Assembly (NCBI RefSeq): GCF_025685425.1
Contig: NZ_JAGTAS010000056.1
Span: forward strand, 368,939-432,938
DNA from: Terriglobus albidus
Lineage (GTDB): Bacteria > Acidobacteriota > Terriglobia > Terriglobales > Acidobacteriaceae
Reading direction: 5' to 3'
Length of the DNA stretch: 64,000 bases
Position numbers and translations under genes: made by a program. This document shows positions 1-64,000 of this stretch, in pieces; the stretch's first letter is position 1; each line of letters opens with the position of its first letter. Under the pieces are notes generated by a model that made no database searches, was not told the DNA's origin, and was given only the letters and a program-made list of their open reading frames with translations.

Positions 1-82
1 GCATCCGCATCTATGGGCGTTTTCCGCAATGAAAACGCCGCCGCACTCCTCTTCCGGGATACCCAGCAACAGGGAAATGCGA
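1..82 (+). repeat. 113-bp palindromic repeat, copy A (left-truncated)
   Basis: This is the right part of a dispersed palindromic repeat; its left arm lies outside the window. It shows the internal hairpin GGGCGTTTTC-cgcaat-GAAAACGCC and ends in ACAGGGAAATGC, the right terminal inverted repeat with one A missing. Copy B follows immediately. Confidence 0.85.
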
Positions 83-84
83 GT

Positions 85-198
85 AAAGCATTTTCCCTGT
101 AGGTGTAGTCCAGAGCATCCACATTTATGGGCGTCTTCCGCAATGAAAACGCTGCTGCACGCCCCTTCCGGGATACCCAGTAACAGGGAAAATGATCT
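85..198 (+). repeat. 113-bp palindromic repeat, copy B
   Basis: Complete copy. The left arm AAAGCATTTTCCCTGT pairs with the right arm ACAGGGAAAATGATCT. The central hairpin is slightly decayed (GGGCGTCTTC against GAAAACGC). Copies A and B are head-to-tail and fill most of the space upstream of the permease gene that starts near 280. Confidence 0.9.
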
Positions 199-278
199 AT
201 TCAAGGAACCGCAACGCAATTCCTTCCGTATAGCCCAGCAAAGAGAGTTTTGGTAGCTCCGAAGCTATTTGGAGGGGA

Positions 279-2846
279 ATGATGCTGGCAGACCTGCGGG
301 ACGCGTTTCGGCAGTTAAAGAAGGCACCGGCATTTGCGGTTACGGCGGTGGTGACCCTGGCCCTTGGAATCGGTGCGACCACCGCGATCTTCACTCTGGT
401 GCACCAGGTGATGTTGAAGTCGCTGCCGGTAGCGAAACCGGAAGAGCTCTGGAGAATCGGCGATAAGATCCGCTGCTGCAATTGGGGCGGCTATACGCAG
501 GGCAGCGATGGGGATTTCTCTCTCTTCTCCTGGGAGGCATATAAGAACTTTCGCGCGCATACACCGGAGTTCAGTGATCTGGCGGCGCTACAGGCCGGGA
601 ATGCAGCGCTCGGTGTGCGCAGAGCCGGCTCACAGGCACAGGCAGATACACGCAACGGAGAGTATGTCTCCGGGAACTTCTTCCGAACACTCGGTGTGCA
701 GCCATGGATCGGCCGCCTGATGACGGATGCGGACGATCAGGAATCGGCATCGCCTGTCGCGGTCATGAGCTATCACGTATGGCAGGAGAAGTACGGTTCC
801 GATCCTTCTGTGGTCGGCGCAAATTATCAGATCAATGGACATTCCTTTACGGTGATTGGCGTGGCGCCGCCCGGATTTTATGGCGCAAAGCTCGCCGGCG
901 GCGGGATGCCGGACTTCTGGCTTCCGCTGACGACTGAGATCATGATCGACGGCGCTACGTCGAGGTTGAAACGGCCCAACGGCAACTTCCTCGATCTGAT
1001 CGGGAGAGTTCGCCCCGGTGTCGATTCGACGACGCTGGAAGCGAAGCTGCGCGTGGAGTTTCATGACTGGCTGGCAAGTCATGTACCCGATATGGAGCCA
1101 GGCGAAAAACAGCTTTGGCAGCAACAGACGCTGCACCTGATTCCGGGTGGATCGGGAGTCGCTGCCATGCGGGACCAGTACAAGGCTGGGTTGAGGCTGC
1201 TGTTGATCGCAGCCGGGTGTGTTTTGCTGGTCGCCTGCGGCAACATCGCAAACCTGATGCTGGCCCGCGGTCTCAAGGATCGAGCGCAGACCTCTATCCG
1301 GACCGCACTGGGAGCCTCCCGGCGCCGCCTCGTGCGCCGAGCAATGGTCGAAGCAGTCACGCTGGCCTTGATTGGAGGTATCTCCGGAGTTGCTGTGGCC
1401 TACGCCGGCACGAGGCTGATTTTGTATCTGGCTCTGGAGCGTGGAAACTCCAACAACTTCGTGCCGATCAGCGCGACCCCGTCCATCCCGGCTCTGTTGT
1501 TTACGCTTGGCATCGCGGTGTTGACTGGAATCCTCTTCGGGATCGCACCTGCATGGATGACCTCACACGCCAACCCCGTAGACGCACTGCGCGGAGCGAA
1601 TCGTTCCGTTGGTGGAAAAAATTCCTGGACTCAGAAGTCGCTGGTCATCGGTCAGGCGGCGATGTCCCTGGTCTTGCTCTCGACGGCGGCTCTGCTGGGG
1701 CGGAGCCTGAGAAACCTGGAGCACCAGAATTTCGGGTTTGAGACAGAGGGCCGGTACATTGCGTGGATCAACCCGATGCTGGGCAACTACAAGCCCGAGC
1801 AACTGGAGCCGCTGTTCCGCAAGATCGACTACCGTCTGATGCAGATTCCTGGCGTACGTATGGCGGCCCCGGCTCTCTACGCTCCAATGACGGGCGACAG
1901 CTGGAATGACGGAATTCGTATCCAGGGCAGGCCGGAACCCGCGCCGAAAGAAGACACGGGGGCGGGCTGGTCCCGGGTCATGCCCGGATTCTTCGAGACG
2001 ATTGGGGCGCAGATGGTTCTGGGGAGGTCGATCGGCGAGGAAGATACCTCGACCACACGTAAGGTCGCCGTGGTCAACGAAGCGTTCGCCAGGCGATTCT
2101 TCAAGAATCAGAATCCCCTTGGCCAGCACTTCGGCATCGACAAGATCAAATATGCGGGAACGTTTGAGATTGTGGGTGTTGTGCGCGATATGCGCTACAT
2201 GACCTACGACTACAAGGATCCGGTGCGTCCGATGTTCTGGGTGCCGGAGACGCAGACGGTGCAGTACGACGATCCTGCGTTCACGGCCGGTGAGACCTGG
2301 TCGCACTATCTCTACAACATCGTGATCTGGGCTCCGGGAGCTCCTTCCGGCATGGAGGAGCAGGTAAGGAAGGCGCTGGTCAGTATCGATCCCGACCTGG
2401 TGCTCTACGGCGTTGATCCGTACAAGAAGGTCGTGAGTGCTGACTTCAAGCAGGAGAATATGATCGCGACCCTCACGACACTCTTCGGCGTGCTCGGTCT
2501 TACGTTGGCGGCCGTGGGGCTGTATGGCGTGATGGCGTATATGGTGGAGCAGCGGACGAGCGAGATCGGTGTGCGGATGGCGCTTGGCGCGAACCGCAGT
2601 GATGTCGTGCGCATGGTGCTGCATAATGCCTTCATACAGATCGCAGTGGGCCTGGCGCTCGGCATACCAGCGGCCATTGGAGCAGGGAAGCTGATGACCG
2701 ACCAACTCTTCGGTGTAAAGCCGTGGGACCCGATAATGATTACGGCGGCAGTTGTCCTGCTCGCCTTGGCTGCGCTATTGGCGTCGCTGATCCCAGCTCG
2801 TCGTGCAGCCGGTGTCGATCCAATGGTCGCCCTTAGAAGCGAGTGA
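279..2846 (+). CDS. Orphan FtsX/MacB-type ABC transporter permease (acidobacterial duplicated permease type)
   Basis: A membrane protein of 855 aa with two FtsX-like permease halves. Each half has the pattern helix, large MacB-type periplasmic domain, three helices. The N-terminus (DLRDAFRQLKKAPAF, then a helix with LALGIGATTAIF) and the C-terminal EIGVRMALGA motif followed by the last helices are typical of the duplicated orphan permeases common in Acidobacteriota. No ATPase gene is adjacent, so partner and substrate are unknown; related MacB proteins work in export or mechanotransmission. Two ATGs are adjacent at 279 and 282. GGAGG at 271-275 gives better spacing to 282, so the true start may be one codon later. 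Confidence 0.85.
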   Translation: MMLADLRDAFRQLKKAPAFAVTAVVTLALGIGATTAIFTLVHQVMLKSLPVAKPEELWRIGDKIRCCNWGGYTQGSDGDFSLFSWEAYKNFRAHTPEFSDLAALQAGNAALGVRRAGSQAQADTRNGEYVSGNFFRTLGVQPWIGRLMTDADDQESASPVAVMSYHVWQEKYGSDPSVVGANYQINGHSFTVIGVAPPGFYGAKLAGGGMPDFWLPLTTEIMIDGATSRLKRPNGNFLDLIGRVRPGVDSTTLEAKLRVEFHDWLASHVPDMEPGEKQLWQQQTLHLIPGGSGVAAMRDQYKAGLRLLLIAAGCVLLVACGNIANLMLARGLKDRAQTSIRTALGASRRRLVRRAMVEAVTLALIGGISGVAVAYAGTRLILYLALERGNSNNFVPISATPSIPALLFTLGIAVLTGILFGIAPAWMTSHANPVDALRGANRSVGGKNSWTQKSLVIGQAAMSLVLLSTAALLGRSLRNLEHQNFGFETEGRYIAWINPMLGNYKPEQLEPLFRKIDYRLMQIPGVRMAAPALYAPMTGDSWNDGIRIQGRPEPAPKEDTGAGWSRVMPGFFETIGAQMVLGRSIGEEDTSTTRKVAVVNEAFARRFFKNQNPLGQHFGIDKIKYAGTFEIVGVVRDMRYMTYDYKDPVRPMFWVPETQTVQYDDPAFTAGETWSHYLYNIVIWAPGAPSGMEEQVRKALVSIDPDLVLYGVDPYKKVVSADFKQENMIATLTTLFGVLGLTLAAVGLYGVMAYMVEQRTSEIGVRMALGANRSDVVRMVLHNAFIQIAVGLALGIPAAIGAGKLMTDQLFGVKPWDPIMITAAVVLLALAALLASLIPARRAAGVDPMVALRSE

Positions 2847-2878
2847 GAACCTTTGGATACAGATGAATTTCTTTGTCT

Positions 2879-2890
2879 GTCTCCGGAGAC
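2879..2890. promoter_or_regulatory. 12-bp perfect palindrome upstream of a secreted-protein gene
   Basis: GTCTCCGGAGAC is a perfect 12-bp palindrome about 100 bp before the ATG at 2990. It could be an operator, but only one copy was seen, so this is weak. Confidence 0.25.
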
Positions 2891-2989
2891 GTGATACAGT
2901 CGCCTCGCAGTTCAAATCTGATGTGGACGTGCGTCCCTTCGCTAACAACAAACAGTCACAAAGCTTCTGACGCTGAGGAGATATTCAGG

Positions 2990-3667
2990 ATGCGAGTTCT
3001 GTTCACTGCTGTTTTCACGCTCATTTTCGCCGGCTGGACAGGAAGCCAGCCCCATGCTCAAGTTAACGCAGCAACGCAGCCCGCGGCAGCCCAGACGGGG
3101 TGGGCATGGCCGGCAATTCCGGGGTGCCTCTCGGACCCAGCCATCACAACGCCGGGAACAACCGATTTCAGTTCGCCGGTCTGTCCTCTCTACGATCAGT
3201 TGCTGACCAGTGGCGTTACCAGGATTGAGCTTGTTTCGGCGCGTCGGCTCAATGGGGAGATGGACGGTGTTCTTTATCCCGCATTTCTTCCGGGTACAGA
3301 GGTTGTGAGCTTCCTGACCGAGGACAAATTCAATCAATCGTTCCACGGCGCAACAGGACTTGTGCGCGTCTCCGGAAAGTCAGTGACAGCACGGAATGGG
3401 TCTTGGTGGACGACCCTATCCATGGTCTCAAACAATGGAAAACTGCTCGATGCCGCGGCCATCCGGCAAAAGCTCGCGCTGCCGAATGAGCCTTCTTGTC
3501 TCGCCTATGCAGACAGCGTGCGCAGCGGAATTGTGGCTTATATGGGCGTGGTTGCGCCCGCGTTTGATCAGCCAGGAGGAGGTATTGAATTCTGGCTTCC
3601 TCCAGGAGCGGTCGTGGCCAAGAAGACAGTTGATCTCCCCGGCAGTCCTGGCTGCGGTACAAATTGA
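2990..3667 (+). CDS. Secreted protein of unknown function
   Basis: A 225-aa protein. The N-terminus (MRVLFTAVFTLIFAGW, then PHAQ) reads as a Sec signal peptide ending near residue 24. The mature part holds several cysteines and no motif I recognise. The ATG at 2990 is preferred because GAGGAG lies at 2975-2980 and the signal peptide starts there; the frame is open upstream but has no leader character. It is a single gene followed by a strong hairpin terminator. No function is proposed. Confidence 0.65.
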   Translation: MRVLFTAVFTLIFAGWTGSQPHAQVNAATQPAAAQTGWAWPAIPGCLSDPAITTPGTTDFSSPVCPLYDQLLTSGVTRIELVSARRLNGEMDGVLYPAFLPGTEVVSFLTEDKFNQSFHGATGLVRVSGKSVTARNGSWWTTLSMVSNNGKLLDAAAIRQKLALPNEPSCLAYADSVRSGIVAYMGVVAPAFDQPGGGIEFWLPPGAVVAKKTVDLPGSPGCGTN

Positions 3668-3676
3668 TTCAGTCAG

Positions 3677-3719
3677 ACGCAAGCGGGGTGAGCATAGCCT
3701 TACCTCGCTTGCGTTTCTT
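3677..3719 (+). terminator. Hairpin terminator
   Basis: ACGCAAGCGGGGT pairs with ACCTCGCTTGCGT and is followed by TTCTT, just after the stop of the secreted-protein gene. The remaining 330 bp up to the acyl-CoA ligase start contain no gene that I can support. Confidence 0.75.
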
Positions 3720-4051
3720 AGAGCTGATAGTTGATGCATACAGCGTGCGGCGACTCGGCTTAGGATAAGTGCAGCGCAACTGGTCGAGTCGCGATTGTAT
3801 GGCATGAAGACGATCGATCCCGTAACGTTGGGAGTTCTGTTGGCGACGAAATCATCTTTGCTGTCGCATTCGCGATTTGCCCCAATTAAGCCAAGTCCTG
3901 AGAATTGATTCGGTGGAGATGCTGCGAGCGGAGTAGGAACCCAGATATGGGTCAGAGGCGCCCGGCTGGATTCCGTCTTTGCTGAAAATTGAGAGGATTC
4001 AGCCGGAATGATGAATTCCTGAAACCTGTCTTCGGTATCATTCTTTCGGCG

Positions 4052-5839
4052 ATGATCCTCGACCTCCGTACCCTAAACGACCTCTTCCTCCGCGCCGCCT
4101 CCAAGGGCGACACCACGGTTGTTCTCACCCAGGCAGCCGATCACTCGTGGCGCCCCATTACCTCTGCCCAGCTCTATACCCGCGTACGCGCCTTTGCCAA
4201 AACACTGGAGTCGTGGGGTATCAAGAAGGGCGACCGTGTGGCTCTCATCAGCGAAAACCGGTGGGAGTGGGCGGTGACAGACTTTGCCGTGCTTGCCATC
4301 GGGGCCGTCGGCGTTCCGTTGTTCCCGACACTGACTGCCGAGCAGACAACCTATATGCTTAACGATTCCGGTGCCCGGATCGCGGTCGTTTCCACAAAAG
4401 AACAGTATGAGAAGCTGGCTTCAATCCACGAAAAGACGCCTGGCATCGAGCGCGTCATCGTCATGGATGCCGGGGAGTTTCCAGGCGCGGAGAGCTTCAG
4501 CAGCCTGATCGCAGATGCGGAGAAAGATCTGGCTCGCGATGCTGCTTTTGAGGCGAAGCTGGCCGAAGCGAAGCCTGAGGACCTGGCCACCATCGTCTAC
4601 ACCTCAGGTACGACGGGCGAGCCCAAAGGCGTGATGCTGACGCACAACAACATCGCGCAGAACATCAACTACACAGTCGAGTTCATCGATTTCAATCCCT
4701 CCGACTCGTGCATCAGCTTCCTTCCGTTGTCACACATCACGGCTCGCATCCTCGATTACGAGATGTACGCCAACGGCTGCGTACTGGCGTATGTATCGCG
4801 TCTGGATCGCCTGCCGGCCGCGATGCAGACAGTGAAGCCGACGATTCTGGTGGCTGTACCGCGCGTTTTTGAACGAATCCGGCACTCGGCAGAGACGAAG
4901 TCATTGGCCTCCCCCATCAAGGCGAAGATCTTTGCCTGGGCCATCGGCGTGGGGACGAAGCACCGCGAGACAGTGCTGGCCGGAAAAATACCCGCGAGCC
5001 CTCTCTGGAAGCTTGCCAACAAGCTGGTTTTCTCGAAGATCAAGGATGCCTTCGGTGGACGGGTCCGCCTGTATATCGCCGGTGGCGCCCCTCTCGGCCT
5101 GGATAACGCCTACTGGTTTGCAGCGGCGAACATTCGGATTCTGGAGGGCTACGGTCTGACCGAGACCTCTCCGGTCATTGGACTGAACCACCCCATCTAC
5201 AATCGCGTCGGTTCTATTGGCAAGCCGCTTTCCAATCTTGTGGTGCGTTTCGCTGACGATGGTGAACTGGAAGTGAAGGGTCCATCGGTCTTTCAGGGTT
5301 ACTGGAACAAGCCGGAAGCGACCAAAGAGGTCTTTACTGAGGACGGCTTCTTCAAGACTGGGGATATCGGTCATAGCGATGATGACGGTTTCATCTTTAT
5401 TACTGACCGCAAGAAGGAGCTGATCAAACTCTCTGCCGGCAAGTTCATTGCTCCATCGTTTGTTGAGGGCAAGCTGAAGGCTTCGAACCTGGTGGGCAAT
5501 GTAGCGCTGTTGGGCGATAAGCGGAAGTTTGTATCGGCGTTGATCTCGCCCAACTTCGCCAATCTGGCGCTTGCCGCCAAGCAGCAGGGAACAGAGCTGC
5601 CGTCCGACCGCAAAGCCGCCCTGGAGAGTCCGGCGGCCCAGTCGCTGTATAAAGCCGTAATTGCTGACGTGAACAGCACTCTGGCGCCATTCGAGAAGAT
5701 CAAGAAGTACCGTGTGGTTGTCGATGAATGGACACCGGAGTCGGGCGAACTGACGCCGAGCATGAAGCTGAAGCGGCGAGTGATCAACGACAAGTACAAG
5801 GACGTGATCAACGATATCTACTCCGTCGACACCGAGTAG
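4052..5839 (+). CDS. Long-chain fatty acid--CoA ligase (AMP-forming)
   Basis: A 595-aa member of the ANL adenylate-forming superfamily, FadD15/long-chain type. It would activate fatty acids with ATP and CoA at the inner face of the membrane for degradation or lipid synthesis. Visible motifs are the P-loop YTSGTTGEPKGVMLTH near residue 185, GYGLTETSPV around residue 370, and the hinge region FITDRKKELIKLSAGK around residue 450, which carries the aspartate and lysines of the family. The ATG at 4052 (MILDLRTLNDLF) is chosen; the frame stays open 21 codons upstream to a TTG, but that stretch does not look like the family. It appears to be a single-gene unit. Confidence 0.9.
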   Translation: MILDLRTLNDLFLRAASKGDTTVVLTQAADHSWRPITSAQLYTRVRAFAKTLESWGIKKGDRVALISENRWEWAVTDFAVLAIGAVGVPLFPTLTAEQTTYMLNDSGARIAVVSTKEQYEKLASIHEKTPGIERVIVMDAGEFPGAESFSSLIADAEKDLARDAAFEAKLAEAKPEDLATIVYTSGTTGEPKGVMLTHNNIAQNINYTVEFIDFNPSDSCISFLPLSHITARILDYEMYANGCVLAYVSRLDRLPAAMQTVKPTILVAVPRVFERIRHSAETKSLASPIKAKIFAWAIGVGTKHRETVLAGKIPASPLWKLANKLVFSKIKDAFGGRVRLYIAGGAPLGLDNAYWFAAANIRILEGYGLTETSPVIGLNHPIYNRVGSIGKPLSNLVVRFADDGELEVKGPSVFQGYWNKPEATKEVFTEDGFFKTGDIGHSDDDGFIFITDRKKELIKLSAGKFIAPSFVEGKLKASNLVGNVALLGDKRKFVSALISPNFANLALAAKQQGTELPSDRKAALESPAAQSLYKAVIADVNSTLAPFEKIKKYRVVVDEWTPESGELTPSMKLKRRVINDKYKDVINDIYSVDTE

Positions 5840-5868
5840 AGAATTGAGGAGCCACAGCGTTTAGTCGT

Positions 5869-6127
5869 GTCATCCTGAGCGTCGGGGTCCCCAGCGAACA
5901 AGTTCGCTGGGGTGATTAGCGAAGGACCTGATTAATAGGCCGGGCATCTTCGAAAGCTACAGTCCCCGTCGCCCCATTCTTCGTAGCGAAGCTACGAAGG
6001 TGGGGCAACGCGCTGTGCGCGACCGTTTGTGCGGACTTAAGACGATATGTAGAGAAGCAGATTTCTCCACTATGGTTTCAGCCCAGCCAGCGAAGCTGAC
6101 TAGGGACCCCGAACTCTGCGAAATGAC
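5869..6127. repeat. Composite intergenic palindromic element
   Basis: The 357 bp between the ligase and the phosphatase hold no gene. They are bounded by an imperfect inverted pair, GTCATCCTGAGCGTCGGGGT at 5869 and the complement of GTCATTTCGCAGAGTTCGGG ending at 6127. Inside are two strong hairpins: CCCCAGCGAAC-aa-GTTCGCTGGGG at 5889-5912, and CTTCGTAGC-gaa-GCTACGAAG at 5979-5999 with a flanking GCCCCA/TGGGGC pair. The first hairpin recurs at 9298-9317, which suggests a REP-like repeat module. Confidence 0.55.
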
Positions 6128-6196
6128 AAACAAAGTGGCTGTAGTTTATGAAGCGGACGTTGGGGATGGATGCCTTTCAAGAATTAGAATCCCGGC

Positions 6197-6991
6197 ATGC
6201 GCTTCCGCAATTTTCTGCCTCTTCTTCTGGCTACTTCGCTGCTGGCCCAGCGCCCTACACAATCTGATCCGCTGAAGCCTCCTACATGCCCGGGGCGTGG
6301 ACCATTGACCCATCCCACCGCGCAGCAGCTTATGGAGACGCAGCAACAGGCAGCACATGATCCGCACTATCTTCTCTCCGCGGAGCCGGTGCCGAACTTT
6401 GCTCAGGAACGCTACAAGCTCGCGGACTACTACGATTGTGTTCCCGGAGCAGGTTGTTACTGGGCCGATATCGATGCGCAGTACGAGCGTGCAATCGCAG
6501 TCCTGGAGCATGCCACCGCATCGCGAAAGCAGGGCGAAAAGCTGGCGATCGTGTTGGATGTCGATGAGACGACGCTTTCCGCCTACTGCGAAGAGAAGCG
6601 CGAGGACTTCGGCTACATCGGAAGCATGTTCAACCAATGGGTAATCTCTCCGGAGGCCTCGCTGCCGATCCCGGGAACACTGCGGCTGGTGGCAAAGGCG
6701 CAGGCTGCGGGTGTCGACGTCTTCTTCATTACTGGCCGTCCAGAAGAACAACGCGAAGCCACCGCTCGAAATCTGGAGACGGCGGGCTTCCATGGCTGGA
6801 AGGAGCTCTATCTACGGGAGCCGGGGAAGTATCCTTCCACGATTGCCTACAAATCCGCGCAGCGGTCAAAGATTGCAGGGGCTGGATATCGGCTGGTCCT
6901 CAATATCGGAGATCAGTACAGCGACCTGTTCGGCGAGCCTCAGGCCGAGACCAGCGTAAAGCTGCCCAACCCGTTCTATTACCTGCCTTAA
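6197..6991 (+). CDS. HAD-superfamily acid phosphatase (subfamily IIIB), secreted
   Basis: A 264-aa protein with a short signal peptide (RFRNFLPLLLATSLLAQ). The HAD motif I, DVDETTL, starts at residue 121 with two catalytic aspartates, and motif II is seen in FFITGRPEEQR. Subfamily IIIB includes plant vegetative storage proteins and bacterial class B-like acid phosphatases, which remove phosphate from organic esters outside the cytoplasm. The natural substrate cannot be read from sequence. The gene converges on deoC across a shared hairpin. Confidence 0.85.
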   Translation: MRFRNFLPLLLATSLLAQRPTQSDPLKPPTCPGRGPLTHPTAQQLMETQQQAAHDPHYLLSAEPVPNFAQERYKLADYYDCVPGAGCYWADIDAQYERAIAVLEHATASRKQGEKLAIVLDVDETTLSAYCEEKREDFGYIGSMFNQWVISPEASLPIPGTLRLVAKAQAAGVDVFFITGRPEEQREATARNLETAGFHGWKELYLREPGKYPSTIAYKSAQRSKIAGAGYRLVLNIGDQYSDLFGEPQAETSVKLPNPFYYLP

Positions 6992-6996
6992 AGATG

Positions 6997-7027
6997 ATAT
7001 CCCGCCCTCTCGATGAAGGCGGGATAT
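6997..7027. terminator. Bidirectional hairpin terminator
   Basis: ATATCCCGCC pairs perfectly with GGCGGGATAT between two convergent genes. It can serve either strand. Confidence 0.7.
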
Positions 7028-7039
7028 GGATGTCTCTTC

Positions 7040-7804
7040 TCAGTATCCGCCCGTAGGAACGCCAATCGCATCGGTAGGATTGGTCAGCTCGTTCACGATG
7101 CGTACCGATGCGGATGCGCCGATTCTGGTGGCTCCGGCAAACAGCATTGCCTGGGCGTCGGCCAGGCTACGGATGCCGCCCGACGCCTTGACGCCAGAGC
7201 GAGTTCCGGCCACACCTCGCATCAACTGGATGTCGTCGACTGTCGCTCCACCTGTCGAGAAGCCGGTCGAAGTTTTGATGAAGTCGGCGCCGGCTTCAAT
7301 AGCAAGCTCGCTGGCGCGCATCTTGTCTTCGAAGCTCAGGAGGCACGTCTCCAGAATGACCTTCAGGATGCCACCGTTGGCGTGAACCACCTCGGCGACG
7401 ATATGGATGTCGTGTTTGACGGCGTCGAACTCGCCGGACTTCAGAAGACCAATATTCAGCACCATATCAACGTCATGCGCGCCCAGAGCGAGGACGCGGC
7501 CGGCTTCTTCCTTCTTGCTGGCGGTCAGAGAGGCGCCCAGAGGGAAGCCGATGACGACGCCGACCGGAACTCCTGTGCCTTTCAATGCCGCTGCGGCAGT
7601 CCCGGTCCAGAATGGATTTACCATGGCGCAGGCGAACTTGTACTTGGCCGCTTCCTCGCAGATAGCCAGTACCTGGGAGCGCGTGGCGTCCGGCTTCAGC
7701 AGGGTGTGATCCAATACCGCAGCCAGGGCTGAGGGAGAAGAGAGTGCCTGCGTGGCAAAGCCGGCGGCGTCGAACGTAGTCGGATCAGGGATTGAGATAC
7801 TCAT
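7040..7804 (-). CDS. deoC: Deoxyribose-phosphate aldolase
   Basis: A 254-aa class I aldolase that cleaves 2-deoxyribose 5-phosphate to glyceraldehyde 3-phosphate and acetaldehyde in deoxynucleoside catabolism. It shows the family start LDHTLLKPDATR, the Schiff-base lysine region DFIKTSTGF, and GVKASGGIRS near the C-terminus with the second active-site lysine. The ATG at 7804 is preferred over an in-frame codon 13 residues upstream because AGGAG sits four bases before it. It is divergent from the sugar transporter gene, with 155 bp between them for both promoters. Confidence 0.93.
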   Translation of the reverse strand: MSISIPDPTTFDAAGFATQALSSPSALAAVLDHTLLKPDATRSQVLAICEEAAKYKFACAMVNPFWTGTAAAALKGTGVPVGVVIGFPLGASLTASKKEEAGRVLALGAHDVDMVLNIGLLKSGEFDAVKHDIHIVAEVVHANGGILKVILETCLLSFEDKMRASELAIEAGADFIKTSTGFSTGGATVDDIQLMRGVAGTRSGVKASGGIRSLADAQAMLFAGATRIGASASVRIVNELTNPTDAIGVPTGGY

Positions 7805-7959
7805 ATTGCTCCTGCGTACAGCCCATGTGGGGCCCAAATGCATTCTATGCCCGGGAGTGGCAACCTAAATACAGCCAGAGATGAAGTGGATGGACCAATC
7901 GATAATTTTTTGCTGGCTTACAATCACCCTTGTTGGTTTGTTAATACGAAGAGGTTTGG

Positions 7960-9258
7960 ATGGAGCTCACAACAACGCAGTCGATCTCGGGTGGACCAGA
8001 GACGACAAACATGAAGGCCCTCTCGACAGCCACCGTGCTGTTCTTTATGTGGGGGTTTCTAACATGCCTGAATGACATTCTGATTCCTCACCTGAAAATG
8101 GTCTTCGAACTCAGCTATGCGCAGGCCATGCTGGTGCAGTTTGCGTTCTTCTCCTCCTACTTCATCTTCGCGATTCCATCGGGCAAGCTGGTGGACTTCA
8201 TCGGATACAAGCGCACCATGATCGCCGGCCTGCTGACGATGGCCGTAGGCGCGCTGCTGTTTCTCCCCGCGGCCACTCTGGCGGCCTTCCCACTCTTTCT
8301 CGCTGCTCTGGTTGTGCTTGCCGCCGGCATTACTGCCTTGCAGGTCGCAGCGAATCCGTACGTGGCGAACCTTGGTCCGCAGCGTACGGCCAGCAGCCGG
8401 TTGAATCTGGCACAGGCCTTCAATTCGTTGGGAACGACGGTGGCCCCTTATGTGGGCAGCGCCTTGATTCTTGGCGCTGCGGTCGAAGCTCCGAAGCTGG
8501 GCAGCCTTACTCAGGCAGCGCTGCAGCAGTTCCGCGCGCAGCAGGCCTCGACAGTCCGTCTGCCGTATCTCGGTATTGCCGGTTTGTTGATCGTTCTGGC
8601 GGTGGCGCTGGCAGTCATCAAGCTGCCGCCGATGGGTGGGCTGACGCAGGACTTCCGTCCTGATGAGCGCGGCTCCTCTTGGGGGGCGCTTCTTGGACAT
8701 CCGCAGCTTCTGCTGGGAGCCGTGGCCATCTTCGTCTATGTCGGCGCCGAGGTGACGATCGGAAGCTTTTTGGTGAACTACATGCACCTGCCCGAGATCA
8801 GCGGCTTCACCGAAGCAGTGGCGGCGAAGTATGTATCGATCTACTGGTTAGGCGCGATGATCGGACGGTTTGTCGGTTCGGCTGTACTGCAGAAAATGAA
8901 GACATCATCGCTGCTGGCGATGGCTGCTACGGCTGCGTGCCTATTGGTACTGCTCAGCATGTTCAGTTCGGGCCATACAGCAATGTGGTCGATTCTTGCG
9001 GTGGGCTTGTTCAACTCCATCATGTTCCCAAGTATCTTCACCCTCGGTATCGCAAATCTGGGCGAGTTGACGAGCAAAGGGTCGAGTCTGATGGTCTGCG
9101 CCATTGTCGGCGGAGCGGTGATTCCGCTGCTTTCCGGCTTTGTGGCCGATAAGATCGGGATCCAACATGCGCTGATGGTGGCGGCTGCCTGCTACGTGTA
9201 CATCGTGGTCTTCGGTTTGCGCGGTGACCGCAGTGCTACGGAGCACCGCGCAGCTTAG
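7960..9258 (+). CDS. Sugar MFS transporter (FucP / glucose-galactose type)
   Basis: A 432-aa, 12-helix major facilitator of the FucP/GluP family, which brings sugars such as fucose, glucose or galactose in with protons. The family features FFMWGFLTCLNDILIPHLK in helix 1 and QVAANPYV in helix 4 are present. AAGAGG lies just before the ATG. Substrate is not decided by sequence alone, and no sugar catabolic gene is adjacent except divergent deoC. Its stop codon touches the left arm of a palindromic repeat. Confidence 0.88.
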   Translation: MELTTTQSISGGPETTNMKALSTATVLFFMWGFLTCLNDILIPHLKMVFELSYAQAMLVQFAFFSSYFIFAIPSGKLVDFIGYKRTMIAGLLTMAVGALLFLPAATLAAFPLFLAALVVLAAGITALQVAANPYVANLGPQRTASSRLNLAQAFNSLGTTVAPYVGSALILGAAVEAPKLGSLTQAALQQFRAQQASTVRLPYLGIAGLLIVLAVALAVIKLPPMGGLTQDFRPDERGSSWGALLGHPQLLLGAVAIFVYVGAEVTIGSFLVNYMHLPEISGFTEAVAAKYVSIYWLGAMIGRFVGSAVLQKMKTSSLLAMAATAACLLVLLSMFSSGHTAMWSILAVGLFNSIMFPSIFTLGIANLGELTSKGSSLMVCAIVGGAVIPLLSGFVADKIGIQHALMVAAACYVYIVVFGLRGDRSATEHRAA

Positions 9259-9410
9259 AGCAATTCTCCTAAAGGTGCGGAGCGGAGTATCGGGTCTCCA
9301 GCGAACGAGTTCGCTGGGGTGAAGTCTTGGCTGTTTGCGCCGTTTTCCTGTGAAGAAAACGGTATTCGCAGATTTATCCAGAGCTACAGTATTAGGAGAA
9401 TTGCTTTAGC
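9257..9410 (+). repeat. Diverged palindromic element (second family)
   Basis: The terminal inverted repeats AGAGCAATTCTCCTAA (9257-9272) and TTAGGAGAATTGCTTT (9392-9407) enclose two hairpins: CCAGCGAAC-ga-GTTCGCTGG (9298-9317) and GCCGTTTTC-ctgtgaa-GAAAACGG. The plan of AGAGCA-type ends plus an internal GTTTTC/GAAAAC stem matches the 113-bp repeat, but the sequence differs. The left end overlaps the stop codon of the upstream gene, and the right end stops two bases before the next ATG. Confidence 0.75.
9394..9398 (+). promoter_or_regulatory. Candidate ribosome-binding site lying inside a repeat arm
   Basis: AGGAG in the right terminal repeat lies 13 bases before the ATG at 9412 and is the only purine-rich site there. 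If the arms fold together, this site would be sequestered in the stem. Confidence 0.4.
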
Positions 9411-9411
9411 T

Positions 9412-10602
9412 ATGGCAATACGCAAGTCGCTGCTGGCCCTGGCGGTCTCGGCCTTCGGAATCGGGACGACTGAGTACGTCATCATGGGTCTGCTGCCGGA
9501 ACTGGCGACGGATTTCCATGTCTCGATTCCACGCGCCGGCATCCTGGTCTCCGGATATGCGCTCAGTGTGACCATCGGTTCGCCGATCCTGGCGGTACTG
9601 ATGGCGCGCATGGATCGCAAGCTGGCGCTGATGTGGCTGATGGCGTTATTCCTGCTCGGCAATGTCGGCTGTGCGCTGGCGCCCAACTTCCAGCTTCTGC
9701 TGATCGCGCGCATCATTACTGCTCTCTGCCACGGAACTTTCTTCGGTATCGGCAGCGTGGTGGCGTCGACGATGGTGCACCGCAGCGAACGCGCGCAGGC
9801 TATCGCACTGATGTTCAGCGGCCTGACTTTAGCCAATGTGCTGGGTGTGCCGGCAGGAACCGCCCTGGGGCAGACCTTCGGCTGGCGTTCGACCTTCTGG
9901 GCGCTCATCCCAATCGGGCTTGTGGCAGGCGCCGGTCTATGGAGTCTGGTGCCATCACAGATGCCGGACCGTGTGCATGTGAAGGATGAGGTGCGGACTT
10001 TGCTGAAGCCGCAAGTGCTGATGGTACTGGTTCTCAGCACTATCTCTTCGACCTCACTGTTTGCCGTCTTTACTTACATTGCGCCGATCCTGCGAGACGT
10101 CACGGGATTATCGCCGCATGCCGTTGCAATTGTTCTCGTCCTCTTCGGTGTCGGGATTACGATCGGAAATCTAATCGGGGCGAAGCTTAGCGACTGGAAG
10201 CAGTTGCCGAGCTTCCTCGGATGCTGCGCCGTGTTGATCTGCTTGCTATTGGTGATGCCAGTGGCGCAGCGTTATCCGCTAACCTCAATTGCGATGGTGC
10301 CTGTGTGGGGTCTTGTGCACTTCGCCATGGGAAGCCCGCTGCAGTCGCGCGTTGTGGATCAGGCCAGGGGCGCTCCAAACCTGGCGGCGACCATGAACCA
10401 GGGAGCCTACAATCTCGGCAATGCTTTGGGGGCTAGCGTGGGCGGTGTCGCTCTGACGATGGGCCTCGGCTACGGGCAGCTTGGATATCTGGCTGCTGCG
10501 ATCGCCGGTGTGGTACTGGTGCTGGGTTTCATCGAGTTGAAGGCGGACCGCAAGCGGCCGAAGCACACGACCAATTCGACCTTTGTGCCGATGGGCCACT
10601 AA
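9412..10602 (+). CDS. MFS transporter, DHA1/AraJ-like efflux family
   Basis: A 396-aa, 12-helix major facilitator. The N-terminus (LLALAVSAFGIGTTEYVIMG) is characteristic of the AraJ/YdhP/sugar-efflux DHA1 group, which exports small molecules such as arabinose, purine nucleosides or drugs. The substrate is not readable. The ATG at 9412 is chosen because the upstream open frame is repeat sequence. The gene converges on hpt across a perfect 13-bp stem. Confidence 0.85.
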   Translation: MAIRKSLLALAVSAFGIGTTEYVIMGLLPELATDFHVSIPRAGILVSGYALSVTIGSPILAVLMARMDRKLALMWLMALFLLGNVGCALAPNFQLLLIARIITALCHGTFFGIGSVVASTMVHRSERAQAIALMFSGLTLANVLGVPAGTALGQTFGWRSTFWALIPIGLVAGAGLWSLVPSQMPDRVHVKDEVRTLLKPQVLMVLVLSTISSTSLFAVFTYIAPILRDVTGLSPHAVAIVLVLFGVGITIGNLIGAKLSDWKQLPSFLGCCAVLICLLLVMPVAQRYPLTSIAMVPVWGLVHFAMGSPLQSRVVDQARGAPNLAATMNQGAYNLGNALGASVGGVALTMGLGYGQLGYLAAAIAGVVLVLGFIELKADRKRPKHTTNSTFVPMGH

Positions 10603-10708
10603 ATCGCTTTTGTTTGTCATTTCGTAGCGCAGCGGAGAAATCTGCTTTCCTGCCCATCCTTGAATAGCCGTACACAAGGCAGTGAAAACGGTTCGAGCTT
10701 CGCTCGAA

Positions 10709-10737
10709 TGTCCCATGTCCCTTAGGGACATGGGACA
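10709..10737. terminator. Bidirectional hairpin terminator
   Basis: TGTCCCATGTCCC, loop tta, GGGACATGGGACA form a perfect 13-bp stem between two convergent genes. A second small hairpin, TTCGAGC-ttc-GCTCGAA, lies at 10692-10708. The stretch from 10616 (GTCATTTCGTAGCGCAGC) resembles the ends of the element at 5869-6127. Confidence 0.65.
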
Positions 10738-10750
10738 CCCAGACTTGGGT

Positions 10751-11320
10751 TTAGTGACCAGCGTCTTCCGGATAAAGACGAATATCTGGGACACCGCGAT
10801 AGCGTTCGGCGAAGTCCATACCGTAGCCAATGATGAAGTGATTCGGAATTTTGAAGCAGACGTAGTCGGCCTCGATCTGTGCAACACGGCGGGCCGGCTT
10901 GTCAATGCAGGTGGCGATTTTCAGACTTGCCGGCTTGTGCTGCAGCATCAGCTTATGCAGGTAGCTCAGCGTAAGGCCAGTGTCGAGAATGTCTTCGACG
11001 ATGATGACGTGTTTGCCCTCGATGGGGTTGTCGATATCTTTGATCAGCTTGACGGCGCCGGAGGAGACACGGGCGCGTCCGTAGCTCGATACGGCGACGA
11101 AGTCGAAGGTGTTATCGACCGTGATCGAGCGGGCCAGATCGGCGAGGAACATAGCCGCGCCCTTGAGCACGCCGATCAGAACAATCGACTTACCTGCATA
11201 CTCCTCTGAGATTTGTTTGCCGACTTCGGTGATACGGTCTTTGATCTGCTGTTCCGAGATCAGGACTTCCATCTTGTCAGGAGGAATGAATGCGGGCTCT
11301 ACGATGCTGGGTGTGGACAT
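10751..11320 (-). CDS. hpt: Hypoxanthine phosphoribosyltransferase
   Basis: A 189-aa purine salvage enzyme that transfers phosphoribose from PRPP to hypoxanthine or guanine. The PRPP-binding motif is IIVEDILDTG, and the family features VLIGVLKGAAMFLADL and SSYG are present. The start MSTPSIVEPAF at 11320 gives the normal family length; the open frame continues upstream into the divergent lgt-like gene and is not protein-like. There is no strong Shine-Dalgarno sequence. Confidence 0.93.
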   Translation of the reverse strand: MSTPSIVEPAFIPPDKMEVLISEQQIKDRITEVGKQISEEYAGKSIVLIGVLKGAAMFLADLARSITVDNTFDFVAVSSYGRARVSSGAVKLIKDIDNPIEGKHVIIVEDILDTGLTLSYLHKLMLQHKPASLKIATCIDKPARRVAQIEADYVCFKIPNHFIIGYGMDFAERYRGVPDIRLYPEDAGH

Positions 11321-11390
11321 AGATGAATCCGAGCTTATCGAGCCTCGGGGCGGGGAATCAAGCCTGTGGAACCGTATACTTGAAGGAAAC

Positions 11391-12248
11391 ATGTATCCGT
11401 ACCTGCATCTTGGCCCGTTGACGCTGGGCACCTTCGGAATCCTTCTCTGGCTGGGCGCCGTCGCCGCGACGATCATCCTCCACAAGAACTTCCAGCGCTT
11501 TTCCATCGATGCCGACGCCCTGAATGTCGTCGCGTTCGTCACGATCGCCGGTGTGCTGGGCGCCAAGGCGTATCACGAGCTGCAGGACCCCGCGGAGCTG
11601 GCCGACTCCATGCGCCGCATCATGCTGCCAGGCTGGCATCATCCGGGCGAGATCCTCCTCTATCTGCTGAAGTGGTTCCAGGCAGGTTTCGCGTGGTTCG
11701 GCGGTCTCTGCGCAGGCATCGCCATGCTGCTGTGGCAGGGACGTCAGGCGAAGTTCCAGAACGGGGGCAGGGTGGGCGGTCTGCGCATGCTGGATCTTGC
11801 CGCTCCCGCCGCTGCCATCGGCTATGGTGTTGGCCGTCTCGGATGCCTGCTCTCCGGAGACGGCGACTACGGCAAGAGCACCACGTTGCCCTGGGGAGTG
11901 CACATCCGCAATGACGCGCTCGATCCGCCGGTGCCGAATCCTCCCGAGCTAAAGGTCCATCCCACGCCGGTCTATGAACTCGGTTACTCACTGGTCTTCG
12001 GTATCTGGCTCTGGCATCGAGCCAAGAAGAATCTGCCGATCGGCCAGCTCACGGGCGAATACCTGGTGCTGACGGGTATCGCGCGCTGGTTCGTCGAACT
12101 CATCCGCATCAACCCTCGGGTGCACTGGGGCATGAGCAACGCTCAGGTCGCTGCTCTTGGTTCGATCGTAGCCGGTATTGTGCTGATTCTCTGGTCGAAG
12201 GCGCGTTCGAAGAAGTGGGTTGCGGAGACCGCCGAAGTCGCTGGCTAG
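11391..12248 (+). CDS. lgt: Prolipoprotein diacylglyceryl transferase family protein (divergent Lgt)
   Basis: A 285-aa, seven-helix membrane protein of the Lgt family, which moves diacylglycerol from phosphatidylglycerol to the lipobox cysteine of prolipoproteins. AAGGA precedes the ATG. The conserved arginine pieces GRLGC and ARWFVELIRINP are present. The usual HGGL motif reads FGGL, and the usual GRxGNFxNxE signature reads GRLGCLLSGDGDYG, so the equivalents of E. coli H103 and N146 are absent. It is either a lineage-specific Lgt or a relative with another acyl-transfer role. Confidence 0.75.
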   Translation: MYPYLHLGPLTLGTFGILLWLGAVAATIILHKNFQRFSIDADALNVVAFVTIAGVLGAKAYHELQDPAELADSMRRIMLPGWHHPGEILLYLLKWFQAGFAWFGGLCAGIAMLLWQGRQAKFQNGGRVGGLRMLDLAAPAAAIGYGVGRLGCLLSGDGDYGKSTTLPWGVHIRNDALDPPVPNPPELKVHPTPVYELGYSLVFGIWLWHRAKKNLPIGQLTGEYLVLTGIARWFVELIRINPRVHWGMSNAQVAALGSIVAGIVLILWSKARSKKWVAETAEVAG

Positions 12249-12360
12249 CCAGTTGCTAGTTGCACTAGCGATATAGCGATGGGTTGCCTCGCATGGGTGT
12301 GTTGAAGGTGTTTCTTGTACCCATGCAATACCTCGTCAACTGGAAACGGTTAACTGGCAA

Positions 12361-13056
12361 CTAGAGCTTTTTAAGGTAGGCTTTTGCCTCTTCCAACTCA
12401 GGGAACAGGCGTTCTTCTGCCTGAAACTCGCGTGAGTGCACGCAGCGGCGGCCTGACTTTACACGGACGGGATGCTTCAAGTGGAGCATCTCGTGATAGA
12501 GCAGGTACTCGATTGCGTACCGAGGCGTGTCCGGCCGGTCGAAGACACGGCTGATCATGATGGTGTTGTGAGCGGCGTCGTAGTGTCCCAGAAGACGGCG
12601 TGCATTATGTCCGCTCCAGGTCAGTACTGGGCGTCCCATCAGGCCGTGGAAGAACCTGCGGTTCAGCGTCTCGAAGACCTCGTCGAGATCGTAATGCCGC
12701 CCTTTGGCGGTGAGGATACGTTTCCGGCCGCGCGTCTGGCGGATGTGCTCGGCCATCTTTGAGACCGGTTCCGACTGTGTATAGCGGCGGTAGCGGTCGG
12801 CGTGCAGACGAAGGATCGGCTTACGGTACAGCTTTGCGATCAGGATGTGGGCAATCGCCCGGAGCACGCTCTCGGGAGCAGCCTCCAGAAGATCGGACAG
12901 CGAGACATAGAGCTTACCCTCACGCAGACGGATCGTCGTATTCAGCGAAGTAAACCGCCGGAACCGGACATGAAACTCCGGCATTGGGGCACGCGGCCTC
13001 AGCTCGCGGTATTCCTCGTGAAACAGTTGGCGCAGCTCGGGAGACACTACATCCAA
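12361..13056 (-). CDS. SprT/YgjP-like zinc metallopeptidase
   Basis: A protein of about 231 aa with the zinc-protease motif YHEMLHLKHP and a downstream histidine in HSREF, resembling SprT-like or M48-type minimal proteases. The role is unknown; SprT relatives cut DNA-bound or misfolded proteins. The start is uncertain because the 113-bp repeat (copy C) abuts it. TTG at 13056 (LDVVSPEL) or GTG at 13047 are the first non-repeat options, while ATG at 13131 lies inside the repeat and stays in frame through it. Conservation begins near VSPELRQLFHEEY. Confidence 0.75.
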   Translation of the reverse strand: MDVVSPELRQLFHEEYRELRPRAPMPEFHVRFRRFTSLNTTIRLREGKLYVSLSDLLEAAPESVLRAIAHILIAKLYRKPILRLHADRYRRYTQSEPVSKMAEHIRQTRGRKRILTAKGRHYDLDEVFETLNRRFFHGLMGRPVLTWSGHNARRLLGHYDAAHNTIMISRVFDRPDTPRYAIEYLLYHEMLHLKHPVRVKSGRRCVHSREFQAEERLFPELEEAKAYLKKL

Positions 13057-13059
13057 GTT

Positions 13060-13172
13060 AAAGCATTTTTCCTGTTGCTGGGTATCCCGGAAGGGGCATG
13101 CAGCGGCGTTTTCATTGCGGAAAACGCCCATAGATGCGGAAACCTACACTACACCTACAGGGAAAATGCTCT
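13060..13172 (-). repeat. 113-bp palindromic repeat, copy C
   Basis: Complete copy in the opposite orientation to copies A and B. Its arms are AAAGCATTTTTCCTGT and ACAGGGAAAATGCTCT, and the internal stem is GGCGTTTTC/GAAAACGCC. It occupies the space between the metallopeptidase start and the stop of the next gene. Confidence 0.92.
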
Positions 13173-13195
13173 AGCTCAACCTGCGTTGAAATCTG

Positions 13196-13738
13196 CTACC
13201 TGGGCACCACGATGGGTTCAGGTGCTTCGCCTTTCTTCTGGGGTGGCTTGTGGGTCTTCCACCACTCGGTCTGGTCGTCAATCATCTCCTTGGCGGAATC
13301 GTGGAGATCCTGCGCGGCTTCGATGGCCAGCTTGCGGGCGAGCGTATAAGCAGCGTTGTCCTGCGGCGTCTTCAGAACCGTCATCCAACGTTCGGTTGCC
13401 GCCAGCAACTTCGGAAGAATCTTGCGCAGATCGGGGTGCTTGGGCTGGTAGTCGTCCAGGTTGTCGTCGAGCTCGTCGGCAATCGCCCGGAACTGCTCCA
13501 TGTAGTCGTGGATATCCTCGGAAGCTCCCGGTGCTTTCGGCTTCTTCAGAATCTCCTCAATCCGATTGATCCGGGCTTCCAGAGCTTTCTGGAAGATGCT
13601 GATGCGCGCGGCGGGATCGATGGCGGCTTCGCGGATCTCCTCCACTTCGGCATCGGAAAGAGCAGTCTCATCGCGTTTCTGCGCGAAAGCGCAAAAGGCG
13701 GAGCCGAGCAGCAGAAGGCAGATCAGGCGGCGAAGCAT
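13196..13738 (-). CDS. Exported acidic helical protein of unknown function
   Basis: A 180-aa protein with a clear signal peptide (MLRRLICLLLLGSAFCAFAQ). The mature part is charged and helical, rich in E/D/K/A, with a pattern like ALEARINRIEEILKKP and a C-terminal proline-rich end (KPPQKKGEAPEPIVVP). No family is recognised. The start at 13738 is chosen for the signal peptide. It is transcribed toward copy C and the metallopeptidase gene. Confidence 0.65.
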   Translation of the reverse strand: MLRRLICLLLLGSAFCAFAQKRDETALSDAEVEEIREAAIDPAARISIFQKALEARINRIEEILKKPKAPGASEDIHDYMEQFRAIADELDDNLDDYQPKHPDLRKILPKLLAATERWMTVLKTPQDNAAYTLARKLAIEAAQDLHDSAKEMIDDQTEWWKTHKPPQKKGEAPEPIVVPR

Positions 13739-13876
13739 GACGGGATTGTAGGGGTAAACCGGAGAATTTGTCAGCAATTTGCGAAGAAGGGCTGGGCGTC
13801 CTAGGTCATATAGCCGTGATCTCCGTCGCTTCGGAAACCTATACTGTCTGTTCCCGGTACGCGGGACCTACAACTC

Positions 13877-15907
13877 ATGAACATCGATCGTCTTCGTCCG
13901 GTTCTCTTTGCCGCCCTCGCCCTCATTGTTCCTGTAACCGTCAAGGCCCAGACCGTGCCCGAGACCGGTTTGGTGCCCCTGCCGGTCGAGCTGACGAAAG
14001 GCTCAGGCGCGCTGGCGCTGCAGTCCACGTTCAAAATCACAACTCCGCGCTCTCATGATGCCCGCCTGGAAGCCGCGATTGCACGTGCTGTTCGCCGGAT
14101 CGAGGTCGCGGCTGACCTTCGTCACGAGGGAAGAGGTGTCTTTGGAACGACGCCGATGGAGGTTAGTGTCGCCTCGCCCGGCCAGGAGGTGCAGAGCCTC
14201 AGCGAGGACGAAAGCTATTCGCTGACGGTAACCGGCGAACAAGTCGTCATTGAGGCTAATACCGACGTGGGGGCGATGCATGGGCTGGAAACGTTGATCC
14301 AACTCGTACAGCCGACACCGCAGGGCTATGTGATTCCGGCGGTTACGGTCCATGATTCACCAAGGTTCGCATGGCGCGGTCTGATGATCGACTGCGGACG
14401 TCACTTTGAGCCCCTACCTGTGTTGAAGCGCAACATCGATGCCATGGCTGCAGTGAAGATGAATGTCTTTCATTGGCATCTGACTGAGGACCAGGGGTTC
14501 CGCCTGGAGAGCAAGCTGTTTCCCAAGCTCACCGGTAAAGGATCGGATGGCCTGTATTACTCCCAGGAGGATGCCAAGGAGATTGTCGCTTACGCCCGGG
14601 CCCGCGGCATCCGGGTCGTGCCCGAGATTGAGATGCCGGGTCATTCCGCTGCCTGGCTTTATGCCTATCCGGAGCTGGCCAGCGGCACAGTGCCCGATGA
14701 CATCCGCCGTGAGTTCGGCGTGAGCGACGTCGCCATCGACCCCACGCGCGAGGAGACCTACGTCTTCCTGCGGAAGTTCCTCACCGAAGTAACCGCTCTG
14801 TTTCCCGATGCATATGTTCACATTGGTGGCGATGAAACTCCGGCGCCTGACTGGAAGAACAATCCGCGTATTCTCAAGTTCAAAGAGGCGCATCATCTCA
14901 AAGACAACGAGGCATTGCAGGCGTACTTCAATGCGCGGGTGCTGGCGATTTTGACATCGCTGCACAAACGGATGATGGGATGGGACGAAATCCTGACACC
15001 GGAGCTTCCGAAGGACATCGTGGTGCAGTCCTGGCGCGGTGTCGCCTCGCTGGCAAAAGGCGCACAGATGGGCTATGAGGGGATTCTTTCTGCGCCCTAC
15101 TACCTTGACGGTATGAAGACGGCGGCCGATCACTACCTCGCCGATCCCATCCCTCAGAACACGACGCTTACCGCCGAAGAGCAGAAGCGCATTCTTGGCG
15201 GCGAAACACCCATGTGGGGCGAACACGTGAACGAGGTCGACATCGACTCCCGTATCTGGCCGCGTGCTGCCGCTATTGCGGAGCGCCTGTGGTCGCCACA
15301 GAGCGTTACCGACGTCAACAGCATGTATGACCGGCTGGAGGCCGTTTCCCTGGAGCTGGAATCGCTGGGACTCAACCACCTACAAAGTGGAGATGCCCGC
15401 TTACGCGCAATGGCGCATACGGAACAGATTGGAGATCTCCGCACGGTGGCATCCGTCCTGGAACCAGTCAGCTTCGGCGAGCGTTACCAGGCCCAGCACA
15501 CTGACCAACTGACTCCATTCGACCGCTTCGTCGATGCCGTGCGGCCTGATCCGCCGTCGCGTCACTGGAGTAACGTGATGGTCGACCGCTGCCTGCAGAA
15601 GGACACGGACGCCTGCGGCAAGCTCCGCTCCTGGTATGCGGAGATAGCGCGGGCGATTCCACATGCGAAGCAGCAGATGCAGGTCTCTTCCCATATGCAG
15701 GATGTGCTGCCGAAACTCGATCAGTTGAGTGTTTTGACAGCTCTCGGAGAGAAGGCTGCGGAGTCGCTTGAGAAGGGAACAGCCGTTTCCAGCGATACTG
15801 CCTGGCAGTCACGGAAGAGCACAATTGAGGAAGCCAGAAAGGCCACCGCTATGGTGCGCCTCACCTTCCTTGATTCACTGACGAAGCTGACGGAAGCGGC
15901 ACACTAG
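13877..15907 (+). CDS. Beta-N-acetylhexosaminidase, GH20, secreted
   Basis: A 676-aa exported glycosidase with a signal peptide ending near VKAQ. A GH20b-type N-terminal domain (about residues 30-160) precedes the (beta/alpha)8 catalytic domain. The catalytic pair is in HIGGDET near residue 315, and the family motif WHLTEDQGFRLE is near residue 197. It removes terminal GlcNAc/GalNAc from chitooligosaccharides or glycans by substrate-assisted catalysis. An extra C-terminal helical region of about 150 aa has no recognised motif. A hairpin terminator follows. Confidence 0.92.
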   Translation: MNIDRLRPVLFAALALIVPVTVKAQTVPETGLVPLPVELTKGSGALALQSTFKITTPRSHDARLEAAIARAVRRIEVAADLRHEGRGVFGTTPMEVSVASPGQEVQSLSEDESYSLTVTGEQVVIEANTDVGAMHGLETLIQLVQPTPQGYVIPAVTVHDSPRFAWRGLMIDCGRHFEPLPVLKRNIDAMAAVKMNVFHWHLTEDQGFRLESKLFPKLTGKGSDGLYYSQEDAKEIVAYARARGIRVVPEIEMPGHSAAWLYAYPELASGTVPDDIRREFGVSDVAIDPTREETYVFLRKFLTEVTALFPDAYVHIGGDETPAPDWKNNPRILKFKEAHHLKDNEALQAYFNARVLAILTSLHKRMMGWDEILTPELPKDIVVQSWRGVASLAKGAQMGYEGILSAPYYLDGMKTAADHYLADPIPQNTTLTAEEQKRILGGETPMWGEHVNEVDIDSRIWPRAAAIAERLWSPQSVTDVNSMYDRLEAVSLELESLGLNHLQSGDARLRAMAHTEQIGDLRTVASVLEPVSFGERYQAQHTDQLTPFDRFVDAVRPDPPSRHWSNVMVDRCLQKDTDACGKLRSWYAEIARAIPHAKQQMQVSSHMQDVLPKLDQLSVLTALGEKAAESLEKGTAVSSDTAWQSRKSTIEEARKATAMVRLTFLDSLTKLTEAAH

Positions 15908-15911
15908 ATAT

Positions 15912-15949
15912 TCGCGTGTCCTATGTCCGCCATGGGGCATAGGACACGC
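15912..15949. terminator. Bidirectional hairpin terminator
   Basis: CGCGTGTCCTATG pairs with CATAGGACACGCG between convergent genes; GTTTTT follows at 15959 on the plus strand. Confidence 0.7.
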
Positions 15950-15963
15950 GGGTATGGCTGTTT

Positions 15964-16464
15964 TTAGTGTCGGAAGATAACGGCCAACAGTTCCGTGTGA
16001 ACAGTCTGCAGCCGTTTCAGGGTGGCTTGAACCATGCCACGGTCATCACCGGAGGAGGCATGCATGATGTCGTTCAACCGGTGGTCGGTCTCGCGGAGCA
16101 GGATCTCTGCCTTCTTCAGTTTCTTGGAATCGTCGGCTACGCCCATGTGGATGCGCTCGGCGTACTCGGAGATCTTCTTGATCGTGTTCGCGGCTTTGTC
16201 GGTGTCACCCATTGCCAATTGACGGCTGGCCAGCTCCGTCATACGGCCTACCAGCTCCGTGTAAAGGAAGCACTGTTCTCGTGGAGCTGCGAGTAAGGCT
16301 TTGTTTTCGAGTTGTTGAATAACTGCCAGGTCTACGTCTGCGGCGCCTGCTGCCTGCACTGCTGGAGGCAGCAGTAGGACGCCCACCGCGAAAAAGGAAA
16401 GAGCGGCGTGGCGGAAACCAGGGCGAAGTAAAGCGTTACATGCACTGCGTACTGCGAACGGCAT
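15964..16464 (-). CDS. Exported protein of unknown function
   Basis: A 166-aa protein with an N-terminal signal sequence (HAALSFFAVGVLLLPPAVQA) and a helical remainder (KKISEYAERIHMG, KKLKKAEILLRETDHRLND). ATG at 16464 is chosen because AAAGGGG lies upstream at good spacing. It lies 22 bp after the TPR-protein stop and is probably in one transcript with it and uvrA. No family is recognised. Confidence 0.65.
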   Translation of the reverse strand: MPFAVRSACNALLRPGFRHAALSFFAVGVLLLPPAVQAAGAADVDLAVIQQLENKALLAAPREQCFLYTELVGRMTELASRQLAMGDTDKAANTIKKISEYAERIHMGVADDSKKLKKAEILLRETDHRLNDIMHASSGDDRGMVQATLKRLQTVHTELLAVIFRH

Positions 16465-16486
16465 ACCGCACCCCTTTCGGAAGTGC

Positions 16487-17752
16487 TCACCTGTGTTCGA
16501 GAGCGGCAAGTCGGTGGCGAGCCTGCCACTCTTGGTCCGGATACTTACCTGCAGCGGCTGATAAGAACTGGTGATACAGCAGAACAGCTCGTTCCGTCTG
16601 ATGCAGGCTATCGTTCGCCGTTGCCTCCAAAAATAGAGTTGACGGCGAATTTGGAAGGAGTGTAGCTCTCTGTGTCAGCGCCTGCAACACAATTCTAGGC
16701 TGATGATTCTCTGACGCTGCAAAAGCGAGATGACCGAGTGTCTCACCCAGATCCTGTGGGCGTTCCCAGCGATCCAAAGGTAATGCTACGGCTTTGGCGA
16801 ACACCTGCTGCGCTTCGTCGAACTTCTTTTCCAGCACCAGGGCAGAACCGAGATCGTCCAGCAAAGACGGGTCGTCCGGCGTTGCGGCAAGAGCAGCACG
16901 CAGCATCGGTTCGGCCTTCGCCGGATCGTTTGCCTGGGTATAGAGGTGCGCAAGCAGCCGCTTCAGATTGGCATCGTCAGGATGCGCTGCCAACAACTGC
17001 TCAAGTAGCGGAGTCGCCTCCGCTGCCTGGCCGTGCCGCAGCAGGTAACGGGCGTAACTCACGGCAACTTCGGGGCTGGTGGGGCCTTTTGCCATCAGCT
17101 TTTTGTACTGAGCCAGAGCGTCAGCAGTGTCTCCGGCGGCATCGGCAAGCTCGGCGACCATGAGAGTATCTTCGGGTGTTTCGGGCGTAAGCTTGAGCGC
17201 TGCTACCAGCCAGTCGCGCGCAGCGGCCGGGTCTTTGGTCTGGTCGATCTGGGCGAGAGCACGGAAAGCCCGCGCTTTCAAAGCATTTGCTTGTGCAGCA
17301 TCTCCCGGCTGCAAAACGACTGCCTTCTGCAGCGTCTCTCTTGCGCTATCCAAATGCCCCCTCCGGGCCTGTAGAAGGCCAAGTGCCAGGGTGGATTCGA
17401 ACTGCTTTGGATCGGCGGAGATCGCGGCTTTATAGGTGACCTCCGCCGCATCGTCCTTGTCCTGTGCTTCCTGAGAGAAGGCGAGTTGGTAAAGCATCCC
17501 GGCGTTCTTCGGATCGGCTTTGACGAGACCCGTCAGCAGGCGTTCAGCCTCGGCATAGTTCTGCTGGTCAAGAGCGGTCTGGGCCTTCTTGTACTGTTCG
17601 GCTCGATCCTGGTCTTCGTCGGCGACGGAGCGGGTCCCGGCAGGCAATTGCTGGCCGGCGACAGGGAGCATCCATGGGCCGGTGGTGGCGGCCAGAAGCG
17701 CTCCGCCGAAGGTGAAAAGGCGCAGGGACGCCGGAAAGATCTTCGATGCCAT
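16487..17752 (-). CDS. TPR-repeat exported protein
   Basis: A 421-aa protein with a signal peptide (SLRLFTFGGALLAATTG) followed by an array of tetratricopeptide repeats across nearly the whole length, for example AEQYKKAQTALDQQNYAEAE and AGMLYQLAFSQEAQDKDDAA. TPRs make protein-binding scaffolds; the partner is unknown. ATG at 17752 has AGGAA upstream and starts 12 bp after the uvrA stop, so the genes are likely co-transcribed. This position does not prove a repair role. Confidence 0.85.
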   Translation of the reverse strand: MASKIFPASLRLFTFGGALLAATTGPWMLPVAGQQLPAGTRSVADEDQDRAEQYKKAQTALDQQNYAEAERLLTGLVKADPKNAGMLYQLAFSQEAQDKDDAAEVTYKAAISADPKQFESTLALGLLQARRGHLDSARETLQKAVVLQPGDAAQANALKARAFRALAQIDQTKDPAAARDWLVAALKLTPETPEDTLMVAELADAAGDTADALAQYKKLMAKGPTSPEVAVSYARYLLRHGQAAEATPLLEQLLAAHPDDANLKRLLAHLYTQANDPAKAEPMLRAALAATPDDPSLLDDLGSALVLEKKFDEAQQVFAKAVALPLDRWERPQDLGETLGHLAFAASENHQPRIVLQALTQRATLLPNSPSTLFLEATANDSLHQTERAVLLYHQFLSAAAGKYPDQEWQARHRLAALEHR

Positions 17753-17763
17753 GGATGTTCCTC

Positions 17764-20730
17764 TTAATGTTTGACGTCGAGCACCGGCGCAAGCCACTTC
17801 CCGGTAAGGCTGTCGGGGTTGGCGGCAATCTCTTCCGGAGTTCCGATGGCGACGATCTGTCCGCCGCGGGAGCCGCCCTCGGGGCCGAGATCGATGACCC
17901 AGTCGGCGCTCTTGATCACGTCGAGGTTGTGCTCGATCACCAGCAGAGAGCCGCCGCCTTCGATCAGCTTGCGGAAGGCAGCAAGCAGCTTTGCCACATC
18001 GTCGAAGTGCAGGCCGGTCGTTGGCTCATCGAGGATGTAGAGAGTGCGGGACGATGCTTTCTTGTTCGCGCTCTCTCCGCGTTGCGCCGCAATGGCGGCA
18101 CGGGCGGTTGCCAGGTGGGCGGCCAGCTTCACACGCTGTGCCTCGCCACCGCTCAGGGTAGTGGCCGACTGGCCGAGACGAACGTAGCCGAGGCCGACCT
18201 CATCCAGTACTGCGAGCCGATCGATAATCTTCGGATGGCCGGCAAAGTAGCTCAGGGCATCGCGGACAGTCATGTTCAGCACGTCATGGATGTTCTTGCC
18301 CTTGTACTTGATCTCGAGGATGCCGGCTTTATAGCGGGTTCCATGGCACTCGTCGCAGGGCAGCTCAACGTCGGCAAGGAACTGCATCTCGACAGTGACC
18401 GTGCCGTCACCTTCGCAGACATCGCACCGTCCGCCGGGGACATTGAAGCTGAAGCTTCCGGCGGTGTAGCCCTTGCGCTTGGAGTCGGGTTGCGCGGCGA
18501 ACAGATCGCGGATGGCATCGAATGCCTTGATGTAAGTAACGGGATTGGAGCGCGGTGTACGGCCGATGGGCGACTGGTCGACGAGCACGACTTCGCTCAG
18601 GTTCTGCGCCCCGGTGAGTTCACGGTAAAGTCCGGTGGGATCTCCGCCTTCGGTTTGCCCCATCTGCTGCATGAGAGCCCGGTACAGAACCTGATGGATC
18701 AGGGTCGACTTGCCCGATCCGCTGACTCCGGTGACGACGCAGAGCAGGTTCAGCGGAATCTCAACATCCACGCCGCGAAGGTTATGAATGCGTGCGCCTG
18801 TAAGCTTCAGCTTCGTGCGGCCGGGTTCACGGCGGGTCGCGGGGACGGGAATGTGAGCGCGTCCGGAGAGGTACCGTCCCGTGGTGGAGTCCGGATGCTT
18901 TGCGACTTCCGCAACCGTCCCGGAGGCCAGCAATTTACCGCCGAGTTCTCCCGCGCCTGGGCCCATGTCGATGAGACGGTCGGCGGAGCGGATGACATCG
19001 GGATCATGCTCAACAACGAGGATGGTGTTGCCCAGATCACGCAGTTCTTCCAGGATGTGGATAAGCTTGGCGGTATCCCGCGTATGCAGTCCAATCGACG
19101 GTTCATCGAGAACATACAGAGCGCCAACCAGACGCGACCCTAGTGAGGTAGCAAGCTGAATGCGCTGGGCTTCGCCCCCGGACAGCGTAGAGGAGAGCCG
19201 GTCGAGAGTGAGGTAATCGAGGCCAACCTGTTCCAGGAAGCCGATACGCTGACGAACCTCCTCCAGGATCTTTCCGGCGATTTCGGTCTGTGCCGGAGTG
19301 AGACTCAGGCTGTCAAAGAACTCGCGGGCGGCGGTGATGGTGAGCGACGAAGCCTCGCAGATGTTCTTTCCGTTCAATAGAACAGCCCGTGCCTCGGCGC
19401 GGAGCCGCTGACCATGGCAGACCGGGCAGGGAGCATAACCCCGGTACTTTGCAAGGAAGACACGTACGTGGAGCTTGTATTTCTTCTTCTCAAGCTGGTC
19501 GAAGAATCCGCGGATGCCAGGGAAGCCATTCCCGCCCTGCCGCACCATCTCCTGCTGCGCTGGAGTCAGGTCGTACCAGGGAGCGTCGATGGGGATGTCA
19601 TTGGCCCTGGCGAAGCGCTTTAGCTCGCCGTGGAAGGCGCGGTACTTTGGACGCTCCCACGGATCGATGGCGCCGCCGGCCAGGGTCTTCGACGGATCGG
19701 GAATGATGAGGCCGGGATCGAAATCGATGGTGTTGCCGAAACCCTGGCAACGAGGGCACGCGCCGAAGGGGTTATTGAAACTGAAGAGGCGCGGCTCTGG
19801 CTCACGATAAGCACGGTGGCAGTTCACGCATTCGAAGGCGGCGGAGAAGTGCAATGTCTGCGGGGAGGAGCCGTCACGCGGAGCTGTCTGGAAGTAGATC
19901 TCGTTGGATTCGCGATAACCGGTCTCGATGGCATCGACGATACGGGCACGAACATCTGCGGAGACTGAGAGCCGGTCGACCAGTACATAGATCGGCTTGG
20001 TGAAGTCGAGCTCCAGCAACGACTCGGGGGTAGAGAACTCCACGATGTTGCCGTTCTGAAAAAGCCGGTTGTAGCCGCGCTTGCGGAGCTCGGAGAGGCG
20101 CTCTTTCTGGGCGTCGGTTGGATCCACCAGAGCGGGTGTTTCGACAGGTTTTGCCGATTTCGCGCTCTTCTTCGCTGCTTTTTTTGCAGGCTTGGGAGGA
20201 GCTGCCTCTTCCTCCGAAGCAGGGGCAAACTCCTGCATCGGTTCGAGCAGGACATCGCGGCGCTGGATCGGGAAGAGTGCGTACAGACGGGTACCATCAC
20301 CCAGGCCGAGGACTGCGGCAGCGATCTCGTCGACCGTATCGCGGCGAACAATGCCGCCGCAGTGCAGGCAGGTTACCGTACCGCAGCGGGCATACAGAAG
20401 CCGCATATAGTCATAGATTTCCGTGGCGGTCGCAACCGTGGAACGCGGATTCCGGGTAGTGTTCTTCTGCTTGATGGCGATTGCCGGAGCAAGCCCCTCC
20501 ATGTGGTCGACATCGGGCTTCTCGATACGCTCCAGAAACTGGCGGGCGTACGCCGAGAGCGATTCGACATAGCGGCGCTGTCCCTCGGCGTAGACCGTAT
20601 CGAAGGCAAGCGACGACTTTCCCGAGCCGGAAACGCCGGAGACCACCGTCAGGGCGTTGTGGGGGATGTCGACATCGATGTTTTTCAGGTTGTGGGTGCG
20701 CGCTCCGCGGATGACGATCTGCTCGTTCAT
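17764..20730 (-). CDS. uvrA: Excinuclease ABC subunit A
   Basis: A 988-aa damage-recognition ATPase of nucleotide excision repair, which loads UvrB on lesions. Both ATPase modules are visible: Walker [10 protein letters not shown] near residue 31 and GVSGSGKST in the second half, each with an LSGGEAQR signature and a LYILDEP/LYVLDEP Walker B. Zinc-binding CxxC pairs include CLHC, CVNC/CPRC and CDVC/CDEC. Residues about 170-203 are an unusual Lys/Ala/Pro-rich insertion ([16 protein letters not shown]) between the first zinc module and the UvrB-binding region. No uvrB or uvrC is nearby. Confidence 0.96.
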
Positions 20731-20814
20731 GGCCAGTCTTCTATTGTCGCCGGAGCGGGCGGTTGAGGGAAACTCCCCCTGCCGCCTGTCTCCGGCGCAG
20801 TGATGGCCAAGCTC

Positions 20815-22116
20815 TTATTTCGACAGACCTTTCAGCCTTTCCTTGCTGATCTTGAGCACAACGCCCGCATTCCGGTCGGCTACTTCGCTGATGCGATATT
20901 CGGCCGCGGTGCCGAAGACCATACCGATCTCACTCGGCGTGAGGTGGTACTCGTCTTTGAGCCAGCTCGCCATATTCTCGGTGGCTTCCTTGATGGCATC
21001 GTCGAGCGATCCGTTTTCGCCCATCGCCATAATGTGCGTCGCATTTTCGATCCGGGGCTCCATGGGACGCTTGCCCGGGATGACATCAACTGTCACGGTG
21101 ACGTCCATGGAGGTCTCAAGAGCATCTCCCGTGGTTTCTCCATCGCCCTGAACCGCGTGGCCGTCACCGAAGTAGAGCAGAGCTCCCGGAACCATGACCG
21201 GCAGGTAGACTGTGGCGCCTTCAGTGATCTCGTTGAAATCCATATTTCCGCCATAACTTCCGTCGTCTCCTGTCCCAGGGGCGGCATTGGAGGGGCGTAC
21301 TGCAACGGCGATACACCCAAGCATGGGGCGGACCGGGACGGTGTAGTTCTTCATGTGTTCCCCTGGGTTTTCCGGGGTCGCAATGCCTTTAGTCAGGTCG
21401 AGCTTCCACTTTGTCCCTTTGCCCGTGTCCTTCATCGTCACCGCCATGCCCTGGCTCTGCGCCCTGGGAACAATGCCGTCCGTACTGATGGCGTAATCCC
21501 GGTTCAATTTGAGTGACTTGATATGGATAACCAGGGTATCGCCCGGCATAGCGCTACTTATGTAGAACGGGCCGGTCTCGGGATTGCCTCCAAGCGAGCG
21601 CCTGACGCCAGTGGCATCAGCTCCGCCGGCATCGACCGTGGTCGTATGGATGGTGTCGCCTGGATTGATGGTGAGCACAGGCTTGTTCAGGGCAGAGAAC
21701 TGGCGATGGAAGACTGTGGGGACAAATTCATGTGTCTTCGCAGGACCCTCGGGGCGGACTGGTACCCGCTCCGCAAGGAAGGTGCGCGTCGCTGGATGCT
21801 CCTTGTCGGAGCTGTCGATCCAGATCACGGTGCCGCTGATCTGGCCATTCACAACAGAGGCAGTCAGCTCTTCTGAGCCGCCGTGCGTATCCTTCGCCAG
21901 GAACTGGAGTTTACCGCCGGCATAGGTCCCCTCGACTTTATCGCCGGAGAAGTCTCCGGTGATCCTCTCCCCGTCCTGCTTGAGCTCCATCTTCCAGTAA
22001 AGAGGCGAGCCATAGAAATCTACCGTTGCCATCCAATTGCCCGTCAGACTCTGTTCCTGCGCGATTCCTGACGCAACGCATCCGAACAAGCACACCATCA
22101 CTGCCAAACCCTTCAT
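20815..22116 (-). CDS. Exported acetamidase/formamidase-family protein
   Basis: A 433-aa protein. A signal peptide (MVCLFGCVASGIAQ) is followed by an N-terminal beta-rich domain of about 110 aa (LTGNWMATVDFYGSP), then an FmdA/AmdA-type domain from about residue 130. Family features include NPGDTIHTTTVDAGG, MLGCIAVAV and YGGNMDF. Family members hydrolyse formamide or acetamide to ammonia, but an exported form with an extra N-terminal domain suggests a different substrate. AAGGAG precedes the ATG. A 12-bp palindrome lies 22 bp upstream. Confidence 0.82.
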   Translation of the reverse strand: MKGLAVMVCLFGCVASGIAQEQSLTGNWMATVDFYGSPLYWKMELKQDGERITGDFSGDKVEGTYAGGKLQFLAKDTHGGSEELTASVVNGQISGTVIWIDSSDKEHPATRTFLAERVPVRPEGPAKTHEFVPTVFHRQFSALNKPVLTINPGDTIHTTTVDAGGADATGVRRSLGGNPETGPFYISSAMPGDTLVIHIKSLKLNRDYAISTDGIVPRAQSQGMAVTMKDTGKGTKWKLDLTKGIATPENPGEHMKNYTVPVRPMLGCIAVAVRPSNAAPGTGDDGSYGGNMDFNEITEGATVYLPVMVPGALLYFGDGHAVQGDGETTGDALETSMDVTVTVDVIPGKRPMEPRIENATHIMAMGENGSLDDAIKEATENMASWLKDEYHLTPSEIGMVFGTAAEYRISEVADRNAGVVLKISKERLKGLSK

Positions 22117-22137
22117 GCGACTCTCCTTGTGAGGACT

Positions 22138-22149
22138 GAAACCGGTTTC
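22138..22149. promoter_or_regulatory. Candidate LacI-family-type operator
   Basis: GAAACCGGTTTC is a perfect 12-bp palindrome with the AACCGGTT core common among LacI-family operators. It lies between two divergent genes, 22 bp before the formamidase-family start. No LacI-type gene is in the window. Confidence 0.4.
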
Positions 22150-22273
22150 GGTTAGACAAGGCTACGCGGTGGGGGTAGGGAAGTTCCCCGCGTCAACGAA
22201 TTTTTTCGTATTTTGCAGGAAGCGATATTCCGAACTGGCAACCTTCCACCTCAACTGGTACAACAGTGCCAAC

Positions 22274-23824
22274 GTGTCCACGCAAGAAACCTCGCAGCCT
22301 AAATTTGTTCAGGGCCTCGGCCTGTTCTCTGCCACTGCCATCGTCATGGGATCCATGATTGGCTCCGGTATCTTCATCGTTGCAGCGGATATCGCTCGCG
22401 GTACCAGTTCGCCCGCGCTGTTGATCGGCGCATGGCTGGTGACCGCGGTGATGACCATCATCGGCGCACTCAGCTATGGCGAGCTTGCTGCCATGATGCC
22501 GAAGGCCGGCGGACAGTATATCTATCTCCGCGAAGCGATCGGTCCACTCTGGGGTTTCCTGTATGGATGGACGCTCTTCCTGGTGATCCAGACAGGCACG
22601 ATTGCCGCGGTGGGAGTCGCTTTCGGCAAGTTTCTTGGAGTCTTTTTCCCATCGGTCGCCGCAGATCACTGGCTGATCCATCTCGCGCACGTTCCTCCGA
22701 TTCCAGTGGGTCCCATGGTGCTGGGCAATATGGATATCGGTTTGTCCACGGCTAATCTGGCAGCGATCATCATCATCGTTCTACTCACCGCGCTCAACTC
22801 GATGGGCGTGCGGCTGGGAGCCCTGGTGCAGAACATCTTTACCTCGGCGAAGATCTTTGCTCTCGCCATGGTGGTTCTTCTTGGCCTGCTGGCCCGCAAT
22901 GCCACAGCGATCGCCGCCAACTTCTCCAATGGCAATTTCTGGAAGGGCGCCGGATGGAGCGATCTGCATCCGGTACAGCAGGGAGCGGGCGGTCCGACCG
23001 TATTGATCGGTCTCTTTACGGTGCTGGCGGTGGTACAGGTTGGTTCGCTCTTTTCCGCCGATGCGTGGAATAACGTCACCTTCACCGCAGGTGAGGTCCG
23101 CAACCCCAAGCGCAACCTGCCGCTTTCGCTGGTGCTGGGCACTGGTACCGTACTGCTGCTGTATATCCTCTGCAACTTCATCTATCTGGCGGTGCTTCCG
23201 CTGCACGGCGATCCGCAGGGAACCACGATCGTTGCCCGCGGCATTCAGTATGCGAGCCAGGACCGTGTAGCGACGGCAGTCATGGAGCAAGCATTCTCGG
23301 GATACGGCTCGCGCATCATGGCGCTCGCCATCCTGATCTCGACCTTTGGCTGCGCGAACGGCATGCTGCTCGCCGGGGCGCGTGTGTACTATGCCATGAG
23401 CCAGGACGGCCTTTTCTTCAAGTCGGTCGGTAAGCTGTCGCACAAGACGAACACGCCAACAGTCTCGCTCTGGGTGCAGTGCCTGTGGACGTGCCTGTTG
23501 TGTCTCTCCGGATCGTACGGGCAGTTGCTGGATTATGTGATCTTTGCTGCGCTGGTTTTCTACATCCTGACCATCGCAGGCATCTTCATCCTGCGGCAGA
23601 AACAACCCGATGCGCCTCGTCCCTACAAGGCGATCGGATATCCGGTGCTGCCGGCAATCTATATCGTGATGGCAGCGTGGGTAAGCTACGTCCTGTTGCG
23701 GTATAAGCCTCAGTACACCTGGCCGGGATTGATCCTGGTGTTGCTGGGGGTACCGGTGTACCTGGTTTGGAAGAGCCGCAGTGAGAAGTCTGAGAGCCTG
23801 GACGGCGTGGGCGTTACTGATTGA
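22274..23824 (+). CDS. APC-superfamily amino acid permease
   Basis: A membrane protein of about 516 aa with 12 predicted helices. The first helix has the family motif MGSMIGSGIFIV, and later motifs such as AMMPKAGGQYIYLREA fit the APC amino acid/polyamine group. It would import or exchange amino acids. GTG at 22274 (VSTQETSQPKFVQG) is chosen because conserved sequence begins soon after; the frame stays open 35 codons upstream. The Shine-Dalgarno sequence is weak, so the start is uncertain. The beta-lactamase gene follows after 50 bp. Confidence 0.85.
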   Translation: MSTQETSQPKFVQGLGLFSATAIVMGSMIGSGIFIVAADIARGTSSPALLIGAWLVTAVMTIIGALSYGELAAMMPKAGGQYIYLREAIGPLWGFLYGWTLFLVIQTGTIAAVGVAFGKFLGVFFPSVAADHWLIHLAHVPPIPVGPMVLGNMDIGLSTANLAAIIIIVLLTALNSMGVRLGALVQNIFTSAKIFALAMVVLLGLLARNATAIAANFSNGNFWKGAGWSDLHPVQQGAGGPTVLIGLFTVLAVVQVGSLFSADAWNNVTFTAGEVRNPKRNLPLSLVLGTGTVLLLYILCNFIYLAVLPLHGDPQGTTIVARGIQYASQDRVATAVMEQAFSGYGSRIMALAILISTFGCANGMLLAGARVYYAMSQDGLFFKSVGKLSHKTNTPTVSLWVQCLWTCLLCLSGSYGQLLDYVIFAALVFYILTIAGIFILRQKQPDAPRPYKAIGYPVLPAIYIVMAAWVSYVLLRYKPQYTWPGLILVLLGVPVYLVWKSRSEKSESLDGVGVTD

Positions 23825-23874
23825 ATTCCTGCGGCACCGTCCACAGGAAGGTCTCCATCTACCCTGAACGCATC

Positions 23875-24753
23875 ATGCCGACACGCCGCGCCTTTCTTGC
23901 ATCCACTGCCGCTGTTCTTGCCTCCAGGAACAGATTGTTTGCTGCTTCATCTACGCCCGAACTCAAATCGCTGGAGCCCTTTCTCATGCAACTGGAGAAA
24001 GAGAAAGGCGGACGCCTGGGCGTGTCTGTTCTCGATACGCAGACCGGAGCCCGGGCCGCTTATCGTGTCGGTGAAGCCTTTCCGATGTGCAGTACTTTCA
24101 AACTGGCGCTGGCGGCTCAGGTACTTACACGCGTGGACCGAGGGCAAGAGAAGCTCGATCGCCTGGTGACTTATACCCAGGCAGAGGTGCTTTCGCACGC
24201 GCCGGCCGCGAAGGAGCACGTCGCGACCGGAATGACCGTCGGAGCGCTATGTGAAGCAGCGATTACGCTTTCGGATAATACGGCGGCGAATCTATTGCTG
24301 GTGACCGTGGGCGGACCAGCCGGGTTTACAAAGTGGCTGCGGAGCATCGGCGATAAGACCACAAGGCTTGACCGGAATGAGCCAAGCCTGAACTCCGCAA
24401 TCCCAGGCGACCCGCGCGACACCACCACCCCATCGGCGATGCTGACGACACTGCAGAAGCTGACTCTCGGCAATGTGCTCAGCGCTGCCTCACGTAAACA
24501 GTTGAATGATTGGATGTTGGCGACGCAGACCGGTCTGAAGAAGATCAGGGCCGGTTTGCCAGGTAACTGGAAGGAAGGCGACAAAACAGGAGGGGGCGAC
24601 TACAACACGACCAACGATATCGCGATCCTGTATCCACCCAACCGTCAACCGATTCTGATCACCGTGTATTACACCGGCAGCAAGCTGGAGACGGAGCAGA
24701 GCAATTTGGTCTTTCAGGAGATTGGCAGAAAGCTCGTGTCGTTGTACGTTTAG
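23875..24753 (+). CDS. Class A beta-lactamase, Tat-type leader
   Basis: A 292-aa serine beta-lactamase that opens penicillin and cephalosporin rings in the periplasm. All active-site motifs are present: S70-x-x-K in CSTFK, S130-D-N, E166 in EPSLN, and K234-T-G. The stretch TTNDIAI after KTG resembles CTX-M-like enzymes, and residue 69 is Cys without an obvious partner at 238. The leader begins TRRAFLAS, a twin-arginine pattern. ATG at 23875 is chosen for the leader. It may be co-transcribed with the upstream permease. The chromosomal setting suggests an intrinsic resistance gene. Confidence 0.92.
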   Translation: MPTRRAFLASTAAVLASRNRLFAASSTPELKSLEPFLMQLEKEKGGRLGVSVLDTQTGARAAYRVGEAFPMCSTFKLALAAQVLTRVDRGQEKLDRLVTYTQAEVLSHAPAAKEHVATGMTVGALCEAAITLSDNTAANLLLVTVGGPAGFTKWLRSIGDKTTRLDRNEPSLNSAIPGDPRDTTTPSAMLTTLQKLTLGNVLSAASRKQLNDWMLATQTGLKKIRAGLPGNWKEGDKTGGGDYNTTNDIAILYPPNRQPILITVYYTGSKLETEQSNLVFQEIGRKLVSLYV

Positions 24754-24776
24754 CAGTGCATGTAAAAGGATTTAAC

Positions 24777-24826
24777 CCCGAAGGCGGGGGCCGGAGAGTT
24801 TTCCCCGCAACCCGCCCACCTTCGGG
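24777..24826 (+). terminator. Long hairpin (terminator or attenuator)
   Basis: CCCGAAGG pairs with CCTTCGGG, with an inner GGGG/CCCC pairing, between the beta-lactamase stop and the next permease. It could end the upstream transcript or attenuate the downstream gene. Confidence 0.45.
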
Positions 24827-24879
24827 TATTCTCTTCACATCCCAGCAATACTGAGGCACTAAGGAGCTGTCGCCGCTAC

Positions 24880-26493
24880 ATGGCCAAACTACTCGCCACG
24901 AAATCAATGGATACTCTCCTCGAAGAGGCACATGAGGAAGGCTCCGACACACTCGTCCGAGCGCTCGGACCGTTTCAACTGACTGCGCTCGGCATTGGCG
25001 CGGTTATTGGCGCCGGCATCTTTGTTCTCGCCGGGATAGGCGCACACTCCGCAGGGCCGGCTCTTACGCTGGCCTATGTACTTTCTGGCCTAGGATGCGT
25101 CTTCGCCGGTCTCTGCTACGCCGAGTTCGCCGCCATGATTCCGCTGGCGGGTTCTGCCTATACTTACGCGTATGCCACGCTGGGTGAGATCTTCGCCTGG
25201 ATCATCGGCTGGGATCTGACGCTCGAGTACGCTATGGGCGCCAGTACCGTTTCCTCTGGCTGGTCGAATCACTTCATCGAGTTTCTATCGATCTTCGGAC
25301 TGAAGTTTCCGCTGTGGCTCTCCTATGACCATTGGACGGGCCTGCGTACTGCGACCGATGTCATTGCCCGCAAGATGCTGGCTGTACAGCATCCCGAGCT
25401 GATCCCAGGAACGCAGACGTTTTCTGCCGCTCTGGATGCATTGAAGGCTGCCGCTCCGGCTGATCTAACCGCGCAGGCGCATGCACTGCTTGGAGCCCCG
25501 CATCTCTTCGGCATGGAGATAGGATTCAACCTTCCGGCCTTCATCATCGCTCTGGTCATCACGACAATTCTGGTGATCGGTATCTCGGAGTCGGCTAAAT
25601 TCAACTCCGGTATCGTCGTGATGAAGGTAGCCGTGGTTCTGTTCGTCATCCTGCTTGGTATCAAGTACGTCGACAAGGCGAACTGGGGTCATGACTGGTC
25701 GACCTTCGCACCCTTTGGTAGTGGTGGTATCGGTTTGGCGGCGGGTCTGGTCTTCTTCAGCTATATCGGTTTTGACGCGGTTTCGACTACCGCCCAGGAG
25801 GCCAAGAATCCGCAACGTGATCTGCCGATCGGCATCATCCTCTCCCTGCTGATCTGCACCGTGCTCTACATCGGTGTGGCAGGTGTTCTCACCGGCATGG
25901 TCTATTGGAAGGACATCAACATCGAAGCTCCAGTGGCCCGCGCCTTCCTCTCCCATAACCTGGGATGGGCGGCGGATATCATCACAGTCGGAGCTCTGGC
26001 TGGTCTCACCTCGGTCATGCTGGTGATGTTGCTCGGTCAGTCCCGAGTCCTGTATGCCATGGCCAAGGATGGTCTGTTACCGCCGAAGTTCTTCGGTGCG
26101 ATTCACCCGCGGTTCCGCACACCATGGAAGGGAACCATCCTGGCCGGCTTGCTGGCCGCCATCGTCGGTTCCATTACACCGATCGACGATATCGGCAAGA
26201 TGGTGAACATCGGTACGCTGCTGGCCTTCGTAATCGTCTGCATCGCGGTTGTGGTGCTGCGCAAGACCGATCCAAGCCGCGAGCGCCCCTTCCGCGCTCC
26301 GCTGGTATGGCCGATCCCGGTTGTGCCGGTTCTCGGTGTGGTGTTCAACGGCTACATGATGTACAAGCTCGGCTGGCAGAACTGGGCCCGCCTGATCGGT
26401 TGGCTCATCATTGGCCTGGTGGTCTACTTCACCTACTCCCGTTTCAACTCGAAGGTGCAGGCTAAGGTCGAGAACGAAGTTGCTGCCGACTAG
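24880..26493 (+). CDS. APC-superfamily cationic amino acid transporter type permease
   Basis: A 537-aa membrane protein with 12-14 predicted helices. The N-terminal cytoplasmic segment and first helix (LTALGIGAVIGAGIFVLAG), followed by MIPLAGSAYTYAYATLGE, are typical of the CAT/YfnA group, which transports amino acids. AAGGAG lies 14 bases before the ATG, a rather long spacing. It differs strongly from the permease at 22274, so this is not a recent duplication. A terminator shared with a convergent gene follows. Confidence 0.87.
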   Translation: MAKLLATKSMDTLLEEAHEEGSDTLVRALGPFQLTALGIGAVIGAGIFVLAGIGAHSAGPALTLAYVLSGLGCVFAGLCYAEFAAMIPLAGSAYTYAYATLGEIFAWIIGWDLTLEYAMGASTVSSGWSNHFIEFLSIFGLKFPLWLSYDHWTGLRTATDVIARKMLAVQHPELIPGTQTFSAALDALKAAAPADLTAQAHALLGAPHLFGMEIGFNLPAFIIALVITTILVIGISESAKFNSGIVVMKVAVVLFVILLGIKYVDKANWGHDWSTFAPFGSGGIGLAAGLVFFSYIGFDAVSTTAQEAKNPQRDLPIGIILSLLICTVLYIGVAGVLTGMVYWKDINIEAPVARAFLSHNLGWAADIITVGALAGLTSVMLVMLLGQSRVLYAMAKDGLLPPKFFGAIHPRFRTPWKGTILAGLLAAIVGSITPIDDIGKMVNIGTLLAFVIVCIAVVVLRKTDPSRERPFRAPLVWPIPVVPVLGVVFNGYMMYKLGWQNWARLIGWLIIGLVVYFTYSRFNSKVQAKVENEVAAD

Positions 26494-26508
26494 CTTCCAG
26501 TCGTAAAG

Positions 26509-26543
26509 AATGAAGGGCGGCCGCGTGCCGCCCCTTTCATTTT
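26509..26543. terminator. Bidirectional terminator
   Basis: GGGCGGC-cgcgt-GCCGCCC is flanked by AATGAA and TTTCATTTT, so it has U-tracts on both strands. It serves the permease and the convergent gene. Confidence 0.85.
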
Positions 26544-26560
26544 GGACAAGATTCCTAGCT

Positions 26561-27106
26561 TTAATTGGGTCTTGAATTCGGCGGCAGCTCGGTGGCGAAA
26601 AGCTGTTCCTGGAGAGATTTGTCGGGGGTCGAGGCGGCAGGTTTCTTCTTGGACGGTGTAGTGATTACCGCCAGGAGGTCCATGCTCTCAATGGCCCGGC
26701 GGGGAACGAAGATCCGCTGCACATTGGAACGGACGTCAGGAGGTGTGAACTGGATACCCTTATCCTCCAGCGCCGAATCCATCAGGCTGATGTCCAACGG
26801 TGCAAGACCTTCCAGCACATCTTCATCGCGGAGCTTCAGTCGGATAAAAAGGCCCTCCGTCCGCGGCTTGGAGAGAAAGGTCTTCCGCAGCGTCCGCTCC
26901 GGATCCTTTTCCGTAAGATTGAAGTCGCGGACGTAAAGCACCATCTTTATCTCGGAGAGGGGAACAGGCGTCACCCTTCCGGAAAGATCCAGAAGCTCCA
27001 GTGCATCGTCCTGGACAAAGCCTGCGGCCGGCAGGTAACCGGCTATGCTGTCGCGGCTAAATCTTCGGATGAGAACTTTTTTTCGTCCCGCAGGCATACT
27101 CGGCAT
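26561..27106 (-). CDS. Hypothetical protein
   Basis: A 181-aa cytoplasmic protein without signal peptide. The N-terminal part (KKVLIRRFSRDSIAGYLPAAGF, LELLDLSGRVTPVPLSEIKMVLYVRDF) looks like a small beta-barrel, with repeated hydrophobic strands and a second related segment (LFIRLKLRDEDVLEGLAPLDI). The C-terminus is Lys/Pro/Ser-rich. The sequence is split by many charged residues and no catalytic motif is seen. It is divergent from the nucleotidyltransferase gene. Function is unknown. Confidence 0.7.
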   Translation of the reverse strand: MPSMPAGRKKVLIRRFSRDSIAGYLPAAGFVQDDALELLDLSGRVTPVPLSEIKMVLYVRDFNLTEKDPERTLRKTFLSKPRTEGLFIRLKLRDEDVLEGLAPLDISLMDSALEDKGIQFTPPDVRSNVQRIFVPRRAIESMDLLAVITTPSKKKPAASTPDKSLQEQLFATELPPNSRPN

Positions 27107-27262
27107 TGTCTCATCGGGTTCATAAAAAGCAGCAGGAATGTAGCAAAAGCAGTACCTATATGTTACATTTGGCTTTTGTGTCGTCTTGCTTGCCGATGCT
27201 AAGCGATTGATACGGCGAGAGTTAGCGACGAATCCGAAGCCCGGAGCGCTGCCCGCCTATCT

Positions 27263-29143
27263 ATGGCCGACTACATCTACCTGCTCGAAAATCGACTATC
27301 CGCTAACCAGAAGGATGCGCTGGAGAAGATCAGGGCCGTCGTCCGGGAGCGCGGAATGACGTTGTTCCTTGTTGGAGGAGCCGTGCGCGACCTTACGGCA
27401 GGCACCTCCGTGCGCGATCTTGATGTAGCAGTTCAGGGAAATGCTCTCAAGTTAAAGAAAGATATACAGAAAGTCGGTGGGACTTTCTCTGGGGAGTATG
27501 AGCCGACACAGTCACTTTTCTTCGACTTTCCAGGCTCTGTACGGGTGGAGATCAGCAGTACGCTGGGTGTCACCTATCCCAAACCGGCCAAGCCGGTCTA
27601 CAAGCCGGCGAACATTCTGGAAGACCTGCGCCGCCGTGACTTCACGGCCAATGCCATGGCGCTGTCGCTCAATGAGGGATCCTGGGGTCTCCTGATGGAT
27701 CCGTTGAACGGCGTTGCCGATATTGAGAACCGGGAACTCCGGCTAGTCTCGAATTATGGATTCATTGAGGATCCGTCCCGTCTGATTCGTGCCGCCCGAT
27801 TATCCGCGCGTCTTGGCTGGCAACTGGAAGAGCGTACCCGCGCCCGTTACGAGACGGCAAAGGAAGAAGACTATATCGCCAATCTTCCGGCCTGGTACCG
27901 CGGTTACGAGTTGGAAGAGATCGCATATGAGGAAGACGGCCTGCGTGTTCTGCGCCACCTGGAGAACGAGGGCTGGATGAAGGCCCTCATGCCGGCCTGG
28001 GGACCGAAGGTCGTGAATGCGACCGGTCTGGACGATCTGCGCGACAAAGTAGGTGTACTGCAATTACAGGGAATCTTTCCGGACGCCTCTGCGATTGCCT
28101 TCCCTCTGCTGACGGCCAAACTGCCGCCGAAGGATGTCGCGACGCTGAAGCATAGCTTTCCGCGTCAGGCCTTTGTGGAAGCGATTGACGGCATGGAGGC
28201 TCAAGGCAAGACGCTTGCCACGGAATTTACCGGCAAGTCGGCAGCGGCTCCATCCGCTGCGTGGAAGTTGTTGCACGCTGCCAAGCCTGAAGCCGTACTG
28301 CAGATGGTCTTTGCGGCAAAGTCCGGTTCTTCCGTGCAGAACAAGTTCAAGGCTTTTACCGCGGAGTGGCCGCAGGCCCGCTTGAAGATCCCTTATGCGT
28401 TGATGCTGGAGATGCGTATCACGCCGGATCTCCCTGGCTATGACGAGTTGGTCGAGAAGCTTTTCTTTGAGTTGATGGATGGCAAGTTGTCGACTGTGGA
28501 GGAGATGAAGGCGTACCTCGAGCCCTACTCGCCGCCTGCTCCGCCTCCGCCTGTTAACCTGCGCCGTCCGCGTGCGGCCAAGAAAGAATCAAAGCGGGCG
28601 AAGAAGGCCGCTCCTGTCGTCGAGGAGGCCGCAGATGAGCTGATCGCCTCTGGTGACGTCGGCATCGAGATTGCAGATGAGAATCTGGCCACCGAGATCA
28701 ATGAGGCTGCTCCTGAGCCAGTGAAGGCAGCTTCTGCGAAGAAGGCCACACCAGCAGAAGCGAAGGCTGCAGAGCATGCTCCTGCGAAGAAGGCTGCGAC
28801 CACGCCTGCGCCATCGAAAAAGCCGGCACTTCCTGCAACTCCTGCGAAGAAGGCGGCTCCGGCTCCGCCGGCAAAGGCTGCTGCTAAGAAGCCGGCTCCT
28901 GCTCCTGCGAAGAAAGCTCCTGCGAAACCGGAGGCCAAGAAGCCGGTACCGGCGCCCGCAAAGAAAGCTGCGGTTCCGGCAAAGAAGGCGGCTCCGGTCA
29001 AGCATGCTGCTGCCAAAAAGCCGGCCCCTCCAGCGAAGAAAGCCGTTCCGGCAAAGAAGCCCGTTGCTCATAAGGCGACCAAGCCTGCGCCGAAGCCTGC
29101 CAAGAAGGCTCCTGCGAAAAAGGCCCCCGCGAAGAAGCGGTGA
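27263..29143 (+). CDS. CCA-adding-enzyme/poly(A)-polymerase family nucleotidyltransferase with Lys/Ala/Pro-rich tail
   Basis: A 626-aa protein. The class II nucleotidyltransferase core begins at about residue 35 with LVGGAVRD and the catalytic DLD in VRDLDVAV. RRRDFTANAMA (about residue 127) and DPSRLIRAARLSARLGW are the family C and neck motifs, so it likely adds CCA or A residues to tRNA ends. From about residue 430 a 195-aa tail of PAKKA-type repeats follows, resembling histone H1 tails, with a short acidic stretch (EEAADELIASGDVGIEIADE) in between. Such a tail should bind nucleic acid non-specifically. The DNA of the tail is repetitive, but the frame is intact to the stop. Confidence 0.85.
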   Translation: MADYIYLLENRLSANQKDALEKIRAVVRERGMTLFLVGGAVRDLTAGTSVRDLDVAVQGNALKLKKDIQKVGGTFSGEYEPTQSLFFDFPGSVRVEISSTLGVTYPKPAKPVYKPANILEDLRRRDFTANAMALSLNEGSWGLLMDPLNGVADIENRELRLVSNYGFIEDPSRLIRAARLSARLGWQLEERTRARYETAKEEDYIANLPAWYRGYELEEIAYEEDGLRVLRHLENEGWMKALMPAWGPKVVNATGLDDLRDKVGVLQLQGIFPDASAIAFPLLTAKLPPKDVATLKHSFPRQAFVEAIDGMEAQGKTLATEFTGKSAAAPSAAWKLLHAAKPEAVLQMVFAAKSGSSVQNKFKAFTAEWPQARLKIPYALMLEMRITPDLPGYDELVEKLFFELMDGKLSTVEEMKAYLEPYSPPAPPPPVNLRRPRAAKKESKRAKKAAPVVEEAADELIASGDVGIEIADENLATEINEAAPEPVKAASAKKATPAEAKAAEHAPAKKAATTPAPSKKPALPATPAKKAAPAPPAKAAAKKPAPAPAKKAPAKPEAKKPVPAPAKKAAVPAKKAAPVKHAAAKKPAPPAKKAVPAKKPVAHKATKPAPKPAKKAPAKKAPAKKR

Positions 29144-29229
29144 AGGTGACAGCAGGGGACGAACAGGAGTAAGGTTTTCGTCAACGTAGACTCTGTGCCG
29201 CCGTCGGGGCCGGAGCCACTGATACGTGG

Positions 29230-29258
29230 AAAGGGCTGCCCGGTCTGGCAGCCCTTTT
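29230..29258. terminator. Terminator between convergent genes
   Basis: AAAGGGCTGCC-cggtct-GGCAGCCCTTTT has an 8-bp GC stem with A and T tracts. It lies after the nucleotidyltransferase and before the lspA stop. Confidence 0.85.
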
Positions 29259-29281
29259 CTCATTCCCCGATGTTTCTCTTC

Positions 29282-29827
29282 TCATTCCTGGACGCTTGCT
29301 GATTCCTTCGGCTGCGGCCGGAATATCTCAAGCAGCAGCAGGCAAGCGCCAACACAGATGGCAGAGTCGGCCAGATTGAAGTCGGGCCAGTGGTAGGTGC
29401 CGATGTGGACTTCCAGGAAGTCGACTACATGATTAAAGCGGATGCGGTCGTACAGATTGCCGAGCGCTCCACCGAGAATCAGAGCCAGTCCGAAGCTGGT
29501 GAGTGATAGTGTGCGGCCCATTCTGTAGATCATGGCGGCAATCACCACCGTGACACAGATTGAAAAAACAACCAACGCAATGCGCACACGTTCCGGCGAA
29601 GTGGAGTCGGCGAACATGGAGAACGCCGCTCCTGTGTTCAGGACATGGGTCAACCGGAAGACCCGCGGGATGATGGTGATGGCCGAACCCAGGTCAATAT
29701 GCGCTTCAATCCATAGCTTCGACAGGCGGTCTGCAGTCACTACCAGTGCGGTAATGACAAGCAGCCACAGCCGAAGGTCGCGTGTACGGCTGGACGGGAC
29801 GATTGGATGAACAACCACTTCAGGCAT
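29282..29827 (-). CDS. lspA: Lipoprotein signal peptidase II
   Basis: A 181-aa, four-helix aspartyl protease that removes signal peptides from diacylglyceryl-modified prolipoproteins. The family motifs NTGAAFSMF and GGALGNLYDRIRFNHVVDF (first catalytic Asp) and FNLADSAI (second Asp) are intact. It starts 14 bp after the ileS stop, the widespread ileS-lspA arrangement. The start gives a slightly long N-terminus (MPEVVVHPIVPSSRTRDLR) before the first helix. Confidence 0.93.
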   Translation of the reverse strand: MPEVVVHPIVPSSRTRDLRLWLLVITALVVTADRLSKLWIEAHIDLGSAITIIPRVFRLTHVLNTGAAFSMFADSTSPERVRIALVVFSICVTVVIAAMIYRMGRTLSLTSFGLALILGGALGNLYDRIRFNHVVDFLEVHIGTYHWPDFNLADSAICVGACLLLLEIFRPQPKESASVQE

Positions 29828-29841
29828 TTGGTGGACTACTC

Positions 29842-32706
29842 CTAGGACGCCGTGTAGGGCTCGTAGCCGATCTCGTCGAGTGCTGTTGCACAGCGGGCGC
29901 AGACGGTTGGGTAATGGCTATTGGAGGCAACATCGTTGGTATAGCGCCAGCAACGTTCGCACTTTGTGATCTCGGAGAGCGTCTCGCAGGGCGTTACTTC
30001 CACCGAAGACGCCTGATCGCCATCCACCGAGAACCGGAATGCAGATACATTGCACAGCTCTGCGAAATGCGAGCCGAAGCTATCGAAGCTTTCTTTCAAC
30101 ACCATCGGAATAGTTACGGCAACGCTGGCATCGAGCGCTTTACCGATCTGCTTATTCTTTCTGGCTTCTTCGAGCGACAGAAGAACCGTATCACGAACAG
30201 CAAGCAACTTCTCCCAATTCGCAACCAGGGTCTCGGTGCTAGCCGGAGCCAGGTCTTCAGGCGCAGGGAAATGCGCGATGTGGACGCTTGCTTCACGGCC
30301 GTCGACCTTCGGCAGATACTCCCACACCTCATCTGCCGTGAACGAGAGCACCGGAGCGACCAGGCGAACCAGTGCCTCCGTAATCTTCCAGATCGCGGTC
30401 TGGGCGCTCCGGCGTCCCGGAGCGTTGGGCGCGAAGGTGTAGAGGCGGTCCTTCAGAACGTCGATATAAAACGCGCTCAGGTCAGAGTTACAGAACTCGT
30501 TGATGGCGTGATACGCCCGATGGAACTCGAACTCATCGTAGGCCTTACGCACCTTAGCGACAATCTCGGCCCCCTTGGCCAGCATGTACTGGTCGAGTGG
30601 TTCGAGAGCGCTGAACTCCTTTACCGCATCTTCCGCCGGATTGAAGTCATACAGATTCGCCAGCAGGATGCGGAAGGTATTGCGTAGCTTGCGGTAGATC
30701 TCCTCTGCGAGGCGCTTCATCAGTGGGACGGAGGCGATGACGTCTTCGCGGAAGTCGACCGAGGCCACCCAAAGACGGACGATGTCGCCGCCGAGCTGGT
30801 CCATGACCAGGACGGGATCCACGCCGTTGCCGAGCGACTTGGAGAAGGCGCGGCGCTGCTCGTCAAGCGTCCAACCGCTGGTGGCAACGTACTTGTAAGG
30901 CGCGGCATTGCGGATGCCGACAGAGGCCAGCAGCGACGAATGGAACCAGCCGCGATGCTGGTCGCCGCCCTCGGTGTACATATCGGCGGGGAAGCGGAGT
31001 TCAGGCTCAACCTCCAGTACGGCATGCCACGATGAGCCGGACTCGAACCAGACGTCGAGGATGTCCATCTCCTTGCGGAAGGCTGAGTGCCCACACTTCG
31101 TGCAGGTGGTTCCGGCAGGCAGCAGTTGCTCGGCCGGGTACTTGTACCAGGCGTCGGCGCCTTCCTTCTCGAAGAGCTTCACGATGCTCTGATTGAGGGC
31201 CTTATCGCTGATGGGGTGGTCACAGCTCTGGCACAGGAAGACGGCGATGGGCACACCCCAGATACGCTGGCGCGAGATGCACCAGTCGGGGCGTGTGGCG
31301 ATCATGTTCGAGATGCGCTCTTCGCCCCAGGAGGGATCCCAGGTCACCTTCTTGATCTCATCCAGCGCGCGCTGGCGGAAGGTGGTCTCGTTACCCTGTT
31401 GGTCTTTGACCGGCGTCTCCATACCGATAAACCACTGTTCTGTGGCGCGGTAGATCACCGGCCTGTGGCAGCGCCAGCAGTGCGGGTAGCTGTGCTTGAC
31501 CTCGGTTTCGGAGAGCAAAGCCCCGTTCTTGCGGATGATGTCCAGAATGATCGGGTTGGCCTTATAGATGTGCAGGCCGTCGTACTCCGGCAGGCCGTTG
31601 CGGATTCGTCCCGCATCGTCGACATTCGTGGTCTGCGGCAGGCCGTACTTTGCGCCGGTGTAGAAGTCATCGGGACCGTGTGCCGGAGCGGTGTGGACGG
31701 CGCCTGTACCCTGTTCGGCGGTCACGTGATCGCCCAGCACTCCGAGGATCGTTCGTCCATGCAGGAAAGGATGCGCGAAGGTGGTGTTCTCCAGCGCCGT
31801 GCCTTTTACATGGGTGAGCACCTTTGCCTCCGGCATGTTGCAGGACTCACGGACAGCGGCGGCAAGCGCTTCAGCAACCAGGTAGACGGCGCCGTCGCTG
31901 TTTTCGAGGGCGACGTAGTCGAACTCCGGATTGAAGGCAACCGCCAGCGAAGAGGGAAGCGTCCACGGCGTGGTGGTGTAGATGATGGTGTAAACCTCGC
32001 GGCCGGCAAGCTCCGGCGACAGGTCGGCAGGATCGCTGAGGAGCCGATAGCGAACGTAGATGGAGGGCGAGGTGTGCATCTCGTACTCCACCTCGGCTTC
32101 CGCCAGAGCCGTTTTGTCGTGCCAGCACCAGTAGACCGGCTTCAGACCCTTGTAGACGTAGCCATGCTCGAAGAACTCGTAGAAGGTCTCGACGATACGG
32201 GCTTCGTAGGGGAAGCTCATTGTCAGATAAGGATCGTCCCAGCGGCCCAGGACTCCCATGCGGCGGAACTGCGAGCGCTGCAGGTCCACGTACTTCTGCG
32301 CGTAGTCACGGCACTGCTGACGGACGGTAACGGCGTCCATTTCCAGCTTCTTGCGGCCAAGCTGCTCATCGACTTTGATTTCGATGGGCAGGCCATGACA
32401 GTCCCACCCGGGCACATAGGGGGAATCAAAACCGGCCATCGTCTTGGATTTAACGACGAAGTCCTTGATGCACTTATTCAGCGCATGGCCCAGGTGGATA
32501 GCGCCGTTCGCGTATGGCGGGCCGTCATGCAGAATGTACTTCGGCGCGCCGGCGCGGGCGGCACGAATTTGTCCGTAGAGGTCGTTTTCGATCCACTTCT
32601 GGAGGCGTGCTGGTTCGTTCTGCGGAAGGCCGGCCTTCATGGGGAAGGCGGTCTGCGGCAGGTTCAGGGTAGACTTCAACGGCTTCTGCGCGGGCGAATC
32701 TGACAT
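29842..32706 (-). CDS. ileS: Isoleucine--tRNA ligase
   Basis: A 954-aa class I synthetase that charges tRNA-Ile. The HIGH motif appears as HLGH in GAIHLGHALN near residue 77, KMSKS appears as AFSKSLGN, and the editing domain contains TTPWTLPSS. The C-terminal zinc knuckle CERC...CARC is present. ATG at 32706 (MSDSPAQKP) has AGGA upstream and is preferred over an in-frame TTG 11 codons earlier. Confidence 0.96.
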   Translation of the reverse strand: MSDSPAQKPLKSTLNLPQTAFPMKAGLPQNEPARLQKWIENDLYGQIRAARAGAPKYILHDGPPYANGAIHLGHALNKCIKDFVVKSKTMAGFDSPYVPGWDCHGLPIEIKVDEQLGRKKLEMDAVTVRQQCRDYAQKYVDLQRSQFRRMGVLGRWDDPYLTMSFPYEARIVETFYEFFEHGYVYKGLKPVYWCWHDKTALAEAEVEYEMHTSPSIYVRYRLLSDPADLSPELAGREVYTIIYTTTPWTLPSSLAVAFNPEFDYVALENSDGAVYLVAEALAAAVRESCNMPEAKVLTHVKGTALENTTFAHPFLHGRTILGVLGDHVTAEQGTGAVHTAPAHGPDDFYTGAKYGLPQTTNVDDAGRIRNGLPEYDGLHIYKANPIILDIIRKNGALLSETEVKHSYPHCWRCHRPVIYRATEQWFIGMETPVKDQQGNETTFRQRALDEIKKVTWDPSWGEERISNMIATRPDWCISRQRIWGVPIAVFLCQSCDHPISDKALNQSIVKLFEKEGADAWYKYPAEQLLPAGTTCTKCGHSAFRKEMDILDVWFESGSSWHAVLEVEPELRFPADMYTEGGDQHRGWFHSSLLASVGIRNAAPYKYVATSGWTLDEQRRAFSKSLGNGVDPVLVMDQLGGDIVRLWVASVDFREDVIASVPLMKRLAEEIYRKLRNTFRILLANLYDFNPAEDAVKEFSALEPLDQYMLAKGAEIVAKVRKAYDEFEFHRAYHAINEFCNSDLSAFYIDVLKDRLYTFAPNAPGRRSAQTAIWKITEALVRLVAPVLSFTADEVWEYLPKVDGREASVHIAHFPAPEDLAPASTETLVANWEKLLAVRDTVLLSLEEARKNKQIGKALDASVAVTIPMVLKESFDSFGSHFAELCNVSAFRFSVDGDQASSVEVTPCETLSEITKCERCWRYTNDVASNSHYPTVCARCATALDEIGYEPYTAS

Positions 32707-32978
32707 GCTTTTTCCTGAGTTGGTACGCGAGGTCACCAAAAGATCATTTTACTTTGTCGGGGCATTGCAGCCGTATACCCGGATGTGGTTCCATGCGTCA
32801 AAGAAAGTGACTGCGCGGCTGGTAAAACCTCTGTAAACTAGGAGCGGAGCCAGACGCTGAGCGCGATCCGTGGCAGGAGCCGGCGAAGACCGGGAGACGT
32901 AGTCCACCAACGGCGCGAGAATTTGGAAGAAGGGTGTGGGTGCAATACGGCCCGCAGGCCAGGTTTGCGAAGCAGCTT

Positions 32979-33965
32979 ATGGCGAATACCGTTTTGACGC
33001 CACCAGGACTCGATCCTAAGAACGACGGTCAGTTCGACGCCCTCAAAAGCGCCGAGCCTCTTTTCGGGACAGAACTCCAGAAGACAGAAGAAAACGTGTT
33101 CGTTTCGCTGTGGGCGAGCGTGAAGGACGTTTTTTTCCCGGAGAAACTGCCCCCTCTCCAATTGCAATCAAAGCCGATTGCGGTCGTCGACCGCATGAAG
33201 GTTAAGCGCGACCCCAAGTCTACGGCCATAGCGGTGGTTGTACATGTGGTGGTGATCCTTGCCATCTTCTGGATAGTGAAGAACAAGGTCGTCCAGATCA
33301 TGGCAAAGCCCGTCGTCAGCAACCTGGACATGTCGAAGGTGCCTCCTCCTGTTTCGCTTAAGGCCGCGCAACGCATGGGCGGCGGCGGCGGTCAGCGTGG
33401 TCCGACGCCGGTCACTAAAGGTGAACTTCCGAAGTTCGCTGATAAGCAGATTGTTCCTCCGAACAAGCCTCCTATTGAAGAGCCGAAGATTCATGTTCAG
33501 CCCACGATCGAGGTCCAGAAGGACCTGAAGATGTCGAACGTGACCATGCCGAACTTCGGTATGCCGAATGCGCCGGCGGTCGGGGTATCCTCTCTTGGCA
33601 ACGGCTCTGGAACAGGCATTGGCTCCGGCAACGGATCAGGTCTCGGACCGGGATCGGGTGGAAACTACGGTGGCGGCGTTAAAAAGATCGGCAACGGTGT
33701 TCTTGCGCCCCAGTTGATCTACGGTCCGGAGCCTGAGTTCAGCGAGGAAGCCCGTAAAGCCAAGTTCCAGGGCGAAGTCATTGTCAGCCTGATCGTTGAT
33801 ACACAGGGTCGCCCGCAACGCGTCCGCGTCCCACGCCCGGTTGGCATGGGGCTGGACGACAAGGCAATCGAAGCCGTACGGCAATACCGCTTCAAGCCTG
33901 CTACTGAGAACGGCGTACCAGTAGCGGTAGAACTGGCGGTCGCGGTGAACTTCCAGATTTTCTAA
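32979..33965 (+). CDS. TonB-family energy-transducer protein
   Basis: A 328-aa protein with a long cytoplasmic N-terminus. One transmembrane helix (AIAVVVHVVVILAIFWIV, about residues 83-100) is followed by a Pro-rich and then a Gly/Ser/Asn-rich linker (GSGTGIGSGNGSGLGPGSG). A TonB C-terminal domain closes the protein (GEVIVSLIVDTQGRPQRVRV, AVRQYRFKPA). It would pass proton-motive energy to outer-membrane receptors such as the one at 38672. ATG at 32979 is chosen; a GTG at 32934 with GGAAG upstream is an alternative. No exbB or exbD is adjacent. Confidence 0.82.
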   Translation: MANTVLTPPGLDPKNDGQFDALKSAEPLFGTELQKTEENVFVSLWASVKDVFFPEKLPPLQLQSKPIAVVDRMKVKRDPKSTAIAVVVHVVVILAIFWIVKNKVVQIMAKPVVSNLDMSKVPPPVSLKAAQRMGGGGGQRGPTPVTKGELPKFADKQIVPPNKPPIEEPKIHVQPTIEVQKDLKMSNVTMPNFGMPNAPAVGVSSLGNGSGTGIGSGNGSGLGPGSGGNYGGGVKKIGNGVLAPQLIYGPEPEFSEEARKAKFQGEVIVSLIVDTQGRPQRVRVPRPVGMGLDDKAIEAVRQYRFKPATENGVPVAVELAVAVNFQIF

Positions 33966-33981
33966 CAGGACCTCTTTTACG

Positions 33982-34012
33982 AGCATAGCCCGGGATATTC
34001 CCGGGCTATGCT
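33982..34012. terminator. Hairpin terminator
   Basis: AGCATAGCCCGGGA-tat-TCCCGGGCTATGCT is a perfect 14-bp stem, lying 16 bp after the TonB-family stop and between convergent genes. Confidence 0.8.
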
Positions 34013-34105
34013 GTTTAACGTGCTGCCAGCATTGCAGGATCATGCCCCTCATCCCCAAGGAGTGGGCGTGGTTTCCGCATGATCATCGCCAACGCGGCGA
34101 AGGTG

Positions 34106-34771
34106 CTATGAACGAGCGTGATGCAAATAAGCCGCTGCCTGTTTCAGGTCTTCAACGAGAATCTCTCGGTTGCGATGCCGGTCTTCATCCGTTTGCGCTC
34201 GAAGGACCGCCGAGGGATGTAATGTCGCGATAATCGGGGGAAGGCCCTCGGCCCGTTCAATCTCTCCGTGTGCTTGTGTAAGCTTGAACTTTGAGCCGAG
34301 TAACGACTGTGCGGCAACGGCGCCCAGGCAGACAATCAGTTGCGGATGTACCGTCTCAAGTTCGGCCCGAAGCCATGGTCTGCACGCACGGATCTCCTGC
34401 ATACCAGGTTTCTTGTGAATGCGAAGTTTCCCGCGAGGTTCCCACTTGAAATGCTTGACGGTATTGGTGACGTATACGGCATGACGATCGATCTGTGCTT
34501 CATCGAGACACTGATCGAGTAGTTTTCCGGCCGGGCCAACGAACGGGCGGCCCTGCCTATCCTCCTGATCGCCCGGCTGTTCGCCAATCATCATCATCGC
34601 GACCTTTGGTCGCGTGGCATTCTGATGAGTTTCCAACTCGCCGAATACGGCCTGGGTCGCATGCCGGTAAAGGTCGCATCCCTGGCAATGCTGTACCGCC
34701 TCACGAAGCACAGGCAAGCTGCGACCTTCTGGAACAAACGGAGCAGCACCTTCGGTGGCAATTTTCGGCAT
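34106..34771 (-). CDS. UdgX-type uracil-DNA glycosylase
   Basis: A 221-aa member of the uracil-DNA glycosylase superfamily, iron-sulfur branch. The cysteines C29, C32, C130 and C148 fit a [4Fe-4S] cluster. Motif GEQPGDQED (residues 63-71) and the loop KLRIHKKP (residues 115-122, H119) match UdgX, where the equivalent histidine forms a covalent bond with the sugar after uracil release. The C-terminal motif is HPSAVLRA. GAGGAG precedes the start. Family 4 enzymes lack the RIHK loop, so UdgX is the better call. It acts on uracil in DNA. Confidence 0.88.
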   Translation of the reverse strand: MPKIATEGAAPFVPEGRSLPVLREAVQHCQGCDLYRHATQAVFGELETHQNATRPKVAMMMIGEQPGDQEDRQGRPFVGPAGKLLDQCLDEAQIDRHAVYVTNTVKHFKWEPRGKLRIHKKPGMQEIRACRPWLRAELETVHPQLIVCLGAVAAQSLLGSKFKLTQAHGEIERAEGLPPIIATLHPSAVLRAQTDEDRHRNREILVEDLKQAAAYLHHARS

Positions 34772-34846
34772 CGGGAACGTCTCCTCGCCGGAATTAGATG
34801 TCGTGGATCAGCAGGCCGTTGTCATGGCATTTTTGAGAGGCGGAGG

Positions 34847-34879
34847 CACGAATGCCCGGCACATTGCCGGGCATTCGTG
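34847..34879 (-). terminator. Terminator of the leftward sugar operon
   Basis: CACGAATGCCCGGC pairs perfectly with GCCGGGCATTCGTG. On the minus strand it lies 13 bases after the oxidoreductase stop, and a short T-rich tract follows about 8 bases further on. Confidence 0.75.
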
Positions 34880-34892
34880 GGTGAATCAGTAT

Positions 34893-36158
34893 TTAGACGT
34901 ACTTTCGAAGATCAAGGCCGAGCTTGTACTCTTCTTTGTCAGCTTCGATCTCTTCCCAGGTCACAGTGCGCCCTGTCTCCGCGGCCTTGCGGGCCATCAT
35001 GCAAGTGCGGGCACTATCGACGCCGGCAGCGATCTGGTTCTGGAATTTGTTTTCAGTAATGCTCTCAATGAAGCTCTGGTCCTTCTTCTTGTCGGCTTCT
35101 GCGAGGTTGTCGCTGAAGGCGCCATCGGCCGCGAATTTGGTATTCGTTGTCTGGTCGCTTCCGGCCCAGGTCCACGGCTTCAATCCTTGAATTCCAAGTG
35201 CGCCCTTATACGGCATCTCGGCAAGCCCTTCAGAGCCGAAGATGGTCTCCTTCACATCAAAATATCCGGCAGAGTTGAACTGCGTGGAACTGAACACAAA
35301 TTCGGCTCCGTTGGGATAGGTGAAGATCACCTCATAGTTGTCGTTGATGTTGCCAAAGTTCTGCAGAACCTTGCGGCTGGCTCGGGCGGTGGCCTTTACA
35401 GGATGAGCCTGCATTACCCAGTTGCAGACGTCGATGACGTGAATGTTCTGCTCGAGCAGAATGTCGCCGGAGAGTGTCTTGTCCCACAGCCAGTTCCGCA
35501 GCCGCTGTTCATCCTGTGGCATGGCGCCACGATCAGGATAGGTGGCAGTCGGAGCGTTGTAGTGGCCGCTAAGGGAAGCAATCTTGCCGATCTGTCCGTC
35601 GTGGATGCGCTTAACGACCTCGACAAAGGGAGGAGCAGAGCGAATCTGGAAACCGACAGAGACACTCACTTTGCCGCCGACACGCTTTGCGATCTCAAGC
35701 GCCCGCCGCGTCTGGGGAATATCGACACCGACGGGTTTTTCGCAGTAGACATGTTTGCCGCCCGCGGTGAGGGCATCCATGTGTTCGACATGGAAGAAAG
35801 GAGGTGTGGAGATCTGTACCGCATCGACGTTCGGGTTAGCTGCCAGGGCTTTGTAGGCCTCCCACCCGTGGAACGTCATCTTGTCGTCGATTGCAGGCAA
35901 GCCAAGCGATGCATTGACCTGGTCGAAGTGCTGCTTACCCTTCGCAAGCTGGTCGGGAAAGATGTCTCCCAAAGCCACGATGCGGGCCTGAGTATTCTTT
36001 GCAAACGAGGTTGCGACCGAGGTGCCGCGTTTGCCGCAGCCCAGCAGGGCATACTGCACGGTTGAGTTTGCTGCGTAACTGAAAGCGACACTGGGCTTCA
36101 CGATCATCAGGCCACCCAGCGCGCCTGCACCCTGCAAAAACTTTCTGCGATTCATCAT
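34893..36158 (-). CDS. Gfo/Idh/MocA-family oxidoreductase, Tat-exported
   Basis: A 421-aa protein. The twin-arginine leader NRRKFLQGAGALGG precedes a Rossmann domain (YALLGCGKRGTSVA, about residue 36) and the family EKP motif in CEKPVGV. The C-terminal alpha/beta domain carries the family histidine region. Family members oxidise or reduce sugars with tightly bound NAD(P), including glucoside 3-dehydrogenases and glucose-fructose oxidoreductase. Tat export implies folding with cofactor before transport. It is the last gene of a three-gene leftward operon, 14 bp after the TIM-barrel gene. Confidence 0.88.
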   Translation of the reverse strand: MMNRRKFLQGAGALGGLMIVKPSVAFSYAANSTVQYALLGCGKRGTSVATSFAKNTQARIVALGDIFPDQLAKGKQHFDQVNASLGLPAIDDKMTFHGWEAYKALAANPNVDAVQISTPPFFHVEHMDALTAGGKHVYCEKPVGVDIPQTRRALEIAKRVGGKVSVSVGFQIRSAPPFVEVVKRIHDGQIGKIASLSGHYNAPTATYPDRGAMPQDEQRLRNWLWDKTLSGDILLEQNIHVIDVCNWVMQAHPVKATARASRKVLQNFGNINDNYEVIFTYPNGAEFVFSSTQFNSAGYFDVKETIFGSEGLAEMPYKGALGIQGLKPWTWAGSDQTTNTKFAADGAFSDNLAEADKKKDQSFIESITENKFQNQIAAGVDSARTCMMARKAAETGRTVTWEEIEADKEEYKLGLDLRKYV

Positions 36159-36172
36159 CTGTCTCCGTCTGG

Positions 36173-37162
36173 TTATGCCTTCTTGATCTTGTTGAGAATG
36201 CTTTCGAGATACAGCTTTTCAGCTTTTACATCCTCGACCTGCTGCGGTCCGGAGGTCTCACGTTCGATGCTGACTGCGCCTTTATAGCCAAGGTCATGCA
36301 GCATGGACAAGACCTTCGGGAAGTCCACTTCACCTTTACCAATAAGCACTTCCTTGCCAAGCTGATCTGGATCAGTCGGCCATTTGCCGTCCTTGGCGTG
36401 CATGGCGCGAACGTGGGGCCCGAGGACCTTCAACGCGTCCACCGGGTTGGCCTTGCCGTAAAGAATCAGATTGGCGGTATCGAGACCAACACCGAGCGCA
36501 GGATTGTTCACGTCCTTCAGCATGCGAAGCATGGTAGTGGGCGTCTCCTGCCCGGTCTCCATCAGGAAGCTTTGGCCATTAGCAGCGCAGTGCTCGGTGA
36601 TTTCACGGATGGCAGCCACTGTCTCCGGATAGAGAGGGTCCTTAGGATCTTCAGGAATAAATCCGCAGTGTGTCTGGACCTTGTCGATGCCAAGCGTTTT
36701 GGCGAAGTCAGAACACTGCTTCAGTGCATCGAGCCTGGCCTGACGGTAGGCGCGTGGCACCAGGCCGATGGTGGCAGGGCCTTCCGTGAAGTTCCATTTG
36801 AGCGGTTGGGGATTCACAACCTCAGCGGTGGTTGCAATCACCTGATACTTGTCCAGGAGGTCGGCCATCTGCTTCGTTAGTGCGGGTGTGAAGTTGTTCA
36901 GGTAGCCGTCGAGCGAGAGGAAGCAGGTTTTGAAGCCGAGATCGTGGACCAGGCGAATCTTCGCTTCGGGATCCGGAGAGGGTTTGATCAGCAGGCCAAG
37001 CTCCATCGGTGCGTACGCGGGTTGTTTTCGCACGCCCTGCGCGAAGACAGCTGCTGGAGCCATTCCACCCGCGGCTACACCGATGGCAGCAGCAGCGGCC
37101 TGCTTGAGAAAGGTACGGCGTTCGGTCGGCATCTCTTCCTGTTTCTGCTGTGTTGCAAACAT
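36173..37162 (-). CDS. TIM-barrel sugar phosphate isomerase/epimerase-like protein, Tat-exported
   Basis: A 329-aa xylose-isomerase-like TIM barrel with the leader ERRTFLKQAAAAAIG. The barrel segment shows HCGFIPEDPKDPLYP, METGQET (metal-site Glu), GVGLDTANLILYG and HAKDGKWP (metal-site His/Asp). Related enzymes in glycoside pathways epimerise or eliminate 3-keto sugars. GGAGG lies seven bases before the ATG. It is a clear paralogue of the cytoplasmic protein at 44680. It lies between the ROK gene (24 bp) and the oxidoreductase (14 bp). Confidence 0.87.
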   Translation of the reverse strand: MFATQQKQEEMPTERRTFLKQAAAAAIGVAAGGMAPAAVFAQGVRKQPAYAPMELGLLIKPSPDPEAKIRLVHDLGFKTCFLSLDGYLNNFTPALTKQMADLLDKYQVIATTAEVVNPQPLKWNFTEGPATIGLVPRAYRQARLDALKQCSDFAKTLGIDKVQTHCGFIPEDPKDPLYPETVAAIREITEHCAANGQSFLMETGQETPTTMLRMLKDVNNPALGVGLDTANLILYGKANPVDALKVLGPHVRAMHAKDGKWPTDPDQLGKEVLIGKGEVDFPKVLSMLHDLGYKGAVSIERETSGPQQVEDVKAEKLYLESILNKIKKA

Positions 37163-37186
37163 CTCAGGACCTCCGTGTACGAAGTT

Positions 37187-38338
37187 CTATAAGGACATCA
37201 GGTAGTTGAAAGCTGCGATGGAAGCCGCACTTCGCGGCAACGACACTGGATCGGCGGTGGTGAAAAGAATCTCGGTAGAACCGAGATAGCGGGGAAGGAT
37301 ACTGTTTTCGATTCCCTGGCGAATGGCTGTACGGAAGACACCATTTTCAAAGCCTTCGAGGTCGGTAAAGAGAACCGCCTGCGGATTGTTGATGTGGACC
37401 AGCGAAGCAATGGCAGATCCAAGAGCCTTGCCTGCGCAGCGTAGTAGTTGCACAGCGTCCCGGTCACCATGCATAGCCAGATCTTCGAGGTCACGCATCG
37501 TCTCAATCCCCAGGCCTTTCTCGTGAGCTGCCTGCCGCAGTGCAGAGCCGCCGGCAATTGTATCGAGACATCCATTGCGTCCGCAGCGGCAGAGTATTCC
37601 ATGGGGATCGACAGAAATATGCCCAATCTCACCGGCGCTGCCGTCGTGTCCGCGATACAGGATTCCATGCATATAGTGGGCAGAGCCAATCGTGCGTCCG
37701 AGCACGATGGAAGAGAAGTGGTCGTACTCCCGCGCATTGCCGAAGATATGTTCTCCAATGGCAATTGCATTGGCATCGTTGTCAGCCCACGCTTGCAGTT
37801 CCAGAGCCTCTCCAATCATGCGAGCGATGGGAACGTCACGCCAGTCCAGCGCGGCCGAGTAGCGGCAGATGCCCTGTTCAGCGTCGACGATTCCAGATAC
37901 CGCGATGCCTGCGCCTCGTACACGGGTGCGCGGAATTGAGGCATGATGTAGCGCAGCGAGGAACGCTGCGCGTACCGCGTCGGGAATCTCTGCAAGGGAA
38001 TCAACCGCCGGAACATGACGCTGTTCCAGAACTTCTCCCTTCAGATCTGTAATCGCGAGTACCATCTCGCCTTCGCCGATATTGATACCGGCAAAGCAGG
38101 AGTGCCCTGGCTGAAGAGAGAGCTGTACCGGCGGCCGCCCGCGACGTTTGCCACGGCCGGGAGGGTCGATAGAGGGAGTCTCTGCCAGGAGCTCCTGCTG
38201 CAGAAGCTTCTGGGTCACCTCGGTGATGCCCGCTGGACTGACCCCGGTGAGCTCACTAAGTTCAAGCCTTGAGAGGCGGTCGTACTGCAGCAAGGCTGCG
38301 ATGATCGAGGTCTTCGCGGATTGAAACGGCACCTTCAA
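37187..38338 (-). CDS. ROK-family transcriptional regulator
   Basis: A 383-aa protein. An N-terminal winged helix-turn-helix (LSRLELSELTGVSPAGITEV, about residues 22-41) is followed by a ROK fold with DNDANAIAIGE, GEIGHISVD and the zinc site CRCGRNGC. It resembles Mlc/NagC/XylR-type repressors, which respond to sugars or sugar phosphates. As first gene of the leftward operon and divergent from the receptor operon, it probably controls both. The 12-bp inverted repeats at 38467 and 38541 are candidate binding sites. Confidence 0.9.
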   Translation of the reverse strand: MKVPFQSAKTSIIAALLQYDRLSRLELSELTGVSPAGITEVTQKLLQQELLAETPSIDPPGRGKRRGRPPVQLSLQPGHSCFAGINIGEGEMVLAITDLKGEVLEQRHVPAVDSLAEIPDAVRAAFLAALHHASIPRTRVRGAGIAVSGIVDAEQGICRYSAALDWRDVPIARMIGEALELQAWADNDANAIAIGEHIFGNAREYDHFSSIVLGRTIGSAHYMHGILYRGHDGSAGEIGHISVDPHGILCRCGRNGCLDTIAGGSALRQAAHEKGLGIETMRDLEDLAMHGDRDAVQLLRCAGKALGSAIASLVHINNPQAVLFTDLEGFENGVFRTAIRQGIENSILPRYLGSTEILFTTADPVSLPRSAASIAAFNYLMSL

Positions 38339-38466
38339 CGACAGCTTCTCCGGTCAGCAAGGCGGAACAAAACGGCACGGGACGCCGTACTCCATCATGC
38401 GGTTACAGGACGACCAAACCAGGGTTACAAATCGCCTTGACCGCCTGACGGCGCATGGATATCATC

Positions 38467-38552
38467 CAGTCACCGAAACATTGCATTCCTGCTTTCCTGT
38501 AGATCGTACAACGAATGACGCTGATCCTGGCGCCGAATAATTTCGGTGACTG
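38467..38552. promoter_or_regulatory. Candidate ROK operator pair in the divergent promoter region
   Basis: CAGTCACCGAAA (38467-38478) and TTTCGGTGACTG (38541-38552) are perfect inverted 12-mers with centres 74 bp apart, about seven helical turns. They lie in the 333-bp gene-free space between the ROK gene and the receptor gene. Two GGTTACA copies also occur at about 38401 and 38423. Confidence 0.5.
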
Positions 38553-38671
38553 AAAGAATCCGAAGACAAACATAGAATCGCAGCGCATTCCTACTCCGCG
38601 GGTCTTTTCCTGGCGTTATGGTGGGCAGCCCCGCATCACACACAACCAATCGAGATTGTGGGAGGCCGCAA

Positions 38672-41600
38672 ATGAAGTTTGGTTTTAGGAGTTTGAGTCA
38701 ACGTAGGCCGGGCAGATGGTTCCCGGCGAGTTCCCTTTGTTTCACGCGTTTCGTCCTTGGCGGAGCCCTGCTTGCCGGCTCTGCTTTGTTGTTTACCGGG
38801 GCGCCGCTTCTGGCGCAGAACACGACTGCTGATGTCGTCGGTACGGTTACAGACGAAAGCGGCGCCGTTATCCCGAATGCAAAGGTTGAGCTGACAAACA
38901 TCGAAACGCACGAGACGCGCACCCTCACCTCGGGTGACGGTGGTGAATACGTCTTCACCCTGCTGAAGCCAAGCCGTTACTCGTTGGTCGTAACCGCTGC
39001 CGGATTCAAGGTCTTCCGGATCGACTCGTTCAGCATCGCAGCCGGTGACCGCGCTCGTGAAGACTCACACATGATCGTGGGTTCCCAGGGCGAGATCGTA
39101 AATGTCGAGGCCACTCCTCCAGCGCTGCATACGGACTCATCAGCGCTGATTACAACCGTTACGGAAAAGGCGACCCAGGAACTGCCGCTGAATGGCCGTA
39201 ACTTCATCAACCTGGTCCAGGTAACCCCGGGAGCGACGGAAGGTCTGAATAATGGTCTTGCCAGCGGCAACCGGCCGGACGATCGTCGTCAGACGTCATC
39301 TATCTCGATGAACGGTCAGGCCGACATGATGAACAACCAGACCATCGACGGCATCGATAACAACGAGCGCGTGATCGGCTCGATTGGCGTTCGTCCTTCG
39401 GTCGATGCGATCCAGGAAGTCAGTGTTCAGGCAAACGTCTTTACGGCGGAAGTAGGTCGTGCAGCGGGCGCGATTGTGAACGTCATCACCAAGTCCGGTG
39501 GCAACACCTTCCATGGTTCTGTGTACGAGTTCCTCCGTAACGATGTGCTGAATGCGAACCCGTTCAAGTTCGGCGCCAATATCCCTAAGCCTAAGTTTCG
39601 TCAGAACCAGTTCGGTGGCAGCCTGGGGGGCCGCATCATCAAGGACCGAACCTTCTTCTTCGTGGATTACGAAGGCCTGAACATTGTCAGGAATCAGAAT
39701 CCGACGACCACGACGGTGCCTACGCTGTTTGAACGCCAGAATCCTGGGAACTTTACCGACAATCCGGCGATTAATAAAGTCGTTCCAGCAGCCTCCTTCG
39801 ACAAAATCGGTCAGCAATACTTCAACTTGTTCCCGCTGCCGACGAACAATAGCCTTGTGGCCAGCAATTACGTAGGAGCTCGCGCAGACAGCCAGTTCGC
39901 CAAGACGGGCGATGCGCGTGTAGATCACCGTTTCAGTAATGGCGACTTAACCTATGTCCGATACACCTACAATCGAGTCGACACCAAAATTGGGACGCTA
40001 TTCCCAGCCGTAAACACCGCGGCGGGCGTCATTGAGCCAGGCGGCAACCTAAGCAGTTACCCTGGTCCCGCGCTAACTCGTGCGCATCAGGCTCATCTCA
40101 ATTACATCCATACCTTTACTCCCAATGTTCTGCTTGAGCTGAAGGCTGGCTACACGCTTCTTGACAATGCCCAGTATCCGCTGAACTTTGGAAAGGCAAT
40201 CAATCAGGCGATGGGGCAACCCAACATCAATGTTGATGGCCGAACGGCAGAGCTCTCTGCAGTGACTGTCAGCCAGGGAACCGCTCCGACGCTAGGTAAC
40301 CGTCCGCCGATTATTTATCACGAGAACACCTGGCAGTATGAAGGTGTTGTTAACTACATCCGTCACAAGCAGACCATCAAGATCGGCGGTGGTGTCATTC
40401 GCCGTCAGGATTCGACGACGCAAACGGACACCGCGAACGGCAATTGGACATTCCCGGACTTCTCCACATTATTGAGTGGTGACTACACCAGTGGCGGTCG
40501 CAACTGGATACTGTATGTGCCACACAACCGGACTTGGGAGCCGCATGTGTTCGTGCAGGACGACATTCACGTGCTTCCGAATCTGACCCTGAACGTCGGC
40601 GTCCGCTACGATCTATTCACACCGTATACGGAAATCAACAACATCCTGTCCAACTTCGATATTTATCAAGGTCGAATCGTGGTGGCAGGTCAAAATGCAG
40701 ACTCGCATGGCGGTATTCAAACGGACTACAGCAACTTCGCTCCGCGCTTCGGCTTTGCTTACACACCTATGCCTCGCACGGTAATTCGTGGTGGCTTTGG
40801 CTTGACCTTTGCTCCGGAGAACACTACCTCGGGTTCAGCATTGGTCAACCAGCCCTTTATAGCGACCTGGGGGCCTTATACTCCCCAACAAGCAGCCTCT
40901 GCGGCGGGATCGTCGCAATACCTGAAGTTTGCGGGTGGCTTGCCTACACCTGGGCCCAATAGCTATACCGATCCTAGCGGTAGCATCACTGCTGCAGTGG
41001 ATCCAAAATTCCGCTCTACCTATATCGAACAGTTCAACCTGACGCTGGAGCGTGAATTCTCCGGTTTTGTGGGGACACTGTCCTATGTGGGGGAGTTAGG
41101 TCGCCACAACGCCTATTACCTCTCGGACTACAACACTATTCCGATTTCGCAGGGAGGCGCGTCGTTCGTCAATCCGGGTGATACCACGACGACTACGCCT
41201 CTGACTACAACTACTTTCAACGCCAATCGTCGTTACGCCCTCACGTTGAAAAAAGTTACGTCGATCCCGCTGTACCAGAGTGCCGGTTCAAGCAGCTACC
41301 ATGCAATGCAGGCGGTCCTGAAGCGCCGCTTCAGCAAAGGACTGGATCTGCAGGTCGGCTATACATGGGCTCGTCTATTGGATAACTCGGAGTCGATCAG
41401 TAATAACGGAGGAAACGGCTTTGGCTCCTCAGCGGATCTGATTCCAACCCTCGAATACGGTAACGGCAACCTTGATGTTCGTCATCGTGTGACAGGAACC
41501 TTCAACTATACGTTGCCTTTTGGTCAAAACCTGCATGGCTTCAGAGGAGTGCTGGCAAGGGGATGGCAGGCAAATGGTGTCGTGGTGTGGAATACAGGCA

Positions 41601-42064
41601 TGCCGTTCTCCGTTACGAATAGCACGAACCGCAGTGGTACACGTCCGACTGTTGCCAATGGTGACCGATCGAATATGGTAGGCAACGGCAAGCTTAGCCA
41701 TTCCACCATCTTCAAATGGTTTGACATAAATGATTTCACCTTCCAGCCGACCGGAACAGTGAGCAATCAACGCAGGAATCAGCTTTATGGCCCCGGACTC
41801 CAGCGCGTCGATCTCTCGTTGTTCAAGAACTTCGATATCACTGAAGCGGTGAAGTTGGAGTTCCGCACCGAGGCCTTCAACGTGTTGAACACCGCACAGT
41901 TTGTGAATCCGTCTGCTTCGCTGCAGATCAGTCCATGTACGACTACTTGCAATGGCTATCCGACTGCGGGCTTTGCGCCTGTATCGACCTTCGGAACCAT
42001 CGGTTCAACGGCGAATGCCTATAACCCGCGTCTCATTCAGTTCGCGGCGCGCGTGAAGTTCTAA
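38672..42064 (+). CDS. TonB-dependent receptor with carboxypeptidase-regulatory N-domain (Oar-like)
   Basis: A 1130-aa outer-membrane protein. A long leader ends near LLAQN, followed by a CarboxypepD_reg-like beta domain (TADVVGTVTDESGAVIPNAK, about residues 50-130). A plug with PLNGRNFINLVQVTPG follows, then the beta barrel ending in IQFAARVKF with a terminal aromatic. Such receptors take up oligosaccharides or other large ligands using TonB energy. GGGAGG lies six bases before the ATG at 38672. It is the first gene of a five-gene rightward set. A hairpin follows it, so downstream genes may be expressed less. Confidence 0.93.
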   Translation: MKFGFRSLSQRRPGRWFPASSLCFTRFVLGGALLAGSALLFTGAPLLAQNTTADVVGTVTDESGAVIPNAKVELTNIETHETRTLTSGDGGEYVFTLLKPSRYSLVVTAAGFKVFRIDSFSIAAGDRAREDSHMIVGSQGEIVNVEATPPALHTDSSALITTVTEKATQELPLNGRNFINLVQVTPGATEGLNNGLASGNRPDDRRQTSSISMNGQADMMNNQTIDGIDNNERVIGSIGVRPSVDAIQEVSVQANVFTAEVGRAAGAIVNVITKSGGNTFHGSVYEFLRNDVLNANPFKFGANIPKPKFRQNQFGGSLGGRIIKDRTFFFVDYEGLNIVRNQNPTTTTVPTLFERQNPGNFTDNPAINKVVPAASFDKIGQQYFNLFPLPTNNSLVASNYVGARADSQFAKTGDARVDHRFSNGDLTYVRYTYNRVDTKIGTLFPAVNTAAGVIEPGGNLSSYPGPALTRAHQAHLNYIHTFTPNVLLELKAGYTLLDNAQYPLNFGKAINQAMGQPNINVDGRTAELSAVTVSQGTAPTLGNRPPIIYHENTWQYEGVVNYIRHKQTIKIGGGVIRRQDSTTQTDTANGNWTFPDFSTLLSGDYTSGGRNWILYVPHNRTWEPHVFVQDDIHVLPNLTLNVGVRYDLFTPYTEINNILSNFDIYQGRIVVAGQNADSHGGIQTDYSNFAPRFGFAYTPMPRTVIRGGFGLTFAPENTTSGSALVNQPFIATWGPYTPQQAASAAGSSQYLKFAGGLPTPGPNSYTDPSGSITAAVDPKFRSTYIEQFNLTLEREFSGFVGTLSYVGELGRHNAYYLSDYNTIPISQGGASFVNPGDTTTTTPLTTTTFNANRRYALTLKKVTSIPLYQSAGSSSYHAMQAVLKRRFSKGLDLQVGYTWARLLDNSESISNNGGNGFGSSADLIPTLEYGNGNLDVRHRVTGTFNYTLPFGQNLHGFRGVLARGWQANGVVVWNTGMPFSVTNSTNRSGTRPTVANGDRSNMVGNGKLSHSTIFKWFDINDFTFQPTGTVSNQRRNQLYGPGLQRVDLSLFKNFDITEAVKLEFRTEAFNVLNTAQFVNPSASLQISPCTTTCNGYPTAGFAPVSTFGTIGSTANAYNPRLIQFAARVKF

Positions 42065-42076
42065 CCAACAACCCAC

Positions 42077-42099
42077 GGGGCGGCCATAAAGGCCGCCCC
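42077..42099 (+). terminator. Hairpin after the receptor gene
   Basis: GGGGCGGCC-ataaa-GGCCGCCCC is followed by AATTTCC. It may be a partial terminator or a transcript-stabilising element between the receptor and downstream genes. Confidence 0.7.
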
Positions 42100-42141
42100 A
42101 ATTTCCTGAATCGTTTCAACTTTCCAGGAGCATCTGCACCC

Positions 42142-43674
42142 ATGCAGCGTAGAGAGTTTTTGAAGACCGCTTCGGCGTCTGCCTTTGCCCTTGCAGCCTC
42201 AAACCGCGGATGGTCGGCAGGAACGACGCCGCGTATCGCATACGGCGGTATTGGAATTGAGAGCAGCACCTACGGCCACATCCGCGCACGCATGGAGGAC
42301 TTCACCATCCTGCGTGGAAAAGAAGCGGATGAGAACGCCCGCTTTGCCTTTCTGAAGAAGCGTTATCCTACCGTTCCATTTATGCCGACACTCGTCGCGA
42401 CCGCCGTTCCTGGAGGTCCGATCGCGCGAGATACCTACGACAAGATCAAAGCAGAGTTTCTGAAGCGTCTGCAGGCTCTGCTGCCGCTCGACGGGCTCTA
42501 CCTTCCCATGCACGGAGGCATGTTCGTGGAGGGAATGCAGGATGCCGAGGCCGACTGGTATGAGTCGGCACGCAAGGTCGTCGGACAGAAGTGCCTGATG
42601 TCTGCGAGCTATGATCTACACGGCAATATCAGCAAGCGCATTATCGACACGCTGGACATGATGTCTGCCTTCCGGACTGCGCCGCATATTGATCGCGAAG
42701 AGACCATGAGCCGCGCCTGCGACATGCTGGTGAAGTGCATCCAGGGAAATATCCGCACAACGCTGATGTGGGCCAGCATCCCGGTGCTGATGCCCGGTGA
42801 GCGGAGCTCGACGGAATGGAATCCCGGCAAGCGTTTATGGTCCCAGTTGCCGGAGTTGAATAAGACCCCCGGCGTGCTCGATGTATCGATGCTGGTTGGA
42901 TATGTGTGGGCAGACGAGCCGCGCGGCGCCGCATCCGTGGTCGTGACTGGAACCAACCCCGCTGCGGAAGAGAAGATCGCGAAGAACCTCGCACAACAGT
43001 ATTGGGATGCTCGTCGCGAGTTCGACTTCGGCACCGAGGTCTGTTCGCTCGATGCCTGCATTCAGAAAGCCATGGCGTCCAAGACCTCTCCCGTCGTGCT
43101 TGCCGACTCTGGCGATAACCCTACCGGCGGAGGTAATGGCGACCAGGCCACCGTATTGGAAGCCCTGCTGAAGGCTGGCGCCAAGGATGTCGTCTTCGGC
43201 GGTATTGCCGACCGGCCCGCAGTCGAGGCCTGCTATCAGGCGGGTGTCGGAAAGACCATCCCGCTGTCGATCGGAGCTACGCTCGATCCGTACGCCAGTA
43301 AACCGGTAAAGGTGCAGGCTACGGTAAAGTCGCTGCTCGATATTGCTGATCCGGCGAAGCGCGAAGCGGCGGTTCAGATCCAGGGCATTACGCTGATTTT
43401 GAGTGCTTACCGCCGTCCGTATCACGAGATCGTCGACTTTACGAAGATGGGCATCGACCCGAAGACGGCAAAGATCGTCGTTGTGAAGTCCGGTTATCTC
43501 GAACCGCAGATCAAAGCCATCGCCAATCCTAACCTGATGGCGCTGACGGATGGTTCCATCAATCAGGACATCGTTCATCTGCCAACCAATAAGTACCGCA
43601 AACCCACCTTCCCGTTTGTGGATGACCTGACGTTCACACCCACTGTTTACACTTCGGCTCGAAGCCGTGCCTGA
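42142..43674 (+). CDS. M81-family (MlrC/microcystinase C-like) metallopeptidase, Tat leader
   Basis: A 510-aa protein with the leader QRREFLKTASASAFALA, then an M81 domain. It contains GIESSTYGHIR near the start of the mature protein, PMHGGMFVEGMQDAEADW, the metal-site YDLHGNIS and the C-terminal DSGDNPTGGGNGDQAT. The family was named for the peptidase that breaks linearised microcystin, but most members have unknown amide substrates. Its place between the receptor and sugar oxidoreductase genes suggests a role in processing the imported compound. Confidence 0.88.
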   Translation: MQRREFLKTASASAFALAASNRGWSAGTTPRIAYGGIGIESSTYGHIRARMEDFTILRGKEADENARFAFLKKRYPTVPFMPTLVATAVPGGPIARDTYDKIKAEFLKRLQALLPLDGLYLPMHGGMFVEGMQDAEADWYESARKVVGQKCLMSASYDLHGNISKRIIDTLDMMSAFRTAPHIDREETMSRACDMLVKCIQGNIRTTLMWASIPVLMPGERSSTEWNPGKRLWSQLPELNKTPGVLDVSMLVGYVWADEPRGAASVVVTGTNPAAEEKIAKNLAQQYWDARREFDFGTEVCSLDACIQKAMASKTSPVVLADSGDNPTGGGNGDQATVLEALLKAGAKDVVFGGIADRPAVEACYQAGVGKTIPLSIGATLDPYASKPVKVQATVKSLLDIADPAKREAAVQIQGITLILSAYRRPYHEIVDFTKMGIDPKTAKIVVVKSGYLEPQIKAIANPNLMALTDGSINQDIVHLPTNKYRKPTFPFVDDLTFTPTVYTSARSRA

Positions 43675-43711
43675 TACATCCCTGACTGGGATAATGAATG
43701 CGGAGTTGTAA

Positions 43712-44689
43712 ATGAAGATCGGTCTTATCGGATACGGTTTCATGGGCGGTGCCCATGCGGGCGCTATTCAGCGTCTCCCGGGCATGACCTTGTATGCCCT
43801 TGCATCCAACACACGCCCCTCGGCCGATAGCCCTACGCGCGGTAACCTGGCGCTGAAGACAGCCACGATTGACGAGTCTGTGAAATGGACTCCGAACTGG
43901 CGTGACGTGATCAATGATCCGGCTATCGATGCGGTCGATATCTGCTTGCCGACTCACCTTCACCAGGAGGTCATCACGGCGGCGTTGCAGGCAGGGAAGC
44001 ACGTGCTCTGCGAGAAGCCGATGTCTCTGCACGCGACCGAGTGCGAGGAACTGATGGCTGCTGCCGACAAGGCAGGCAAAGTCTTCATGGTTGCCCAGGT
44101 GCTTCGCTTCATGCAGCCCTACGTCTATGCCATGGAGTATGTATGGAGATCAGGTGCGGACAGTATTCGTTCCTGCCAGTTGCAGCGCAGCACCGGATAT
44201 CCGCAGTGGAGCACATGGCTTTCGGACGAAGCTCGCAGCGGTGGAGCGATTCTCGATTTGTTAAGCCACGATCTTGATCAGGTGCTGCTCTGGTTTGGAG
44301 CTCCTGCATCCGTCTCCGCGGTAAGCATTGGCGACGTCGATACCGCGGAGATCACGCTGACCTACCCGAACAATCTCAAGGTCCAGGTCACCGGAGGCTG
44401 GTTGGCGCCGGAGACGCCGTTTTCGGCCAGCCTTCAGGTAAGTGCAGCGGAGAGCGGATTGCACTACGATGGCAGCGTACTTAAGCAGCAGCAGGGCGAT
44501 GTCGCGGAAGAGATTTCTATCCCCGAGCACGACGCCTATGCTGATGAGATCGCTTATTTTGTTGATTGCGCAACGCGCGGTCTGGCTCCCCTCCGCTGTC
44601 CTCCGGCGGACTCCGCTCGCGTGGTGCGTCTGGCTGAACTTGTAAAACGCTCCCGCGAGGAGCAGGGAAGAGAGATGCAATGGAAGTAA
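43712..44689 (+). CDS. Gfo/Idh/MocA-family oxidoreductase, cytoplasmic
   Basis: A 325-aa protein with the Rossmann start IGLIGYGFMGGAHAGAI and the EKP motif in CEKPMSLH. It carries the C-terminal substrate-binding domain (GGAILDLLSHDLDQVLLWFG, where HD supplies active-site residues). There is no leader. It probably oxidises or reduces a sugar with NAD(P), for example at C3 of a glucoside. Its end overlaps the next gene by 10 bp, which indicates translational coupling with the TIM-barrel protein, probably acting on its product. Confidence 0.9.
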   Translation: MKIGLIGYGFMGGAHAGAIQRLPGMTLYALASNTRPSADSPTRGNLALKTATIDESVKWTPNWRDVINDPAIDAVDICLPTHLHQEVITAALQAGKHVLCEKPMSLHATECEELMAAADKAGKVFMVAQVLRFMQPYVYAMEYVWRSGADSIRSCQLQRSTGYPQWSTWLSDEARSGGAILDLLSHDLDQVLLWFGAPASVSAVSIGDVDTAEITLTYPNNLKVQVTGGWLAPETPFSASLQVSAAESGLHYDGSVLKQQQGDVAEEISIPEHDAYADEIAYFVDCATRGLAPLRCPPADSARVVRLAELVKRSREEQGREMQWK

Positions 44690-45516
44690 CACCGATGCAA
44701 CTGGGGCTTGTTTTCTGGGCAGAAAAGGAACCGGCAGTTCACCTTGAGGAGCTGAAAGCGTTTGGTCTGAGCGCCGGACAGCTTGGTGTGCCGCCCAGTC
44801 TGGATACAACAGCAGCGCTTGCCGGCTGGAAAGACGCCCTGGCAAGCGGAGATGTCTACTTCTCCAGCGCCGTGGCTGCATACGCTGGAGAGGACTATGC
44901 CGATCTGGAGCGTGTGCACCAGACTGTCGGATTTACGGCTCCCGGCTATGCCGCCGAGCGCATCGAGCGAACGCGGCAGGTCTCCGACTTTGCCGCACAG
45001 CTCGGTCTGAAGGCTCTCTCCTGTCATATTGGCTTTATCCCTGAGGATGCCTCAGACCCCTTGTACCAAAAGCTGATCGGTATTGCTCAAGAGCTATGCG
45101 ATATCTGCGGTGTCAACGGCCAGAACTTCGTGCTTGAGACCGGCCAGGAGAGCGCCGAGACGCTGCTCCGCTTCCTGGGCGATGTGCAGCGGCCGAACAT
45201 CAGGGTGAACTTCGACCCGGCCAATATGGTGCTCTACGGTTCCGGCGATCCGCTGGAAGCGCTTGCGTTGCTGCAGGAGCATGTTCTCTCGGTGCACTGC
45301 AAGGATGGCCGCTCTCCAGCAGGCCCTGGCCAACTCGGAAACGAAGTAGCGCTGGGGGAAGGTGAAGTCGACTTTCCTGGGTTTCTGAAACTTCTGAAGC
45401 GGATCAATTACACCGGCTTGCTGACGATTGAGCGCGAAGAGCCCGATACAGCGCAACGGACTGCGGATATCAAGCTTGCCGTGCAGCGGCTCAATGATTG
45501 GAAACAGGCCCTCTGA
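44680..45516 (+). CDS. TIM-barrel sugar isomerase/epimerase-like protein, cytoplasmic
   Basis: A 278-aa xylose-isomerase-like TIM barrel with no leader. It shares long stretches with the Tat-exported protein at 36173: HIGFIPEDASDPLYQ, ETGQES, NFDPANMVLYGSGDP, HCKDGRSP and GEGEVDFPGFLKLL. The metal-site Glu, Asp and His residues are kept. GGAAGAGAG precedes the ATG, which overlaps the upstream stop. The two paralogues may do the same reaction in two compartments. Confidence 0.88.
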   Translation: MEVTPMQLGLVFWAEKEPAVHLEELKAFGLSAGQLGVPPSLDTTAALAGWKDALASGDVYFSSAVAAYAGEDYADLERVHQTVGFTAPGYAAERIERTRQVSDFAAQLGLKALSCHIGFIPEDASDPLYQKLIGIAQELCDICGVNGQNFVLETGQESAETLLRFLGDVQRPNIRVNFDPANMVLYGSGDPLEALALLQEHVLSVHCKDGRSPAGPGQLGNEVALGEGEVDFPGFLKLLKRINYTGLLTIEREEPDTAQRTADIKLAVQRLNDWKQAL

Positions 45517-45556
45517 TTACGCGAGCATCACAGAAATCCTTGAAGGAGATCGAACG

Positions 45557-46696
45557 ATGAGCAACATGGCATCCGGCTTCACGAAGCAGTACAACCGCCG
45601 CGGTTTTCTTCGCGGTGCAGGCACAGGGCTGGCCGCCGGTTTGCTTGCTCCATCAGCACTTGAGGCGCAACAGGCTACGGCACCAGAGCCCATTACGCAT
45701 GCCGGCGTGAAGCGCGATCTTACCGATAAAGAGAAAGTCGCCCGCATCGCTTCAAACAGCTATCCCATCCGCTGGATCTTCAAGAACCGCGGCAATGTCG
45801 GCGACAAGAAAGTGGTCGCTGATATGAAGAAGAAGTATGGCGAGATCACCATGTTGGACTTTCCGGCATTCACCAAAGCCACCTTTCCCGGCGTAACGAA
45901 GATGGACATCTGGTCCAGCCTCTTCGGCGATGTGGACGATCAAAGCCAGTATGAGCCGATGACCATCACCAGTTACGACGGGAAGCCTCGCCAGATTACC
46001 GAGTTCAATCCCGCAAGTGACAATGGGAAAAAGTGGCTCGAAAAGATGGCCGCGAAGCAGCATGCCGAAGGCGTTGCATGTCATCACATCTCCAACAACG
46101 CTCCGCGCGATATCTGTGATCTGGATGAAGCGAAGCGCCGGGCAGGAATCGATGTAGCGAAGAAGTGGCTGGACGGTGCCGCGATTCTCGGCGCGAAGAG
46201 CATGCGCGTCAACAGCGGAGGTCCTCGTATCGCTCCGTCACCACAGCCGAACGAGACCAGCTATCCCAAGAATCCTGACCTCGAAAAGTACATGGACAAG
46301 TGCATCGAGTCATTCAAGGAGATGGCTGAGTATGGCGCACAGGTCGGCGTGAAAGTAACCCTGGAGAACCACTGGGGACTTACCGCGAATCCCATCAACA
46401 TCCGCACCATCATCGAAGAGGTCAACAACCCCTACTGCGAGGCCTCGCCCGACTTCTGCAACTGGGAACACAAATATCTGCTCTACCACGCACTGGAAGA
46501 CTTGGCGCCCTACGCGCACACGACATGTCATGCGAAGTTCTGGGATCGCTGGGGACAACCCGATGTGCAGCGGAACGTGCGCATTATGCTGAATAACAAC
46601 TACATCGGTGTTTTCGCCCTGGAGTACGAAGATGGTCCATGGGACGGCATCGAAGGCGCAAAGTATCTCTATCGTGAGGTCATGGCTGCGCTATAG
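45557..46696 (+). CDS. TIM-barrel isomerase/epimerase-like protein, Tat-exported
   Basis: A 379-aa protein. The leader NRRGFLRGAGTGLAAGLL is followed by a larger, distinct AP-endonuclease-2/xylose-isomerase-like barrel with VTLENHWGL (metal-site Glu) and HTTCHAKFWDRWG. It is not closely similar to the other two barrels in this island. GAAGGAGA lies seven bases before ATG 45557. It is the last gene of the rightward set and is followed by a very strong terminator. The substrate is likely a sugar derivative, inferred from context. Confidence 0.85.
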   Translation: MSNMASGFTKQYNRRGFLRGAGTGLAAGLLAPSALEAQQATAPEPITHAGVKRDLTDKEKVARIASNSYPIRWIFKNRGNVGDKKVVADMKKKYGEITMLDFPAFTKATFPGVTKMDIWSSLFGDVDDQSQYEPMTITSYDGKPRQITEFNPASDNGKKWLEKMAAKQHAEGVACHHISNNAPRDICDLDEAKRRAGIDVAKKWLDGAAILGAKSMRVNSGGPRIAPSPQPNETSYPKNPDLEKYMDKCIESFKEMAEYGAQVGVKVTLENHWGLTANPINIRTIIEEVNNPYCEASPDFCNWEHKYLLYHALEDLAPYAHTTCHAKFWDRWGQPDVQRNVRIMLNNNYIGVFALEYEDGPWDGIEGAKYLYREVMAAL

Positions 46697-46708
46697 TAAA
46701 CGCTCTAC

Positions 46709-46750
46709 AAATAAGAAGGCGCGCCCGATCTGGGCGCGCCTTCTTATTTT
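46709..46750. terminator. Strong bidirectional terminator
   Basis: AATAAGAAGGCGCGCCC-gatct-GGGCGCGCCTTCTTATT is a 17-bp perfect stem with A/T-rich ends, between convergent operons. Confidence 0.92.
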
Positions 46751-46764
46751 CTATGACAGCTCAG

Positions 46765-48432
46765 CTACTTGAGCTCGAATGCATACACCGTATCTCCTGC
46801 AGCGGAGATGACGTATTGATGTCCATCGAGCTCGAAGGTCTGTGGAGCATTGGATACAGAGCCGATGCGCGTACTCCACAGCGGATTGCCATTGCCGGCA
46901 TCATAAGCAACCAGGCTGCCTGAGCCGTCACCGGTGAAGACCAGGCCTCCAGCCGTAGCCAATAGACCGCCGCCGCCAAAGCCGGTCCCATAGAGCTTGC
47001 GACGCCAGCGTGGCTTGCCGGTCTTATAGTCGATACCCAGTACGTAGCTGCCGGTAGTTCCCATGCCGACCTCTTCCTTACCGCCCAGACCCATAGCGCC
47101 ACGGGGATCGGGATCAGTGAGATAGGCCAGGGAGTAGCTATCGACGTGGTACTGGTACAAAAGACCTGTTTGCGGCGAGAAGGCCGGCGGCTGCCAATTG
47201 ACCGTGCCTCCCGAGGCAGGTGAGATCAGCGTTCCGCCAATGGAAGCGTCTTTAGCAGGATTGGTCTTCGGGGCGCCCTTCTCGGTATAGCCTTCTGCCC
47301 AGTTGGTTGCGTCGCTCAACTTGCTGGTCAGCAGATGCTCTCCGGTCACCCGGTCAAGCACAAAGAAGTAGCCGTTACGGGAAGCAGTCATTACCAGTTT
47401 GCGCTGGTGCCCCTTGAACGTACCATCCACCAGTACCGGAACCTGGGCGGAGTCATAATCGTGCGTGTCATGTGGCGAGGTGGAGTAGTACCACTTCATC
47501 TTGCCCGTATCCACATCCAGACCGACCAGCGAGCAGGTGTAAAGGTTATCCCCATCCCCACGAAGACCGGTCTGCCATGAGGGGGTGGGATTTCCCGTTC
47601 CGAGGATATAAAGGTTGGTCTCCGGATCGTAGGCTCCGGCGACCCATGTTCCGCCACCGCCATGACGCGCAGCATCGAGGTTCTTCCATGTATCGAGTCC
47701 AGGATCGCCGGGGTTCTGCGGTGTGACGTACCAGGTCCATTGCAGATCGCCGGTCTCAGGATCGTACGACTTCAGAAACATGGGGGCATCAATGTCATTG
47801 CCCACACCTGCGAGTACATGGTTTTTGATGATGGTAGGCGCGGCAGTAGAGAAGTAGCCGCCTTCAACGTTTGCGATCTTGCGATGCCAGCGCTCTTTGC
47901 CAGTCTTGGCTTCGAGAGAGACGAGATAATTGTCCGGGGTCTCGAAGAATACATAGTCATGCCACAGGGCAACGCCGCGGTTGCCGATGTGCGTGCCGCC
48001 GCGCGTCTTCCAGAAGTAGTGCCAAAGCACTTCACCGCTGCGGGCATCTACAGCCCATACATTGTCGGGCATGGTGACATAGAGCACTCCGTTGTTTTCC
48101 AGAAACGTGCCCTTAATCGAGCCGCCGCGAGTACTGCGCTGCTCTGTACCTTCTCCTCCCACGATGACCGGTGCATTGACGCGGCTATAGCCGGTCAACG
48201 GCGCCGGCTCATTCCCGGGCACCATCTTGGCGATCCAGGTGAGACCGAGGTTTTTCACCGTCTTGCGGTTCACCGCGGTCAGGGAGCTATAGCGTTTCGA
48301 GGTGTAGTCACCGTTGTAGGTCAGCCATGAGTCTTTGAGCGGGCGCATCAGGTCCTCATGCGTGACGGACTGAGCATGAGACAGAGGGCCAAGCAGGAGC
48401 GCCGCAGTAAACGAGAAGATCCGAAGCTTCAT
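46765..48432 (-). CDS. PQQ-dependent dehydrogenase (quinoprotein), periplasmic
   Basis: A 555-aa protein. A signal peptide (RIFSFTAALLLGPLSHAQ) is followed by an eight-bladed propeller of the quinoprotein type. DSWLTYNGDYTSKRYSSL opens the first blade, and tryptophan-docking-like repeats (ARSGEVLWHYFWKTRGG, KTGKERWHRKIANVEGG, TGKPRWRRKLYG) are visible. It would oxidise alcohols or sugars in the periplasm and hand electrons to cytochrome c. ATG 48432 overlaps the upstream stop (TGATG), so it is translationally coupled to the cytochrome gene. Confidence 0.9.
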   Translation of the reverse strand: MKLRIFSFTAALLLGPLSHAQSVTHEDLMRPLKDSWLTYNGDYTSKRYSSLTAVNRKTVKNLGLTWIAKMVPGNEPAPLTGYSRVNAPVIVGGEGTEQRSTRGGSIKGTFLENNGVLYVTMPDNVWAVDARSGEVLWHYFWKTRGGTHIGNRGVALWHDYVFFETPDNYLVSLEAKTGKERWHRKIANVEGGYFSTAAPTIIKNHVLAGVGNDIDAPMFLKSYDPETGDLQWTWYVTPQNPGDPGLDTWKNLDAARHGGGGTWVAGAYDPETNLYILGTGNPTPSWQTGLRGDGDNLYTCSLVGLDVDTGKMKWYYSTSPHDTHDYDSAQVPVLVDGTFKGHQRKLVMTASRNGYFFVLDRVTGEHLLTSKLSDATNWAEGYTEKGAPKTNPAKDASIGGTLISPASGGTVNWQPPAFSPQTGLLYQYHVDSYSLAYLTDPDPRGAMGLGGKEEVGMGTTGSYVLGIDYKTGKPRWRRKLYGTGFGGGGLLATAGGLVFTGDGSGSLVAYDAGNGNPLWSTRIGSVSNAPQTFELDGHQYVISAAGDTVYAFELK

Positions 48433-49283
48433 CACTTGAGTGTCACCAGGTATGCGGTTACGTCGTGAATATCTTTGTCGGTGTACGTCGGAAGCAGGTT
48501 GCGATGAGCCTCCAGGGGATCATGCACCTCAACTTTGGTCTGCGGTGTCCGGCGGATAGTTTGCATCGTGCCGTCCTGCAACTTCACCGTCACCAGGAAG
48601 TCATCGACGTGAATCGCTGTACCTTCAACGGCTGGTTTGCCGGGCTCCTGTACTGTTGCGGTGATTACCGGAACAGGCACACCGAAGTGGTTGCCACGGA
48701 TCCACGCCGATTGCAATGTCTTCGGGCTGGAGATCTTCTTACCGATGCCCTTCATGTCACCCTCGGCGGAGTGGCAACGAGTGCATTTTGCTTCGAAGTA
48801 CTGTTTGCCGCTGGCCGCATCACCCACAAGGATATTGGGTGACCGCAGGGAATCCCCCGGCGGCCGTCCCTGGCTGCCGATCTCGGTCAGGATACTGCGG
48901 ACATAGGCTGCGACGGCCGCGACATCGTCCTTCTCTGTCAGAATGCGGTGATTTGTGAGTCCTGCCTTCTCGCCCCGGATGATCGGTTCGAGCGATTCAC
49001 CGTGCATATCGACAAGCGCGTCCTGAGAACGAAGGATGTTGGGGCCGATGTTCTCCTTACCGCGTAGATCTGCGCTATGGCAGCTCTGACAGTTCTTTTC
49101 GTACAGAGCCTTGCCGGCAGCGACCACCTGAGGCGGATCGACCGGACGCATAGGCGCCTCGTTGAATTTCGACGTCTCAATATGCTGCGCCACGCTGTAC
49201 AGCGTGATCACCGCAGGGATGAGCAGCAAGACCGCCGCTGCGATGCGGCGGGAGGAACTACGGCTCCTGTTGCTTTCAGGCAT
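48432..49283 (-). CDS. Di-haem cytochrome c, membrane-anchored
   Basis: A 283-aa protein with one N-terminal helix (RRIAAAVLLLIPAVITLYSVA) and two haem-binding motifs, CQSCH near residue 65 and CTRCH near residue 164. The C-terminal part contains a beta region before a final DIHDVTAYL helix. It is the likely electron acceptor for the PQQ dehydrogenase encoded one base downstream. The segment after the second haem carries an inserted domain (VITATVQEPGKPAVEGTAIH), often seen in acidobacterial PQQ-linked cytochromes. Confidence 0.9.
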   Translation of the reverse strand: MPESNRSRSSSRRIAAAVLLLIPAVITLYSVAQHIETSKFNEAPMRPVDPPQVVAAGKALYEKNCQSCHSADLRGKENIGPNILRSQDALVDMHGESLEPIIRGEKAGLTNHRILTEKDDVAAVAAYVRSILTEIGSQGRPPGDSLRSPNILVGDAASGKQYFEAKCTRCHSAEGDMKGIGKKISSPKTLQSAWIRGNHFGVPVPVITATVQEPGKPAVEGTAIHVDDFLVTVKLQDGTMQTIRRTPQTKVEVHDPLEAHRNLLPTYTDKDIHDVTAYLVTLK

Positions 49284-49379
49284 GAAGAGATCCTAAGTGC
49301 AAAGTTAAACGGTGTAAGGTTGAAGCGATGCAGGTTGAAGCGAGCGGCTTCAGACAAGCTGAGCTAGATACGTTTGGGA

Positions 49380-50102
49380 TCAGCGTTTCGAGAGATCGCG
49401 AATCCAGATGTCTTTGAACTGCATGTTGCCTTCGCCGCCGGCATGCAGCTGCAGCGCGATTCGGCCATCGGGAGCGCCGGGCTTGGGATCGGTGAAGTCC
49501 ACCATCGGTACACCGTTCAGTCGCGACCGGTAGCGGTTGCCAACCACTTCCACCAGATAATCGTTCCACTCGCCCCTGCGGACGACGCCTTCATTCTCAG
49601 GTGCAGGCCAGACGACCCATCCGCGTCCATCTTCAGCATAGACGCCGGCGGTGTGGCGCATCATGGTGCAGTCGATCTCAAACTGCATGCCCTGTATGGT
49701 ATCGACGGAGTTCGGTTTGAAGCCGGTATGGAAGAAGACACCGCTGTTGCCATCGCCGACGCACTTGAAACGCAGCGAAAGCTGGAAGTCTTTGTAGTCC
49801 TTATCGGTCTCCAGATAACCGTAGGCTTTGGTCAAACCCTTGCCGTGCAGCACACCATCGTCTTCCACGGTCCAGCTTTCTGCTCCAACGGGAACCCAGC
49901 CGGTGAGGTCTTTTCCATTGAAGAGCTGAATCCAGTCATTACCAGGGGTTTTGGGCTTGGCCTGTTGGGCATCCACGCGGCCCATGTGGGTGACGGTCAG
50001 CAGCGTCACCGCAGCAGTACAGGCAGCGCCGGCGAGGAAGAAGAGACGACGGGTAGGAACAAGGCGGGTAAGGAAAGACAAGCCTGCAAACTTCGGGGTC
50101 AT
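49380..50102 (-). CDS. DUF1080 (3-keto-disaccharide hydrolase family) protein, exported
   Basis: A 240-aa protein. The N-terminal hydrophobic leader (RRLFFLAGAACTAAVTLLTV) is followed by a DUF1080 jelly-roll: FNGKDLTGWVPVG, GYLETDKDYKDFQLSLRFK, NSGVFFHTG and GRIALQLHAGGEGNMQFKDIWIRDL. Family members hydrolyse 3-keto-glucosides, although many are uncharacterised. It lies 96 bp upstream of the cytochrome gene on the same strand and fits a pathway where glycosides are oxidised at C3 and then cleaved. Confidence 0.88.
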   Translation of the reverse strand: MTPKFAGLSFLTRLVPTRRLFFLAGAACTAAVTLLTVTHMGRVDAQQAKPKTPGNDWIQLFNGKDLTGWVPVGAESWTVEDDGVLHGKGLTKAYGYLETDKDYKDFQLSLRFKCVGDGNSGVFFHTGFKPNSVDTIQGMQFEIDCTMMRHTAGVYAEDGRGWVVWPAPENEGVVRRGEWNDYLVEVVGNRYRSRLNGVPMVDFTDPKPGAPDGRIALQLHAGGEGNMQFKDIWIRDLSKR

Positions 50103-50235
50103 TTCGCTGACGGTACTCCTGCGCTAGTGAGATTGCCCCAAATGATAATTGCTCAAGGTGTCGATAGAGAAGTCAATCGATTGCGGAAGGCTTATTCGCT
50201 CATTTTTTCTGCGCATTGGGCGCAGTAAAGCGTTT

Positions 50236-50346
50236 AGAGCATTTCCCTGTAGGTATACAGTAGGGCATCCGCATCTATGGGCGTTTTCCGCAATGAAAAC
50301 GCCGCTGCACTCCTCTTCCGGGATACCCAGCAACAGGGAAAATGCG
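50236..50346 (+). repeat. 113-bp palindromic repeat, copy D (tandem unit 1)
   Basis: The left arm AGAGCATTTCCCTGT and right arm ACAGGGAAAATGCG enclose the internal GGGCGTTTTC/GAAAACGCC hairpin. It is the first unit of a head-to-tail triplet. Confidence 0.93.
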
Positions 50347-50349
50347 ATT

Positions 50350-50460
50350 AGAGCATTTCCCTGTAGGTATACAGTAGGGCTTCCGCATCTGTGGGCGTTT
50401 TCCGCAATGAAAACGCCGCCGCACTCCTCTTCCGGGATACCCAGCAACAGGGAAAATGCG
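50350..50460 (+). repeat. 113-bp palindromic repeat, copy E (tandem unit 2)
   Basis: Nearly identical to copy F. Three bases (ATT) separate it from each neighbour, giving a 114-bp period. The arms are as in copy D. Confidence 0.93.
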
Positions 50461-50463
50461 ATT

Positions 50464-50576
50464 AGAGCATTTCCCTGTAGGTATACAGTAGGGCTTCCGC
50501 ATCTGTGGGCGTTTTCCGCAATGAAAACGCCGCTGCACTCCTCTTCCGGGATACCCAGCCACAGGGAAAATGCTCT
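50464..50576 (+). repeat. 113-bp palindromic repeat, copy F (tandem unit 3)
   Basis: This copy ends in the full arm ACAGGGAAAATGCTCT, while D and E end in ATGCG. The triplet therefore carries one complete right end, on the outer side toward the aldo/keto reductase gene. Confidence 0.93.
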
Positions 50577-50634
50577 ATATCGCCTCGAATCCTATTGAGA
50601 TTGCATGACATCTAAGCGGAACGAGGGAGACGAG

Positions 50635-51492
50635 ATGGCATCGATGGCGAAGACCTTCCGCCTGGGCGGAGATCTGGAAATTAATCGTTTGGGTTATGGC
50701 GCAATGCGCATTGTAGGTAAGGGAGTGTGGGGTGAGCCTGCAGACCGTGAGGCAATGAAGGCCGTATTGCGCCGGGCAGTAGAGCTGGGCGTGAACTTTA
50801 TCGATACGGCTGACAGCTATGGACCCACCATCAGCGAAGAACTCATCGGCCAGGCCTTGGCTCCCTACAAACCGGGTGTTGTGATCGCAACCAAAGCTGG
50901 ACTTGCCCGCACAGGCCCCGATATATGGATACCGCTTGGGCGGCCGGAGTACCTGGTACAGCAGGCCGAGCTAAGCCTGCGGCGTCTCAAGCTGCAGCAG
51001 ATCGATCTATGGCAGCTCCATCGCATCGATCCAAAGGTGCCGCTAGAGGAGTCGCTGGGCGCGATCAAGAAGCTGCAGGAGCAGGGAAAGATCCGCCATG
51101 TTGGATTGAGCGAGGTTTCGGTGGAGGAGATCAAGCAGGCGCGCAAGGTCATTGAGATCGTCAGCGTGCAGAACCTCTACAACATCGCCGATCGTAAGAG
51201 CGAAGCGGTGCTGGACTACTGCCATCAGGAGGGCCTGGCTTTTATCCCATGGTTTCCGGTGGCTGCGGGTAAGTTGACGCAGCCAGGCGGCAAGCTCGAC
51301 ATCTTCGCGCAGCGCCATGGCATCACGCTCTCGCAGCTTTCGATTGCCTGGCTTCTGCATCGCTCGCCGGTCATCCTGCCGATTCCAGGAACGAGCTCTA
51401 TCCAGCATCTGGAAGAGAATCTGAAAGCAGCAGATGTGCAACTGAGCGATACGGAATGGCGTGAAGTGGAGCTCCTTGCAGGCCGGCAATAA
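50635..51492 (+). CDS. Aldo/keto reductase
   Basis: A 285-aa TIM-barrel oxidoreductase that uses NADPH to reduce aldehydes or ketones. The catalytic tetrad is visible: Asp and Tyr in FIDTADSYG, Lys in VIATKAG, and His in LWQLHRID. The C-terminal nucleotide-binding loop is [19 protein letters not shown] 50635 ([10 protein letters not shown]) is chosen because GAGGGAG lies upstream; an ATG ten codons earlier is possible. The tandem repeat array ends 58 bp before it. The substrate is unknown. Confidence 0.9.
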
Positions 51493-51496
51493 ATAG

Positions 51497-51537
51497 AACA
51501 AAGGGCGCCTCACTTTCCGAAAGTGGTGACCTTTGTT
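51497..51537 (+). terminator. Hairpin after the aldo/keto reductase
   Basis: AACAAAGG pairs with CCTTTGTT, with an inner CACTTT/AAAGTG stem. A T-rich stretch closes the outer arm. Confidence 0.6.
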
Positions 51538-51678
51538 TACGCGTCCGTAATGCTGGCGACGTACCTTCATGGAGACTTAAGCCGCAATCGTTATTCTGGT
51601 TGAGGACAACTGAAATACAGCTAGTCTGATTTCCGACTTCACCAGGTCTGTCCAAGCCGGAATGGATACCACGACGAA

Positions 51679-52959
51679 ATGATGCGGAGAGTATTTTCGC
51701 TGTTTCCTGCAGTACTGTTGTCTCTCTTGTGTGTGGCCGCGAAGGCTCAGGCTTCTGATGAGACGGGGACGACGATTGATGCTGGAGAGCCACTTCGTAT
51801 CCAGATCCGGAAAAGCATACCGCTCGCTCGCGGGGCCTCCGTTGAGGGCTTTCTCGTAGCGCCCGTCTATGTACGGGAAAGACTGGTCTTACCTGAGGGA
51901 ACCCGCGTTACCGGTATCGTTCAGGATTACGCTCCTGTTGCTTTCAAGACTCGCCTGCAGGCCAGACTCGATGGAGACCTGACTCCTCTGCATGAGCCAA
52001 TCGTGCATTTTCAGTCGCTCGAGCTGGATGGCAAAGAGATCGCGATCGATGCGATGGCAACTGTTTCTACCGCACAGCCCATCCGGTTTGTCACGGCGCA
52101 GAAACGCCCGTCGTTGATGAAACAGGCCACTGGCTATGTTCATGGGCAGATCAACGACACGAAGGATGCAATCTTCGGTCCGGGATGCTCCGACCGTGCT
52201 CTGCAGCTCTTATTCAGTCAGTTACCGTACCATCCGCAACGGATCTGGTCGGGAACGAGATTTGTTGCGGACCTTGGCCGGCCCTTGATGATTTCTTTGC
52301 CCGCCGCCGCATCGCCGGAGCTGTCTTCGGCTGCGATTGGACCGGAAGGGATTTCGGTTACAGCCAGGCTGGCGGACCGCTTGAGCTCAGAGACGGCAAG
52401 GAAGGGTGACGTGGTGCACGCTATTGTCACTGTGCCGGTCTTCGATGATGCAAAGCATCTCATCCTGGCAGAGGGAGACTCGCTGGATGGGACGGTATTA
52501 CAGGCAAAACCCTCACGAAGCTTCGGCAGAAATGGCCAGTTGAGGTTTGTCTTTCAAACAGTGAAGCCGCACAACCGGGAAGCAAAGCCGGTCTCCGCTG
52601 TGATCAGTAGTGTCGACGGCTCTAAATCGGACAATCTCTCCATCGACAATGAGGGCGGTGTTAAGGCGTCGGCCGACAAGAACCGTTTTCTGGCTCCTGC
52701 GCTGCTGGGGGTGCTGGCGGTCGCAGGGCATGATCGCGATCGGGATGGAAATGGATTAGGAAGACAGACCGTTGCCGCGAATGGTTTCGGAGTTGTCGCC
52801 CGCGTCGTTGCGCTGACCGTTAACGACCGCAACGTCGCTACCGGTTTTGGAGTGTATGCCTTTGCGAAATCCATTTACTTCCGGTTCCTCTCTCAAGGAC
52901 ATTCGGTAGAGTTTCCCAGAAATACTCAGGTGGAGTTGAAAGTGATCAGCCGCCAATAG
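51679..52959 (+). CDS. Exported protein with duplicated beta module, function unknown
   Basis: A 426-aa protein with a signal peptide (RRVFSLFPAVLLSLLCVAAKAQ). Two related modules are visible. The first, about residues 35-130, contains LARGASVEGFLVAPVY and LVLPEGTRVTGIV. The second, about 215-310, contains ARKGDVVHAIVTVPVF and LILAEGDSLDGTVLQA. The LPEGT/AEGD-x-LxGxV pattern resembles beta-barrel modules of VirB10/TrbI-like proteins, but no secretion genes are near. ATGs at 51679 and 51682 are both possible. No role is proposed. Confidence 0.7.
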   Translation: MMRRVFSLFPAVLLSLLCVAAKAQASDETGTTIDAGEPLRIQIRKSIPLARGASVEGFLVAPVYVRERLVLPEGTRVTGIVQDYAPVAFKTRLQARLDGDLTPLHEPIVHFQSLELDGKEIAIDAMATVSTAQPIRFVTAQKRPSLMKQATGYVHGQINDTKDAIFGPGCSDRALQLLFSQLPYHPQRIWSGTRFVADLGRPLMISLPAAASPELSSAAIGPEGISVTARLADRLSSETARKGDVVHAIVTVPVFDDAKHLILAEGDSLDGTVLQAKPSRSFGRNGQLRFVFQTVKPHNREAKPVSAVISSVDGSKSDNLSIDNEGGVKASADKNRFLAPALLGVLAVAGHDRDRDGNGLGRQTVAANGFGVVARVVALTVNDRNVATGFGVYAFAKSIYFRFLSQGHSVEFPRNTQVELKVISRQ

Positions 52960-52972
52960 GCGAGATGCAGGC

Positions 52973-53260
52973 TTATTCCGGGACATCGTCATCCGTAGGG
53001 ACATACCAGGGAACATCCTTCAAAAGGAATAGGCTTGGATAGCGGGAGATCAGGTGGCTCAACATGGCTTTTGCTATATGCCCGCTATGCTCCACCTCTT
53101 TTTGCCAATCCACATTGGCTAAACCCTCATCGGAGGTTGCAGGCCAACGGGCTGTACGAATTGCGAGTACAAGGCTCGACGCAATCAAGAGCGCCGGACC
53201 AAGCTTTTGAGCATCTACTTCTTTACGAACTCCTCCTACTCGTGCGCTAGTGGAAGTCAT
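52973..53260 (-). CDS. Small membrane-anchored protein at the end of the mutasome operon
   Basis: A 95-aa protein with a single hydrophobic segment (LGPALLIASSLVLAI, about residues 20-34), then a hydrophilic part ending in acidic residues (PWYVPTDDDVPE). Its start overlaps the dnaE2 end by 14 bp, which suggests translational coupling. The family is not recognised. Coupling to dnaE2 makes a role with translesion synthesis possible, but nothing in the residues shows it. Confidence 0.55.
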   Translation of the reverse strand: MTSTSARVGGVRKEVDAQKLGPALLIASSLVLAIRTARWPATSDEGLANVDWQKEVEHSGHIAKAMLSHLISRYPSLFLLKDVPWYVPTDDDVPE

Positions 53261-56200
53261 GTGATCGAACCTCCAGTGACAAATCGTTCAGCGTTCGTAT
53301 CCGGGTAGCTTTGACGTGAATCACGCCGTCCTGATTTTGGAGCAGACCTTCAACGAAAACAAATTTGCTTCTTGTGACGATAAGACGTTCTCTCTCGAAG
53401 AGGTCAGGTGTCACAATCACATTGGAAATACCTGTCTCATCTTCCATCGACAAAAAGACGAATCCATGTGCTGTGCCGGGGCGTTGACGCGCAATAACAC
53501 AACCTGCAGCCTTTACGAAATCTCCGTGGTGGTAGTGCCTGAGTTCTTCCGCGGAAAGAATGTTGCGACGATGAAGTTCCTGCCGCCGGTAAGCCATTGG
53601 ATGCTGACCGACCGTAAGGCCGGTGCCCGCATAATCCGCCATCAGCCTCTCTTCTGTCGTCATCCTGTTCAGCGGGGAGGAAGGATCTTCCTCGCGCAAC
53701 GCAGATACCTGTGAAAACAGTGGACCTTCCGGCCGTCCTGCGCGTTCTACCTGCCAAAGAGCATCGCGTCTATGCTGCACCCCGTCAAGAACGTTCAAAG
53801 CCCCCACGCTTGAAAGGAGGGTCAGTTCTTTCCGATTGATCATTCCAACTCGTGCTATAAGGTCATCGACAGAATGAAATAAGCCTCGTTCCGTTCTCTC
53901 CATGACGAGCGTTTCGGCGGTCTGTTTTCTGAATCCCTTGGCATAGCCGAGTCCCAGGCGCAACGACAGTATCCCATCCTCTTCATGTTCAATGGTGCAG
54001 GCCCATTGTGATCGTTGAACGTCAATGGGTTTAACGCGTAGCCCGTGCCGTTGTGCATCCTTTACAAGGACAGCAGGCATGTAAAAGCCCATCGGCTGGC
54101 AATTGAGAATGGCGCAGGTAAACGCGGCCAGGTATTTAACCTTGAAATAAGCGGATGCGTAGGCGATCAGAGCGAAGCTGGCTGCATGGGATTCGGGAAA
54201 TCCATATAAGGCGAACGAGCTGATGTGCTGAACGATATCGTCCTGTGTCTTTGCGTCGATGCCGTTAGCGGTCATGCCTGAACGTAACCTTCCTTCGAGA
54301 TTCTTCATGCGCTCCCATGACCGGCGCATCCCGACAGCACGGCGTAACTCCTCGGCCTCAGCTCCCGTGAAGTTGGCGACCACCATCGCCATGCGCAGAA
54401 GTTGTTCCTGAAAGAGTGGAACCCCCAGTGTGCGCTTAAGTGTGGACTCCAGCGACGGATGCGGATAAGTAACTTCCTCTTGCTTCTGCCGCCTCCGCAT
54501 ATACGGATGCATCATCTTTCCGACGATCGGTCCGGGACGAATGATTGCGACCTGTACAACAAGGTCATAGAACTTCTCCGGGTTGTTGCGCGGGAGCGAT
54601 GCCATCTGTGCACGGCTCTCTATCTGAAACATGCCTACTGTGTCTGCGCGCCGCAGCGTGCGATAGACTTCATCGTCTTCTGGAAGTTGTGCCAGGTCTA
54701 CCTGCTCTCCATAGTGTTCTGGAATCAGTTCCAGACAGTCTTTCAAAACGGCCATCATGCCCAGCCCGAGTAGGTCTACCTTGATGATGCCAAGCTCGGC
54801 GCAGTCTTCCTTATCCCATTGCACAACGGTCCGGCCAGGCATTGAGGCTCGCTCCAGCGGAACAATATGGTCCAGTTGTCCCTGGCAAATCACCATCCCA
54901 CCCGAGTGTTGTCCAAGGTGACGCGGCAAGTCCTGAATGCGCATACAGAGTTCCAGATATTTTGCGATGCGAGGATGGCGAAGATCGAACCCTGCATTCC
55001 GGAAGGAATGCGCCATCGTGTCCGTCGGCCCCTTCCACTCAAAGTTCGCCACAATAGAAGAGAGCCGTTGCAAGGACTCCGCATCGAATCCCAACGCCTT
55101 TCCGACCTCACGCGTTGCGGATTTACCGCGATAAGTGATGACATTCGCTGTCATGGCGGCGCCAAGCTCGCCATATTGGTGGTAGATGTATTGAATTGCC
55201 TGTTCGCGCTTTTCCTCTGATGGCAGGTCCAGATCGATGTCCGGCCACTCACCACGGCTTTCCGAGAGAAACCGCTCAAAAAGCAGATCCATGCCAACTG
55301 GGTCGATGGCCGTTATTTCAAGGGCATAGCAGACGGCAGAGTTTGCCGCACTGCCACGTCCCTGGATCAAAATATCGTTCTTTTTGCAGAACCGAATGAT
55401 GTCCCAGACAATGAGGAAGTAGCCGGCGAAACCCAGCTTCGCAATGAGCTTTAATTCATGATCAACTTGCTTCTTCGCCCGCTCCAGCAGCTCTTTATTG
55501 CGCTTTGGCCCATAGCGGCAGGTCACGCCTTCATCGACCCGCTTGCGAAGAAAGCTGTCCATCGTCTCACCCTCAGGGACCGGATAACGAGGGAACTCAT
55601 AGCCGAGATCTGAAAGCTGGAACGTCAGACGGGAGGACAGCTCAAGCGTGTTTTCAACCGCACCGGGGATATCGCGAAACAGCGCCGACATCTGCTTCGC
55701 ATCGCGAATATAACGTTGATTGTTGATGGAGAGCAGGCGTCCTGCCCTGTCCAGCTCCGTATGATTGCGAATCGCGGTAAATAGATCCAGGATCTCGCGA
55801 TCCTGCCTGGTTGCGTACCGTACGCCATTCGTCGCGAGAATAGGAAGCTTCAGCGAGTGCGCAATGCGGATGGCGGCCTGGTTACGCCACTCTTCCTCGC
55901 GTTCACAATGGCGCTGCAGCTCAACATAAACATTGCTTTGTCCGAAGAGATGAACCAGTCTTTCGACAAGATCCCGGCCGGCCTCTTCTCCTCCTCGCTG
56001 TAAGGCTGAAGCCAGCGGCCCTTCATCGCCGCCTGTAAGACAGATAAGACCTGCGGCATGCTCTTCCAAATCGGATAGTGTAGCCGTGCCTTCCTGTTTC
56101 TTCTTCTCACGCATTTTGAACCGCGTAATGAGCTGGCAGAGATTTTGATAACCCTGACGTGTCTCGCACAGCAAAGGCAGCCGAGCCGGTTCCGAACGAT

Positions 56201-56462
56201 GTTGATGTGGCAGCCAGGTTGGAGGTGCGAGCCGTTGTCCGAAAGCGGCCGATGAGACCTCAGCTCCGACATGTGCATGGATATGATTCTCGCCTGCAAT
56301 CTTGTGAAAGCGCGCCGATCCATAGAATCCGTTTCGATCGAGCAATGCCATTGCCGGCATATCGACTTCGAAGGCGCGCTTCGCTATTGTCTCCGGCAAA
56401 GATCCGCCTTCGAGAAAGGAAAAGGCACTTGCAGCATGGAGTTCCACATAACCGCTAGTCAT
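53247..56462 (-). CDS. dnaE2: Error-prone DNA polymerase (DnaE2 / ImuC)
   Basis: A 1071-aa C-family polymerase for SOS mutagenesis and translesion synthesis. An N-terminal PHP domain opens with YVELHAASAFSFLEGGS. The polymerase core shows IQGRGSAANSAVCYAL and the catalytic PDIDLDLPSE, and an OB-fold near the C-terminus shows GFVFLSMEDETG. The length and the layout with imuA and imuB separate it from replicative DnaE. Its start overlaps the imuB end by 8 bp. Confidence 0.95.
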   Translation of the reverse strand: MTSGYVELHAASAFSFLEGGSLPETIAKRAFEVDMPAMALLDRNGFYGSARFHKIAGENHIHAHVGAEVSSAAFGQRLAPPTWLPHQHRSEPARLPLLCETRQGYQNLCQLITRFKMREKKKQEGTATLSDLEEHAAGLICLTGGDEGPLASALQRGGEEAGRDLVERLVHLFGQSNVYVELQRHCEREEEWRNQAAIRIAHSLKLPILATNGVRYATRQDREILDLFTAIRNHTELDRAGRLLSINNQRYIRDAKQMSALFRDIPGAVENTLELSSRLTFQLSDLGYEFPRYPVPEGETMDSFLRKRVDEGVTCRYGPKRNKELLERAKKQVDHELKLIAKLGFAGYFLIVWDIIRFCKKNDILIQGRGSAANSAVCYALEITAIDPVGMDLLFERFLSESRGEWPDIDLDLPSEEKREQAIQYIYHQYGELGAAMTANVITYRGKSATREVGKALGFDAESLQRLSSIVANFEWKGPTDTMAHSFRNAGFDLRHPRIAKYLELCMRIQDLPRHLGQHSGGMVICQGQLDHIVPLERASMPGRTVVQWDKEDCAELGIIKVDLLGLGMMAVLKDCLELIPEHYGEQVDLAQLPEDDEVYRTLRRADTVGMFQIESRAQMASLPRNNPEKFYDLVVQVAIIRPGPIVGKMMHPYMRRRQKQEEVTYPHPSLESTLKRTLGVPLFQEQLLRMAMVVANFTGAEAEELRRAVGMRRSWERMKNLEGRLRSGMTANGIDAKTQDDIVQHISSFALYGFPESHAASFALIAYASAYFKVKYLAAFTCAILNCQPMGFYMPAVLVKDAQRHGLRVKPIDVQRSQWACTIEHEEDGILSLRLGLGYAKGFRKQTAETLVMERTERGLFHSVDDLIARVGMINRKELTLLSSVGALNVLDGVQHRRDALWQVERAGRPEGPLFSQVSALREEDPSSPLNRMTTEERLMADYAGTGLTVGQHPMAYRRQELHRRNILSAEELRHYHHGDFVKAAGCVIARQRPGTAHGFVFLSMEDETGISNVIVTPDLFERERLIVTRSKFVFVEGLLQNQDGVIHVKATRIRTLNDLSLEVRSHDFH

Positions 56463-57966
56463 AAAGCCCTACAAGAAGCCAGGATTTTTGGACAAAATCC
56501 TGATGCACGCATCCATACAATGTCGTTTCGTCATCGCCTTGTGCAATCAGATCCCATTGCTCCTGTCCCCAGATCCGTTCATTCCACCATTCGCCGCCCG
56601 CAAGCCACGGTCCATAGGCATGCCGAACCGTATAGCGATGTCCGCGAAAGAAAAAGCCTGATGGTCTGCCGCAATCGAGTGTGATGCTGAGCCGTTCCGG
56701 CGGGCATACGCGCCGAAGGCAACCATATGCGGTGCGGGAAACCTTTGTGGTCGAACTGCCTGAAGGAACAGCAAATGGCTCCATATGGAAACCAGGAGAA
56801 GTATGTGTGTCATCGAGTACAGCACGGCCTACGTTGTCGTCACCGACCAGCGCCGCAATGCGCGCGAGCGTGACATCCAGCCGGCCTGACTCAGGAAGCT
56901 GTGGAGAGAACAATCCGAGTTGAACTTTGCTGGTAACTCCCGGTTCGGCGTGAAGACAGACCTTTGAGATGGGAGCACCTGCGGGGTGAGCTTCAAGATC
57001 GAGATGAAGCAGCTTCAACCACAGATGTCTATCGTTGGTAGGAACGCGAGGAGAGACAGTGCGGCAGTGTGTTCCTCCCCCGTCCAGATGGAGTTCGACC
57101 GTTACCGCTGCGAGTGCATAGACACGCATGGCCGCGCGGACGATGAGCTGTTCCAGCATAACGGCAACGCCAAAAAGCAGAGATTCGAGATTGTCGAGCG
57201 GATAGTCCAGCTCCGCTGTTTCTTCAAGTACAAACGGAACATCGATAGGCTGGAAGAGATGAGGCATGGTTCCGGTAGCCATCTGCTGCAGGCGTTTGCC
57301 ATCCTGTCCCAAACGGGCAATGAGGTCTGTCCGCGGCAGCGCCGCCAACATGCCAAGGGTACGGATACCCCACCGAGACAGTGTCTCAGCATGTGCTTCC
57401 GAGATGGCTAAAACCGATAAGGACAGGGGAGCCAATGCCATTGATTCTGCGCCGGATGGGACAACGACAATCGCTGTTCTGGCAGGGAGCCCCTTCGCGA
57501 GCAGAATGCTCGCATGGAAGTTTCCGCTTACCGCAACCTGGGCGGAGAGACCAAGCAATGCCACTCGCTGTCGCAGAGTCTTCGCAAGAACTTCAGGAGG
57601 GCCAAAAAGTGCTTCGGTCCCGGTGATATCCAGGCAGCAGAGAAAGACATTCTCCTCTTCCTGTAGTTCAACGCGCGGAGAATGGGCTCCAGCACACTCC
57701 AGAAGCGCGGTCTTCGCCGCCGCTTCGACAGATCTGGAGCGGGGCAGAATGGTGATGCTTCCGAAGGTATCCACTTCGACCTTCGTCATTCCACGTTGCA
57801 CGCCCAATAACCGGGCCCTGGTATTTAACGAGCACACCGTTTCAGCCGGTGGCTCGCCATCCAGAATCACGCATGGCTTCTCGCGCAGCTCAGGCCGCAG
57901 GCGTAGCAGCGCCTGCGCAGGGAACTCTCTTACCAGGAGACAGGCATACAACTCACCGGAGTTCAT
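56455..57966 (-). CDS. imuB: ImuB, Y-family polymerase-like mutasome protein
   Basis: A 503-aa protein of the DinB/Y family that lacks catalytic residues. The usual N-terminal DxD region reads ACLLVREFPAQALLR, and the SIDE motif is replaced (FLCCLDITGTEALFG). Inactive ImuB serves as an adaptor, and a clamp-binding-like motif QLGLF is found at about residues 349-353, as expected for docking to the beta clamp. ATG 57966 overlaps the imuA stop (ATGA). It recruits DnaE2 at lesions. Confidence 0.92.
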   Translation of the reverse strand: MNSGELYACLLVREFPAQALLRLRPELREKPCVILDGEPPAETVCSLNTRARLLGVQRGMTKVEVDTFGSITILPRSRSVEAAAKTALLECAGAHSPRVELQEEENVFLCCLDITGTEALFGPPEVLAKTLRQRVALLGLSAQVAVSGNFHASILLAKGLPARTAIVVVPSGAESMALAPLSLSVLAISEAHAETLSRWGIRTLGMLAALPRTDLIARLGQDGKRLQQMATGTMPHLFQPIDVPFVLEETAELDYPLDNLESLLFGVAVMLEQLIVRAAMRVYALAAVTVELHLDGGGTHCRTVSPRVPTNDRHLWLKLLHLDLEAHPAGAPISKVCLHAEPGVTSKVQLGLFSPQLPESGRLDVTLARIAALVGDDNVGRAVLDDTHTSPGFHMEPFAVPSGSSTTKVSRTAYGCLRRVCPPERLSITLDCGRPSGFFFRGHRYTVRHAYGPWLAGGEWWNERIWGQEQWDLIAQGDDETTLYGCVHQDFVQKSWLLVGLYD

Positions 57967-58988
57967 TGTGCACCTGCCCATGGAGTGCGGCTCTGCCAGG
58001 AAGCAGTGCGGGCCGCTTGCGGAGGTTTGCGCATTGACACGACATTGCTTGCCGCTTGCAGGAAGCGTTGACGCACGATCTCGATGCGCGGCCGCATCCC
58101 ACTGAAGACCGTGTGGGCTTCAAGAATCGGTTCGGCTTCCAGTAGACGTAGTTGCAGTTCCGAGCCACTCTTCGCGCAGGGATACTGAGTCAAAAGCAGA
58201 ATGCAGGCTTGCGTCTTTTCCGCAGCTACACGATAGCGATGCCACGTCGATAGCTCAATGCGCGCCACGTATTGCGGCGCGATACCTGCAAGATCAAGAA
58301 CAATGGCGCTGAAACCTCCAGTCTGCAAGAGCAGATCTGTGGTGCGAAGAGCGCGCTCAATTGCGTCGTAGTGCCTCGCGCGGCGCTTTCTGCGCGTGAA
58401 GGGAATTGAAGGGATAGATTCGCCTGAAGCCAGGCGATTTCTCTTTGTCGCAGATGGCTCAACAGGTTTGGGCAATGGAGTCTCTCCTGTGAAAAGTCCG
58501 GCCATTGCTTCGGAGAGCCCGCGGATCTCCGTTCTGGGATGAGGACCGAATCCACCGCCATGCAGCCCCTTTTTTGGAGAGCCAGGGATGAAGTACTTCT
58601 GAGGCAACGTTACTGCCTTTGTGGTCTTCGTTGAGGCCTCTGCAACATCAGCACAACGGATCCACAGCAAGCGGTCTAAGTCCACTCCGATGGCAGCAGC
58701 AGAGGCAGGATCGAAGGCATTGGCCGAGTCGACCCAGGCGCACACCTTGTTTGCCTCGGTCACTTGCGCCAGGAATGAGAGAGCCACTGAAGTTCGTCCG
58801 GTACATTCAGCGCCGACCAACTCCGTTAAAGCGCCCAGGGGAAGCCCTCCTCCTGACAACTCATCCAACTCAGCCAGGCCCGTGGGTATCTGCGGCCGGA
58901 TAAGCCTGGGAGCCGGCGTCAAAGCTGAGGGAATCTTCCGTGCAAGAGCTGACTCAACCTGCAGTCGAATTGTGGAGGCGAGCGGCAT
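57963..58988 (-). CDS. imuA: ImuA, RecA-like mutasome protein
   Basis: A 341-aa protein with a RecA-fold N-terminal half. IPTGLAELDELSGGGLPLGALTELVG precedes the degenerate P-loop GAECTGRTSVAL, which lacks the usual lysine, and CAWVDSANAFDP corresponds to the RecA Walker-B-like region. A basic spacer (KRNRLASGESIPSIPFTRRK) interrupts the fold. It is the first gene of the imuA-imuB-dnaE2 cassette. ATG 58988 is chosen; an in-frame TTG lies 14 codons upstream. No clear LexA box of a known type was found upstream. Confidence 0.9.
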   Translation of the reverse strand: MPLASTIRLQVESALARKIPSALTPAPRLIRPQIPTGLAELDELSGGGLPLGALTELVGAECTGRTSVALSFLAQVTEANKVCAWVDSANAFDPASAAAIGVDLDRLLWIRCADVAEASTKTTKAVTLPQKYFIPGSPKKGLHGGGFGPHPRTEIRGLSEAMAGLFTGETPLPKPVEPSATKRNRLASGESIPSIPFTRRKRRARHYDAIERALRTTDLLLQTGGFSAIVLDLAGIAPQYVARIELSTWHRYRVAAEKTQACILLLTQYPCAKSGSELQLRLLEAEPILEAHTVFSGMRPRIEIVRQRFLQAASNVVSMRKPPQAARTASWQSRTPWAGAQ

Positions 58989-59209
58989 ATTCTTCGCCTT
59001 ATATTCGCCCTTTCCGGCTGTGGAAGGCAAGTCAATTAAATTCGAGAATATGCTCGGTGATTGCTATCTATCTCAAAGTAAATAAGATACTTAGCAGAAT
59101 GAGACGGGCGTTTGCTAGGTTCGGTACCCGACCCTTACGGCCGGCTATTTCGAAGGTTCCATTGACAGGTGAATACCTGATATCTGGATGTCGATATCCT
59201 GGGTGCCTG

Positions 59210-59306
59210 GATGCCCCATATCTGACGGTATCATCGCCAGATGTGGGAGTAGATACTACACTACATTCCTGCAAAACCCACATCTCGGCCATGCCGAGAT
59301 ATGGGG
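59210..59306. repeat. Paired hairpins in a gene-poor stretch
   Basis: The 490 bp from imuA to the alkyltransferase-like gene hold no gene that I can support. CCCCATATCTG/CCAGATGTGGG lies at 59214-59247. ATCTCGGC-cat-GCCGAGAT lies at 59282-59300, within CCCACATCTC...ATATGGGG. The segment GCCGAGATATGGGGCACC recurs, inverted and nearly identical, at 61024-61040. Confidence 0.5.
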
Positions 59307-59480
59307 CACCAATCCGGACCACACAACCCGAATGAATGTGCGTGCTGATAGGAAAGCAATTCGGAGATCGACGACAACAAGACTCTCTGGCATCGATCAG
59401 CTCTCGGTGCAGCAGACTAAGAAGAGATTGCTGCGGGACGCATCGCGTCCGGAAGAGCAGCGCGACCGCGCGTTTGGCTG

Positions 59481-59768
59481 ATGATTCTCTCTATTCCTCC
59501 TGGCAAGGTCAGCACGTATGGCAGAGTCGCCGCGGCGGCCGGCTATCCACGTTACCATCGTGCCGTGGCGCGGCTTCTACGGACGGATCCGCCAGATAAT
59601 CTGCCGTGGCACCGTGTGCTTGGCGCCGAAGGCGCGATCAAGCTGCATGGAGATGCCGCAAGGGAGCAGCGCTCACGCCTCAAACTGGAAGGCGTCCGCT
59701 TTATTGGCGAGAAGGTGGATATGGAACGGCATGAGCACACCTTTAGACCCTGGGAGGTCTACGAGTGA
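59481..59768 (+). CDS. Alkyltransferase-like protein (MGMT DNA-binding domain without active Cys)
   Basis: A 95-aa protein matching the DNA-binding half of O6-methylguanine methyltransferase. It contains IPPGKVSTYGRVAAAAGYPRYHRAVARLLR, and PWHRV in place of the catalytic PCHRV, so it is an ATL-type protein that flags O6-alkylguanine for excision repair. The first residues of the domain (normally F-x-x-RVW) are missing from ATG 59481. The same frame upstream reads RVWL but has no start back to a stop, while the +1 frame upstream (...EEQRDRAFG) ends in a TGA overlapping the ATG. Confidence 0.8.
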   Translation: MILSIPPGKVSTYGRVAAAAGYPRYHRAVARLLRTDPPDNLPWHRVLGAEGAIKLHGDAAREQRSRLKLEGVRFIGEKVDMERHEHTFRPWEVYE

Positions 59769-59874
59769 GTCTGTCTAATCCCTCTGCAAGACCCCGTCGC
59801 GGTAACATCCCGTGATAAGGCGGGTGGATTCGATCCTCCACACCGCCTCAATCGTGTCTCGTCATGTTGACGTT

Positions 59875-60282
59875 CTAGGCCTTCGTCAGATTTTCGAAGC
59901 CCTCTGCTGCTTTCCGAACATCCTCGGGGAAATCGTTGATCTCTTGAATCTGACGGACCTCGATGATCTCGTTGTCTGACATCGGTGCGCGTTTTGCCCA
60001 TTCAATGGCTTCTTCCCGCGAGCGCACCTGAATGATCCAATAGCCTCCAACGACCTCTTTCGCCTCGGCGAACGGCCCATCTGTAACCGTAGCTTTGCCG
60101 TCGGTGTAAGAAATACGTGCACCGGTCGAAGGGGGTAGAAGCCCATCGAGAGCAAGCAGTACGCCGGCCCTCTGCAAACTCCTGTTGTACTCCATCATCT
60201 TGGCCACTGCTTCGGCGCTTGGGACCGCGTCTGAAGCTGCATTTTGATAGCCCTTGGGGATCACGATCATCATGAAACGCAT
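59875..60282 (-). CDS. YciI-related (DGPF) domain protein
   Basis: A 135-aa ferredoxin-like-fold protein of the YCII/DGPF family. It starts MRFMMIVIPKGY and carries the signature DGPFAEAKEVVGGYWIIQV with a conserved Asp. Many such proteins are encoded next to ECF sigma factors, but none is next to this one. GGAGAAG precedes the ATG. The biochemical role is unknown. Confidence 0.88.
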   Translation of the reverse strand: MRFMMIVIPKGYQNAASDAVPSAEAVAKMMEYNRSLQRAGVLLALDGLLPPSTGARISYTDGKATVTDGPFAEAKEVVGGYWIIQVRSREEAIEWAKRAPMSDNEIIEVRQIQEINDFPEDVRKAAEGFENLTKA

Positions 60283-60561
60283 TTGCTCTTCTCCTGTGAT
60301 TGATTTCAGCCAAATTGGCCGTTCTATCTAAACGTCGAATGGGAGGTGCCGATTTCTACCATGCAACAATAAAATCCTGGTTCTTTTGTCCGGTGCCTGG
60401 CAGATCACGTTCGACAATCTGCGGCAAACTACAGATCGGTCCCATTTTGGGCCGGGGACTAAAGTCTGATGGCCGGGCCTTGCTGTTGGCAGCACCGATT
60501 CAGGCTACGGTTTAAAGACCGGCTAACAACTGTTGTAATTGCCTTGGTTAGGAATCTTCAG

Positions 60562-60876
60562 ATGGGTAAGCCCGCATCTTCCCCCCGTACGTCGTCAAGA
60601 CCCCCGCTCGTAGTGGATTACGCTGTCAATGGCGTTGTCACCATCGCAGCAAAGATATTCGCATCGCTGTTCATGTCCCTGTTCTTCGTCATGCGGCTTT
60701 CTGCTCGGTTGCCAGGAGAGAAGCCTGAGTCTGCGAAGACTAATAAGGGTTCTGACGTCGTCTGCATTTTGCAAGAGCGTTTTCCCGGCTGGGCTGTTTA
60801 CCAGTCAAAAGAAACGTTCCAGTCATCGAGGCACACCGAAAAGCGTACCGCTGCCGGTAGAGGATTTTTCTTGTAG
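60562..60876 (+). CDS. Possible small membrane protein (weak)
   Basis: An open frame of 104 aa from ATG 60562 with one hydrophobic stretch (VNGVVTIAAKIFASLFMSLF). Its last residues come from repeat copy G. There is no clear ribosome-binding site and no recognised family. The 800 bp between the YciI gene and the large protein at 61087 hold nothing firmer than this. Confidence 0.2.
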   Translation: MGKPASSPRTSSRPPLVVDYAVNGVVTIAAKIFASLFMSLFFVMRLSARLPGEKPESAKTNKGSDVVCILQERFPGWAVYQSKETFQSSRHTEKRTAAGRGFFL

Positions 60877-60971
60877 GTGTATGTCGGGCTTCCGCATCTA
60901 TGGGCGTTTTCCGCAATGAAAACACCGCTGCACGTCCCCTTCCGGGATACCAGCAACAGGGAAAATGCTCT
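60859..60971 (+). repeat. 113-bp palindromic repeat, copy G
   Basis: Diverged left arm (AGAGGATTTTTCTTGT) and intact right arm (ACAGGGAAAATGCTCT). The internal stem is mutated on one side (GGCGTTTTC against GAAAACACC). Confidence 0.88.
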
Positions 60972-61023
60972 AATGCAAAGCTTTTCAGATAGAGATCCGC
61001 ACCCGTACGGGTGCCACGGGCGG

Positions 61024-61053
61024 GTGTCCCATATCTCGGCTTAGCCGAGATGG
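61024..61053. repeat. Hairpin shared with the 59.3-kb region
   Basis: GGTGTCCCATATCTCGGC is followed by tta and GCCGAGATGG. It matches, with one change, the reverse complement of the segment ending at 59309. It lies 34 bp after the stop of the gene at 61087 on the minus strand and may act as its terminator. Confidence 0.5.
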
Positions 61054-61086
61054 TTTGCAGGATCTTTTAGGAATACCTGCCGAACT

Positions 61087-63369
61087 TCAACGGCTCGCAA
61101 TCCAATTTGCCGCCGAATGCCCGTAATTCACCTGGAAGGTTCCCGGCGCCGCCTGCACAACCGCATAAGAAAGGCCTGCTACAGTTCGCTTTTGCCACTG
61201 GACGGTCGCTCCATTGAGCGAAATGGTAGTCAAATCACCGGCGGAGGAGTGGATCGGTAGCATTGCTTCGATGCCACTTCCTCCGATTCCCACGTCGATT
61301 GAAAAAGAAAGCTGGCAGTTTGACCATTTGAGATCCCGAAACCGGGAAGCATTCCGTCCGTCAAGCCATTTCAATAGCTGTGCAGCAGTAATGATCGGGA
61401 CGTGATGTTTTTGTGCTGATGAGATGATGGCGTCAGCGCCGGGAGACTTTACCTCATCGTTATGCATATTGGCGGTGAATACGCCGAAGTACTCCTCGCT
61501 TCCCAGCGCATTCGCGAGGAGCGTATCAATCGTGAATGGATAGCTCTGTTTTGATTCGTCTGTCATCTGGGTGGCAGCTTGATAGACATCAATCACGCTC
61601 CCATCACGGCGGGCAAAGCGCATCGGGAACCCAGAGCCGGTAAATAACCCCGGCGTATCTTTGACCCACTTCGGGGGCCAGTAGTAGTAGTTCGTATCGA
61701 GCCGAATCCTGTGGTTCAACTCTACTTGTGGCTGCGTATCGTAATCGCCCCAGGTGATGCAATCAGTCCGGTTGCTGACAGGAGGCGGAACATTGGGATA
61801 CTTTGCGGCAAAACCCTGAAGTTGCTGCAAATAGAGATCGTTTACAAATTCGCGATCGATTTCTCGTCTTACAACACCGTCGCTCTCTCGAACCTGATGG
61901 GCCGGCCAATCTGTGCATGCTGTATAAACGTGCAATCCGATCTCGAATCCCTGCTTCACGAAGTCGTCAGCTTGTTTCGAAGAGATTGATCCGACAAAAA
62001 TATGCGAGGTCGCACGGATGCACTCCCATTTTTCGAGTGAACAGTTGCTGGCGCTTTTGCGTTGATAGTTACGGAAGCGTCCCGCCGTTCCTCCATGTCC
62101 ATGATCGTCCCCGGTCATAACGATGACGGCCTTGAGACCGCGGGGCAAATACCAGAAATGCGGAAGCGGTGTTTTGTTCGCATTAAAGGTGATGATCAAG
62201 TTGGCCAGCAGCCGTTGTTGTATGTCCGCTTGCGGAATCGCAATCACTTCTCGGGCCACCCAATCTGGTTGGGGATCCTTTTCGTTCGCCCCATAAAACA
62301 GGTCATCTGACCGTATCGGCGGGATACCATCTCGTTCATGTGCCGACCACTCGGGATTACCCTGGCGCGTATAGACAACGGACTTTGCCAGATCGTAGCT
62401 AAACACGATGACATTGCCGGCGCCAAGCGTTACAGAACTGACCGCGGGGAATTGAGTCGCAGTTTTGGCATCCGTATACAACGTGGCAAATACGGTCGTT
62501 TTATCAGCAGTGAATAGATCGGCGTCGCCATGGAACTGGATCGCCTGCTGAATCAACCCGGCGCCCGCTGGAGTCTTCGAGTTGATGCGCAAATAACCGC
62601 CATGCTGAACTGCCTTGTCCGCTTCGGAAGTTGGCGGATTAAACCCGAAGCTCTCCGCAAGTTTTCGGGATGGCCGCATTGCGATCAGTGTTCCACCGCT
62701 TCGCACCCAGCCGGCCAATATCTGGATCTGGCTCGTATCGACAGGCATTTCCCCCAGAAGCACGATGTCATGGCTGGCGAGTTCCTGTGCGGAAAGCTGC
62801 GTTATGTCTTCGACGTCAAACTCATTCAATCCTTCATTGCGAAGAATCTCCGCATAGTATTGGCTGAAGCCATTTGCCTTACTGGTGACAAGCAGGATGG
62901 GGCCGTCTGGCCCTTGTTCCGGCGATCCGGCAGCCGCAACGCCGGTCGTGAACCGCCATTTCATGTCTCCCGCCAGGGAACGATTGTGCTGATCGAGGAG
63001 GCCTTGTTTGCCTCCCCGCAGTGTTACCTCATAGGTGGAACCCTGGCTCAATGCGGCGAGGGGCGTGAGAACGGCCTTGTTTGTTGCATCGTCGTAAGAG
63101 ACCGTCGCCGGAATGCTCCTGCCCTGTTCATCACGCAAGCTGAAGGTCCCCGGAAGTATCGTTTCGGGTGACATCGGCTTATTGAAGGCTAATGTGATCG
63201 GTTCCTGGGGCTCGACACCTACCTCGCCGGCGTAAGGGCTGGCAACCACGACTCGTGGCACGGTAGTAAAACCACGGAGCAGCGGTGCGACCAAGACAAC
63301 GCATATCACTGCGAAGAGGAGAGCGGCAGCAATCGCGAAGCTCCCCCTGATCTTGAGATCCGAAGTCAC
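61087..63369 (-). CDS. Membrane-anchored protein with Ig-like, amidotransferase-like and deacetylase-like domains
   Basis: A 760-aa protein. An N-terminal helix (SFAIAAALLFAVICVVLVAPLL, residues 10-31) anchors the rest outside the cytoplasm. A Big_5/SbsA-type Ig domain follows at about 40-145 (FNKPMSPETILPGTFSL). Residues 155-235 look like a class I amidotransferase/ThuA-like fold (HDIVLLGEMPVDTSQ). About 405-660 resembles a NodB-type polysaccharide deacetylase with TGDDHGHGG (418-427) and EIGLHVYTA (476-484). GTG start with AAGGAGGGA five bases upstream. The domain calls are by eye. Confidence 0.75.
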   Translation of the reverse strand: MTSDLKIRGSFAIAAALLFAVICVVLVAPLLRGFTTVPRVVVASPYAGEVGVEPQEPITLAFNKPMSPETILPGTFSLRDEQGRSIPATVSYDDATNKAVLTPLAALSQGSTYEVTLRGGKQGLLDQHNRSLAGDMKWRFTTGVAAAGSPEQGPDGPILLVTSKANGFSQYYAEILRNEGLNEFDVEDITQLSAQELASHDIVLLGEMPVDTSQIQILAGWVRSGGTLIAMRPSRKLAESFGFNPPTSEADKAVQHGGYLRINSKTPAGAGLIQQAIQFHGDADLFTADKTTVFATLYTDAKTATQFPAVSSVTLGAGNVIVFSYDLAKSVVYTRQGNPEWSAHERDGIPPIRSDDLFYGANEKDPQPDWVAREVIAIPQADIQQRLLANLIITFNANKTPLPHFWYLPRGLKAVIVMTGDDHGHGGTAGRFRNYQRKSASNCSLEKWECIRATSHIFVGSISSKQADDFVKQGFEIGLHVYTACTDWPAHQVRESDGVVRREIDREFVNDLYLQQLQGFAAKYPNVPPPVSNRTDCITWGDYDTQPQVELNHRIRLDTNYYYWPPKWVKDTPGLFTGSGFPMRFARRDGSVIDVYQAATQMTDESKQSYPFTIDTLLANALGSEEYFGVFTANMHNDEVKSPGADAIISSAQKHHVPIITAAQLLKWLDGRNASRFRDLKWSNCQLSFSIDVGIGGSGIEAMLPIHSSAGDLTTISLNGATVQWQKRTVAGLSYAVVQAAPGTFQVNYGHSAANWIASR

Positions 63370-63430
63370 AGCTCCCTCCTTAGCGCCGTTCGTCGTTCTG
63401 GTCAGGGTACAAAGACCGCCTTGCCATGGC

Positions 63431-63463
63431 GCATAAGCTTATGCAATTTGTGAACCAAATTGC
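63431..63463. promoter_or_regulatory. Two adjoining palindromes upstream of the 760-aa protein gene
   Basis: GCATAAGCTTATGC (63431-63444) is a perfect 14-bp palindrome. It runs directly into GCAATTTG-tgaac-CAAATTGC (63443-63463). Both lie 60-95 bp upstream of the GTG start on the minus strand, where a repressor or activator could bind. Confidence 0.45.
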
Positions 63464-63627
63464 CAGTGCACCTGTAAGTTATTTGTTTTGATAATTTGCG
63501 GGCGAGAAATCGTGAAGGCGAGCCAGGGCGTTATTGAACATTGCAAAACACTGCATACATCGAACTGCGGTGGATACGATAGTTTTCACCGTCCAGAGAT
63601 TGTCTTCGTCAAGAGTGCGGGATAGTT

Positions 63628-63741
63628 AGAGCGTTTTCCCTGTAGGTGTAGCCCAGAGCATCCGCCTCTATGGGCGTTTTCCGCAATGAAAACGCCGCTG
63701 CACGCCTCTTCCGGGATACCTAGCAACAGGGAAAATGCTCT
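63628..63741 (+). repeat. 113-bp palindromic repeat, copy H
   Basis: Complete copy with arms AGAGCGTTTTCCCTGT and ACAGGGAAAATGCTCT and the internal GGGCGTTTTC/GAAAACGCC stem. It ends 19 bp before the 3' end of tRNA-Ser. Confidence 0.93.
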
Positions 63742-63760
63742 AAATTATTGAGGGGAAGGA

Positions 63761-63848
63761 TGGCGGAGAGACAGGGATTCGAACCCTGGATACCTTGCGG
63801 TATACACGCTTTCCAAGCGTGCGCCTTCAGCCACTCGGCCATCTCTCC
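63761..63848 (-). tRNA. tRNA-Ser (GGA)
   Basis: An 88-nt class II tRNA with an encoded CCA end. The acceptor GGAGAGA pairs with TCTCTCC, the anticodon stem-loop is CACGC-TTGGAAA-GCGTG with anticodon GGA, and the T-loop is TTCGAAT. A long variable arm (TATACCGCAAGGTATC) confirms serine identity. It reads UCC and UCU. Confidence 0.97.
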
Positions 63849-63894
63849 GTTGCGGGGGTGCAACATCTCTGAAGGTATCACATCCTGCGCTTCC

Positions 63895-64000
63895 TTACAG
63901 CGCCGGCTGTGCCAGAACGCTCTGATAGTAGCGTTCGTACAGGGGAATGATGTTGGAAGTGCAGAAGCGCTTCTGGGCGGTCTGCCTGGCCGCACGCGAC
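63895..64000 (-). CDS. C-terminus of a glycosyltransferase, possibly BshA (partial)
   Basis: Only the last 34 codons are in the window; the gene continues past the right edge. The readable end (RQTAQKRFCTSNIIPLYERY, then YQSVLAQPAL) has the pattern of the C-terminal helix of GT4 glycosyltransferases, with the RFCTxxIIPxYExYY form seen in BshA, the GlcNAc-malate synthase of bacillithiol synthesis. The short length makes this tentative. tRNA-Ser lies just downstream. Confidence 0.5.
   Translation of the reverse strand, partial: SRAARQTAQKRFCTSNIIPLYERYYQSVLAQPAL

Follow-up and report, generated by a model that had tools for sequence, protein, structure and literature searches.

A TA-bounded miniature inverted-repeat element of Terriglobus albidus and its insertion at gene ends

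The dispersed repeat of Terriglobus albidus is a ~112 bp miniature inverted-repeat element (MITE), GAGCATTTTCCCTGT...ACAGGGAAAATGCTC, set between two TAs, a reading already offered in the initial annotation and borne out by terminal inverted repeats, a 2 bp TA duplication, element-free sites in a relative and a high copy number. What is unusual about this otherwise known kind of element is its insertion-site biology, and what is new here is a gene-ending TAG that is built from the target TA and a G of the element. We think it quite likely that the repeat is a non-autonomous, TA-inserting DNA transposon whose ends, GAGCATTTTCCCTGT, would be substrates for a putative transposase supplied in trans; it would insert at TA, with G-N-TA-R preferred in one orientation and two target bases duplicated.

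Copies in the window, the genome and its relatives

All eight copies first reported in the window (the whole stretch of 64 000 nucleotides that was analysed) are present (Table 1), and it also holds a copy of a sister family (family II, the element itself being family I) that had been overlooked. The ends listed are set by taking TA as the duplicated target. The four-unit array at the left edge starts outside the window, and there is an assembly N just upstream of position 1 (contig C50 near 368940).

Table 1. Family I and family II copies in the window
Feature	Coordinates	Strand	Remarks
Family I, unit 3 of four-unit array, cut by window edge	1..83 (copy 1-82)	+	Ends in array junction GCGAG before next TA
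Family I, last unit of four-unit array	84..199 (copy 85-198)	+	TA at 84-85 and 198-199
Family II (sister)	9256..9408	+	TA at 9256-9257 and 9407-9408; ORF 7960-9258 stops at the TAG formed by the left TA+G
Family I	13059..13173	-	TA at 13059-13060 and 13172-13173; the G002 site holds a copy without one end
Family I, unit 1 of three-unit array	50235..50348	+	TA at 50235-50236
Family I, unit 2 of three-unit array	50349..50462	+	Junction GCGATTAGAGC on both sides; TA at 50349-50350
Family I, unit 3 of three-unit array	50463..50577	+	TA at 50463-50464 and 50576-50577; ends in GCTCTA
Family I	60858..60972	+	TA at 60858-60859 and 60971-60972
Family I	63627..63742	+	TA at 63627-63628 and 63741-63742; a tRNA-Ser gene starts 19 bases further

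A genome-wide search for further copies, suggested as a check in the initial annotation, finds far more than a few: the 24-base core has 347 matches with up to 3 mismatches (143 forward, 204 reverse) and the reversed control pattern none. The end pattern TAGAGCATTTTCCCTG is matched 450 times in this genome (G000; 6,104,258 bases in 58 contigs), allowing 1 mismatch and counting each end, about equally on the two strands. In the 1.2 Mb that was bulk-read (C50:51012-451011 and C28:1-800000, of ~6.1 Mb) there are 101 model hits at 90 loci, and 91 hits score at least 50, some of the weaker hits belonging to the sister family; there is no strand bias (44 plus, 47 minus). Genes were called with our own ORF-scoring script, and the statement that copies lie between genes holds for most of them, although 7 of the 81 classified loci in this 1.2 Mb share more than 20 bp with a called gene. 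All 14 TA-bounded inverted repeats found in 400 kb are family I or its sister. At 112 bp the element is a short multicopy repeat without a coding gene, and its terminal inverted repeats of ~15 bp show symmetrical changes between subfamilies. The consensus over 238 copies is TA-GAGCATTTTCCCTGTAGGTGTAGTGTAGGGCTTCCGCATCTATGGGCGTTTTCCGCAATGAAAACGCCGCTGCACTCCTCTTCCGGGATACCCAGCAACAGGGAAAATGCTC-TA, with mutually pairing ends and a central hairpin of 9 bp.

Among 19 genomes of the genus the end pattern occurs in bulk in only four (G000, 450 matches; G002, 290; G012, 253; G015, 218), with a single match in three of the other 15 and none in 12. A search of 61 genomes of the genus, family, order and class gives whole-element matches in six, those in G010 and G035 being partial only. 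The exact core is found, among the matches listed, in two metagenome-assembled genomes (MAGs), Acidobacteria bacterium SH_60_12 and Acidobacteriaceae bacterium Bin6.3, in at least 73 stretches, and no match to the element is seen in plasmids and phages at an E-value of 0.01. When G000 and G002 are compared by synteny, 31 sites are filled in G000 only and 12 in G002 only, giving 43 sites that lack a copy in the sense of a gap of at most 60 bp in the partner genome; a further 11 or 12, depending on the starting genome, are shared and four are rearranged. The empty sites that were to be looked for in a close relative thus exist, the partner species being about 84-90 % identical, and at least two of the 43 (D595875 and D687003) hold deleted remnants. 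Forty of the 43 could be resolved, 17 with both flanks well aligned and 23 with a weaker flank match. The three-unit array of the window is itself absent from G002, in which the site reads CGTT-TA-TATCG.

Target sites and gene ends

The 17 well-aligned sites lacking a copy read TA in 14 cases, CA in two and TG in one, and the TG target carries TG on both sides of the inserted element, which argues that two target bases are duplicated; the proposed check for a target-site duplication accordingly yields one of 2 bp, mostly TA, the target expected of a MITE derived from an IS630/Tc1-type transposon. Across 214 loci, 121 have TA on both sides, 22 have TG on the left and TA on the right, five show the mirror change, and 11 have non-TA bases on both sides, five of these as identical pairs. 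The empty site reads TA at two loci whose left end is not TA (CA in one, TG in the other), so that mutation is the likely origin of those left ends. At two non-TA sites (C376699 and D781941) the left and right bases are unlike, which counts against the transposon explanation. Insertion is orientation-biased, with the motif GNTAR: on the left flank G stands at position -2 in 59 % of 163 cases (background 28 %) and C at -3 in 53 % (background 30 %), and a purine follows the right TA in 84 % of 181 (background 45 %). The preference for G is also seen away from stop codons (59 % of 37). A bias tied to orientation was unexpected, being unusual for an element with nearly identical ends, and it too counts against the explanation that we favour.

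Of 82 loci, 26 have a called gene whose stop codon is precisely the TAG that the target TA forms with the first G of the element, 16 times at the left end and 10 times at the right. Landings in stop signals make up about a third to a half of insertions. The original sequence is a TAA or TAG that closes an open frame of 100 codons or more at 21 of the 40 resolved sites (8 of the 17 well-aligned ones), compared with 743 of the 6037 non-coding TAs of G000 (12.3 %); the 100-codon open frame is here a proxy for a gene end and not proof of a gene. In a test independent of gene calls, in which frame 0 is the one that reads this TAG as its stop, frames 0, 1 and 2 are open for 60 codons at 75, 27 and 25 of 156 left ends and at 58, 27 and 28 of 177 right ends, against 636, 444 and 433 of 2800 control TARs outside coding sequence, and the loci of the two MAGs alone give 31, 10 and 6 of 58 left ends and 32, 8 and 17 of 77 right ends. 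None of the window's five family I loci clearly occupies a gene's stop codon; the family II copy at 9256 does.

Expressed per available TA, insertions number 21 in 552 at stop codons (3.8 %), 8 in 258 at 1-10 nt after them (3.1 %), 5 in 442 at 11-30 nt and 12 in 1005 at 31-100 nt (about 1.2 % out to 100 nt), 20 in 4043 in other non-coding DNA (0.5 %) and 12 in 27405 in coding sequence (0.04 %). The stop codon as a special target of the enzyme was considered and rejected, since the density 1-10 nt past the stops is not lower than in them (8/258 versus 21/552, P=0.69), and the similar density just past the stops makes tolerance at gene ends the preferred reading. Insertions are rare in coding sequence and tolerated at and just past gene ends, with selection as the probable cause. 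Both ends begin with G, so insertion into a TAA or TAG leaves an in-frame TAG and stops fall among the harmless targets.

Tandem arrays and the sister family

Copies also stand head to tail. The junction pattern AATGCGANTARAGCATTT (up to 1 mismatch) is found 35 times in G000, four times each in G012 and G015 and twice in G002, with none for the control. By hand count, 17 of 26 multi-copy loci have an odd junction of the GCGANTA type, whereas six have the plain GCTCTA(G/A)AGC that is expected of insertion beside a copy. The last unit of an array keeps GCTC, and the units of a given array closely resemble each other (96 % for the three-unit array of the window). One site has three units in G000 and one each in G002, G012 and G015. 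The copy numbers of the array containing an N and of those at contig ends (L004 and L006) are uncertain because arrays break the assembly. The odd junction was examined, and rejected, as a copy of the left flank made by microhomology; such microhomology fits some loci (L026 and L006), although the overall score, 27 of 75 matches over 15 of the 17 arrays, is no better than that of shuffled flanks (P=0.31). At some loci units would multiply into arrays that later shrink, the probable route being recombination of nearly identical copies, and our guess is that the arrays descend from one founding array with disabled inner ends and that recombination drives their growth and loss.

Five shared sites have full-length single copies on both sides; two of these pairs are close relatives and three are no closer than unrelated copies. 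Together with one TA that holds family II in G000 and family I in G002 (that of the overlooked copy in the window), the three unlike pairs suggest that some TAs have probably been hit repeatedly.

The sister family is likewise TA-bounded, has the layout TAGAGCAATTCTCCTAAAGG...GCCGTTTTC...GAAAACGGC...TTAGGAGAATTGCTCTA and is found in the same genomes; 19 copies are kept after competition with the family I model. Its frame bias is alike (frames 0, 1 and 2 open at 6, 1 and 0 of 11 left ends and 7, 3 and 3 of 13 right ends), and at least twice it has inserted into family I copies. The inner palindrome of the window copy, CCAGCGAACGAGTTCGCTGG, looks like a separate REP-type insert. G010 has two copies (L044 and L049) with the family I centre and other ends, possibly a third family. 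We note also a family I copy in G002 (L293 743-1121; C1:353744-354118) split by a MITE-like element of ~260 bp with long perfect ends beginning GAGGGTGTGTCATCAAACTC, and a further dispersed repeat of ~80 bp at about 12290-12375 of L206 that has many matches in G002.

These features could be drawn together into a more specialized picture, which we consider rather unlikely. The ends would be shaped for stop-codon use, TA plus G restoring TAG from either side; the enzyme would be one that recognizes G-N-TA-R in one orientation, other than a plain IS630 transposase; the stop codon would be the insertion niche; and arrays would grow in tandem by way of the defined GCGANTA junction, which would conceal the inner ends from this enzyme and let an entire array move.

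The mobilizing enzyme and related systems

That an enzyme encoded elsewhere mobilizes the element, as the initial annotation proposed, is plausible, and a DDE transposase acting in trans fits the two-base duplication, the inverted ends and the element-free sites. We found no long element bounded by a matching pair of ends, and hence no autonomous partner, in the 2.35 Mb scanned, in which the only pair of ends more than 300 bp apart spans 4.15 kb and has unlike ends. An apparently longer element of 375 bp in G002 turned out to be a family I copy split by a different inverted-repeat element. Five DDE_3 loci (two each in G000 and G002, one in G015 and none in G012) were rejected as an IS630 source, these ends being absent from them at up to 3 mismatches; there is an apparent loose likeness of IS630-type ends to those of the element (TTCCTGCA to TTCCCTGTA), and a source of this type that is extinct or lies in unread sequence is possible. 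Matches of the IS427 type (PF13340) are limited to one in G012, with none in G000, G002 and G015.

The alternative suggested at the outset, a large REP or BIME-type element, is not supported. A REP or REPIN moved by a RAYT (Y1 tyrosine) transposase would insert as a single strand 3′ of a short target without duplication, the right TA being the element's own, and such an origin might explain why the left flank is more informative than the right, why the left dinucleotide is the more variable and why two non-TA sites have unlike sides. The genome has 10 Y1_Tnp matches. However, copies lie within ~1 kb of only two of these 10 loci, and on one side only, so that no Y1 gene flanked by the same ends is seen; the element is ~3 times the length of a REP, with long symmetrical ends and no strand bias, and the TG target with TG on both sides, together with the identical pairs at five of the 11 non-TA loci, points to a duplication. 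On balance we judge movement by a RAYT improbable. One RAYT-like Y1 transposase gene (L039 1369-1809) has a family I copy (about 1963-2080) about 150 bp upstream.

A site-specific recombinase (serine, tyrosine or IS110-like) using a TA core is no more persuasive, and there seems little chance that it is the agent. It would form a circle junction GCTC-TA-GAGC and take its orientation from unequal target half-sites, and would account for the orientation-biased GNTAR target, the two-base core common to the target and both ends, and the tandem arrays; the sites are nevertheless very many and the motif loose, and no recombinase-bearing element with these ends is seen in the 2.35 Mb.

One property of the sequence fits a passively moved element less readily, since the interior of a MITE need not be conserved. 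Divergence from the consensus is 3.0 % in the centre, 6.9 % in the ends and 12.6 % in the spacers, although the core may look somewhat more conserved than it is, the search model having been trained on core-detected copies. At 11 sites filled in G000 and G002 alike, there are changes at 16 of 293 positions in the centre, 30 of 282 in the ends, 83 of 514 in the spacers and 104 of 1116 in the flanks (centre versus spacers, P=3.7×10−6), which suggests that the centre is constrained after insertion or that copies exchange sequence. Selection at the RNA level was dropped as an explanation, because an early excess of wobble-keeping changes (51 versus 17, hand count in 60 copies) vanished in 238 copies, in which transitions keep a wobble pair 118 times and break the pair 102 times in the ends and 22 and 19 times in the centre. 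A functional RNA or transcription-end structure kept by the host, rather than mobile DNA, would suit the constrained hairpin and the enrichment at and after stop codons, but is very improbable given sites empty in a species about 84-90 % identical, the restriction of abundant copies to 4 of the 19 genomes of the genus, transitions that break pairs as often as they keep a wobble, mixed orientation to genes and no Rfam family match except a tRNA.

The wider interest of the element lies in showing how an insertion at TA can spread cheaply through a genome packed with genes: with a G next to the TA, it can land safely in every TAA or TAG stop, an idea open to testing in further TA-targeting MITEs that have G or A as the first base of their ends. 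The four carriers, species with mutually empty sites, form a natural series for gain rates, repeated hits on one TA, the growth and loss of arrays and the search for the enzyme. Among titles and the openings of abstracts, with subscription journals mostly outside the search, we found no description of this repeat or of a stop-restoring bacterial MITE, and its novelty is to that extent unproven.

The comparisons that follow are made by description. Among similar systems is RUP of the pneumococcus, an element of about 107 bp with inverted ends, a TA target, more than 100 copies and a presumed mobilization in trans by an insertion sequence, IS630-Spn1 (PMC2229807, PMC3049150); it resembles the T. 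albidus element in size, ends, target and copy number, although RUP is AT-rich and a matching insertion sequence was not found here. The Correia elements of Neisseria are also small palindromic MITEs, with more than 120 copies (PMC10969869), stop-codon use being unmentioned in the available part of that account. In the BOX elements of the pneumococcus the number of units varies at one locus, and it is the inner module boxB that multiplies (PMC3049150), whereas in T. albidus whole elements stand head to tail with a common odd junction. ERIC, or RU-1, of the enterobacteria is a palindrome of about 127 bp with TA at its ends and a TA duplication (PMC2759123, PMC2229807), and at the end of one gene an RU-1 copy has removed the stop codon and lengthened the protein (PMC2759123); there the element took a stop away, whereas here its end supplies the TAG.
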